DNA of 64,000 nucleotides from Mesostigma viride (Eukaryota > Streptophyta > Mesostigmatophyceae > Mesostigmatales > Mesostigmataceae), in NCBI GenBank assembly GCA_009746045.1, contig RPFO01000213.1, positions 1,038,302-1,102,301 on the forward strand, given 5' to 3'. The notes beneath the pieces are model-generated. The model saw only the letters and a list, made by a program, of their open reading frames with translations, had not been told where the DNA came from and ran no database searches. Positions 1-64,000 of the stretch are shown in pieces; the stretch's first letter is position 1, and every line of letters starts with the position of its first letter. A program made the translations under genes and the position numbers.

Positions 1-40
1 CCAAAGCATCGCCGTTTCCTTCTCGTGCGCGTGCGTGCAG

Positions 41-3000
41 GATGGCTCCAAGGTGGACGGCGACTTCTCGCTCCTGTCACCCCAGGAGCTGCTCACGCGG
101 TCCACGGCTGAGCTCAAGCAGCTGATCGCCGAGCGGCGGGAGGAGCGGCGCGAGGCGGCGGAGCAGAGGGAGAGGGCTGAACGCGCGCGCCAGCAGCTAG
201 AGGAGAGGAAGGCCGAGATGGGCGCAGGTGGGGGTGGGTTGGGGAAGTGGGTCTAGAAGCAGGAGAGGTAAGGTGTTTGATAAGGGAAGGAAGGCGATGG
301 GTGCAGGGGGGGGGGGGGGGCAAAGGGGGTTTGGAAGCAGGAGAGGGGAGGTTTAGTGAGGTGTATGGGGAGGGGAGGAAGGCGATGGGTGAAGGGGGGG
401 GCGGGCAAAGGGGGTTTGGAAGCAGGAGAGGGGAGGTTATAATGAGGTGTGTGGGGAGGGGAGGGAAGGTGGTGGGCGCAGGTGAGGGGGGCCGTTGGGG
501 TTTAAAGGCATGTGAGGTGGGATTAGAAAGGAGAGGATGGCCATCATGGCATGTGTGGGTGGGTGGGTTGGGGGGGGGAGAGGGGGCATGAAATGCAGAC
601 GGGGGGTAAGGGGTCTACGACACTTAAGGTATGGGCAGGTGGGCAAGTGGGCACAGGGGGCTGGAGGAGATGCCCTGCCGATAGATGTGTAAGGGCAGTG
701 GGGTCCAGGAAATCGGGCAGTGGTTGGAAAAAGGGCAGCAGGGGCAGGTGGAGCAAAGGCGAAGCACAGAGGGAGGCCCAGTCATATCGTGGGGCCATTA
801 CTGTTTCCTTCAACAGTGGCATAGTGTTCATCCTGCATGCTCCGCCCCTCCGCATGCCTCATGTGCCACCTGTCTCATTTGGCCACGTTGCTTCCTGCTG
901 CCACGTGTCGCGACCGCAGCCCCGATGGAGGAGGACGGCATGGCGGCGGTGGAAATACCCAGGAGCGGGGTCACCATATTGGAGGGTCACCAGTCTGAGG
1001 TTAGCACAGCGATCGTCAGGACATGGAGTTTCCCCGTTAGGCTAGTGATGGGCTTGTGACTCATCAAAGATTTTCGATAAGAGTGTGATGCAATATGTAG
1101 TTTCCTGTGACATTAGCGTCCAGTGATTGTGTTAATATGGTGCAGCATGAGGGCGCATGAGCCACGCTCAGTCTCCAGCCCCTGTGCACGATTTCGGATC
1201 TCGGCTTTGCGGGGGCAACACCTTCTCTGCTGTGGCCACTACAGTGACCATGGTAGCGACCATGACCATGACGTGAGGCTTCGCGAGGGCAGCCCCTTGC
1301 ATAAGAGGGCGCTTGCGTTTCAGTTGTAGATCATGGCGGCTTCGTCATGGCATGTGCAAGCTCATGTTTGCGGAGTGGGCGTGTGGCTACCACGTTCAAG
1401 TCCCCGTTGCGTCTCCTATGCCTTACATTTGGTCCGTGTCGCTCGCTTGTCTTCTGTCACCTGTCACACCTGTGTGCCATCCGCCAGGTGTTCATCTGCG
1501 CGTGGAGCCCCACGAGTTCGATGCTGGCGTCCGGGTAAGGGGGAGTGGGGGGATAAGGGGTGTTGTGGTTGGATGCTGGCGTTGGGGTAAGGGGGAGGAG
1601 GGGGATAAGGGGTGTTGTGGTTGGATGCTGGCGTTGGGGTAAGGGGAGGAGGGGATAAGGGGTGTTGTGGTTGGATGCTGGCGTTGGGGTAAGGGGGAGG
1701 AGGGGGATGAGGGGTGTTGTGGTTGGATGCTGGCGTTGGGGTAAGGGGGAGGAGGGGGATAAGGGGTGTTGTGGTTGGATGCTGGCGTTGGGGTAAGGGG
1801 GAGGAGGGGGATAAGGGTTGTTGTGGTTGGATGCTGGCATTGGGGTAAGGGGAGGAGGGGGATAAGGGGTGTTGTGGTCGGATGCTGGCGTTGGGGTAAG
1901 GGGGAGGAGGGGGATGAGGGGTGTTGTGGTTGGATGCTGGCGTTGGGGTAAGGGGGAGGAGGGGGATGAGGGGTGTTGTGGTCGGATGCTGGCGTTGGGG
2001 TAAGGGGGAGGAGGGGGATAAGGGGTGTTGTGGTTGGATGCTGGCGTTGGGGTAAGGGGGAGGAGGGGATGAGGGGTGTTGTGGTCGGATGCTGGCGTTG
2101 GGGTAAGGGGGAGGAGGGGGATGAGGGGTGTTGTGGTTGGATGCTGGCGTTGGGGTAAGGGGGAGGAGGGGATAAGGGGTGTTGTGGTTGGATGCTGGCG
2201 TCCGGTAAAGGGGGAGGAGGGGGATAAGGGGTGTTGTGGTTGGATGCTGGCGTCCGGGAAAGGGGGAGGAGGGGGATAAGGGGTGTTGTGGTTGGATGCT
2301 GGCGTTGGGGTCAGGGGGAGGAGGGGGATAAGGGGTGTTGTGGTTGTGCATGTGGGGTCGTGCTTGTGGGGTCGTGCTTCCATGCTGGCGTTTGGTAAGG
2401 GGAAGCCGACATGTTATGTTTGTAAATGCAGGAGCGTGGCTGGTTGCTGTTATATGTGATGTGGGTAAGGGAGTACTGTTGCATATTGGTTCTGTATGTC
2501 GTGGGCCGCCTTGACGATCGATCAATTTTTTTGGTTCGTTATATTTATTATTCACTAGTTTAGTGTGCCTGGGTAGCACAACCCCGTAATTAGTTAAACT
2601 CATGCCTTGGTCGTCTTTCCCATTGGTATGTGCGGCACCTGAATTCAAGCGATGGCACATTGTTCTCCGGCCTTCAATGTGACAGTAAATATCTGCCTTA
2701 TCCTAATGTTATGGTGGCTCCCTTGCTGCCATATACCGTGCCATGCCATGTGCGATGCTATCGTGGCACGTGGCGGCTGCCAGCTCGGGCGACTCGACGG
2801 CTCGCATCTGGACAATCCCCGAGGGCCCCGCACTGGCTTCTGGCGACGTACCGAAGCCGCTGGTGCTGAAGCATTTCAACAAGGCGAATGAGAAGAGCAA
2901 GGACGTGACCACGCTCGACTGGAACGTGCGTGCAGTATATGCTGTAGGATTCACTGTATATTCTAGTGTGTATGTTTGCATAGCGAGGGACAGTTGATAG

Positions 3001-6000
3001 TAGGTAATGCAGCAAGGCGAACAAGAAGTGCAGGTGACGTGATGGCAAGCCTGTGCTTGTTGCCTGATGGATAAGGACAGGATGGCTTGCGGAAGGAATG
3101 ATGGATAGGAGGTGGGGTGGTGCTGTAGATGCTGGGTGGAGGCATTCTCGAGGCACTGCAAATAGGAAAGATGGGGGGGTACGCAGGCAAACCCAGCCGC
3201 TCCAACATTGTGTGTATTAGATCACGACAATTACTTCAATTGGGTGCCCTCCACGCCTCTGTGTCGAGGCCTGCGGGATAATGTTGTTGGCGTCATGGAG
3301 ATGTGCTTGGGGTCTTTGGTTTCCATGCGGGATTGATTAAACCCTTATACTTCGTCACATGGGTACCAATAAAGGAGCCCTTCAACCCTTCTACACAACG
3401 AGGAGGGAGGGCACCGTCTCACTAGCTTGCACCAGCGTCCCCCCAGCGTCTCAAGCGAGCAGGCCACAGAGGACTCTTTCTGCACTTTTTGCAGGCCAAC
3501 TGTGGGTGCAATACAGCAAGAAGCAGGCTGACGCAGCGTGGATGCTGTAACGGTGAGGTGCTATCAAGACGAAGGCTGACACACAAGCGAATGGGCGCAA
3601 ACAACGGAGCCCTGGATGGTACATGAACGAAAGCGCCGCACATAATTCATGCCATTGACCAATGCCCCTCTTCAAAAAATCCAGGGTGTTGTGACCCCAA
3701 TCCGAGAACTTGTTTGTGTAGCCCTCCATTGCTTGCCACTTGTGTCACCTTCGATCAGCTGGCATTCATGCAGCTGTGCATGGGTCATGGGTGGTCGCAG
3801 GGACATCTTCGGGGTACAGGCATCTGACTGGTCGTGTGTATGTCGGGGTTGCTTTGTTTCGGGGTGGCGTGCACAGACGGTGGAAGTCCCTGGTTGCAGC
3901 GCCTGTCTTTGCTGGGTAGACGCGTATGCCTCCTGTTGGAAATGTTGCCAATGTGTTTGGGGTTCCGGATCTATAAGGACATCTTGGATTCCAGCTTGTC
4001 GTACTCAGCGCGGCCTTTCTAGGTTTGGCTGTGGGAATCTGACTCACCCTTCCCTGTCGGCCTCCGTTGTTTGCTGCCTTGACTTCAATTCATGGCGTCC
4101 CATGCCAGGGCGACGGCACGCTGCTGGCGACTGGGTCGTATGATGGGCAGGCCCGCATCTGGACAAGTGAAGGTGAGTCACGCAGGTGTGGGCTGGTAAG
4201 GGGAGGTGGGCCGCCATGGGTGGTGGCGAGTGAAGGTGGGTCTTTTTGTATGGTGATAAGGGGAGGTGGGTAACTTGGCATGATGACGGGAGGGGAGGCA
4301 GGTTTCTCCAGTGTGGTTGAGGGAATGCGCTCTCTGGCGTGTGTCGAGAAAAGGGGGGGTGGGGTCCGCCAAGGGCACATCGTGACACCATCGCTTTGGG
4401 CAGATGGGTTGGCATGGATGGATGAGTTGACATGTTGGACCAATGCTGGATGAGTTGGCATGTTAAACCAATGCTGGATGAGTTGGCATGTTGGACCAAT
4501 GCTGGATAAGTTGGCACGTTGGACCAATGCTGGATGAGTGGGCATCTTTAACTTATGCTGGACCAATGCTGGATGATGGCTATTTGGGATATCTCGGTAC
4601 GCCTCTCCCGGTTGTGCTTGTTGCCACATGCCGCACGCCAGCTCCGGCCACCGTCCACCCAGCTTTGTTCAGCTTCTATAGTGCTATAGATAACCCTCGC
4701 CAGTGTCCTGACCAGCTTGGTTTATACCTGACCGCTGGGCCACCCTGGGTCATACCTGATCACCCTGGGCCCTCTTCCGCCCTGCGTGTCGACCCGCCCC
4801 AGGTGAGCTGCGCGCGACGCTGAGCAAGCACAAGGGCCCCATCTTCAGCCTGCGCTGGAACCGCAGCGGCGAGTACCTGCTGAGCGGCAGTGTGGACAAG
4901 ACGAGCATCATCTGGGACGCGCGCACGGGCGAGGTCAAGCAGCAGTTCGAGTTCCACAACGGTGAGGCGGGGGGGGGGGGGCGGGGGGGGGGGGGCAGAG
5001 AAGTGTGGATGGAGGGTGGGAGCAAGGGAGTAAGGGTAGCGTTGGTGGAGGGTGGGAGTAGGGTAGTAAGGGTTCGGCGGAGGGGCAGGGAATCATGGAT
5101 GCAGTGGGGCAGCAATGCGAAGGTTGATGGAGCATGGGAGGGAAGGGACTTGTTCCTGAAGGTGGGGAGGGCATCCAGTTGTTGATGGGGCAGACATGCC
5201 AGATAGCAGGGAAGACCCTGGGAAGGGGGGCAAGGGAGAAGGGGAGGGCACGCGTGGGTCAAGGGAGCAGGGGACCACCATGTTCCCAGCCACCGCTCTC
5301 CTGATCAGCACTATCATGGTCGTCGCTGCTAGACCGCGAATTCCAGTGGCATGGGTTGCAGCGTTGTCATCGCTCTTATCATCGTTGGGACATCAACAGT
5401 TCTACTCGGTCCCTTATTTGCGGCTGTGGTATCTTAAACCGTGTTTTGTGGCTTTCTGGACGCCATGTGACGTATGCAGTACGACCCTTCGGAAACCTGG
5501 CATCGCTCCTATATCCTCATCCACCGCTCTCATCTGCATTTCTTGGCCCGTGCCTCACATTCTCATACCTCTTCCTCCAAACTAACTTGTCTCGCCCGCC
5601 CACCATCCAGCCACCTGTGCTCCCCGCATGCCTCCCATCCCATGACGCTTTCACCGCAATGACCGTGTAGCGTGCACATGCATCTATCGTGCATTATCGC
5701 ATGCTATTCACCACCATCGCCTGTGCTATACACGTGCTATTGCATGCTATTCACCACCATCGCCTGTGCTATACACGTGCTATTGCATGCTATTCACCAC
5801 CATCGCCTGTGCTATACACGTGCATTAACGCATGCTATTCACCACCATCGCCTGTGCTATACACGTGCATTAACGCATGCTATTCACCACCATCGCCTGT
5901 GCTATACACGTGCATTATCGCATGCTATTCACCACCATCGCCTGTGCTATACACGTGCATTAACGCATGCTATTCACCACCATCGCCTGTGCTATACACG

Positions 6001-9000
6001 TGCATTAACGCATGCTATTCACCACCATCGCCTGTGCTATACACGTGCATTAACGCATGCTATTCACCACCATCGCCTGTGCTATACACGTGCATTATCG
6101 CATGCTATTCACCACCATCGCCTGTGCTATACACGTGCATTATCGCATGCTATTCACCACCATCGCCTGTGCTATACACGTGCATTATCGCATGCTATTC
6201 ACCACCATCGCCTGTGCTATACACGTGCATTATCGCATGCTATTCACCACCATCGCCTGTGCTATACACGTGCATTAACGCATGCTATTCACCACCATCG
6301 CCTGTGCTATACACGTGCATTAACGCATGCTATTCACCACCATCGCCTGTGCTATACACGTGCATTATCGCATGCTATTCACCACCATCGCCTGTGCTAT
6401 ACACGTGCATTAACGCATGCTATTCACCACCATCGCCTGTGCTATACACGTGCATTATCGCATGCTATTCACCACCATCGCCTGTGCTATACACGTGCAT
6501 TAACGCATGCTATTCACCACCATCGCCTGTGCTATACACGTGCATTAACGCATGCTATTCACCACCATCGCCTGTGCTATACACGTGCATTAACGCATGC
6601 TATTCACCACCATCGCCTGTGCTATACACGTGCATTATCGCATGCTATTCACCACCATCGCCTGTGCTATACACGTGCATTATCGCATGCTATTCACCAC
6701 CATCGGCTGTGCTATACACGTGCATTAACGCATGCTATTCACCACCATCGCCTGTGCTATACATGTGCTATTTGGGGACGCCAGCGCCCATGCTGGACGT
6801 GGACTGGCGGAACAATGTGACCTTTGCCACCTGCTCCACGGACCGCTTCATCTACGTGTGCAAGCTGGGGGAGAACAAGCCCGTCAAGTCGTTCCAGGGC
6901 CACAAGGTAGGGGTGGCAGAATAAGCCCGTCGAGTTGCTCCAGGGCCACAAGGTAGGGGTGGCATGGGTGAAGGGGGGATGGCCAGGATTGACGACAAGC
7001 AAGCCCATATCCACAAGCAGGGGCCACTGTAGCCGCAAGGTAGGGGTGTCCAGCATTAGCAACCAGCACATGGTCAAAAGCATGGGCAATGATAGCCGCA
7101 AGATGGGGATGGCCAGGATTACCAAGAAGCACGCAAGTACAAGCATTAGCCAGGATGGCCAGGATGGGTGTTGTGCGTGGGCAGGATAAGGTGGGGAGGA
7201 CCCGAGGGACAGGAGAGGGGAGGTAAAAGGAAGGATGGGTACTAAAGGGGGTGATGAGGACATGAAGAGTACCTTGGTCTTTCGTCCCGTCTGCATGTCA
7301 GTCCTCCTGCGGCTCTGGGTCGAACCTCCTGTCCCCATCTGCGTGCCATGTCGCCACGGCTCTTGCCCCCACCTGCTTGTGGTCGTGTCGTGTTGATTCG
7401 GCTCTCCCAATCGTGTGTAATCTTGTTTCTGCAGCACCAGGAATCTGTTGGTCAATTAACTAACTGTCTAATGATCAACCATCTGCATGCCGTGTTCACC
7501 CACCATGCAGGACGAGGTGAACGCGATCAAGTGGGACCCCACAGGGACGTACCTGGCCTCCTGCTCCGATGACTGCACTGCGAAGGTGCGCCGTTGCATC
7601 GCCTCCTAAATAGCTTCACCGTGGCTCCTTCATATCTTTGCTCGGCCTTGGTTATAGCTTTGCTGTAGCTTAAGAAGGCCTCCTTTCGAGCTTCACAAGG
7701 CCTTATTTATAGCCTTGCTAGGCCTCATTTTTAGCAACCTTTGCTGTATCTTCGCAAGGCAGCCACTCGTGTCCTGTGGTTAGTGTCCAAGTCCATGGCC
7801 ATGGGTGCCCTTGTTCCCCTCATGGAGGTGGCCTGCTCAGTGCAGTCATGGGTCCGCAAGGCAACCTCTCCGAACCCTGGCTTCGTCCGATGGAATGTTT
7901 CCGCTGGCGTCCGTGGTTGTCACTGCGGCGGCCTGCGTACCTATCCACCTTGGCCGGCCCCTGCTGCGGCTCCCCCCCTCAGCCCTGCCGCACGTCCCCC
8001 TTTGGCTCACCTTGTCCCCTTCCCCTTGAGCCCTTGGCTTGTCCTTCCCCATTTACCCTCCCCCTGGCCCAGATCTGGAGCCTGAAGCAGGACAAGTGCG
8101 TGCACGACTTCCGCGAGCACGCCAAGGAGATCTACACGATCAAGTGGAGCCCGACAGGGCCTGGCACCGCCAACCCGAACAAGCAGCTCGTGCTGGCGAG
8201 GTACAGTGACCAGCGTAGCGAGCAGCACACAGTAACCGAACAAGCCGCTTGTGCTTGCCAGGTATAGTGACCAACATGGCCAGGAGTGTACAGTGACCGA
8301 ACAAGCAGCTCGTGCTGTCCGGTACAATCAGTGGGATCTCCATCGCAAAGCCCTGTGGTGGGATCCCCATCGCAAAGGCCGGTGTGGAGATGCAATAGAC
8401 CACCCATTTACGGGCCGAACGCACGCATGGGCATCCGTTTGGGCACACATCCAATTCTGCTGGCGCCTAGTCTTCGGGCACCAGTTTCGTGCGTGGGCAT
8501 AGATCATTGATTGCCTAATTACGGACTTGAGATGGGGTGTTTGCGTGGGAAGAGATGGGGCCGTTCTGCGGGCCGCAGGTGTGCGGCGCGATGGTTTTGG
8601 CCAATGTCGTGTTTTGGCAGTGAGTCTTGCCACGCGTACTGCTGGTCCACTACCCCACGCTCCCACCACGCGCCTGCCCCTTCCCCGTGTCACTCTCACG
8701 CCCCATTAGAATGTATGCTTGCGATGTCTAGCCTGCCTCATGGACATGATGCCCGCTAGTTTAAAAACACCCTTCCTCGTGCTTGCACGCTTGCCTTGTA
8801 TGGATGCCCACGGCTGCTCCACCCGCGGTGCATCCGCATTGTGCCCTGACCCAACACCTCCACCCCTGTCCCTTTGCCTGTCCTTGCACCTGGGGTCTGT
8901 GCCTTGATGTCCGTGCCTCATGTGCCCACATGCGTGCCACCCCCCGCGCCTTGTTGGACGCCAGCATCAAGCTCTCGTCCTCACACTGTTGTATCCATGT

Positions 9001-11650
9001 CTTCATGCCTCCTCTGTCCCTTCCGCCCCCATGTGTCCTGTGCCCGCAGCGCCTCGTTTGACGCCAGCATTAAGCTGTGGGACATCGAGCAGGGCGGATC
9101 CATCTACTCGCTCACCAAGCACAGGTACGTGTCCTGGCTCGGTCTACTCGCTCACCAAGCACAGGTACGTGTCCTGGCTCGGTCTACTCGCTCACCAAGC
9201 ACAGGTACGTGTCCTGGCTCGGTCTACTCGCTCACCAAGCACAGGTACGTGTACTGGCTCGGTCTACTCGCTCACCAAGCACAGGTACGTGTACTGGCTT
9301 GGTCTACTCGCTCACCAAGCACAGGTACGTGTACTGGATTGGTCTACTCGCTCACCAAGCACAGGTACGTGTCCTGGCTTGGTCTACTCGCTCACCAAGC
9401 ACAGGTACGTGTACTGGCTTGGTCTACTCGCTCACCAAGCACAGGTACGTGTACTGGCTTGGTCTACTCGCTCACCAAGCACAGGTACGTGTACTGGCTT
9501 GGTCTACTCGCTCACCAAGCACAGGTACGTGTACTGGCTTGGTCTACTCGCTCACCAAGCACAGGAACGTGTACAGGCATTCACGCCTTAAGTTGGGTTC
9601 GAGGGTTTCTTCGGGTCAACCCAACTTAAGGCGTGAACCCAACTTAAGGCGTTAAGTTACCATAACTTGCGACCCCCCGCCCTGCTGATGGACTTTAGGG
9701 TGTCTTTTGATAGCTCTCGTCAAGGTTAATCGAACTGAACTCAAGAATTCATCCCCAAGGTCGTATTTCGGGTCGTAACTTCGATGCAAGTCATCAAACC
9801 GTCTGTAGGCAGGTGAAGCCCCACACAGCACGGTGCTAGCCAAACCTGCCTAACTTAACTACACGCATAATAGGGCATGCGTGTTTTATGAGTAATCGTA
9901 AACAGTGTAGCGCTGTTGGTTTGACAGCTTGCCCTCATTGCCGGCCACCTGCATTCTCGCCTCTGGTGTCTCGTTTCTGCTTTTTGTTGGACTCTGCCGT
10001 GCTGTTTGAAAACCGTTCGTTCCATTTGGCCTTATCAGTTTTGCCATTGGGTCGCATTCAGTTTATCAGTGATGGGTTCAAATGTGACGAACGCCTTTGA
10101 ACAGCAAGCCGTTTGCCCATCCCGTAGTGGTCAAAATCACTTTGCGTCTAATTGTTTGCGAATCGACCTCGCAAACTGCTATTAATGGGCTTCATTTTGG
10201 GCCGCAAAGTTCAAATGTTACCGCGCCGCGCCTGCGCCGCGCCGCACAGCCCCAAGCCTAGCTATTTTAATCAGTGCTATACCCAATGGATCAATAAAAT
10301 TCCTCAGTTGGGTAGTTGGGTTACATCGAAAGGGGGCCAAGGGATATGAAGTCGGTGAGATGAAGCCCCTGACCACAAACGAGTCGATCGGCACGCAAAC
10401 CTAAAACTTTGCCTTTGTTTTGGGTCGCAAACTATACATTTCACCTTGTTTTGGGGTCGCAAAGTAATTATTCGTTAAGTGATTTTGACCACTACGGTAT
10501 ATCTCTAGAATTGACGTCTGGCTACGAATTCCAAATTACAATACAATGATCAAGGAGACAGCCAGCCCAGGCCACAATGATCACTGAATCAGCAACCAAC
10601 TGACCAAGATCCGCAGTGAATTCTAGGTTTGAAGTGTTGGGTTGCCCAGGCTGGCGAACACCCACAAGTGGCTGCAGTCAAAAACAGTGCTACACTGCGC
10701 TAGAAGCCAGTCCACGCCTTCAGTAGGGTTTTTGCTAGTACAGCCAGCAGCCTGAAGTTGGGTTCGCCATGCAGCCAACTGCGACCCAACTTAAGGCGTG
10801 AACCCAACTTAAGCCAACCCAACATAACGTGTTAATGACTGTACTGGCTCGGTCTACTCGCTCACCAAGACCTGGTACATTTATAATGGCGCTATCTACC
10901 CGCACAGGTATCACCAAGGACAGGTGTGTGGGCTTGCAGTGACTATTTGGCCACTAAGCACAGATGCATCTCGTGGCTTGGTCTACTTGCTCACTCGCAA
11001 TAGCCCAGGTATGTTACCTAGTCACCAGGCACAGGCAAGGCAACCAAGGCGTATCCGTGTAGCAGATCTATGAGCAAAATCTATCGACAAGAACTATGCA
11101 GCAAGGTGTCCCACCAAGGAATAGCAGCATGGCTGGTGATTTCGCACAGTGTTACGTAACAACTTGTTTCACGGTGCATGTTAAAGCTATAAACCACCCA
11201 AACATATATTCCTCATGTTCTCAACCACACACCAGTGTCATGTCAAGCTGATAAGCCACCCACCGACTCATTCCTCATGTTCACGTTCATAATGCCTCGT
11301 CCTTCCTGCCCCGTACCTCCCACTTCGATTTCCCCGCCCTCATCCCCCCTGCCCGCTCCCCCTGCCTCGTCCCTCCCGCCTTTTTCTCTCCGCCCCTTAT
11401 CGCTCCCCTCCCCTCCTTTTTCCCCACCAGCGATCCGGTCTACTCGGTCGCGTTCAGCCCTAACGGCGAGTTCCTGGCCTCAGGATCCTTCGATCGCTGC
11501 CTGCACATCTGGAGTGTCAAGGATGGGTCGCTCGTGCGCACGTACAAGGGCAGCGGCGGCATCTTTGAGGTGTGCTGGAACAAGGACGGCGACCGCGTGG
11601 CCGCCTGCTTCTCCAACAACAGCGTCTGCGTGCTCGACTTCCGCATGTAG
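41..11650 (+). CDS. HOS15: TBL1/HOS15-like WD40-repeat transcriptional corepressor, 3' part (11 exons)
   Basis: Exons: 41-227, 920-999, 1488-1534, 2784-2925, 4109-4172, 4803-4961, 6785-6906, 7511-7585, 8073-8200, 9050-9124, 11431-11650. They join with matching phases into 432 codons plus TAG; the 5' end, expected to encode the LisH and F-box-like part, lies before the window. The first exon is a charged E/R/A-rich coiled coil. The rest is a run of WD40 blades with typical endings ([58 protein letters not shown]) and ends [11 protein letters not shown]. This matches the TBL1/TBL1XR1 and plant HOS15 family, nuclear scaffolds that link histone deacetylase corepressors to chromatin or to ubiquitin ligases. 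Family assignment is firm from blade order and the C-terminus; the cellular role is inferred. Several introns begin with tandem copies of their own donor junction (see findings). A candidate TGTAA poly(A) signal at 11792-11796 lies inside LINE-derived DNA. Confidence 0.93.
228..919 (+). repeat. G-rich intron 1 with degenerate donor-like copies
   Basis: Intron of the HOS15-like gene. The exon ends in GAGATGGGCGCAG followed by GTGGGG. Related strings ('gcgatgggtgcagg', 'gcgatgggtgaagg', 'ggtgggcgcaggtgagg') recur at about 294, 382 and 471, each followed by a G run. They look like decayed copies of the exon end plus donor. Confidence 0.5.
1516..2345 (+). repeat. 52-bp minisatellite made of exon-3 end plus 5' splice site, about 16 copies
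   Basis: Exon 3 of the HOS15-like gene ends ATGCTGGCGTCCGG|GTAAGG at 1534/1535. A unit of about 52 bp containing GGATGCTGGCGTTGGGGTAA then repeats to about 2345. Each unit repeats the exon end and an intact GTAAGG, plus a G-rich spacer ending TGTTGTGGTT. Copies near 2200 and 2250 keep the exon-like 'gcgtcc'. The array therefore offers many consensus donors directly downstream of the real one. Confidence 0.92.
4418..4575 (+). repeat. 28-bp tandem repeat in intron 5, about 5 copies
   Basis: Degenerate units containing GATGAGTTGGCATGTTGGAC followed by CAATGCT repeat head to tail. They do not resemble the flanking exons. Confidence 0.8.
5698..6765 (+). repeat. 45-bp minisatellite abutting a 3' splice site, about 24 copies
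   Basis: Units begin GCATGCTATTCACCACCATC and continue through CGCCTGTGCTATACACGTGC plus ATTAAC or ATTATC; the first two or three lack a few bases. Copies are nearly identical, differing mainly by AAC/ATC at the unit end, so the array is young or homogenised. It fills the last kilobase of intron 6 of the HOS15-like gene and ends about 20 bp before the acceptor at 6783-6784. It is open in several frames only because 45 is divisible by three. Confidence 0.95.
6919..7115 (+). repeat. Copies of exon-7 end plus donor at the start of intron 7
   Basis: The exon ends in AAGCCCGTC...CAGGGCCACAAG followed by GTAGGGGTGGCA. A close copy of these 45-odd bases, including the donor, occurs at 6919-6963. 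Weaker third and fourth copies lie near 7005-7045 (CCGCAAGGTAGGGGTG) and 7084-7115. Confidence 0.88.
8205..8330 (+). repeat. Two copies of exon-9 end plus donor at the start of intron 9
   Basis: The exon end CCGAACAAGCAGCTCGTGCT with its GTACAGTGACC donor recurs at about 8230-8275 (donor GTATAGTGACC) and 8297-8325 (donor GTACAATCA). Each copy carries about 30 bp of exon sequence. Confidence 0.88.
8947..8974 (+). repeat. Decayed copy of exon-10 start within intron 9
   Basis: The first ~28 bases of exon 10 at 9050 (CGCCTCGTTTGACGCCAGCA...) recur here as CGCCTTGTTGGACGCCAGCA followed by TCAAGCTC, but without an AG in front. This is a 3'-splice-site-side duplication, the mirror of the donor duplications. 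Confidence 0.75.
9101..9574 (+). repeat. 40-bp minisatellite made of exon-10 end plus 5' splice site, about 12 copies
   Basis: Exon 10 ends TACTCGCTCACCAAGCACAG|GTACGTG at 9124. The unit (GGTCTACTCGCTCACCAAGC followed by ACAGGTACGTGTACTGGCTT) then repeats every 40 bp to about 9570, each with an intact GTACGTG. Decayed copies resume beyond the inserted transposon at about 10841-11035, so the array was longer before insertion. Confidence 0.93.
9575..10840. mobile_element. Candidate non-autonomous DNA transposon, 1.27 kb, inserted in the 40-bp array
   Basis: The array is interrupted exactly here. The left end has CATTCACGCCTTAAGTTGGG and the right end, read on the other strand, CATTAACACGTTATGTTGGG: imperfect terminal inverted repeats. 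Further inverted and direct copies of CTTAAGTTGGGTTCACGCC lie at both ends. A 4-bp GTAC flanks both sides (9571-9574 and 10841-10844), consistent with a target duplication. No transposase ORF is visible. A second element is nested inside. The superfamily is not recognised. Confidence 0.72.
10122..10497. mobile_element. Nested MITE-like element with ~21-bp terminal inverted repeats
   Basis: Starts CCGTAGTGGTCAAAATCACT and ends with its reverse complement at 10478-10497. Internal tracts such as GGGTCGCAAA and GGGCCGCAAAGTTCAAATG repeat. No coding capacity and no clear target duplication. It lies within the element at 9575-10840. Confidence 0.7.
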
Positions 11651-11691
11651 AGCGGTGCTCCAGATGTGAGGAGGATTCCGCATGCAGAGCG

Positions 11692-11710
11692 TCCAACAAC
11701 AGCGTCTGCG
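11692..11710 (+). repeat. 19-bp duplicate of terminal coding exon just past the stop codon
   Basis: TCCAACAACAGCGTCTGCG occurs in the last coding exon (11612-11630) and again here, 42 bp after TAG. TTCCGCATG(T/C)AGAGCG is also duplicated next to it (about 11639-11654 and 11675-11690). This looks like filler or target duplication at the junction with LINE-derived DNA that starts right after. Confidence 0.8.
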
Positions 11711-12206
11711 GAATGTTCCGTTGGGTCTCGGCCCCCGTGTGGTGCATACCCCACGACCACTGAGCGTGTGGTGAGAATGCCCTTCAGTCGCTGTAAAAGT
11801 AGCCACTAGTACACACGGGGACCTCATCACAATGGTCTTGAGGTGGGCAGATGCTCCCAGTGAGCACAGGAGGCCCACCCCACCTTGGCCCGGCACAGCG
11901 CCTCCACCATAGTGGAATTGACAGCCTGCGCGGAGGTCGTTGGCCATGCATACGCCCGTTGACCCATTCGTGTGGGTCGGCTGTGTTCCGATGCTCCTAG
12001 ACACCAAGGATGGTGATCTTGTTGTCGACGCACAGGGCGATCAGCTCATCGACGCGTTGTCGCGCTGGTGTGATGGCGTTGGTAGCAGAATCTGCAGGGA
12101 GGGTGCGAACATTGAAGGTACCAATGCCTAGTACGGGGCGTTGCCCTATTATCGGAAGGGTGGGGGTGGGGGTGGGGATGAACTGACGCATACAGCTTGC
12201 TGGCAT
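11711..12206 (-). pseudogene. LINE endonuclease 5' fragment, frameshifted
   Basis: Minus-strand frames read GIGTFNVRTL...ITILGV (about 12130-11997), then DLRAGCQFHYGG and GQGGVGLLCS, then VLVATFTATEGHSHHTL. This is the N-terminal half of an apurinic-type (APE) LINE endonuclease of the same family as the copy at 12406-15712. Frames change at least twice. It overlaps that copy by about 40 residues of protein, so it is a separate insertion, lying in the 3' flank of the HOS15-like gene. Confidence 0.8.
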
Positions 12207-12505
12207 TACTTGGTTGAGATATCTGGTACCATGAACAGCAGATGCTAGTATCGGATAGACGTTACGTTTTTTTTTTTCTCGATTAGCATAGTACTCCGTG
12301 GCATTCCCATGCGCAGGACACGCAAGTACTTACTTATCTGATGTACGTGATTTAGTGCCAATTGTTGTCTGGGTATTATTTTTTAATTATTCAATGCCCA
12401 ACAATTAATTAATTAATTAGACTCGTGCTCCCGTTGGGGAGTCACGGAGCATTAACCCCGATGAATGGATGGATGGGTGCAAACATTCCTACCGGTCTAA
12501 TCTAT

Positions 12506-12745
12506 TCTGATCAGGCACGCCGCAGAGGTGAAAACCTTTGCGTTCAGTGCCGGGCCGCGGAAAACGCGGAAAACGCGATCTGCAAATGAATCCGACCGGA
12601 ATCGAACTGGGGACCTCTCGCACCAATTTTGCTGACTATAGGACGGACGTCTCCGGTTACCATGGCATCGCCAACTTACACCTACAGTCATCCGCAAAAG
12701 TTCTCCTGTCCGGGGAGTGATGCAAGCCTTTCGGATTTGGTACTA
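12506..12745 (-). mobile_element. SINE-like 240-bp insertion inside the LINE 3' UTR, 10-bp target duplication
   Basis: The related LINE tail at 30978-31251 lacks this segment, so it is an insertion. It is flanked by TCTAATCTAT at 12496-12505 and 12746-12755. The minus strand contains a tRNA-like stretch with a near-consensus B box (GTTCGATTCC at about 12607-12598) preceded by an anticodon-arm-like GACGTCCGTCCTATAGTCAG, suggesting tRNA ancestry. The element starts TAGTACCAAATCCG. The first ~75 bp recur at 62192-62283. It is too diverged to be a working tRNA gene. Confidence 0.82.
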
Positions 12746-12839
12746 TCTAATCTATCTACATTGGCTACATACTACATCTATCTAGCAACATTCTAACTAC
12801 ATCATCTATCTAGGCAGCCGCACGCTGCCCTAGGGGGAG

Positions 12840-15712
12840 CTATCTAGCGTGCCTCCCGTGGGATTGCACACGCGGGCGCTTCCCCACTGGGGGGGGCTCG
12901 TTGTCCTCTATGACCTGGGCCCACTTGGCCTTGTCCATCATCTTCTTCCAAATCACGGAGAGGCCGAGGCCCCCCATGTCCTCTACTAGCTGTTCTTTGA
13001 AGGTGCGGGCCTTGCGGCGTCTAACATCACAGGGCCCAGCCCACGTCAGGAGGTGCCGGCCAGGCTGGGCTGGTCGCAGTCCTGCGGGGGGGCCACGTGA
13101 GGTGTCTACCTGATTGGTGCGAGCTAGGTGCCCTACTAGCTGCAGGCGGCGTTGCTTAATTGTGCTGGTGATATAGGGCATGCCCTGGTACAGGTCCTCA
13201 TTGCGGACATGAGCAGCATATCCTACTCTGAAAATGGAACGCAGCATGCTGGTGACCGCGCCGTCCAGCTTGCGGGCCAGGTCGGCGGTGAGGGTCCACG
13301 TCTCGGCGCCATACGTGAGAACAGGAAGGACGAGGACCTTGAACAGGTCCTGTTTCTCGATCTTGCCCAGGGGCTTGCGCCATAGGGCCCGGTACTGGCG
13401 TAAAGCGTGCCAGGCGAGGGAGATGCGGTGGTCCACATCCACCTCGCAGCTAGGGAGCAGGCTGCCCAGCAGCTTAACGCGGTCCCGATACAGGACTCGA
13501 GAGCCGTCTAGGAGATAGAGGGGCGGCGCTGAGGTGGTGAGCCCAACCGCCAGGGCCTCTGTCTTCTTGCTGACCTCAAGCCCCACTGCACGGGCCTCGA
13601 GAGCCAGGCAGTCAAGCCATGTCTGCACGTGCTCAGTGTCCTCAAAGAGGGTGGTGTCGTCTGCGTAAATGATGTCTGCCAGCCGAATCTCCGTGTCCGC
13701 ACCGCCATGCCAGAATTTGTTAGCAACCTGCACTCCTGGTTCCCTGCCCACGATGCGGGCAAATCGCTTGCGCGCCTGAATCATTACGTATTCGACAACA
13801 ATAATGAACAGGTAGGGCGACAGCACGCAGCCCTGCCACACACCCTTCTGTAAAGGGCATGGGGGCGTGGTCCCGTAAGAAGTGCGCACCGAAGTGGTGG
13901 ACCCTTCATACAGGTTGCGGATGACAGCAATCAGGGGGCGGGGGATCCGGAACAACTCGAGGATGTCCCAAAGCGCAGGCCAGAAAACGAATCGAAGGCT
14001 TTGATGAAGTCCACCAGCACAAGGTGCAAAGGGGACTCACCAGGCTGAAGGCGTTGCAGTTCCTCCACCAGTCGGCGAGTAGCGAAGAGCGCCTGTACTG
14101 TGTTGCGACCTGAACGGAAGCCGTGCTGAGTCTCGCTGAGGTGACCGTCCAGGGCCGTGCGCAGGCGGTTCAGGATGAGCCGCATAAGAAGCTTGAGGGG
14201 GGCACTTTGAATGCACACCCCTCTGTAGTTGCCGGGGTCGGCAGGCGACCCCTTGTTCTTGTACAGCATCGTGCGAAAACTGTGTTGCCAGGCCGCTGGA
14301 GGTGGTTGCGACGACAGCAGAAGGCGGTTGCAGATGTCCCGGAAGAGCAGCATAACACCTGTGTCCTCGAATTCGGCTGCAAGTTTTACAACTGCGGCCG
14401 GAATCTCGTCAGAGCCGGTGGCTGCGTCATAACGCAGGCGCTGGACCGCCTCCGTGACCTCGCGAGAGGTGAAAGGAGGCATGTCAGACGGGTCGCCAAG
14501 TGGGCCGACCAGCGGGGGGACTAGGTAGTCCGCCGCTGACCTAGGCGGGGCCGGGGGCCCTGCGGGGCCGGCCAGGGCGGCCGGCGGGCGGCGGCGGCTG
14601 GGAGCAGGGGTGGGGGCGGCGCAGCTGTCCCCACGACCTCGGCCGTGGCCGTGGCCCAGGTACGAAGCCGCTTGGCTGGGGCGCCGGGGACGTCGTGGCG
14701 GTGGGGCCGGCCGAGGCCGTCCGGGTGCCCGAGGCGCTTGTACCAGAACCAGGCCCCCTTGCCGTCGTGCTTCTGCTGGCAGCTGCGCAGGTCCTTGACC
14801 ATCTGCTGAGCATCTGCCTTCTCAGCCTGCTCGTAGGCGGCCCTCAGAGCTGCTTGCAGCCCAGGTTTGGCGAGCGGATCTCTGTTGCGGCGGAGCATCT
14901 GCCTGGCGGCGACCACTGTCGGGCGTGACGGTGGACAGCAAGCTGCCGACGCGGAGGCAAGGTGGGGAGGGTGCGGGCAGCCAGGCGATACTTGGCGGCG
15001 ACACCACGGAGGATCACTGAAATATCCCCCGGCGGCGGAATGGCGTGTAACTGCTGTCGGCTGCCCCCGGCGTCGAAGACGGCCAGGAAATCATCCCTGT
15101 GCGACATAGCGGCCTGCTCTTCTGCTGACATCTTGTCGGCATCCTTCAGCACAATCCGGAGCACTTTCAGATCTGGCTGAGGTGCCAGCTGTCGCGACGG
15201 TTTCACCCCAGGAAACCGCAATCTGATGCGAGCGAGCACGAGACGATGATCAGATTCCACCGTGCTGACAGAATCTTGCAGGACGCGAGCATCGACAACT
15301 GAGGGGCGCTGAGCCCGACGTACGCAGACATAATCAAGGCACACCACCCGATCCGACGGCCCAAAAAAGGTGGCCAGCTGCTCAGCGGGGCGTGCGAAAG
15401 AAGCATTGCATGCAACCAGCGCAGATTCTGCCAGCAGATTCGCAAATAAAGGCGTGTTACCGTTGGCTGTCGTGTTGGTTGGGGAATACTGAGCGCCCCC
15501 AGTGCCAACTGGCAGCGTGGCGTTGGCGTCGAGCAGCATAACCAGGAAGTGCCGAGCTGGGATGTTGGCCTCCTCCTCCTTGAGGGCGTCGAAGAAGGCC
15601 TCACGTTCCGCCTGAGCTCGACCCGCATGTGGTGCATATCCCACGATAACGGTTAGCGTGTGGTGTGAATGGCCCTCAGTGGCCGAAAAAGTGGCCACTA
15701 GCACACGCGGGC
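12840..15712 (-). pseudogene. LINE endonuclease/reverse transcriptase reading frames, frameshifted (family A)
   Basis: The endonuclease part (15712-14844) shows HFLVMLLDANATLPVGTGG and VESDHRLVLARIRLRF. The linker with RNRDPLAKPGLQAA continues in another frame (14916-14521), implying an indel near 14.9-15.0 kb; the related copy at 32.6-36.1 kb has no break there. The reverse transcriptase starts in a third frame (DYLVPPL...FTSREVTEAVQRLRYDA), has GNYRGVCIQSAPLKLL and QHGFRSGRNTVQALF, breaks again near 13.98 kb after VDFIKAFD, and resumes with WQGCVLSPYLFIIVVEYV and the catalytic IIYADDTTLF. It ends at a TAG at 12842-12840. At least two mutational breaks make this copy inactive. Confidence 0.88.
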
Positions 15713-15816
15713 CAATGCCCAACAATGCACGTTGGCACACAATTAATTAATGGATTCATTAAACAATCAGCTAATTGGTCCCCAAAGCTGCGCAATGGCG
15801 CCAACAATCATTGTTA

Positions 15817-27775
<11,959 letters not shown>

Positions 27776-28494
27776 GGCGTGCCAAACTTCTCTTTCCTAG
27801 GGTGCGGCTTCAGCTCGATGCCTCAACCACCGAATACCACCGAGTCCCACTTGCATCACACGTGGATTTCTCAACAGAACGCGAATCCGTCGCAGGTAGA
27901 ACACGCCGAGCAGGAGACATTCTCTATCATGGATTAGAGCAGGCTGACGTCTTTTTCCAAACTGATGCATGTAAAGCAGTTGCGTCAACTAATTATCAAT
28001 AACCACTCGCCACTGTCCGCCATTGCCATTAATTTTCAGCCCCCACCTGCCCCCACCAGTGAATTGCACAGGAGCAAGGATTTTGTACCTACGTAAGTTA
28101 CATACCAGGTACCTACCGCCTGTCGCCACGTTGACAGCATTTTTCTGCTGCCAGCTCAATGGCGCCGCGCCACGCTTCGTTGCCTTAAAGAAAATTATTG
28201 CCTCGACCCTGCCTCGACTGGTTCAGCTGCTGTCACACACCACATCGGAGATCTTGCCAACTGGGCCAAGGTTGAATGAAGGTTGCCGCGGGACAGGGCA
28301 CAGGATTCTGCAGTCTGCACAGAAGTCGGGGAAGATCCCAAGCGAGTGCCACGATTTGCATGAAAACGTAAATTTGCCTTGCGACCACACTCCAGGACCA
28401 TTGAGGCTGTTTTCCATCGGGACGGGAGCGCATCAACGACCCATCTTCAAGCAGCGTTCACTCGTCCTCAAGACACACCTAATCAACCTATAGA
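27776..28494. promoter_or_regulatory. Shared 5' region between divergent FDXR and CMD-fold genes
   Basis: 719 bp between the two start codons. No ORF resembling a protein was seen. Both promoters and 5' UTRs must lie here or in unannotated upstream exons; no clear TATA or other box was recognised. Confidence 0.5.
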
Positions 28495-29611
28495 ATGACG
28501 GGCAACGTTGTCCATGATGACAAGGTGCTGCTCGCACAGCTGCTTCCGGTGAACAAGGAATGGTATGACAACCTGCTGGACCTAGCAAAAAACATCTGGG
28601 GGGAGGACTCGGTCTTGCCCGGTCATGTGCGGATTTTCACCACCATCGCGTTGGACATCAGTAACGGCACCGCCATGCAGCCTTTCCCACCCCACGTGGA
28701 AATGATACTGCGCCGGCCGGGCTTCACCTTCTCCCACATCCGGGAGTTCCTAAACTTCTGCGCCTTTGAACTAGGCTATAACCGGGTGCCGGGGGCGTTC
28801 GGCATGCTGGCGGATCTCGAGAAGGGGATGAAGGAGAAAACGGACCAATGGCCTGCGTCTATATTCGAGGCGGGTAGCCCAGAGCCGATGCAAGAGGGCG
28901 AGGCCGTACTCGCGGATATCAAGGAGCTGCTGCCGAAATTCTACCCTGGCTGCGACGAGGCGTTCGTCTCCAACTACTTGGACCAGGCCTCCCGCGTGTA
29001 CAAGCAGGGCATGTTGGTGGACGCGGTCACCAAGCTGTTCACCTCGCTCGCGCTCGACGTCCAGGTGAGCTGTCCCGCTAGTAGTCCCGCGGAGTAATTG
29101 AGTACTGGAGCCACCCATTTATATGCCATGTATTTCCGCAGGAGCTTGAGAGTTCGTTGTTACTCGGGCCTCCTTGCCATCCTGACTCACTAGTGGCTGT
29201 GCAAGCAACAGCCTTTTTATAGGTGGCATGCAGCGTTACGGGTGAGATTTGGCAGGTCGGGTTGCTGCTAATGCAACGCTATGCACATCAGCACCCATTT
29301 GTCGCATAGTCGATATGCATAGATCATTACGTACGTACCAAATGCGTGGACGCATCGTGGAAGCACGACCTCACAAAGTCTGCCGCATTCTGCTCTCGTT
29401 GGCTCACGTGGCGTCACCTGTCATCCTGGTGCAACAGAAGGGCATCGCTGGGCAGCCATTTGCGATGCATGTGGAGCTGCTGCTGCGGCGGGGGCTCACC
29501 TTTGACGCCATCCGCACATACCTCAACTTCCTCACGTGCTACATGGGCTTCAACAGGGTGCCCGCGGCGTTTGGGACCCTGGCGGGCATCGAGGCGGAGA
29601 AGAAGGCTTGA
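28495..29611 (+). CDS. Carboxymuconolactone decarboxylase (CMD)-like protein, two exons
   Basis: Exons 28495-29064 and 29438-29611 join in phase (DVQ|KGIAGQ) to 247 aa. ATG at 28495 follows an in-frame TAG at 28491. Each half contains a CMD-type helix-turn-helix signature: PPHVEMILRRPGFTFSHIRE...LNFCAFELGYNRVPGAFGML in the first, and AMHVELLLRRGLTFDAIRTY...LTCYMGFNRVPAAFGTLAG in the second, so the protein is an internal duplication of one CMD-like unit. No CxxC of the AhpD peroxidase type is present, so a disulfide-based peroxidase role is unlikely and the substrate is unknown. No N-terminal targeting signal is evident. Assignment to the CMD superfamily is from motif spacing only. Confidence 0.8.
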
Positions 29612-30807
29612 GGGCCCTCTGTAGCCGGTGTATCTATCTAGCATGTATTCTGTAGCCGGCCGGTGCATGCTATCTGTAGCTAACAGTAGCTTCAGCTCTG
29701 TCGAGAAATAGGAATATCCATGAGTGCCGGCTTATTTAATTAATGATTTTATTATTGAGTGAGTCAGTCACACGCTTCCGTTGGCAGAGTCACGGGGTAC
29801 CAACTTTATTCTATTATGACTTAGTGGACATTTGGTAATGCTGTGGATCAAGGCGTTTTTGCTTCAAAAGTGCGCGGCATAAGTGCGATGTACATTTATT
29901 GCTTCGGTGACTGATGGGGCCACATGCAAGTCACAGCTGCGTATGTTCGTGAATGGTTAACTCGGCGAAGCTTAATTCTAACTTGACATGCAGTCGGGGT
30001 AAAATTGGCTCCAGAGTTCTCAATTCTCAAATTCTCAGAGGGCGGGGGCTGAGGTACCTTGAAATGAAATAAGAGGCATGACTCCATTAGGGGGGGGGGG
30101 GGGGACGGTGTTACAACGGGGGGGTACGTACCAATTAGAGGCATGCTTTAGTTACGGCTCAATTCTCAAATTCTCTGAGGGCGGGGGCTGAGGTTGACTG
30201 GTAGTACTGTACGATGGTGTTGGACGGAATTTCCGGTCAGCGTTGCGGACTTTGCATCTCACGTTGTACATGGAAAAGAGCCATTGCGTCGCGCTGTGCT
30301 GTGGCGAACTTATTCTCCGCCGTCGGATGGCACCGTCGATGCTCGTCGATGAACCCAACGCAAGCCATGTACCAAAATAAGTACAAAAAAGCGCGGCGGC
30401 ACCTCGCGGCGAGTTTGGTAAGTTACAGAACTTGAAGCCCGGCGACTCCGCGTCAAGCAGTCCGCAGGTAGTCCGCCGGCGTGAATGAAGTGAGAATTTT
30501 GAGAATTTCAGAATTTGAGAGTTCGGCACATCCTAGTATGGGTAAAATGCAATAAGCTGAGATCTATGCCACCGTGTAAACCCATGCATTTGGCTAGTCG
30601 ACATATCAATTCATGAGACATGCATTACCCAGCGCGCGCACGCCAGAAACCTGGAGTCAAATGGAGACAACCCGCGCGATCGAGATATCAATAAGCCATG
30701 CAATATTGGGCGACAGATTTAACACATGACGCTAGTACATGCATCGTCTGGCCATGCATGTGCATGTACTAGATTGGCGCATATGCCTGTAGTTTGTGAT
30801 GTATATC
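29612..30807. other. Gene-free stretch 3' of the CMD-like gene with an inverted-repeat element
   Basis: CTCAATTCTCAAATTCTC followed by (A/T)GAGGGCGGGGGCTGAGG occurs at about 30018-30056 and 30158-30195. An inverted relative (GAGAATTTTGAGAATTTC) lies near 30490-30520, so 30.0-30.52 kb may be a small MITE-like unit with a doubled left end. A G15 run lies near 30090. No coding evidence. Confidence 0.45.
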
Positions 30808-30977
30808 ATCAAGGAGACAACCAGCTAGCGCAGGCCAGAAATTGGGAGAATCCGGACCATGGTAGCTCGAGCCGGCCGTTGTCTTGTCCGTGTTTTCAAG
30901 TCGTTCGATCAGGAGGATGAATATGAATGGATCGCGATGCATGGAAATGCATGTGTAGCCTTCTGCATTGACATTAT
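30808..30977 (+). repeat. Dispersed repeat R1, copy 1
   Basis: From ATCAAGGAGACAACCAGC through GCGCAGGCCAGAAATTGGGA, CCATGGTAGCTCGAGCC and GTGTAGCCTTCTGCATTGAC. The same order recurs at 36822-36975, with partial copies at 63068-63135 and weakly at 10545 and 50836. No coding capacity; family unknown. A LINE tail is inserted at its right end. Confidence 0.8.
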
Positions 30978-31251
30978 GACGAGCCCCCCCCAGTGGGGAA
31001 GCGCCCGCGTGTGCAATCCCGCGGGAGGCACGCTAGATAGCTCCCCCTAGGGCAGCGTGCGGCTGCCTACTAGATAGATGATGTAGTTAGAATGTTGTTA
31101 GATAGATGTAGTATGTAGTCAACGTAGATAGATTAGACCGGTAGGAATGTGTGCGCCCATCCATCCATTCATCGGGGTTAATTCTGATCGGGGTTAATGC
31201 TCCGTGACTCCCCAACGGGAGCACGAGTCTAATTAATTAATTAATTAATTA
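30978..31251 (+). mobile_element. Severely 5'-truncated family-A LINE copy with 11-bp target-site duplication
   Basis: Starts inside the last codons of the reverse transcriptase ORF (PPPVGKRPRVQS...GRHAR stop), runs through the family 3' UTR and ends in (TTAA)n. ATTGACATTAT flanks it at 30967-30977 and 31252-31262. It lacks the 240-bp SINE found in the 12.4-kb copy and so shows the uninterrupted 3' UTR. Confidence 0.93.
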
Positions 31252-31262
31252 ATTGACATTAT

Positions 31263-31707
31263 CAAGGAGACAACTATGGCTGGCTTACCTGTAGAGCGAC
31301 TAGATGACCTAGACGGTGGGGCCGCAAACAGCTTGCTTGATCAGGGCGTGCATGTGTTTCGAGCCTAACTGGCCGAGAGTGTCTAGTGGTGAGCACCATT
31401 GCTGCGATCGCTCTCCCACCATTTACGAGGAAATACCCGCAAATGGAAAACCACTGAAAAGGTCTAGCTAGTCAGTCATTACGTTAGCGCCATGCCATGT
31501 TTTCCAAACGTACGTCCAAGAACTGCACACGGTGCAAAGGCAAAAATCCGGAGGACAGCACTTTCAAATGTGCGGCGAGAACCAAAAGCCCGTGTATGCC
31601 AGAAAACATCGTGTTGCTGCAGCGACGCGACGGTGTGAACAACGAATCCCTAGTGCCAAGCTCGGAACAGCCGCAAAGCTAGAGATCTGGCATCACAGGG
31701 TTCAGAT
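31263..31707. other. No recognised gene
   Basis: Begins with CAAGGAGACAAC, as in repeat R1, then unrelated sequence. A 61-codon ORF at 31497-31682 has several Cys residues but no supporting signal. Confidence 0.4.
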
Positions 31708-32485
31708 TAATTAATTAATTAATTATCAACAGATGTCACTCCGTTGGGAGTAGATGTAGCACATAGCCCTGAGAAGGGGCATATGGCTTTTAATACATTC
31801 TAGGCTACTTCATGCAAGGGTGGGAATGTAAGCTACCCCTGCTCTAGGTGCACCAAGGCACCTGCACCCTCATGGTCTATCACGCTATGCCCGGGTAAGG
31901 GGGGAGCATGCCTGTGAGGGAGGAAGATCATCATGGCTATACAAGAGCTAGGACATGGCTTCTCGACAGAGAGCACCTCTCTGCATGGCATAGCATGGCT
32001 AAATTCTTAATGCAACATCCATGGGGGTCCCATTATAGACAAAGCATGGCTAAATGTGGAAGGCATCATCCATGGGGGCCATTATGGGCGCACATGCGCG
32101 TGGGCCACATGCTAGGCTAAGCCTTACTAATCTACACTACTGGTATATATATTCCTAGTCTGAGGTGGCAGGAGGGGGCTGCCAGGGCTTGTGGTCAACG
32201 TGGATGACCGCCCCCCTCCAGTATACCGGCTTCCCCCTTGCGCTCTGCCGGAGCTGAAGGTAGGTCGGCCATAGCTCGCGTCGCCGTTGTTGCTGGGCCA
32301 GGGTCAAGTCGTCGTCCAGCGTGAAGCGAGTCTCCGAGAGCTTCTTGCGGCATTTAAGGAACGCCAGCTTGTCCGCCATGCACTTAAAGGTGAGGAGCAC
32401 GGGTGCCGGGCCAGCCTTCCCCCGCGCGCGGGGGAGGCGGACAGCCGACATGTCCAGCTCACCAGTGAGTAACATGGGGGCAAGA
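31708..32485 (-). mobile_element. ORF1-containing LINE remnant with its own (TTAA)n tail
   Basis: On the minus strand, 32475-32155 reads as the C-terminal domain of an L1-type ORF1 protein: PVLLTFKCMADKLAFLKCRK, then TRFTLDDDLTLAQQQRRREL, then WPTYLQLR and YWRGAVIHVD. The segment ends at a TTAATTAATTAA tail (31708-31724) preceded by a 3' terminus like that of the neighbouring LINE (TCCGTTGGGAG...ATGTAGCACATA). No endonuclease or reverse transcriptase lies between ORF1 and this tail, so it could be an ORF1-only derivative or a deleted element. Confidence 0.6.
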
Positions 32486-32630
32486 ATTAAAAATTAAATT
32501 AAATTATAACATGTCTCCGTTGGGAGATCATGTAGCACATATTCCAGGTTGGATGGGTGGTGTGGAGGAAGCCGCGTAATCGAACTAACCTAACTCTAAG
32601 CTATATCTAGTCTAGAAAAGCCTATCTACG

Positions 32631-34434
32631 CTACTCATCAAAACGGCTCCTCCGTTTGGGGGGAGGCGGCTTGCCCACAGGGGCTGGCGTGTGCGCCTTG
32701 ACAATCTTCTTCCACCGCGTCTTGTCTTGCATGGCAGTCCAAAGACGGGAGAGAGAGTGGATGCGGTACTCAAACTGGGCTGGGACCACTAGGTCGTCCA
32801 GCAACATCTGGGTATAGGTCATGGCATGTTTCCCTACCTTTTTAGGAATGTTCTTGGGGCCAGGCCAGGTCAAAATGTGCCGCCCCGGTTGGCCGAGCCG
32901 CTGGGGACCGGCCAGACCAAGGGCGGTGTCGACCTGGCTGGTGCGAGCAAGATGTCCTACAAATGCTATCCTACGCTGTCTAATCTCGTCCGAAATACGC
33001 GGCATACCGTGATACAAAGACTCTAAGGACCTACGCTGAGAAAACCCGACATTCAGGACCTGTCGGAGCATCCGGGTGACCGTGCCGTCTAGCTTGGCTG
33101 CCAGTGTTGCCGTGAGTGTCCATGCCTCGGCGCCATACGTGAGCACCGTGAGGACGAGGACCTTGAAGAGCATGCGCTTGCGGTGCTCGTCCAGGCCCTT
33201 GGAGCGCCAGTAGGTGTTGAGCGAACGGAGCTTGGCCCAGGAAAGGCCGATGCGGGTGTCCACATCGTCGGCAGTGTCCGGAAGCCAACTCCCCAACAGC
33301 TTGAAGCGGTCGCGGAGTGGGACCTCCGTCCCGTCTAGCAGGCGCGGCAGCGGTGGGCGACTGGAGGCCCCAATCACCATCGCCTCAGTTTTGACACTAA
33401 TCTCCAACCCCACCGCCCTCGCCTCCAGGCCCAGACAGTCCAGCCAGGTCTGAATGTGCTCGGGGCGCGCGATGAGGGTGGTGTCGTCCGCATAAATCAG
33501 GTCAGCCAGGCGGTAACCCGTGCTAACCCCGCCGTGCCCACGCTCGTTAAGGATGTCCAAGCCTGGCTCGAACCCCTTAAGAGCAGTAAAGCGCGCACGT
33601 GCCTGGCGCATGACGTGGTCCACGACAATAATGAACAGGTATGGAGACAGGACACAACCTTGCCACACCCCGTGGTGAAGGGGGAATGGTGGGGTGGTGC
33701 CTTCCGCAGTCCGCACTACTGCCTGTGAGCCCTCATACAGTCGGCGAATGGCAGCAATAAACGCTGGTGGCACGCGGTCCAGAGCTAGGATGGCCCAAAG
33801 AGCCTCCCAGAGGACCGTGTCAAAGGCCTTGATATAGTCAACAAAAATGAGGACCAGCGGCAAACTGTCAGGGGGAAGGCGACGCACCTCCTCCATCAAC
33901 CGGCGCGCGACAAACACAGCCATGACAGTGTTACGACCACTACGGAAACCCATCTGAGACTCACCCAGGTGTGGGTCCAGCGCGGCGCGGAGCCTGTGCA
34001 GCATCATGCGCATGAAGACCTTCAGCGCGGCGCTCTGGAGGCAGACACCCCGGTAGTTACCGGGGTCAGCAGCAGAGCCCTTCTTGTACAGCATGACGCG
34101 GATGGCCGTCTGCCACTCAGCAGGCGGAGGCTCGTCAGAGAGCAGGACACGGTTGCAGAACGCCAGCAGAAGATCCCTAACCGCCAGATCAGGGGTCTTC
34201 AGCAGCTCAGCAGAAAGGTGGTCGGCACCGACCGCCGCATCGTACCGCAGGCGAGCAAGGGCGCCGTCCAATTCCTCCAAAGTGAAGGGGTGGACGACGT
34301 CGTTGGTGGCAAGGCAGCCCTCCTTCAAGGCGGGGACTTGGTAGTCCGCGGCCGAGGAGGGGGGCGCTGGTGGCGGCGGGGGTCCGGCGACCCCGAGGCG
34401 GGCGGCCGTCTCGGGGTGAAGCGGCGGGGGGGGG
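32631..34434 (-). CDS. LINE reverse transcriptase ORF, apparently intact, in the -1 frame
   Basis: Open from at least the C9 tract (34434-34426) to TGA at 32631. Seen in order: YQVPALKEG linker, FTLEELDGALARLRYDAAVG, GNYRGVCLQSAALKVFMRMM, MGFRSGRNTVMAVF, FVDYIKAFDTVLW (first catalytic Asp), VWQGCVLSPYLFIIVVDHVM, LIYADDTTLIA (catalytic YADD), TYGAEAWTLT, RQRRIAFVGHLARTSQVDTA and a basic tail. All RT motifs are present without stops. There is no good ATG at its 5' end and it overlaps the endonuclease ORF, so expression probably needs a -1 frameshift or reinitiation. Confidence 0.85.
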
Positions 34435-36106
34435 CGCGAGCCCCACCGGTCAAGGAAACATTGTGGGCCAACCAGCGGTCAAGGCTTACCGGCGCCGTGC
34501 CGTCCCCCGTGTGCTCCACCGGGGTGCGCTGCCGCCGGCCGCCGAGCCGGTCGAGGTGGTACCACATGTCCTTGCCCTGGTTGCGAGCCTGGCAGGCCTT
34601 GGCATCCGCGATGCACTGGGCCGCCTCCGCGTCCTGAGCGTGCTCGTAGGCCTCCACAAGGGCGGCCTTGAGCAATGGTTTCTGCAGCGGGTCCCGGTTA
34701 CGCTTGAGGCGGTGCCGGGCGGCCAAGACCTTGGGGTCCTGGCGGTAGAGCGGGCCGGGGCGGCGGCGGGGCATGACCGGCAGGTGCCGGGCCGCCAGCA
34801 ACGGGGCACGGGCCGCAAAGCCCGCAAAAATGGCTGCGTTGGGGGCACCATTGTCCAGCTCGTCGACGTCCGCCCGGGCGTCCAGTGCCGACAGGTACTT
34901 CCGTCGGCACCAGTTCCGCTCGTGCTCGGCGTCCGTCCAGTCCTCAGGATCTCCCTTGACCGGACGTAGAGCAGACCAGTCAGGGCGGACCACTGGGGCG
35001 CGGCGCGCGGGGACGTGGAACCGGAGCCGAAGGGTCGCGCGCACCAACCGGTGGTCAGAGCACACCGTGGGCGTGTCAAACACTCGGGTGTCCAGAACCG
35101 AGGTACACCTGGGCTGCCGTACCACCACGTAGTCCAGACAGGCCTGACGGCCGTTAGGGCCACGAAAAGTGACCAAGTCCTGGGAGGGACGTTGGAAGTG
35201 GCAGTTGACAGCAACCATCCCGCTATCCCGCAAAAAGGCAGAAAACAGGGGAGTGTTGTCATTAGCAGCAGTGTCAGCAGGCGCAAAGCGACTGCCAGCA
35301 GTACCCACGGGGAGCGTGGCATTGGCGTCTAGCAGCATAACCAAAAAGTGGCGGGCCGGGGTGGCCCCCTCAAGGCTATGCAAGTCCTCGAAGAACTTCT
35401 GGCGTTCCAACGCAGGTAGACCACTATGGGGTGCGTAGCCCACCCCCACCGTGAGGTGGTGTTTAGACCGCCCCTCGACGGAGGTGAAGTGTGCTACCAT
35501 AAGGCGTGGCGTTAGAAACTTAAGCGTGCTGAGGCTAGCAACTGCCAGCGGCGAACACAAAAGACCAACACCACCTTGGCCAGACGTACCGCTGCCAGCG
35601 AAGAAAAACCGCCAGCCACCCGCCAAGCGATCAGTGCTCACCATGCCAAGTGGCACCGTGCGGCGGTGTTCCTGGACGCCTAATATAGACACACGATGCT
35701 CAATGCAAAATGCGACTAGCTCCTCTACCCGGCAGCTATGGTCGTCATCTAGCAATGTGCGGGTGTTAAAAGTGGCAAGGGCCAAGGATGCCTGCTGGCC
35801 CACCAGGGGAGGACGACGATGGGTGATGGGGGTGGATGCGGCGGGGGGTGGAGGTGGGGGTGAAACGGAGGGGGGAAGGGAAGCGGTAGAAATAGTGCTT
35901 TTCATCGCATTTATTTTGTCCTGCAAGCGTAGGATGCGAGCCTGCCGCTTGCTCGGGGTATTCGGGGTTGGGGCTGATTGCACAACGCCGAGGCGTAGGT
36001 AATCTAGCAAACGTTGGGTTTTACGAATCTGACATTTGACAGATGAGGTCGTGGCCCGAAATACCGGCACCACCATGGCTTTCACCCGACGGTTAGGTCG
36101 AGGCAT
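34325..36106 (-). CDS. LINE APE endonuclease ORF with basic N-terminus and Pro-rich C-terminus
   Basis: 593 codons from ATG at 36106. Residues about 1-110 are Arg/Pro-rich. The endonuclease fold follows: ATFNTRTLLDDD, VSILGVQEHRR (catalytic Glu), GQGGVGLL, ARHFLVMLLDANATLPVGTA (Asp/Asn pair), and VCSDHRLVRATLRLRF (terminal Ser-Asp-His). The catalytic residues look intact. A linker with RNRDPLQKPLLKAAL leads to a Pro-rich end, and TGA at 34327-34325 overlaps the upstream-open reverse transcriptase frame. Confidence 0.85.
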   Translation of the reverse strand: MPRPNRRVKAMVVPVFRATTSSVKCQIRKTQRLLDYLRLGVVQSAPTPNTPSKRQARILRLQDKINAMKSTISTASLPPSVSPPPPPPAASTPITHRRPPLVGQQASLALATFNTRTLLDDDHSCRVEELVAFCIEHRVSILGVQEHRRTVPLGMVSTDRLAGGWRFFFAGSGTSGQGGVGLLCSPLAVASLSTLKFLTPRLMVAHFTSVEGRSKHHLTVGVGYAPHSGLPALERQKFFEDLHSLEGATPARHFLVMLLDANATLPVGTAGSRFAPADTAANDNTPLFSAFLRDSGMVAVNCHFQRPSQDLVTFRGPNGRQACLDYVVVRQPRCTSVLDTRVFDTPTVCSDHRLVRATLRLRFHVPARRAPVVRPDWSALRPVKGDPEDWTDAEHERNWCRRKYLSALDARADVDELDNGAPNAAIFAGFAARAPLLAARHLPVMPRRRPGPLYRQDPKVLAARHRLKRNRDPLQKPLLKAALVEAYEHAQDAEAAQCIADAKACQARNQGKDMWYHLDRLGGRRQRTPVEHTGDGTAPVSLDRWLAHNVSLTGGARAPPRRFTPRRPPASGSPDPRRHQRPPPRPRTTKSPP

Positions 36107-36457
36107 GGTAGTGGAACGGGACTGTTTAGAGGTTAGCTGTCCCCGAAGCCTGTTAGCTGCGAGCCGACGAGGAAGGTTGTCTACCTACTGTCTACCAACA
36201 GAGGCAGCACCCTTCTGGCTAGACACCTGACGAGACTCCGCTCCGGGGGTGTTAATCGGAACACCTGTAATCCTCTGCCCACCAAGGAATGCTGCGAAGG
36301 AGCCATCCTGAAGCAGACGCAGCTTAATGCGCTTACCCGGGGTCTCGTGCTCCAAGAATGGGGCGCTTAAATGCCTCAAGAAGGCTCGTGGAGGTCTCAC
36401 CTGCCGGCTGGTCGAAGTGCTTGACGATGACATTGTGGCTGCGCCGGGCGACAGGGT

Positions 36458-37259
36458 TCAGATGTGCGGAGATACTACGCGATCCAGCCAGTCCACGACC
36501 TGTTTGTAGAGCTTGTGCCTAGGGGCAGCACCGAACAGATGTGGATGACTTTGCAAAAAACACCGGACGTGACGGAGCATAATGTCTCGGTCATAGTCTT
36601 TGACCAACAAACGATGCAAGAGTTCAACAAGAGTCGTGATGAAATCGACATGATAAGAACAAAGACGGGAAAAACGATGCAACTGACTAAGAACAACAGA
36701 AGCCATATTTTGCTGTGTAGGAAAGGAGACTGTGAATATCGGGGTAGCGAATTAAAGGAATCTGCTGGTATTTAGGATCCTTGCGATTATCATCAGACAG
36801 CCGTACGCCAGCCCTTTTTGTTATCAAGGAGACAACCAGCGCAGGCCAGAAATCGGGAGAATCCAGACCATGGTAGCTCGAGCCTGCCGCTATATCTTGT
36901 CCGCGTTTTTGAGTCGTTCAGGATGATGAATATGAATGGAGATGGAAATGTGTAGCCTTGTGCATTGAAATTATGGCTTCTTCTTATGGGTAATGTTAAG
37001 ATCGAGGTAATTGCAACTAGTATCCTCTGACGTCTTCATAAATGTATCGACATGTGTGGATAAAACGCCTGATGAGAACATCATCATTTGAGGCAATGAG
37101 ATTCTCCATGAATGCAAACTCATAAGTGTATAGATAGAGGTTTGCAAGGAGCCCGGCACAGTTAATGCCCATAGGGATGCATGCCGATAGCTTGTTGGTA
37201 TACATCGCCCGCAAAACAAATGAACGTGTTATCAACAAGATAAGAGATCCAATGAACAA
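36458..37259 (-). pseudogene. Broken Penelope-like reverse transcriptase
   Basis: Minus-strand pieces in order: ACIPMGINCAGLLANLYLYT followed by YEFAFMENL...FIHTCRYIYED (37259-37017; cf. the GTNCAPLLAxLFLYxYE and YIDD motifs of the family), SCNYLDLNITHKK in another frame (about 37010-36971), and VVLSQLHRFSRLCSYHVDF followed by ITTLVELLHRLLVKDYDRDI (36706-36458), which fits the thumb region. The catalytic YIDD reads YIYED, frames are broken, and repeat R1 (36822-36975) sits between the pieces. Codon use is AT-rich, unlike the host genes. Assignment rests on motif recall. Confidence 0.62.
36822..36975 (+). repeat. Dispersed repeat R1, copy 2, with an inverted partner at 37325-37348
   Basis: TATCAAGGAGACAACCAGCG through AGGCCAGAAATCGGGAGAAT, CCATGGTAGCTCGAGCCTGC and GTGTAGCCTTGTGCATTG. 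The piece CAGACCATGGTAGCTCGAGC (36867 on) recurs as its reverse complement, with one mismatch, at 37325-37348, enclosing most of the RT remnant. Confidence 0.75.
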
Positions 37260-37348
37260 GGTCAGCCTTCGTGATGATATAATTCATCTAGCTATATCAT
37301 ATATATTCAGATCGATATCATGAGCAGGCTCGAGCTACTATGGTCTGA

Positions 37349-37814
37349 ATGGAAGCAATCTCATACAAGCACAAACACAGTTGCATGTACCGCGTACATG
37401 CGCTTTGCAAGTGCAGAAAGTGGTGCATGTCAAATTATTTCTTTGGAATGAGAGGCTATTCCAATGCAAATTACTGCCTGCACATGCAGCTTGTCCACAA
37501 AGACATCGATAATGCAGACACCAGGGCAATCGGATAATGCAGACACCCCATACATCGATGTAGATTAGCGATCATGCACACGTGCGCACACCAAGGAGCC
37601 ACGTCTTAGCAAGGCGTGAAGGGTCGTGACCGCACGATGGGTCCGTCCGATTGCCAGCCAGGGCTTGAGCAATGCACGCACAAGGTTCATTATCCAACAT
37701 GATGGTGAATGATAGCACCCAGGGGAACACGCATGCACCCAGGTCTCCCAGGGCATCAAGGAAAAGCAGTCTCGCCGCCCCCATTCCCATGGCACACAGT
37801 CAGGAGAATGGATA
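37349..37814. other. 3' flank of the GNAT gene, no gene seen
   Basis: Mixed-composition DNA between the repeat island and the GNAT stop codon. It should include the GNAT 3' UTR; no clear TGTAA was found on the transcribed strand. Confidence 0.4.
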
Positions 37815-40800
37815 TTAACTTTTCCGATGGCTATCGTCCAAGAAGCACCGCAGCAACACGCGCCGCTCCCTCCCCAGCCGCTGCGCAGTCGCCTCCGTCT
37901 CTTCCGCCTCCAACTCAAACCCGGCGCGCCGGTACAGCTCCACCGCGCCCGTGTTGGCCGCCTCGGCGTGCACATACAGCACCGTGACGCCCAGAGACGC
38001 CGCCACCTGGCGCGCGTGCGCCATGAGCTGCGTGCCCACGCCTTGTCGCCGGAACAGCGGCGCCACGCAGACGTTGAAGATGTACGCCCGCCGCCGGTCA
38101 TGGCCGCCCCTGGCCACCATGAACGGAGACTGCGGCTGCTGCCACCCGCCCCCCATGTTGTTCTCTTCGCCCGCCACGCTTTCAGGGTACCGCCCCACCA
38201 GCCCGGCACCTGGAAGGGACGACCCGACCGTGATGTCCAGGGTGCCCACCACGAGGCTGTCCTCGGGGAAGCACCGCACTGGCGGCGGCTGGAATAAGAG
38301 CTTCTCCATCGGGCTCCTGTCTGCCTCATGCGCGTCCCCACTGCGGGGGCCAAGTGGCCCACACTTGGCCCCATCCTTGCGAGCCTCCATTGCCGCCGCA
38401 CCGCCCGGGACCAGCACGGGCAGGAAGAAAGGGGCCGCCGATGCTCTCTCCCCCTGGCCCTCCGGCCTGTCTTCCACCCCCAGCTTGCCACCTGCCCTTG
38501 CGTAGCTGGCAGGTTGTCCCTGCCACGTGCCCTGGCTCAGCACATCCCGCGCCTGGTCCACGTATTTCTCCGCCACCCGAAACGCCGTGCGGGACAGCTG
38601 GATCGACTGGTACAGCTGTCGCTGCCGCTGCTGCTGCTCCTCGTCTCCCTCGTCGCCGCCCGCAGAGGGGCTACCCCAGAGCGACTCATCCTCGGGGTGC
38701 ACCATCCGTGTGGCCTCCTCCAGCCACCACCAGCGCTCCACGGCAGCGGCAGCGCGGCGTGCTGCCAACGCAACCACCGCCGCAGTGTCAAGGAGAGGCG
38801 CTGGGAGGGTGCGAGCGGGAGGAATCATCGTGTCGTTACCATCCAAACCATTGTGCTGCCGCCTGCCACCGCCATGGTTACCATTAACGCTATCCCCGAG
38901 CTCATTTGCTGCACCCCTCTCATCTAGTCCGCCACCGCGGAGAGCCTTGCCGACAGACATGGGCAGCGAGGCCGAAGGGGCGAATGCCACACCGTTGGCT
39001 GCCGTGGCCTCACACTCACCGCATGAGCCCAGCGGCGGATCCCGCGACATGATTGGCCGGGACACGGCCCCCGGAGCTTCCCCTCGTCGCAGCGCGCCAC
39101 TGCTGGCATCCGCAAACGGCTCCCTCTCCACCCGGTAGACGCCATCCACCTTGCTGGCGTGCTCCCCGCCCACTCCGCCCCTGCCGTTCAGCCCACCTTC
39201 ACCAACATTACCTGTAGCACTTCTCGTGTCAATGCCATTGCTGCCTGTTGGCGTTGTGGCGCCGATGCCACCACCGGCGCCCGTGACGTTTCTAGCATCG
39301 TTGCTATTCCTGGCATCCCGGTCACCCTCGGCGGGGCAGGGGCACCATGCCATGAGGCTTATGATCTCCATGCCCAGCAGATCCATCATCGCGGTGCGGC
39401 CCACCTCTGACTCCACCCGCTGCCGGAACTCTGCTAGCATCTGCACCGAGGGCACGGCGGGCAGGTTGTAGAAGGCCATCGCGCGAAGCTGGGCGATCGC
39501 CTGCGCGGGATACGGTACCAAGAAGGGGTATTGCGCGCCAGCATAAGGCATCACATGCGGGATACGGTACCAAGAAGGGGTATTGCGCGCCAGCATAAGG
39601 CATCACATGCGAAAAGGCCAGCACAAGAGAAGATGCATGCAGAAAAGGTCAGTGGAAGGGGAAGTGCGTGCCAGCATCAGGGCCATCGAGGCACCTAGAG
39701 AATCACGCGCAAGCAGAAGGGGAAGTGCGTGCAGGCATTAGGTCAGCGTAAAGGCCATGAAGGCGCAAGGAGAATGGGACCTGATGAATGCAAGCATAAT
39801 GGGACCTGTTTGCCCGCCGCAGGGCGGCATGAAGGCAGCACAAGGGCTATCAGATGACCCGAGAAAAAAAAAAGATAGGGGCCAGGGTGAGGGCAAGCAT
39901 TAGGGCCGGCAGGAGGGACGCTGAAGAAAAATCCATTTCTCCAAAGTTACGCACGAGACAAAAAAAAAAAACAAAAAACTGTGGCAGTGGCAGACATGCA
40001 GGGCTAACAGGTGTCACGGGACCTCTGTCAGGGCAATCTGTCCTCATCAGAACAGCTGGCACGGCAAGCATGCGAGCAGGGGATGGCCAACCATTGCAGG
40101 CGGCGCTTGCGGTGCACAAGCCCCAACATGCCAGTCATCGAGGAAAACCTCCAACCGGCCATCCTCCAAGCTGGGGCCCAAGACCCATGTTTACTCAGCA
40201 GGAGCACGAGCATGTGATGCAAAATGGCAGCTGCAACATTAGCAGCAGCGGTTCCAGGGCCGCTTGTAACGATGTGGCCATACATGCTAGCTGCTCCAAC
40301 GCACGGCCTGATCTGCATACAAAGAACCATCAGCGCACATGCTTATATTGAATGCTTATTATATGCTCATTATATTACCATGCACCTCATTACCTTGTAT
40401 TCTGCATCACTTTCAACGGTGTCGATGTGACGGACCTCTGTCAGGGCAATCTGTCCTCATCAGAACAGCTGGCACGGCAAGCATGCGAGCAGGGGATGGC
40501 CAACCATTGCAGGCGGCGCTTGCGGTGCACAAGCCCCAACATGCCAGTCATCGAGGAAAACCTCCAACCGGCCATCCTCCAAGCTGGGGCCCAAGACCCA
40601 TGTTTACTCAGCAGGAGCACGAGCATGTGATGCAAAATGGCAGCTGCAACATTAGCAGCAGCGGTTCCAGGGCCGCTTGTAACGATGTGGCCATACATGC
40701 TAGCTGCTCCAACGCACGGCCTGATCTGCATACAAAGAACCATCAGCGCACATGCTTATATTGAATGCTTATTATATGCTCATTATATTACCATGCACCT

Positions 40801-41584
40801 CATTACCTTGTATTCTGCATCACTTTCAACGGTGTCGATGTGAAGGACAGCGCGGTCACCCCCCGTGCGGCTGAGGCATGATGTGACGAGGACCCTGCAG
40901 ACACACAGCCAGCACCCAGCCACCCCACGGGCGAGACAGCACGTGTGTAAGATTCCAGCCAGGTCTTCATTGTAAATATTGGAGCCCCCTTGCCGCAAAA
41001 CGGAATAATGGATTCATTACAAAACGGATGGGCCAGGTTATGTTACAATTTCGTCCTTGCAATGACTTCATCGCGCAGAATCACACGGTGTGCGCACATG
41101 GCTACCCTAACTCATCATATGACTACCTATTGCATCAAGATGTTACTCTGGCCAACTTCTTCACGATCCAAACTTCTTGTAAGAGAACGGCGGTATGGTG
41201 ATGACCACGATGCATATGTAATACATCACAAATGTAAACGCCTCAGAAGCGGAAATATCCGAACTTCAACGAGTACGAAAGCCATTCTCAGTCATGGGCG
41301 GGCTAATCAACGGCACCGATCTACCTCTTGTAAGAAAATGTCCTTCTGCTTTCCCGTATTGCACGCAGAAACGGTGCATTTGCAGGTGGCAGTTCGACAG
41401 AGACGTGGCGGGCACCGCGTAATTTTCTTCTCTGCCATCTTGTGCCTGCCAAAGCGTTTACAGACGCTTTACTTCTAACAGGCAAGCGAGCATTGCCGCC
41501 CAAGTGAGGAGGACGATGCTGTTGAAATACTCCAGAAAATGGCGGCAAGGATAAGGTAGACTGCAAAGCCCCCGAGTTCTCCAT
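37815..41584 (-). CDS. GNAT-family N-acetyltransferase, probably plastid-targeted, three exons
   Basis: Exons 41584-41325, 40894-40807 and 39500-37815 join with exact phases (AAG AG|G; AAG|GCG) into 677 aa. The N-terminus (MENSGALQSTLSLPPFSGVF, then basic and hydroxylated) resembles a chloroplast transit peptide. The last ~180 residues hold the GNAT fold: SLVVGTLDITVGSSLPG, RAYIFNVCVAPLFRRQGVGT (acetyl-CoA loop RRQGVG) and VLYVHAEAANTGAVELYRRA, then GFELEAEE. This pattern matches plastid GNATs that acetylate Lys or protein N-termini; the substrate is not predictable. Exon 3 carries a Gly/Asn/Ala-rich insert of about 270 residues between the N-terminal part and the fold. Both introns carry splice-junction duplications. 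The exon 1-2 link rests on phase and sense, not homology. Confidence 0.8.
39505..39608 (-). repeat. 52-bp tandem duplication next to the GNAT exon-3 acceptor
   Basis: GCGGGATACGGTACCAAGAA followed by GGGGTATTGCGCGCCAGCAT and AAGGCATCACAT is present twice with a 52-bp period, starting 5 bp from the exon. Looser relatives continue to about 39.8 kb. On the transcribed strand each unit is the pyrimidine-containing sequence just upstream of the 3' splice site, but only the exon-proximal one ends in CAG. Confidence 0.85.
40021..40846 (-). repeat. 413-bp tandem duplication including GNAT exon-2 end and donor
   Basis: Positions from 40021 and 40434 start the same 413-bp sequence, with virtually no differences. 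The exon-side end of each copy holds CATCGACACCGTTGAAAGTG, then ATGCAGAATACAAG|GTAATG, i.e. the last ~35 nt of exon 2 plus donor. A complete pseudo-donor therefore lies 413 nt inside intron 2. Confidence 0.93.
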
Positions 41585-42417
41585 TTCCTTTATGCTATCT
41601 AGTTATAGGGTTAAAAGAAATTCCCGCCTGGGTGGCCTCCATTTATTAGTAAGTGTACTGATTGGGGGCCATGCAGACTTCGACCTTTGGGGTCTCAGCC
41701 GGCATGCGGCAAGAGGCGACTTCTTCAGTATCACAGAAACGCAAAATGCAATTTACGCAGTTTTACGTGGCAAATTGACTTCTGCTGCACGCACGTTGTC
41801 CCGAATCCCGATATCGATCATTTCACTCCGGTACATGCGGGTACCGGGTAAAAATTTTGCCCCAGTCCGGGACTCCCAGCCCCCAGGAATCAGGGCTCGA
41901 CCTGTTGTCAACAACGTGCAGCCGTGCACGTCGGGATGACGGGCTCAGACCTGGTACAGTATGTACCGGGCTACCGGCGTCCGGCTGCCGGGGGAGACTG
42001 TGCTGACGCTGACATGAACATAATCAGTAATTATCAGGGTAATTATCCATAGTGGTTGCCGGACAAGACCAGGCGAGATGGATACGGGAACCGCAACCGA
42101 CGAGACGAGAAAAATACTATTTCCCAAGTATTTCCTCTGTATACAGGATGTTAATGGATTTATATATGTCCATGTTTCATTTCATTTCTTTCTTTTTTCA
42201 ATAGCTTCCTCGTTTACACGGGTAAATTCGTGTATTTCGCTTATAACCGCCTACATAACTGGGACAGCATTTCCACCGGCCATGTGACCTGCAAATTGCA
42301 GTTACATTGTAGCGATGGTGTGTTCGGTATACCATGACGGCATTGTATACATTGCACACAGTAGTAGTAGCGACAACTGCGCTCGACTTGCGCGTTGGCA
42401 TTGCAGGTGCAGCAGCT

Positions 42418-42634
42418 TAGCGTTTCTAAAGACGCCATTGGGCGCTTTGAACTTCAGTATTCCGACTTATATTATGAATCTGACAGTCCTAACCGTAGGC
42501 TGGGGCCCCTAAGTTACGATATTGCATGTCATGTCAAGCGTGAAAGCGCTGTTTCCCTGGCCGTCGACCTCTTCTCTCCGCCAGCGAACCTTCTCCAGGT
42601 AGAGGAAACCGGAATGAATTTCGACATTGATTGA
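42418..42634 (+). CDS. Unassigned exon-like ORF
   Basis: Follows a good acceptor (TGCGCGTTGGCATTGCAG at 42390-42407 and GTGCAGCAG) and encodes about 75 residues ending NLLQVEETGMNFDID stop. The interior (GRFELQYSDLYYESDSPNRR) has a protein-like composition and no repeats. No matching upstream exon was found and the family is not recognised. It may be a real terminal exon or chance. Confidence 0.3.
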
Positions 42635-43075
42635 GAATGTACGTTGGAAACCAGCTGAAGCCACGGCTGATATGCTTATCAGGCCGAATCCAAACGGACT
42701 GTGAGCTTCAACGGCTCAGCCAACGCATGGTCAAGGAAGTTTGATGAAGCAAGAAACAATACGAGAACAGCGTGCTGAGCGCCATCCAGGACAGAACTTG
42801 CCTTGTGTGTGTACACGTGTGTGTGTGTGTGTGCCATTGTGAATCCGGGCCATTAATTGACAGGTCGAATCAATCAAGGGTTATGAACGGGTTGGTCTCT
42901 TCCTTGCGATGCCGATTTACTATATCATCAAGGGTAAGCTCATTCATGAGCTGCCTGGTTGTCATCATGCATTGAATATCCACCCAGATCTTCGTGGGAA
43001 TTGGCATTTGTGCGGGTACCACGTACTTCAGTGTCCGATTAGTCCGATTAGTGATATATCAACGCCACGTTAACC

Positions 43076-43113
43076 GTAGCGTTACCTTGTTACGACTTCA
43101 CCTCAGTTAAAGT
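43076..43113 (-). pseudogene. Fragment of organellar/bacterial-type SSU rRNA 3' end
   Basis: GTTACCTTGTTACGACTTCA (43081-43100) is the reverse complement of the near-universal SSU rRNA 3' sequence around E. coli positions 1492-1510, and the flanking CCTCAGTTAAAG fits helix 44/45 context on the minus strand. Only a few dozen bases are recognisable. A mitochondrial or plastid origin (nuclear organelle insert) is likely. Confidence 0.65.
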
Positions 43114-43353
43114 TTTTACCTTGGTAAAAAGGGTCAGAATTCTTATTTTTCGTGATTAATAAGCACGTGATGTACGGCCGACGTAAATCCGTGTAAATAG
43201 GAATATGATTTCAAATTATGCTGTAGTTCCGCGGGCCGAATCGTGCCTGAACTTGTTTCTTTCACTTGCAGCGTAGTATGATGTCTAGCCAGACAGCAGG
43301 CAGAGAGGATACTCACACACCCAGCCAGTGATAAAGCTCTGGCCTAGGCTCGG

Positions 43354-46300
43354 CTACAACATGAGCCGGACCGCACCCGCGACAGCTGCTATGTCTGTCA
43401 CCGACAGTGTGGCGTACGAGTCACCTTGCAGCATCACATTGCAACCCTTCCCTGCTTCATCCTCCACGTGATCGGCACCAGGGGACTGCACGCCCTCCTC
43501 ACCAGGGAACCCTCTGTCCACCTCCATGGATGTCCTTAGCAGTGCTGCCACCTGGCCAACATCCCACTGTGCTTCTGCACCCTGAGAATCTATAAAACTT
43601 GCATCCATCAGCAGCATGTCAGTTCCGGCTCTCTGCCCCCCGGTGGTCCCCCCCTCGCCCCTCATGGCGACGCTATCCGACACATCGTTTCCATCCGCCT
43701 GTAAACAAGGTTTCTCCTCTCCCTGCCTTGAACTGTCATCATCTCGCTTTATGCCGCCACCTAGGCTGCTCGACTGCCCCCACCTCAAGCATGCCAATGG
43801 CGCCCCTTTAACAGCCTCGCTACTCCAAAAGTCGGGCACCTCCCCTGCCTCCGTCAGGCGTGACGGCGTCAGGCCTATCGCACACGGGCGCCACTTGGCA
43901 ACGCGGCGCCACCTCTTCCCTGGCCCTGGCTCACACACATCACCAAACTGGGGACCCAGATAGGACCGCAGTGCCGCCGCCGCCGATGCAGTTAACGACG
44001 CGTTTCCTGCCCGCATGCCCTGGCCACCACTGCTCCGCTTGTGGGCGGTGCCAGCAAGGCTGTCGGAGGTACCAGCACACCTGTCATTATTTGTATCGTC
44101 AGCTAGCTGTTGAGGCTGGGAGCCTGGGGTTATCCCCGGGCCCTGCTGTGTTGTAAGCGGCATCTCATCATCCTTAACAGGAAGCGCATCACCAAGGCGG
44201 CTGGGCTGCGCCTGGTCGCGAGACAACAAGCGCTGGAGCAGCTGCTGTTGGGACGCCATCGCCGCACGCAGGGCTGTGTGTGTTAATACAATGGTACCAC
44301 ATTTGGGAGCAGGGGGTTACGAATGGAGGCAAGGAGGCAAAGGGGAGCATGGTTAGGATTATGTGACAGACAAATCAGGTCCACAGGAGATTGACCGTCA
44401 CTACAGTCCCAACCTGACATCCACCAGCTCTACAAGCTGGACGATGGTAGAGTCTGAAGAACAATGCCATGAAGGCGCAATGTGAGATGGACCGTCCACC
44501 TCAGCCATGATAGATAGTGTGACAGAGGAGCCCCCCATTTGCTCAAGAGATCGGGCGCAACAGCCCGTGCCTGCTCATTGGTGGGTGACGCACGAAGGTT
44601 CGCGGGGTAACGGATGGAGGGATAGTGTTCCCAATAGGGGGGGCATGTGCGGATGCCCAGTAGACATGAGCATGGACGTGGTGGGCGCGGATGCGGGCTG
44701 GTCACGGCGCGGTGGCTCGATACCCCACTGCGCTGGTAGCATGTGCATGGACCCGCGATAGAATAGAATGCCTCACAGGTTCAGATAGTTCGGAAAATCG
44801 AGAGCAGGCGCAAGGTCGAAATGCCAGCGCACCAACGCCTGGCCCCTCCCATGGTACTTGGTGAAAAACAAACCCAGCCCCCCACGACAAAATGAGGGTT
44901 CAGGGTGCTCATCCACAAACGCGCCCACAACTATAACCACTAATGCACCCACACCCACCGCCACAACTCATCCCACAGGCATTTAACCAACCATGAATGC
45001 AGGAACACACACCATCTCACATGCAACCACGTCCGTGACCTGTGAATGTCACTGCGTCAGCGACGAACCTTCATCCCTGCTGGTGCCATCCTCCATGTGT
45101 CCCCCTGGCTCGCCCGCTTGCTTCGCTCCCTCGTCCGCTTGTGCTTGCCCCACACCCGCACGACGGGGCAGCGCGTCCCCGCCAACGCCATCCGCTGCGC
45201 CCATCAAGAATCCTTGTTCCTTGGACGCAGATGAGATGACAGCGGGGCGGGCTGGACTCTTACTAGCAGGTTTATAGGCACCGCCAACACCCGTAGTGGC
45301 CGCCGCACCTGGCACAGCCGAGGCAGGAGACCCCACCGCTGCTCCAGCTTTGCCAGACGCAAGCAGGTGCTGGATGGCGATCTTGGCACCCTCCGACGCG
45401 GGCACGCTCACATTTTGGAGGATGCAGGTGACGACATCCTTCAGATGCCTGCGAGGAGCCAGGGGGAGGGGAAACAACCGCGCGTGGGACCAATGAAAAG
45501 GCAGAAGTGCCACGTAAACATAACAATTCAAACCCATGGATGGCCTGCTGATTCAATTTTGCCATCACAACTACTACAATTATGCCAACACAACTCTTGT
45601 GACAGCCTCCTCTGCCTTGGTTTGCAGCGCCACAAAATACAGGCACTGCACACATCTAATCTACAAACACAACATAGACTACCGCACAACTGCCTGCACA
45701 AAACCTCTATCAAACAAAAAAAGTAAAGAACCCTGGCAGGCTACTGCTGGCGTACACCTCGCGCATCGGCAGTTCATAAAATATAGAATTGCTAGAAACC
45801 TTTCCTCCTGCAAACATTAAAACAAACAAACAAAATCCAGTTGATTTAATCCCGGGGATGTGGACCGGATCAAAGATGAGCTAAACAAACAAACAAAGTA
45901 ACCTAAGTAATAATAAAAGTAATAGTAATTAATTAAAATCTTGCCGTCCCTGGGTAGTTATTCAGGGGGGGAAATGAAAACAAACAACAGTCAAACAACG
46001 GGGATCTTATCGTAGTAAATAAATACCCAACTGCCTTGGCCGGCAGGAGGGCAAACAAACTCAAAAAGAAATCTGATTAAATGTAGCAAGACCGGGGACC
46101 CCACTTCGCTCCCAACAAACGGCCCAGGGTAATTCATTAATGCACACAGGGCAGAACTGAACAGGCATTAAAAATACCAGTGCGAACAGTATACGCACCT
46201 GCTGCTGGCGCCGCCCATGAGGCAAGACTGGAGTACGGATGACAGAATTGCGGCACGCATGTCCGCCCACTGCCGGCCCTCCTCCACCGCCTCACTGCTC

Positions 46301-49300
46301 CCATCCCCGCTCATCCCCAACCCCTGCTCCCTGGTTAGCCCCTGCATGTACTCCTGCGCGGCTGCCGCCGCACGCGCGCGCTTGGAGGCGCTGGCACTAC
46401 TTGCACTGTCACCTCGCCCCCCTGGGTTGGGGCTCTTGGCCCCTGCAGCGCGCCTGGTGGCAGACGCCTGGTCAGGTGGGGTCGCAAGTAGCGACACAAA
46501 AAGGCACGCCCAGCGGGTGAGACCCCTCAGGCGCACGTCCAGCGCGGCTTGCTCCCCCGGGGCAGCCTCGTTCCCCCCCAATGCCAACCCATCATTACCT
46601 GGGGGTGGCGGCTCTTCTGGTGACCCACCCCCCGCGCCACACCACCGCATCAAACCAGGCAAGGAATCACCACCACCACCACCACCACCACCACCACCCC
46701 GGGCGATGCAGTCTGCCCCACCAGCCGCCATCGCCCCACTTCCGCCGCTGCCACGGCCCTGTTGTTGCGAGCCCTCTTCTCGAACCACCCGTGCCACGGC
46801 GCCGCGCAGGAGCGCCCCGGGCAGGTCGGGCAGGGTCCCTGCCAGCCATCGAACCACCTGCAGCCACGCGTTCACGGCGGACCCCTCGCTGTCCCCCGTG
46901 TCCCACACACGGATGCCCGCGCGCCGCCGCGCCCATAGCCAGCCATCGCGGCCACGTTGGCTACTGCCAGCCCCGTCCCTGCCATCGCCCTCCACCTCCT
47001 CCTCCTCCTCCTCATCATCATCGGCATCGCTCTCGTCGCTTTCGTCACCAGCAAGGCCGCTCAACCTACCGCTGGTCGGATCTGCCACCGGGCCATCCCA
47101 CGTATTGCCGCCGCCGTTGCCCCGCACCGGGGTTTCGCCACCCTGGCTGGTGCCTCGACGATCCTGACTGTTGGAAGGGGCGGCCGTCCACTGGTCGGCG
47201 GTGCCTGGTGGTGACGGCAGCCCTGGCAGCACGCCACCATCCAGCAGGACGGTCACTAGCTGCTGCGACCAGCCACCCAGGGAGCACATGCTGGCGACGT
47301 AGGCCAGCGCCAGCTTGCGGGCGCGGCGCGCCTCTGCCCGGGGGGAGGGGGGGGAAGGTAGGCACAAGTTGAACGGGCAAGTGTGGTAGTTGCATGCTTG
47401 CGGCAGTACATCAGCAGGAGGATGGCAGTACAAGCCAGGGAACAGGTGAGCAGGGCACGGCGACATGGGAAGACCCAGGGGCAGGAACACGATACACGGT
47501 GCGAAGCTGCGAGCGATTCCATGGCAAGGGCCAGCAGGGCCAGGAGGGCCAGCAGGGCCAGTAGGTCTAGTAGGGCCAGTAGGGCCAGTAGGGCCAGTGG
47601 GGCCAGTAGGGCCAGTGGGGCCAGTAGGGCCAGTAGGGCCAGTAGGGCCAGTAGGGCCAGTAGGGCCAGTAGGGCCAGTAGGGCCAGTAGGGCCAGTAGG
47701 GCCAGTAGGGCCAGTAGGGCCAGTAGGGCCAGTAGGGCCAGTAGGGCCAGTAGGGCCAGTAGGGCCAGTAGGGCCAGTAGGGCCAGTAGGGCCAGTAGGG
47801 CCAGTAGGGCCAGTAGGGCCAGTAGGGCCAGTAGGGCAAGTAGGTGCAGTGGGGCCAGTAGGGCCAGTAGGGCCAGTAGGGCCAGTAGGGCCAGTAGGGC
47901 CAGTAGGGCCAGTAGGGCCAGTAGGGCCAGTAGGGCCAGTAGGGCCAGTAGGGCCAGTAGGGCCAGTAGGGCCAGTAGGGCCAGTAGGGCCAGTAGGGCC
48001 AGTAGGGCCAGTAGGGCCAGTAGGGCCAGTAGGGCCAGTGGGGCCAGTAGGGCCAGTAGGGCCAGTAGGGCCAGTAGGGCCAGTAGGGCCAGTAGGGCCA
48101 GTAGGGCCAGTAGGGCCAGTAGGGCCAGTAGGGCCAGTAGGGCCAGTAGGGCCAGTAGGGCCAGTAGGGCCAGTAGGGCCAGTAGGGCCAGTAGGGCCAG
48201 TAGGGCCAGTAGGGCCAGTAGGGCCAGTAGGGCCAGTAGGGCCAGTAGGGCCAGTAGGGCCAGTAGGGCCAGTAGGGCCAGTAGGGCCAGTAGGGCCAGT
48301 AGGGCCAGTAGGGCCAGTAGAGCCAGTAGGGCCAGTAGGGCCAGTGGGGCCAGTAGGGCCAGCAGGGCCAGTGGGGCCAGTAGGGCTGCCAGATGGTATG
48401 GAAAGGAAACTGTCAGGCAGTAAATTATTAAGGCAGTTTCTGTGCCCACGTACCAGACTGCTCTAAAATTCTTCCATCCTGATCTCATGACATCACCTCA
48501 CCACGTGATCCCATGGCATCGCACCCAACCCCCCCGACCCCCTCACCCCACACAACACACACGAGACACAGCGCGTCCTGTAGGCCACTGGGCAGACCAA
48601 ATGTCCTCAAGCACATGCGCGTTGCCCCGATCGATCACTATCCTGAGGCTAGTGGTACCTGCTGAAGGCTGTCGGGAAAAAATGCTCATGCTCTTTATGT
48701 GCAACCCGACAACCATAGTCCTCCGTGTCCTACAGGCTCAACACACGTCAGCGGAGCGCGGCCAATCACAAACCGTGAGATGTGCCCCACAGTGTTGACC
48801 GTTGGCCTTCCCTGCCTGTTGTCCATGGTGCAATCCAACGCCCCCACATCGGTACGTAGCCGTGCCTCGCTGCAACCAGTTTGACGACTCGGCTGCTGGA
48901 TGCAGCTATTCATAGGCCGTGAGGGCAGCCGGCCTAGAAATAGTTTGGGCAGCCGGCCTAGCGATAAGTAGGGCAGACGGCCCAGGGATAATTAGGGCAG
49001 ACGGCCTAGGGATAGTTTGGGCAGCCGGCCTAGGAATCAAAACTGGTAGCAGGCGAGCTCCTCTCGGTATCCTTGCTTGACGCATGGAGAGATTCATGAT
49101 GGCAACGTACTACGGCATCGCGCGCCTTGGTGGAGAACCGCCGGCAAGGGCATCTCCACCATAACCCCACAATAGCCACCATCGTCAAATTCATCATGAT
49201 CCCTACCGCATGCAAGCACCCAAGGGCAGTACCGTTCTTAGACTCCCGGCTGGCGCCCCCCCCACCCGCTGCAGCCCGCGCATCGCTGCCGTCCACCACC

Positions 49301-52300
49301 GCCGCACTGGCATCCGTACGCGGCCGCTTCTTCGCCGTCCCACCGTCCCGGGTGCCGTCGCTCCCCTGCCCTTTGCCACTGCCACCACTGCCACCGCCAC
49401 TACCAGCGCGGCTGGCATTTCCTGCCGTATTGCTACCTGCTGGGACCGGCATGGATGCCTGGGGAGTGGAGCGCAGCGCTGATGCCTGCGGGTGGCACCG
49501 CAGCACGAGGCTGCGCAGGAGTCGCTGGGTGTCCGCCAGCTGGTGCTCCTGCAGGTGCCAGTAGTAGGCGCACAGCCAGGCGAGTGCTTGCCGCACTGCC
49601 ACACGCAGCATGGGTAGGCTGGGGAGCTCGTTGTGGGCCGCCTCTGGTTGGGCAAGGGGAGGGGGGGGGGGCAACGTTTCATGACACAGGGGGGGCGAGA
49701 AGGAGAGGGCACCGGCAGAGAGCGAAAGAAACATGTAGGAGTGAATCCCGTGCCACAACAGAGGTGCTGCATGCGACAACTATAACAAGCACCGTGGGCG
49801 CAAGCAGAGTGTGACAAAAGGAGTGGTGCAGTTAAAGAGGTGTGCACACTTGTGAACAAAATAAACGGGAGTGGTGCAGAGATGTGGGAGGCTGCGGCCC
49901 ACTAGGTGAGGCCAGCGTGTGGGAACGGATGCCGGGGAATAGCTTCCATCTCTGCGTGCACACACACACACACACACACAAAAGTGTGTGCAAGGCAACG
50001 AGCGCATGCCAAGCAAGATACAGCCAACGATCTCCTCCACCATTCAGCCGCGCACATGTCATCAAACACCCCTCGCTGCCCCTGCGGAGGCATCGGTGCG
50101 TCGTGGGCAAGACATGGACATGCATCATGGAAGGCCATGCACTCGCATAAGCACTTGCATGCGCCGTCAGATGTGACGGGGGCGAACTCCTGGGTGTGGA
50201 TTTCACAGCCCAAACATTGCCCATGCGAAGGCCGTGCCGGCCTTGCTTCCACAACGCGGCTACCAAGTTACCTGCCTGGCCCATCACAGCATCGACTCTC
50301 ATGCCCCATGTCAGACACCCACAAAAAACACGCACCCCCTCCCATTTTATTTTTGGCTCTTCCTGAGCGCACTCCCGCCACCCTGCCTCCATGTTTCCTT
50401 CATGCCACTAACCACCCGGATCCCACTCCACTCCCTTCAGAGCCAACCCTCACTCACCGCGCTTGCACCTCACTTCCACCCCATACCGCCCTGCCTTGGT
50501 TCTACTCCTGCCATGGCTCCATTCCCGCACCAGCCTGCGCTCATCTCGCCCCTAACCCGTACCGTGCCGCACGTCCACCAGCAGCCGGGGTATCCCGGCA
50601 TTGTTGGCCAGCGAGGCGATGGACTTGGCAAAGCGCGCGGTCTGCGCCGGGTCCACCACCCCGTTCACCAACCTGCGCATGCAGACGTGGTAGGGGATGC
50701 GAGGATCGCCGATGCCACACGCAACGCGATCAAATGAGAGAGCTGGTGAAGTCACATGGGTGACGCCACATGTCACGTGGGGGCCAATACGCCGTCGCTG
50801 ACCAGCCGGCACATGGCGGCGAGTAGCGTGCATCATGATCAAGGCGCCAGCCAGTGTAGGCCAGAGATCTGGAGAGTGATAGTCGGGCTGTGATCCGCCA
50901 GGTGTCCACATTGGACCACTCATGGAATGTTTACTTGAGCACGGGCCAAGGGCCCCCGGATCCTATGGCTGGTGACTGGAGGAAGTGAAGGAGTCGAACA
51001 GCCGCGGTTTAAGACCGCGCTGGGATTGGGCGAGGGCCGCCTGTCCAGCATGGTAACCACGCTGTGAGGATGGATCCTACCGGAACACCAGAATCCTGTA
51101 GGCCATGCGAGCTGCGGCGATCAACACGGACATCAAAGCCCGGAAGGAAAGGAATGCCCTGAGACCTGTTACAGGGGACCTGTTGTAGTGGCTGGATGGA
51201 GCACAGCCGAGCCAACGGTGAGCAAGCAAACTGGTGACCATGACGGACAAGGATGCTCTGTACATTAAAGAAAGGACACACCGCACACCGTGGCGTGGGT
51301 CCCATCAAACGAGTGCGAGATTCAACTTCAGCCCGGATGCCATTTCATAAAATGCCAGCGTGAGCCGAGCCAGTGAGCGTGTACAAGTGGATACATGGGT
51401 AACCCCAAAGATGAGGACCCGCCAGAACCGCCATCACAGCCGGTACAGCACGTATCTCCCTCTCTCCAACCAACCACCCTCCTCCCCCACACCCACGGCC
51501 ATCGTGGCTTCCGCCCAATAATTATAGTCACTTCTAGGCGCGCAACTACCCAGCACCCAGCTACACACGACAAACGTGAACAACATCATTAAAAGGAAAG
51601 GATGGGTGTGGATGGCGAGTACCATCCCAGCGTGAGCCTGTGGCCCCACAGCCCGAGTGGACATGCGTCACGATGTAGTGCCATGGACATGGTGTGGAAC
51701 AGCATACAAACGCTACAAACGATGGCTTTGCGAGGGAGTGGCCACTCCCCCTTCGGAAGTTGACCAAGCACCCAGCACCAGCTATAGACAAATGCACAGC
51801 ACAGCCACCGAGCACCCGGCACCCGGCACCCATCACGCACCGTATGGCAGCCAGCGCGTACAGCATGCGCAGCGTCTCCTCCGACACAGGGGTCCCTGGA
51901 GCCGCGCCGTGGACCCTGGGAAAGGGACGGAGAGGGGGGGGGGGGGGTAGCAGGGGCAAGCCATGCGTCATAGACAGGGAGGGCACACCGGTGTTGCCAA
52001 ACGTGTGCCAAACGGCGATTGAGCGGGGGATGCTGGCCTTGCATGGCCTGCCCTATGGAGCATGCCAGGGAGTAATGAGGAGGCGTCATGATTTGCCAGC
52101 GCCAGTGAATCCCCACAAGCATGGACCCCACAAGCATGGGCCCCACAATCATGCACCCCACAAGCATGGACCCCACAAGCATGGACCCCACAAGCATGGA
52201 CCCCACCCACAATCATGCACCCCACAAGCATGCATGCCTCTACCTGGCATTGGGTGCATCTGTGGCAGCCACACGGGAGTCGAGACAAACCAAGAAGAGA

Positions 52301-53041
52301 GGCAACTGGCCAACGGCGTGTTGGCCAGACGTAAGTGGGAAATAAGGGGCCATGCGTGTGTGAGAAGCATGGTCCGGTTGACAGCAAGTACCAACCATGG
52401 GGCTGTGGCCCTTGAGCAAGAGGCAAGATGCAAACAAAGTACGTCAGGAGATAGCATGCTGCATGGGCGCATACGTCACCCCCTGCTTGGTCCAAGCGCG
52501 GTCGATGCCCCTGCAATGTCCAAGTGCGGGTGAGCAGGTGGCAAATGCGCAAGCAGGCGGGCAGCCAGACGGAGCTGCCGGTTGCCTGGCTGGCTGGTAG
52601 AATGGCTGGCTGGCTGCCTAGGTGGCTGCTTGAAGAGTCAAGTATAACCACGCACCGCATCTGCTGGTCGTGAGACATGGCCTCTACCAGCGCGGCGGTG
52701 ATCTCCACCGATAGGGGCACACGGCCTCGAATTTTCCACGCATTAACCTGCACGCAAAGGCAACCGCATTTGGCGAGGAGGTGGTCAACAACACGGCTAA
52801 TCGCAGCGCACACAAAACATTTTCGTCAACCACCCGAGAAATCAGAATGCTGAGGTCGTCATGCTCAGGGCACATTTCCACATACCCTTTTTAAGCCACG
52901 AGCCAGCTCTATGGAGCTACTCGAGAAGAGTTGGTCACGAACTTGCCGCCACTCTTCCCAACAAATCCATGGCACAGCTCGGGGCACAGAGCGAGCCTGG
53001 AGCTGTTCGGCAAGCTCCTTGCTTGAAGGGATACGTGACAT
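43354..53041 (-). CDS. LAS1: LAS1-like pre-rRNA endoribonuclease, 8 exons
   Basis: Exons in transcript order: 53041-52886, 52747-52656, 51915-51841, 50672-50563, 49643-49233, 47333-46199, 45448-45069, 44273-43354; 3279 nt, 1092 aa, all phases close. The N-terminal ~200 residues match Las1: [96 protein letters not shown] and [23 protein letters not shown] (143-148, across exons 4/5) is the HEPN nuclease motif R-x4-H, so the catalytic Arg and His are kept. Las1 cleaves ITS2 of the pre-rRNA in the nucle(ol)us with the Grc3/Nol9 kinase. The remaining ~850 residues are low-complexity (Gly/Ser/Ala-rich, an acidic D/E run near 47000) with islands such as [17 protein letters not shown], and are much longer than in the yeast protein. 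The start is the first in-frame ATG of the exon; an upstream start was not found. Confidence 0.9.
47521..48395. repeat. 9-bp tandem array (GGGCCAGTA)n, about 96 copies, LAS1 intron 5
   Basis: Near-perfect GGGCCAGTA units with a few variants (GGGCCAGTG, GTGCAGTG near 47845). In the LAS1 transcript it reads (UACUGGCCC)n and ends about 185 nt before the acceptor of exon 6. Long Leu-Ala or Gly-Pro-Val frames across it are artefacts. Confidence 0.97.
48921..49035. repeat. 24-bp tandem repeat in LAS1 intron 5, 5 copies
   Basis: Units of GGGCAGCCGGCCTAGGGATA plus GTTT, with a few changes (GACGGCCC, GATAATTA). Confidence 0.85.
49955..49982. repeat. (CA)n microsatellite
   Basis: A GCACACACA... run of about 13 dinucleotides in LAS1 intron 4. 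Confidence 0.9.
52103..52235. repeat. 15-bp tandem repeat in LAS1 intron 2, about 8 copies
   Basis: Units of CCCCACAAGCATGGA with the variant CCCCACAATCATGCA. Unrelated to neighbouring exons. Confidence 0.88.
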
Positions 53042-54538
53042 CGCGTTAGCCTTCACGCTAGGCTCTTCAGCATGCAACGTCCATGTAAATGCAAACGAAA
53101 GACGTCTTCGCCGTTCTTACAACGTTAAGTATCATCACCCGACGAAACGTCCCCGAAACTTGCCGACCTCATCTTCCACAGATATGTCCGTCATGGACAA
53201 CATTGCCTGCCATGTTGACAAGTCATAATTAATGGCGCAGAGGTGCTCAAAAAGCCAGAGGCCAGCCGCCTTATCAGAATGAAATTTATTGTTGCAGGTA
53301 TTACAAACACTAGCTAGCATTATACATGCTGTGACACAGTTTTCGACGCCGTGCGACACGCAGAAAATCATGGCAAGCTGTGGCAAGGGGAAATTAAAAT
53401 GTCATACAGGCTGGTTAGGCTATAGTGACCCTTTTAGTGTCAGCATGATTTCCTGGACTATAGTGACCGAATCTCGAGATTCTGAAAACACATCTCCTAG
53501 GCAGTTTTTCATGACGGATGCAACTGCTGAAGGGGCTGTCAGAAAAAAAAATATCTACTAGTAGTTGTAGCAGCTTTGACTCAACAAATCAGATTTCTGC
53601 AAGGAACATACGGATTTCTACCTGACAAGCCGGTATATTTTGCGGCCGCCCTCTCAGCAGTTGAATCTGGCATGAAAAACTGCTTGGCAAAAGTGGTCTC
53701 GGATCCTTGAGATTCCAAGTAGATTGTTCAGGAAGTCAAGTTATGTCCAGCTTTAGTTCATTGGCTGTAACTGCCAGCTATATCCTTACTTTGTGAATAA
53801 CTGCCAGATTCATGGGAATCTTCTCCTTGTCCCGCAGGAACTTATTTCTTATTTCTGATTTCTGATTTGATGAATATTTTTCCAGATTTTTTTGACCTGC
53901 CACACTATTGGCTGGAGCTGTGGGCTTGTCTCCATGTTAACTTAAGCAGGGGAAGCACAATATGCTTGTTTAGCCCTAGTTTGGTCAGCAAAAGTGGCAT
54001 TTTCTCAACGTAGATGTTTTAAAAATATTTTCCCATGAATTTTGATATATTTTGCGGTATTTTTGGAAAAGTATTTCAAAAGTTAAGGCCACCTGACACA
54101 ATTTTGACCCTTTTGGCCTAACCAGCCTGTAATGCTCGCTTGGCAAAGCTGGGACAAGGACAATCGGAACTAGGTACTTGGATTATTGGTGGCTTTGGAC
54201 CTTGGACGCGAGCGAGGAAATGTGTACCCTGTTGCTGGCGTATGCAACCTTCTCTAGTCAGAATAAACTCGTATCAAGAAGCTGACTCATCCAGGGTTAC
54301 TGCAGCAGGCAAGGTAGTGTGATGACGGACTTTGACATCGGGGCACAAATATTTGTACGGAGCTGTCCTGCGTAGGAGTTACGCTTCGCATGCCTGCCTC
54401 GTGGCCAGGAAAGAAAGATAACCTTTCGTTCACATGCCACTGCCAGAGCCAGCACAGCTCGGTGAGAGTTGGCCTCGATCTCAAAGACAGCCAGCCTCAT
54501 CCAGTTAGCCCCACTGGTACGACGAACCCCGGCAATTA
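53042..54538. promoter_or_regulatory. Divergent LAS1/CSP41b promoter region containing a MITE
   Basis: 1.5 kb between the two start codons. About half is taken by the inverted-repeat element at 53407-54129. The remaining flanks (53.04-53.40 and 54.13-54.54 kb) must hold promoters and 5' UTRs. No core promoter motif was recognised. Confidence 0.5.
53407..54129. mobile_element. MITE-like element, 723 bp, long inverted repeats, TA target duplication
   Basis: Left end CAGGCTGGTTAGGC and right end its reverse complement; similarity extends about 40 bp inward (to GTGTCAG on both sides). TA precedes and follows the element (53405-53406, 54130-54131), as in Tc1/mariner-type insertions. A second inverted pair (GCAGTTTTTCATG near 53508 and 53672 on opposite strands) sits inside. 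AT-rich, no transposase. Confidence 0.75.
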
Positions 54539-57500
54539 ATGGCGTCGACAATGTCCGTGGCTGCTCAATCGTTCTCCACTGCCCTGTCCTCGCGACAAGC
54601 TGCAGTGGCCAGCTGCAATGCCACCGTCGCCAGGTCTCAGGCGGTAGCCCCGGTGCAGAAGCAGCTGGTGCAGTTCGATGGACTGCGCGCCAAGAAGCTG
54701 TTTATGGGCTCCGATGCTGCAGCCACGCTCAGTGCCTTCATGGTATGAACCTTCAGTATTTGACCACCCATGTGCCACCCAACACATGGTGAATTTAATC
54801 CCCGATGCTTTGATAATTATTAATTAACGTCAGCAAGCATCACAGAATACATGGGACATGCTGGCGAGAAGCTGTGACCGGTTACAAAAGAAAATATGGT
54901 TACATAATTAGCCCGTGCTGTCCCAGGTCCCTGGTAAAGGATAAACGGCTTTTTATGTTTTTTGTACTGGTGGCCAACGTTTGTGTATCCCTGGTAGGTG
55001 CATGGGTATTTACAGATAAGCGCAAGATTGATAAATAAACTTGTCGTGCGACTTGAGAAGTGAGTCTTCATGGACGTTGTAAGCACCTTCCACGTATAGC
55101 ATCTTACGGATTGGTTCTGCCCTGGTGGCCTAGCTTCGGGTTGCTCAGCAGGCATACCATGGCAGGGTAAATAACCATACAATTCGAAGCGGACTGGCGA
55201 CTCTCCTTCACCCTGCCGTCTTTAGGCTTCCAGGGCATCTTACGAATTTAGTGTTGGCAAAAGTTCCTGCATCTTGCCTGATGGCCCTAGGGTGTCCATG
55301 CCAGTTCCAAGCAGCTGGGAATAGCTGTTAAAAGCCTAGCATTTCCATAAGAGAAAGCTTTTTATCCGTTAATTTGCCAGCAGCTCGCAGTTCCTTATCG
55401 CATGCTTCATTGTCCAAACAAAAAAATATTCCCCCTTATGGAGCAAGCAGCAGAATGTCGGCAGGTTGCATACTGACCTTCTTACACGACAATTTTTTTT
55501 TCCGAGGGGTGCCCTGGTATGCGTTGTACAGCCTATCCTCTTCTATGTCAGGCCCATCCTACACTGCATCCACCGTAAACCTTACCCCCGCTACCCCCCA
55601 TCGTCTCTACACCGCATCCTTCTCTATGCGGCATTCCTCCCCCCCCCCCCCCCCCAGCCGTGCGCCTCCTCCACCGCCCGCCCCTCGTCCGCCGCGACCA
55701 GCCGCGCGGTGACGTCGATGGAAGTCACGGGCGGGCGCAAGAACGTGCTCATCCTGGGTGGCACCCGCTTCATCGGCCAGTACTTGTCCCGCGAACTGGT
55801 CAAGCAGGGGCACCAGGTGAGTGTGACACCTGGCACCTGTTATTGCTATCATACTATAAGCTATTCTAGTACCTCTCGCATGAGCTGGTCAAGTAGGGGC
55901 GCCAGGTGAGAGCGCGGCCGGGCACCTATCACCTAAGCTATCATTTTAAATGGCTTGGAGTGTGGGACCTGCGGATGGTTTGTGCGGACCAGGAACCTGG
56001 CCGATCGACCTTTTTATAGGATGAGCAGTACTACTATTCATACACCCAATGATTGGTGGCCTGGGCCTGGCCATGGGCATGGGCATGATCCATGTGGAAT
56101 GGTGCTGGCTGACCTACTACTATGAAAATATACTTTTGCAACCACTGGCTGGGAGTGGCCCCTCACCACAACGATCTCCTCACCGCGCCGCCGTATGTAA
56201 GCAGCCGGCATGCAGACCCCGCGTCTGGCTTGCCGCATGAAGGGAAGGAAAGTCCATCTACCAACCAGTCGCACGATTTTGAACTTGCAAATGTCTCAAG
56301 CGTGGCGGACACTGGCTGATCTGGCCCTGCAATTCTTGAAGGGAGGTATCCGTGGCCAAGGGGAGCATGAGTGGGCCGCTAAGAATACGGCCGCAGCCTG
56401 GCCGCTAAGAATGCCGGTGAAATCGAAATCCACCTGCCAGAGGGAACGGTTGCCTTGGAGAGCTGTAGACGGCCACCACTGGGCAGCAGAACCAATCAAA
56501 TAATAGTAATGATAATATTGCCAACATTGCGCACATTATTAGTACAAGTGTATCCCATAGGGCTCCGCCCCTAATAAAAAAGTCTCTTTTGGGGGAGACG
56601 TGAGACGTCCTATCTCAATTCGACCCCTACTGACCTAGGCTATTCCCACCCTTTGATCTGCCATAGATGACTAATGACTTCCCAGTTCCACCATCAAGAG
56701 GTCCCATTCCCGCGTCGCCGGTCTTTGGATCCACTATTAATAACCCTGTCGGACAACCGGCGCGGGAAAGCTCAACTCAACCTCAACGTCGCCGGTCGCA
56801 TTTCCGCCCTCTACAACCTTTCCCGTCCCCCCATGCGGATTCCGTCAAGTAGAATCCCGTGAAGTAGAATCCCGTGGAGTAGAATCCCGTCAACAGCATT
56901 CCATCCAGCAGTCGTCAATCCCGTCAATCCCGTCAATCCCGTCAATCCCGTCAATCCCGTCAGTCCCATCCAGCGGCGGAGTTCAGTAAATCTCTGCCCA
57001 CGATCCTCGTGATCATGTCAGGTAAACCCCGTCAAGTAGCTCCCGTCAAATAGGCCCCGATGAAGTTGGATCCCGTCAACTGAATGAACTAATTCCGTCA
57101 ACCAATCCCATCAACCATCGGCGTTCAGTTTTCTTCCTCGATCGTCCGTCAGCTTGTCTTCCCCGTCCGTCCCCCTCCGTCGGGTTTTCCTTCACCCGTC
57201 ATCCGCAGCCCAACCGTTGCCAGTGACTGCCGTTCCCATTCCTGAGTATCGATTCCTTTTTGATACATTTTGCATATCCCAACGCCGAGAACTTGGTAGG
57301 TTCGAATGGCGAAATTTTACGACGAAATTATTTGCCGTGACCGTTGAGAAGCTCGCTTTAGAGGGTAGGATCCTTTTCTGACCTCTACTCCCTCGTGAAC
57401 CGATGCCCTGCCTACCAATCGACAGGTCACCCTGCTCACGCGTGGCAAGAGCCCCATCACGCAGCAGATCCCAGACGATACCCCGTCGGGCTACGCCAGC

Positions 57501-60500
57501 TTCAAGTCAAAGGTGGGTGTCATGCAGCACCGTGAGCGGCTTGCTTGTGCTTGTGTTGCGTTGCTGGCTCGCTCCAGGGGTGTAGCTGCTGGCGGTGTAA
57601 GATGAGTCATTGATTCTGGTGTAGCTGCTGGCGGTGTAAGATGAGTCATTGATTCTGGTGTAGCTGCTGGCGGTGTAAGATGAGTCATTGATTCTGGTGG
57701 TATACGATGAAGGGCCGCATGACTGGCCTGTCTTGGTGGTGTGCTGTTATGGCATGTCTTGGTGGTAAAGGTTTAAGTCCAGAATGAGGCATGCAGCGCA
57801 CCCACGGCCATGGCTCGTGGAGGCGGCTGGGTTGACACAAAAACTTGGTTTTCATTGCAGTTACCCTGTAATGCCTCCGGTACTTTTCTAATAGGTGTCA
57901 GCGTCAGTCCGGCACGGTATATGTTTGGCGTCATACTGCAGCATGGATGATCACATCCTATATGAAATAGCATGGTTATTTTTAGTATCATACTGGCATC
58001 CATTGTGGCGCTTACAGTTCTTTTGATGGCACATGTACCACTGACAGGTCATGCCTCACGTCTCTCTAGTAAGAGGCAGTCAGACCAGGGCAAGCTTGTG
58101 CTGGACAGTGACGACATTTCTTGAAAATGGGGTCACTGCCCTATGTTTTGGATCTCTCCGGCGTTGATGGCACTGCGCATGCGATGCACGTACAGACCGC
58201 CTGGCTCATAAGGGTCGGGCTAAGGTAGAGGCGTGGGTGATGCTGTCAGCAGCAGCACGCCCTTCGACTGCATTTTGGATGAGCAGTGGCAGGCGATGTG
58301 TCCTTCCAGATAGCATATTTTCTATCTGTGTGCGGGGATCATGGCTTGTAGGCTGACACACGGTTGCAAGCGAACATGCTATTGGACACGGACAATCCTT
58401 CTGCTTGTGCCGGTTACGTGTGCTGGCAGATTAAGCACATTGCTTGCGACCGCACGGATGCGGAGAAGCTCAAGGCTGCGCTGCGCTATACCAAGTTCGA
58501 CGCGGTCTACGACATCAACGGTGAGGGGGGAGCACCTTGGTGTGGGTGGTGGTCCACTCAACGGTGAGGGGGGACCACCAATGTTTCCTGCTGCTCCCCC
58601 ATCTGCAGCTTGCCGCAGTATCCATGCCATGGCTTGTAGCACTGGAGCGCTGGAATGTTTGGTCAGGTGCACCTCTATTGCTCTCAACAGCCCCCAATCG
58701 CCCTCTAAGGCCCCAAATGCACAGTGTTGCCATCACACACCCTGTAGTGCTCTCTAACACCCGCGAATGCCCTTTTTGCCCTGGTCTTCCCCTCCCTCGC
58801 CCTCGGCTTGTCCCCTGCCCCAGGCCGTGAGGCGTCGGATGCCAAGATCATCATCGAGGCGCTGCCTGGCCCCATCCAGCAGTACATCTTCTGCTCGTCG
58901 GCAGGAGTGTACCTCAAGTCCCTGGAGATGCCCCACTTCGAGGTGGGGCACTGTCACAATGCTGCCGCCTGCAGCAGCAGCAGCAGCAGCTAATTAGTTT
59001 CTAGTAGTTTGTATTGGTTGATATGTAGCATGGTGCTGCCATTGAAGGGGAGGAGTGCGGTCCACCTCAAGTATGCGGGAGAGAGGAAGAAGTTTTGGGG
59101 GGCCAATTTTAGTGCAGCCATAGCTAAGCTGGCAGCACCATGGTAACAGCCAGCTTGGTTTGCTAAGCTGCGAATGGGGTATGATTGCACGAAGGCGTGC
59201 GGTGGTCACCTGCAAGGTCGCAGGACGTACTGCTGCCTGACTCACGTGTGTCTCAATTGCTTTGAATGTCGTGCCAACCCATGCGCAGGAGGTCATCTCC
59301 CCCCGTGCCCATCTGCCGACTTCAGCTTCTTCCTTGCCTGAGCCTGTCTTCCTTTTTGCTGACATGTGCCACACCCACCGATGCTTCTTCGCTTGTGCCC
59401 CTCCTTTGCCTCATATCCAACCCATCCCTTTTGTCGCCCTCGTCGGCACCTGGCTGCCGCCATCCACGCACTGCCGCTACCCAGACCGACGCGGGCGACA
59501 AGAAGAGCCGCCACAAGGGCAAGCTGGACACGGAGGAGTACCTGCAGGCGGCCGGCGTCGCTTGGACTAGCATTCGCCCTGTACGTGCCTCGCCCCCTCT
59601 CTCCTTACCAGTCTGCTTGATGATTTCCTTGGTGGGCCCGCCGCGGCAAAACTCAAGGAGGTAGTCTCCTTGCTGGTCACCCAACAGGCCGGGATGATGG
59701 TGGAGCTTACCTGCACCGAACGGAACTGAGAATCACCCTCTCCCCGGTAGAACGCTGGGATCTGCCCCCACGAAAAGGTTTTCTTAACACTCCTTCCTCT
59801 TTAGACATTTCAATATTTCACAGGACGGCGCAAGCAGATGCTAGTTACTTTCTGTGTGCCATTCTTCGTGCCGGTCTACAGGACTTTGTTTGCTGACATT
59901 TGTCCATCGGCTACGTGCAAATGCTGGCTGCCTGCCCTCCCTGCCATGCTCGGTGCACTGATGCGTCGCCAGGTGTACATCTACGGCCCGCTCAACTACA
60001 ACCCGGTGGAGGAGTGGTTCTTCCACCGCATCGCCGCCGGCCGGCCCATCCCCATCCCCAACTCGGGCATGCAGGTCACCCAGCTAGGCCATGTCAAGGT
60101 GAGCAGCAATGCGCGCTTGCATCCGTCGCGCAACCATGCTTCTGTGGGCGCCGGTGACATCGTGAGATGGGCTACCATAGTGCCAGCACATCACTGGGGT
60201 GCCAGGCGTGGGTATGGATATCGGTGGACGATGATACGAAGTAGCTTTTACAGAGGGCATTAGAAACAAACAGGAGCGAGGCACGCTGATGACAGGCATA
60301 GAGGAAGGCCCCTATCATGTCCTATTATGCGCTTGCCGGTCTTCTATCCCAAGTGTTATGTTTTAGTATTGCCTCCCACGCCCTTTCTGCCACCATTGCC
60401 GCTCCCATAAATACACCCCATGAGGCTGTATAATTCAATTTTATGCATACTACTAAAAGAACTACGAAAAGTAAATAACGTTCTCAATGTCATTCACTCC

Positions 60501-61396
60501 TTCACTCCAGCTTGGCCGTCGTGTCAGCAGCGCGGTTGTCCTTGCAAGCAGTCGAGTGATAAGGATGGCACAGGGACCATCGCTGGCACCCAGCGCTCCT
60601 GTTGGATCTAGCTATGCGCTACGGCCTCCTTCCCTGCACGTAATCCAGCTAACAGTGACCCTGTGCCTGACTGTGCGCATTGCACCGGTGCCGCCAGGAT
60701 CTGGCGATTGCTTTTGCCAAGTGCCTAGGCAATCCGAAGGTGGTTGGCCAGATTTACAACGTGGCGGGTGACCGCTACGTGACGTTCGATGGCATCGCCA
60801 AGGCGTGCGCCAAGGTACGTGTGGGAAGTCCTGGTTGCTTGCCTCATATCCTGTCTGTCTGCCAAGAGAAAAACATTGTAAGTATAAGGAAAAGCCGTTG
60901 CTAGATTGTTCTGTGTGTGTGTGCGTGTGCGTGATTATCATTTGTCCCTTCTGGGGACTTCCTTTTTGTCACCATGTGATCTCGTTATAAAGCGTGTGTG
61001 ATGATAGATCACTTTTTTCAACGAGACGTATACGATGCATGCATGCATGCATGCATGCATGAGCCATCATGACCTTGGTGTCCAGCCTGGCATCCATCGA
61101 TGCTTGCTTCCTTGCTGCAGGCGGCCGGCGCTCCCGCCCCCGAGATTATCCACTACGACCCCAAGGAGTTTGACTTTGGCAAGGCCAAGGCGTTCCCGCT
61201 GCGCGACGTCCACTTCTTCACCAACATTGAGAAGGCCAAGCGCGACTTGGACTGGGAGCCCATGTTCGACCTGGTGGAGGGCCTGCGCGACTCATGGGAG
61301 AAGGACTACAAGGTCGGCCGCTTCTGCAAGGGGCCGGACTTCACGACCGATGACATGATCCTGTCCAAGGTCAAGAAGTCGGTCTCGGCCCGTTAA
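54539..61396 (+). CDS. CSP41B: Chloroplast stem-loop binding protein CSP41b, 9 exons
   Basis: Exons: 54539-54742, 55658-55816, 57426-57512, 58430-58520, 58824-58942, 59485-59580, 59973-60098, 60698-60814, 61121-61396; 1275 nt, 424 aa, phases close. Residues 1 to about 88 are Ser/Ala/Arg-rich, a chloroplast transit peptide (MASTMSVAAQSFSTALSSRQ). KNVLILGGTRFIGQYLSREL (96-115) is the dinucleotide-fold glycine motif of atypical SDR proteins, followed by KQGHQVTLLTRGKSPITQQ, AVYDINGREASDAK, QYIFCSSAGVYLKS, SRHKGKLDTEEYLQAAGV, WTSIRPVYIYGPLNYNPVEE, LGHVKDLAIAFAKCLGNP, YNVAGDRYVTFDGIAKACA and AFPLRDVHFFTNIEKAKRDL. These match plant and algal CSP41b (CRB), a plastid RNA-binding protein that protects and helps process rRNA and mRNA. 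Gly-rich SDR features are kept, but enzyme activity is not expected to be its main role. Introns 2 and 4 start with donor duplications. Confidence 0.96.
55874..55925 (+). repeat. Copy of CSP41b exon-2 end plus donor in intron 2
   Basis: The exon end (GAACTGGTCAAGCAGGGGCA|CCAG with GTGAGTG) recurs 88 bp downstream as GAGCTGGTCAAGTAGGGGCG then CCAG with GTGAGAG. The similarity continues into the intron (GGCACCTRTYA). Confidence 0.92.
56830..56965. repeat. Short tandem repeats in CSP41b intron 2
   Basis: GTAGAATCCC(A/G)T(C/G) units at about 56850-56890 and GTCAATCCC 9-mers (6 or so) at about 56911-56965. Unrelated to the exons. Confidence 0.8.
57578..57698. repeat. 39-bp tandem repeat in CSP41b intron 3, 3 copies
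   Basis: GTGTAGCTGCTGGCGGTGTA followed by AGATGAGTCATTGATTCTG, near-perfect. Confidence 0.92.
58549..58585 (+). repeat. Copy of CSP41b exon-4 end plus donor
   Basis: The exon end ACATCAACG|GTGAGGGGGGA (58511-58531) is followed 45 bp later by CTCAACGGTGAGGGGGGA with similar downstream bases (CCACC/GCACC). Confidence 0.75.
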
Positions 61397-61437
61397 GCGC
61401 CCCGCCTCAGAGGCGATTGTGCCACACCTGAGGAGAA

Positions 61438-61442
61438 TGTAA
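61438..61442 (+). terminator. TGTAA poly(A) signal of CSP41b
   Basis: TGTAA 42 bp after the stop codon. TGTAA is the poly(A) signal used in Chlamydomonas and relatives. Confidence 0.6.
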
Positions 61443-61690
61443 GGCAGACTGTCACATGGTCTTCCAACTCACAGGGTGGATGAAGCCAACATGACAGTCC
61501 ATGCTTCATAAATACAAGCAGGCCGGCCATTTTTTCCACAATCGTGGGAAAATCCGAGGAAGTGGCGTGGTTCGCCTAGCGACCCCGGCCGTGCCTTGCA
61601 TGCAAAGATGTTCCACCCAGGAATGGGGGGCGTTTCAGGTGCACACATGTTTCAGATGTCGACGCGCCATGGAATCCACAGTGGGTAATT

Positions 61691-62041
61691 TCATGGCAGC
61701 ATAGAGCTGTATGTGTGGTGGCATGCCCCGTCAAACACATTGGAGTGCTGATTGAGTGCTCCGGCCTGAGCTACAGTAGGAGTGTGGCAACATTCTTCCT
61801 GTGCATGGCTTGGAGGATCGGCGATCATGGCATATGTGACATCATTATAGTTTAGTCTTGGACTCTCGGTCTCAATTCCCAAACTGTCTTGCCACCGCTT
61901 AGCTAGGACATTTAAGTCAAGGCAAAGGTTATAAGCTGGATCATCGGCTTTTTTAATGTCAGGTCCAGTAATCCTTGTAGCACAAACCTGAGCTTTGTGA
62001 TCAGGGAAGCAGAAACACATATTAAATAAAGATTCTCCCAT
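61691..62041 (-). CDS. Unassigned 116-codon ORF with AT-rich codon use
   Basis: ATG at 62041 follows AAGATAAAT. The protein begins MGESLFNMCFCFPDHKAQVC and contains RITGPDIKKADDPAYNLCLD and LNVLAKRWQDSLGIE. Composition is protein-like but codons are AT-rich, unlike the GC-rich host genes. It could be a transposon or foreign gene remnant. No family recognised. Confidence 0.3.
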   Translation of the reverse strand: MGESLFNMCFCFPDHKAQVCATRITGPDIKKADDPAYNLCLDLNVLAKRWQDSLGIETESPRLNYNDVTYAMIADPPSHAQEECCHTPTVAQAGALNQHSNVFDGACHHTYSSMLP

Positions 62042-62191
62042 ATTTATCTTGATATATTCATTTCTGCATGTGTCTATCAGGTGAGATGTTCATTTCCAGC
62101 CGTGTTCAGCCCGTCTCACGTTTCGAGACTGAACAAGTCTCGAGTGGATCGACACGTGTGCAGTACTCCTACACACACAGATCTCAAATGA

Positions 62192-62283
62192 TTTATCTAG
62201 TACCAAATCCGAAAGGCTTGCATCACTCCCCGGAAAGTAGAACTTTTGCGGATGACTGTAGGTGTCAGTTGGCGATGCTCCGG
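62192..62283 (+). mobile_element. Partial copy of the SINE-like element
   Basis: TAGTACCAAATCCGAAAGGC through CTTTTGCGGATGACTGTAGG and TTGGCGATGC matches the start of the 12.5-kb SINE with about 90% identity; it then stops and joins LINE-derived DNA. Confidence 0.8.
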
Positions 62284-62287
62284 AGTG

Positions 62288-62904
62288 GGGCCATTATGGG
62301 CGCACGTACATGCGCGTGGGCCACATGCTAGGCTAAGCCTGACTAATCTACACTACTGGTATATCTTACCTAGTCTGAGGTGGCAGGAGGGGCCTGCCAT
62401 GGCTTGCTGTCAACGTGGATGACCGCCCCCCTCCAGTATACCGGCATCCCCCCTGCACTCTGCCGGAGCTGAAGGTAGGTCGGCCTGTAGGTGGGAGATC
62501 ATGTAGCACATATTCCTTGCTGGATGGATGGAGGTGGGCGAAGCCGCGTAATCGAACGAACATAACTAAGCTATCTAGTCTAGAAAAATCCTAACTACAC
62601 TTTTCAGCAAAACGCCCTTTCCGCTTGGGGGGAGGGGGCTTGCCCACAGGGGCTGGCGTGTGAGCCTGGACAATCTTCTGCCACCGCTTCTTGTTCTGCA
62701 TGGCAGTCCAAAGAAGAGAGAGGGAGTGGATGCGGTGTTCAAACTGAGCTGGGACCACTAGGTCGGCCAGCAACATATCTGGATGTAGTTCATGGCAGGC
62801 CGTCTTACCTAGCTTTCTAGGAATGTCCTAATTGGGGCCAGGCCAGGTCAGGATGTGCCGCCCTGGTTGGCCAAGCCGCTGGGGGCCCGCCAGACCAAGG
62901 GCGG
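62288..62904 (-). mobile_element. 5'-truncated family-B LINE joined to ORF1-remnant sequence
   Basis: The minus strand starts inside the reverse transcriptase C-terminal region (LGLAGPQRLGQPGRHILTWP) and runs through LVVPAQFEHRIHSLSLLWTA to a stop near 62.59 kb, then the family 3' UTR to about 62490. There it joins sequence (62288-62488) equal to 32075-32271, the ORF1-like region downstream of the other family-B copy, with about 240 bp missing. Internal differences (a missing stretch after PGPN) show it is a dead fragment. Confidence 0.8.
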
Positions 62905-63237
62905 GCACCTGAAACCTTATAACTTTCTCAAATCTTGTAAAAAATTCCTCAAACAAAAGCCAAACTTTTGCACAGAACACTGGATGTAACAACCTAATAC
63001 AAGAAGTAACAAAAACAGTCATTTTTTGTTGTTACACTTTGATGTGTGTTATATATCCTCCCCACGGAGGTATCAAGGAGGCAGCCAGCGCAGGCCAGAA
63101 ATCGGGAGAACCCGGACCATGGTAACTCGAGCCTAATATTTTCTAATTAGTTGTGCCAGACTGCCAGTGGCCAGTGATTTCTAAGTCAATTAACGATATG
63201 TTACTGTATAGAAGGTAAATGACTCTTTGTTCAATAA
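62905..63237. other. No gene; partial R1 repeat
   Basis: 63068-63135 carries TATCAAGGAGGCAGCCAGCG to CCATGGTAACTCGAGCC, a partial copy of repeat R1. The remainder is AT-rich and unassigned. Confidence 0.5.
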
Positions 63238-64000
63238 TCAATATTGAAAAGCATATTTCTCGACTGTGCACGTGGATACATGCCAGAGGAGCAAAGAGCC
63301 GCCCATAACCTGTTCCAGGGTCCTTGTCTCGACCACAGGCACCGCATGAATTAATTTACACGTAACTGCGTCACGAGGCACTGCATGGCCAAGATAAAAG
63401 CGTCCAACTGCGCGGGCATCAAGCAACCCAAAGGTGCGCCGAGCTTCCTGCGCAATGGCAGTTGTGCCGTCTGCACATGACTCAACAGGCATCCAACACC
63501 AGCCCTGCCCCTGTCCACAGTCTCCTTGTTGGAGCTGTCTCCTTTTGGACAACAACTTGTTCCCTGCTATGTAGCAAGTCCGCTAAGATCAGAAGGCCAC
63601 CCGCTAGGTCAAGCTTGGGCCATTCCCTGGGCTGGAGGAGGCTGCCTATATGAGCCCCAAGGCAATTAAAATGGACAACCACAGAGGAAGCATTTACTAA
63701 GTAGGAGCTCACAGGGTCGCTGGGAGGGGGGTAGCAGGTCTACCAAGGCTAGCAAAGAATAAACAAATTACCAGCAGGTGCCGAACTCTATTCAGCCACC
63801 AGCACCTGCGAACGGCTCATCAGCCCATGTCCAGGCATCCCCATTGCAACTTACAGCCACGATGCCCCACCATGGCTGTAGCATACGCACCCTACCAGGA
63901 TAAAAAAGACCGAGTAATCTGGCATCTGCAAAAACATCAAGAATGGGGCATCCAGCAGAGTTTAAGCCTTCTGTGACAGCAGATGGCGAGGCTGCATCCA
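63238..64000 (-). CDS. Possible 3' part of an unassigned gene, open at the window end
   Basis: Protein-like minus-strand stretches: CPILDVFADARLLGLFYPGR plus VRMLQPWWGIVA before a GTAAGT (about 63995-63840), then DPVSSYLVNASSVVVHFNCL, GAHIGSLLQPREWPKLDLAG and GLLILADLLHSREQVVVQ (about 63725-63482), then EARRTFGLLDARAVGRFYLG and HAVPRDAVTCK to a stop at 63238. FADARLLGLFYPGRV and LLDARAVGRFYLGHA look alike, hinting at an internal repeat. I could not find splice sites that join the pieces in phase. The family is not recognised and it may be a pseudogene. Confidence 0.3.

Follow-up and report, generated by a model that had tools for sequence, protein, structure and literature searches.

Local duplications across the 5' splice junction at the start of introns

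In the genome studied here, the 5' splice junction is often present in additional copies at the start of the intron, so that the end of the upstream exon, the donor and the first intron bases are repeated. Junction-spanning repeats, called clean when their ungapped score is at least 36, occur at 20 of 78 donors and at 3 of the 78 acceptors (Fisher p 1.7e-4); with introns swapped between genes none is found at either end (0/234 donors, 0/234 acceptors). They exceed expectation relative to intron interiors as well as acceptors, and their units are not shared between loci. These repeats are best read as donor-anchored local duplications, and several resemble minisatellites. The original prediction that introns start with copies of their own donor junction is thus confirmed. 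The explanation that we consider probable is recurrent local duplication across donors, neutral as the first donor still splices, which lengthens introns.

The window, that is the whole stretch of 64,000 nucleotides that was analysed, supplied 38 introns taken from frame-consistent models of five genes. Another 29 kinesin and 11 dynein introns come from outside the window in the same genome, from genes selected before sequence inspection. Exon matches numbered 131 for kinesins and 44 for dyneins, and the part of them that was used came from genes with joining exons; neighbouring exon matches more than 14 model positions apart were excluded, one of 30 placed kinesin introns (kinC1107, 16 residues off) was left out, and none of 58 chaperonin exon matches entered the sample. 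Going by the analysis, the genome is probably green-algal. An ab initio gene finder trained on the window genes recovered 6–25 of the 38 true introns together with 11–42 false ones over 15 settings. Because this was too unspecific, only homology-bracketed introns were used. A blastn self-comparison overlooked short lags, and a lag scan took its place. At a threshold of 32 the scan returned 6–7 arrays even in shuffled sequence, and therefore arrays were counted at 36 with a check at 42.

Features of the window are collected in Table 1. The HOS15 product matches TBL1XR1 in the PDB (E 2.5e-168), and the alignment is gap-free at introns 2–10, its gaps lying only within exons 2 and 4. The FDXR product matches PDB entry 1cjc (E 3.4e-94), with a gap-free alignment to adrenodoxin reductase at introns 3 and 5; FDXR intron 6 is GC-AG. 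The NAD-epimerase family gene is one that we take, following the original prediction, to be CSP41b. None of the seven introns of the LAS1-like gene carries a donor array.

Eleven introns in four genes had been named originally. Clean repeats are present at seven of them: introns 3, 7, 9 and 10 of HOS15, which thus supplies four of the seven, introns 2 and 4 of CSP41b, and intron 5 of FDXR. The repeat in HOS15 intron 1 is gapped and those in HOS15 intron 5 and FDXR intron 3 are weak; all three fall below the score of 36 and are outside the 20/78. The tandem duplication in 'GNAT' intron 2 is real, but it was not counted because Pfam gives no match for the putative protein and the 413-bp unit exceeds a junction. 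Of the four genes, HOS15, FDXR and the CSP41b-like gene were modelled; the 'GNAT' gene is unconfirmed.

Table 1. Genes, junction repeats and related features of the window
Feature	Position	Strand	Description
HOS15/TBL1-like WD40 gene	41..11650	+	11 exons in window, 10 introns; N-terminal part outside window
HOS15 intron 1	200..567	+	~85-nt G-rich unit, exon end and donor (after base 227)
HOS15 intron 3	1516..2346	+	52-nt unit, ~16 copies from donor after base 1534
HOS15 intron 5	4229..4270	+	weak single junction copy, one 14-nt match at +57
HOS15 intron 6, comparison array	5688..6768	+	45-nt unit x24, no exon contact
HOS15 intron 7	6869..6964	+	two copies of a 46-nt unit over donor after 6906
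HOS15 intron 7, separate array	6975-7134		degenerate 63-nt array, donor-like copies
HOS15 intron 9	8175..8326	+	2.5 copies of a 61-nt unit over donor after 8200
HOS15 intron 9, acceptor side	8940..9076	+	34-nt copy of intron end and exon 10 start
HOS15 intron 10	9103..9578	+	40-nt unit, ~12 copies across donor after 9124
Apparent inserted element	9580..10802	.	19-nt perfect inverted ends; interrupts HOS15 intron 10 array
HOS15 intron 10, remnants	10853..11035	+	decayed, mostly weak matches to 40-nt unit, past inserted element
FDXR/adrenodoxin reductase gene	15817..27662	-	13 exons modelled (first exon end provisional), 12 introns
FDXR intron 5	21867..22067	-	exon end and GTGGGTGGCC copied across donor (exon 22055-22171)
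FDXR intron 3	25729..26085	-	29-nt repeat from intron +4 is strongest; weaker junction-like copies at +279, +326
'GNAT' intron 2 duplication	40019..40848	-	413-bp unit x2 in tandem, 99% matching
LAS1-like gene	43354..53041	-	8 exons, 7 introns
CSP41b-like gene (NAD-epimerase family)	54540..61396	+	9 exons, 8 introns
CSP41b intron 2	55779..55927	+	two copies spaced by 89 nt over donor after 55816; identity 77%
CSP41b intron 4	58515..58579	+	22-nt spaced repeat over donor after 58520 (lag 43), not a strict tandem

The exon contributes its last 6–38 nt to the duplicated segment, and in the 20 measured cases the best-matching pair is spaced by 38–215 nt. For example, the unit of HOS15 intron 3 consists of 19–21 exon nt and 31 intron nt, that of intron 10 of 22 and 18, and that of intron 1 is present as four degenerate, gapped copies that are 75–80% identical. 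At HOS15 intron 4, one of the 11 window donors that pass the self-similarity comparison given below, the match involves intron bases only. The acceptor-side copy in HOS15 intron 9 precedes the true junction at the start of exon 10 (position 9050) by 103 nt. Two donor arrays reach a dozen or more copies, and many loci hold two to four. Units are arranged head to tail at HOS15 introns 3, 7, 9 and 10 and at intron 1 of kinC2189. The spacing is greater than the length of the match in 16 of the 20 best ungapped pairs, and some spacings exceed 100 nt. Because ungapped pairs often look spaced, templated insertions or target-site duplications were considered. Among 16 introns inspected, the first introns of kinC1502, kinC2189, dynC1690 and kinC2 become tandem once indels are allowed, and spaced repeats persist at CSP41b intron 4, kinC1106 and kinC1424, for which templated insertion or target-site duplication would still be a candidate origin.

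Copies tend to decay with distance from the donor: of 15 arrays, 12 have a first copy that resembles the source more than the last copy does (Wilcoxon p 0.004), a gradient that depends on weak distal matches. When the seven arrays with at least two copies scoring at least 32 are counted by eye, five fall, one is level and one rises; the decay in HOS15 intron 3 does not form a simple gradient.

It is scarcely credible that these repeats stem from faulty assembly or from a mobile or introner-like element common to the loci. An inserted element does sit within the HOS15 intron 10 array, but introner-like elements place one sequence at many sites, whereas no unit recurs in an all-against-all comparison of the 23 loci (best E 0.039), and the events look independent, as had been proposed. 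An artefact is also at odds with copies that differ by both substitutions and indels, with an array broken by a later insertion, and with a kinesin array found on two contigs (L022 and L023, the sole pair compared), which differ at 9 bases in ~4.1 kb and have equal copy number.

The donor excess is seen at other score cut-offs and in other genes. At scores of 30, 34 and 40, repeats span 21, 20 and 18 of the 78 donors and three acceptors each time; with swapped introns, the counts are zero at donors and 1, 0 and 1 of 234 at acceptors. The 40 introns from outside the window have them at 13 donors and 2 acceptors (p 0.003), which upholds recurrence across the genome. Comparison of each donor with its own intron, a check proposed at the outset, was made with donor windows from -30 to +20 against 300 samples of other introns. 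All 300 samples were beaten at 11/38 donors and 3/38 acceptors of the window genes and in none of two sets of exon-interior windows (0/29 and 0/29). The corresponding numbers are 13/29 donors, 8/29 acceptors and 1/29 and 2/29 exon-interior windows in kinesin, and 3/11, 1/11, 0/7 and 0/8 in dynein. This test is looser than the score rule, and its combined counts outside the window show no difference between donors (16/40) and acceptors (9/40; p 0.15).

Counting of arrays in the 78 introns at score 36 gives 39 intron-internal arrays, 21 over donors and 4 over acceptors (32, 17 and 4 at score 42). Since interior and acceptor arrays are also present, the donor is a preferred, not the sole, array site, and the anchoring on donor junctions claimed originally holds in this form. 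Uniform placement predicts 2.5–3.6 arrays per intron end, and the probability of at least 21 at donors is below 1e-9. We think it unlikely that the donor arrays are spill-over, in which introns are simply rich in arrays and those straddling a donor survive since the first donor is kept, with no preference for donors. It is true that local repeats cover ~25% of intron interiors and that donors of the window genes are hardly more repeat-covered than interiors (24% versus 23–27%), with 9 donors in repeats against 6.4 expected (p 0.13); the acceptor-spanning arrays, too, are near the uniform prediction. The excess appears on counting arrays, not covered bases. Spill-over, however, does not account for 21 donor arrays, and interior arrays are not crowded toward the intron start: they begin uniformly along introns (KS p 0.72), and across the 78 introns only three begin within 50 nt of the donor.

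A second explanation starts from even birth of arrays. Those that include exon sequence would stay visible longer, as an exon copy that does not drift reseeds the array. First copies do tend to be the freshest, and coding constraint does fix the exon part. It is argued, however, that losing one mutating side at most doubles visibility, and 21 arrays still exceed a doubled expectation of 7.3 (p 2e-5). Acceptors should profit equally, yet they show 3–4. Moreover, the best-pair identity of donor arrays in their intron part (0.938, n=20) is close to that of interior arrays (0.935, n=27), although a common score threshold draws both together. This explanation appears rather unlikely.

The repeat unit includes 5' splice-site sequence, and GT is intact in 47 of 55 junction-spanning copies; the donor scores of many copies are within the range of true donors. 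The 'decoy donors' of the original prediction therefore exist as sequence, and selection on them was not detected from copy conservation. Protein homology, including the gap-free alignments of HOS15 and FDXR, fits splicing at the 5'-most donor. Of the 30 placed kinesin introns, 21 agree with the domain model without a residue difference, as do all 11 dynein introns, although placement itself penalised differences. Selection for extra donors, for example for recruitment of U1 snRNP or protection of long pre-mRNA, appears improbable. Besides GT retention, it could draw on the donor core of the copies being kept better than their intron part (0.905 versus 0.838, p 0.014, 18 arrays) and on the greater length of introns with donor arrays (median 856 versus 589, p 0.04), to which the arrays themselves contribute. 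The fair comparison is that of donor core with exon part, since the source copy holds both of them constant; by this measure the donor core is not better kept (0.905 versus 0.883, p 0.62). Lags divisible by three number 3 of 20 (p 0.10), with no sign of downstream donors held in frame. Introns that have donor arrays do not differ from the others in the GC skew of their first 60 nt (p 0.85).

A link to intron gain had also been drawn, through duplication of AGGT-containing segments. Tandem genomic duplication of AGGT has been proposed to create a new intron bounded by both copies (excerpt of PMC3443670), and a potato case is given in an excerpt of PMC4974935. The first copy's GT and the second copy's AG in a duplicated AGGT-bearing exon would then be the splice sites. 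Local tandem duplication bearing splice-site sequence, with AGGT in the duplicated part, is common to both situations, but such gain needs both copies to bound the intron, and in the present introns the acceptor bears no relation to the copies. Exon end and intron end in register share 6.40 of 20 bases (null 6.53), intron start and next exon start 5.31 (null 5.36), and identity of at least 12/20 occurs in 1 of 78 introns (null rate 0.005). The link is not sustained, and birth of these introns by such duplication is very improbable.

Recurrent duplication across donors, the preferred explanation, would proceed as follows. A segment running from the exon end over the 5' splice site into the first part of the intron would be duplicated adjacent to itself, presumably by ordinary duplication chemistry such as slippage, end joining or unequal exchange. 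The spliceosome would keep to the original, 5'-most donor, so that the protein would be unaltered and each extra copy would turn into intron. The copies would thus be neutral; later ones, free of constraint, would decay, and selection on the exon would preserve the first copy as a source for further copies. Repeated rounds would extend introns from the 5' end, in the manner of a growth ratchet. As donor repeats are far commoner than acceptor ones, it is suggested that introns lengthen by duplicating their start, which supports the original view that existing introns are being lengthened. A bolder proposal, which we regard as possible but rather doubtful, is that in this lineage tandem duplication has a true mutational hot spot at the 5' splice junction, through a tie of transcription or splicing to DNA breakage or copying, driving an ongoing, genome-wide, one-way ratchet with the selected exon end as its permanent seed.

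A comparable arrangement is reportedly found in human IFI6 (6-16), where Turri, Cuin and Porter are said to have described in 1995 an exon-end minisatellite with a 12-nt unit that gives multiple splice donors, several of them used. There, as here, the repeat unit holds the 5' splice-site sequence. IFI6 is one gene, reportedly with a short unit and several donors in use, whereas here a sizeable share of sampled introns is involved, spacings are longer, and the fit of the proteins points to use of the first donor. In human segmental-duplication genes, internal tandem repeats at exon-intron boundaries gave 27 intron modifications after manual checking (excerpt of PMC2812944). That excerpt likewise describes minisatellite expansion over exon-intron boundaries that alters introns; its genes are recently duplicated and discussed in terms of novel intron formation, whereas those studied here are conserved household and motor genes, in which existing introns are lengthened and donors are far above acceptors. 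Excerpts from two genome papers on Haematococcus and one on a snow alga make no mention of the donor-array pattern. As with intronic minisatellites generally, arrays are tolerated within introns here, but the interior ones are evenly spread and the donor arrays form an excess at one place.

Long introns are usually attributed to transposons and slow drift. In roughly one in four of the introns sampled, a different route of lengthening has left its record, duplication of the exon-intron junction. For annotators this is a caution, as such genomes contain ladders of false donors. The arrays also provide many natural tests of spliceosome choice between successive donors that are nearly identical. 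Since coding selection fixes the source sequence, each array could act as a record of growth, and such records would make the rate and direction of intron lengthening measurable.

The 64-kb window (C1:1038302-1102301) comes from a 440-Mb assembly that comprises 2243 contigs; a CSP41b-like gene together with kinesins and dyneins suggests a green alga. Its genes were modelled manually, on the basis of splice sites and open frames, with translation as a check: HOS15 (11 exons inside the window), FDXR (13 exons), a LAS1-like gene (8 exons), CSP41b (9 exons), and a small carboxymuconolactone-decarboxylase-like gene (2 exons). The HOS15 model matches TBL1XR1 (E 2.5e-168) and the FDXR model adrenodoxin reductase (E 3.4e-94), Las1 and epimerase domains are detected in the LAS1-like and CSP41b products, and the carboxymuconolactone Pfam match lies slightly under its cut-off (22.9 vs 23 bits). 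These five models yield 38 introns, 37 GT-AG and one GC-AG. A second sample, free of window choice, came from a search of the same genome for two domains, kinesin (131 exon matches) and dynein AAA_6 (44 exon matches); introns were placed where successive exon matches are contiguous in the domain model. This gave 29 kinesin introns (30 placed) and 11 dynein introns, together on 18 contigs.

The original prediction held that some introns begin with copies of their own donor junction. To measure such self-similarity, the 50 nt around each junction were aligned to that junction's own intron and to 300 equal-length samples of other introns. In the window genes the own intron beats all samples at 11/38 donors and 3/38 acceptors, and at none of the exon-interior windows (0/29 and 0/29), so the resemblance is borne out above controls. 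Among the 11 donors, the match is confined to intron bases in HOS15 intron 4 and is only 14 nt long in HOS15 intron 5. All samples are beaten at 13/29 donors and 8/29 acceptors in the kinesins, and at 3/11 and 1/11 in the dyneins. Pooled over 78 introns, 27 donors vs 12 acceptors do so (p 0.009), compared with 1/65 upstream and 2/66 downstream exon windows. Acceptor windows also exceed exon windows (p 0.02), and outside the window this looser measure gives 16/40 donors vs 9/40 acceptors (p 0.15); copies thus do occur on the acceptor side, and a clear bias to one end is seen only in the junction-spanning class.

That class is best seen by counting arrays. The 78 introns hold 39 wholly intronic arrays, 21 across the donor, and 4 across the acceptor (32, 17, and 4 at the stricter score of 42). 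Because tandem duplication adds copies and leaves the flank intact, the chance of spanning a junction under even placement scales with unit length, and 2.5 to 3.6 junction-spanning arrays are predicted per end. With introns treated as independent, the Poisson probability of 21 donor arrays is <1e-9, or 2e-5 against a doubled expectation that allows for longer visibility of a source copy under coding selection. The starts of interior arrays are spread uniformly over the introns (KS p 0.72), without crowding at the intron start (3 starts within the first 50 nt in 78 introns). At score 36, junction-spanning repeats occur at 20/78 donors and 3/78 acceptors, and, with introns exchanged between genes, at 0/234 of either end; outside the window alone the counts are 13/40 vs 2/40 (p 0.003). 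The proposed anchoring of the duplications on the donor junction is thus supported as a preference, the donor not being the only site. Separately, intron starts are G-rich and ends C-rich (over the 78 introns, GC skew averages +0.23 for the first 50 nt and -0.33 for the last 50 nt).

By repeat coverage donors hardly stand out from intron interiors, but a few long arrays dominate the covered bases. The share of windows in local repeats is 23–27% for intron interior and 24% for donors in the window genes, and 25–28% and 38% in the kinesins. Acceptor windows fall below both (3% and 17%), as do the last 56-16 nt of introns (3% and 7%); exon windows reach 0–5% upstream of the donor and 3–11% downstream of the acceptor. 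By coverage the donor excess in the window is not significant (9 seen vs 6.4 expected, p 0.13). Taken alone, these figures would fit plain spill-over of intron arrays.

The donor excess may reflect either more duplications born at donors or longer survival of arrays whose exon source is fixed. Best-pair identity is nearly equal in donor (0.938) and interior (0.935) arrays, which leans towards more frequent birth, although score thresholds blur this comparison. Acceptor-spanning duplications may be equally frequent at birth and then be removed, since an upstream AG would be chosen. In the single twin contig pair compared, copy number is unchanged.

The individual repeats are collected in the Table. 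Units differ between loci and the 23 compared have no sequence in common, so the events look independent, as first suggested, and not members of one repeat family. Strict head-to-tail order does not hold for every donor repeat: in the best ungapped pairs the match is shorter than the spacing in 16/20, owing to indels in some and to true spacing in others. In HOS15 intron 10 the two copies nearest the source match it exactly; what appears to be an insertion bounded by 19-nt inverted ends splits the array, and the decayed copies lie past it. Donor-proximal copies are nearest to the source in 12/15 arrays (p 0.004), or in 5/7 when only strong copies are counted by eye. The 413-bp duplication previously assigned to a 'GNAT' gene is real, but no gene around it was confirmed, and it was excluded from every count.

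Repeats and other features of the window
Feature	Position	Strand	Description
Long open frame	12843-15652	minus
Long open frame	32158-36184	minus
Long open frame	37818-39602	minus
FDXR intron 6	21024-21382	minus	GC-AG, donor G/GCAAGT
9-nt array GAGAATAGG	22278-23129		~95 copies; FDXR intron, closer to acceptor than donor
52-nt exact tandem duplication	39505-39611		adjoins a long open frame
413-bp duplication	40019-40848		'GNAT' repeat
9-nt array AGGGCCAGT	47527-48386		~95 copies; LAS1 intron, closer to acceptor than donor
HOS15 intron 3 array			52-nt unit, ~16 copies
HOS15 intron 10 array			unit of 22 exon nt + 18 intron nt, ~12 copies

One of the three long open frames carries a YADD motif like that of reverse transcriptases; the frames are possibly non-LTR retrotransposons. 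Elsewhere in the genome (G000), contigs C1641 and C887, perhaps alleles, match a chaperonin gene with equal score. The distance between corresponding exon matches is 4.1 kb on one contig and 0.9 kb on the other, perhaps a difference in intron length.

A human minisatellite described by Turri in 1995 reportedly furnishes multiple donors. In the copies studied here, the donor core is better preserved than the intron part (0.905 vs 0.838, p 0.014), as expected if mutation affects the copy side only for donor core and exon part. It is kept no better than the exon part (0.905 vs 0.883, p 0.62), and thus selection on decoy donors, the donor-like sequences in downstream copies, is not detected. Three papers support AGGT duplication as a route of intron gain (PMC3443670; PMC4974935; PMC2891723), and a fourth (PMC2812944) describes human segmental duplications in which exon-intron boundaries carry tandem repeats. 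The suggested link to AGGT-driven gain fails: intron ends hold no repeat of the exon ends, an argument against a recent origin of introns here through such duplication. In the literature searched, with its thin coverage of subscription journals, no description of donor-anchored arrays as a widespread genome feature came up, which is weak evidence of absence.

The alignment to TBL1XR1 has no gap at HOS15 introns 2 to 10, nor has that to adrenodoxin reductase at FDXR introns 3 and 5. Residue difference is zero at 21/30 kinesin and 11/11 dynein junctions, where placement penalised differences. Splicing at the next donor would insert the length of one repeat spacing; on this protein fit the first copy is probably the real junction. 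If the first donor is the one spliced, every added copy would turn into intron.
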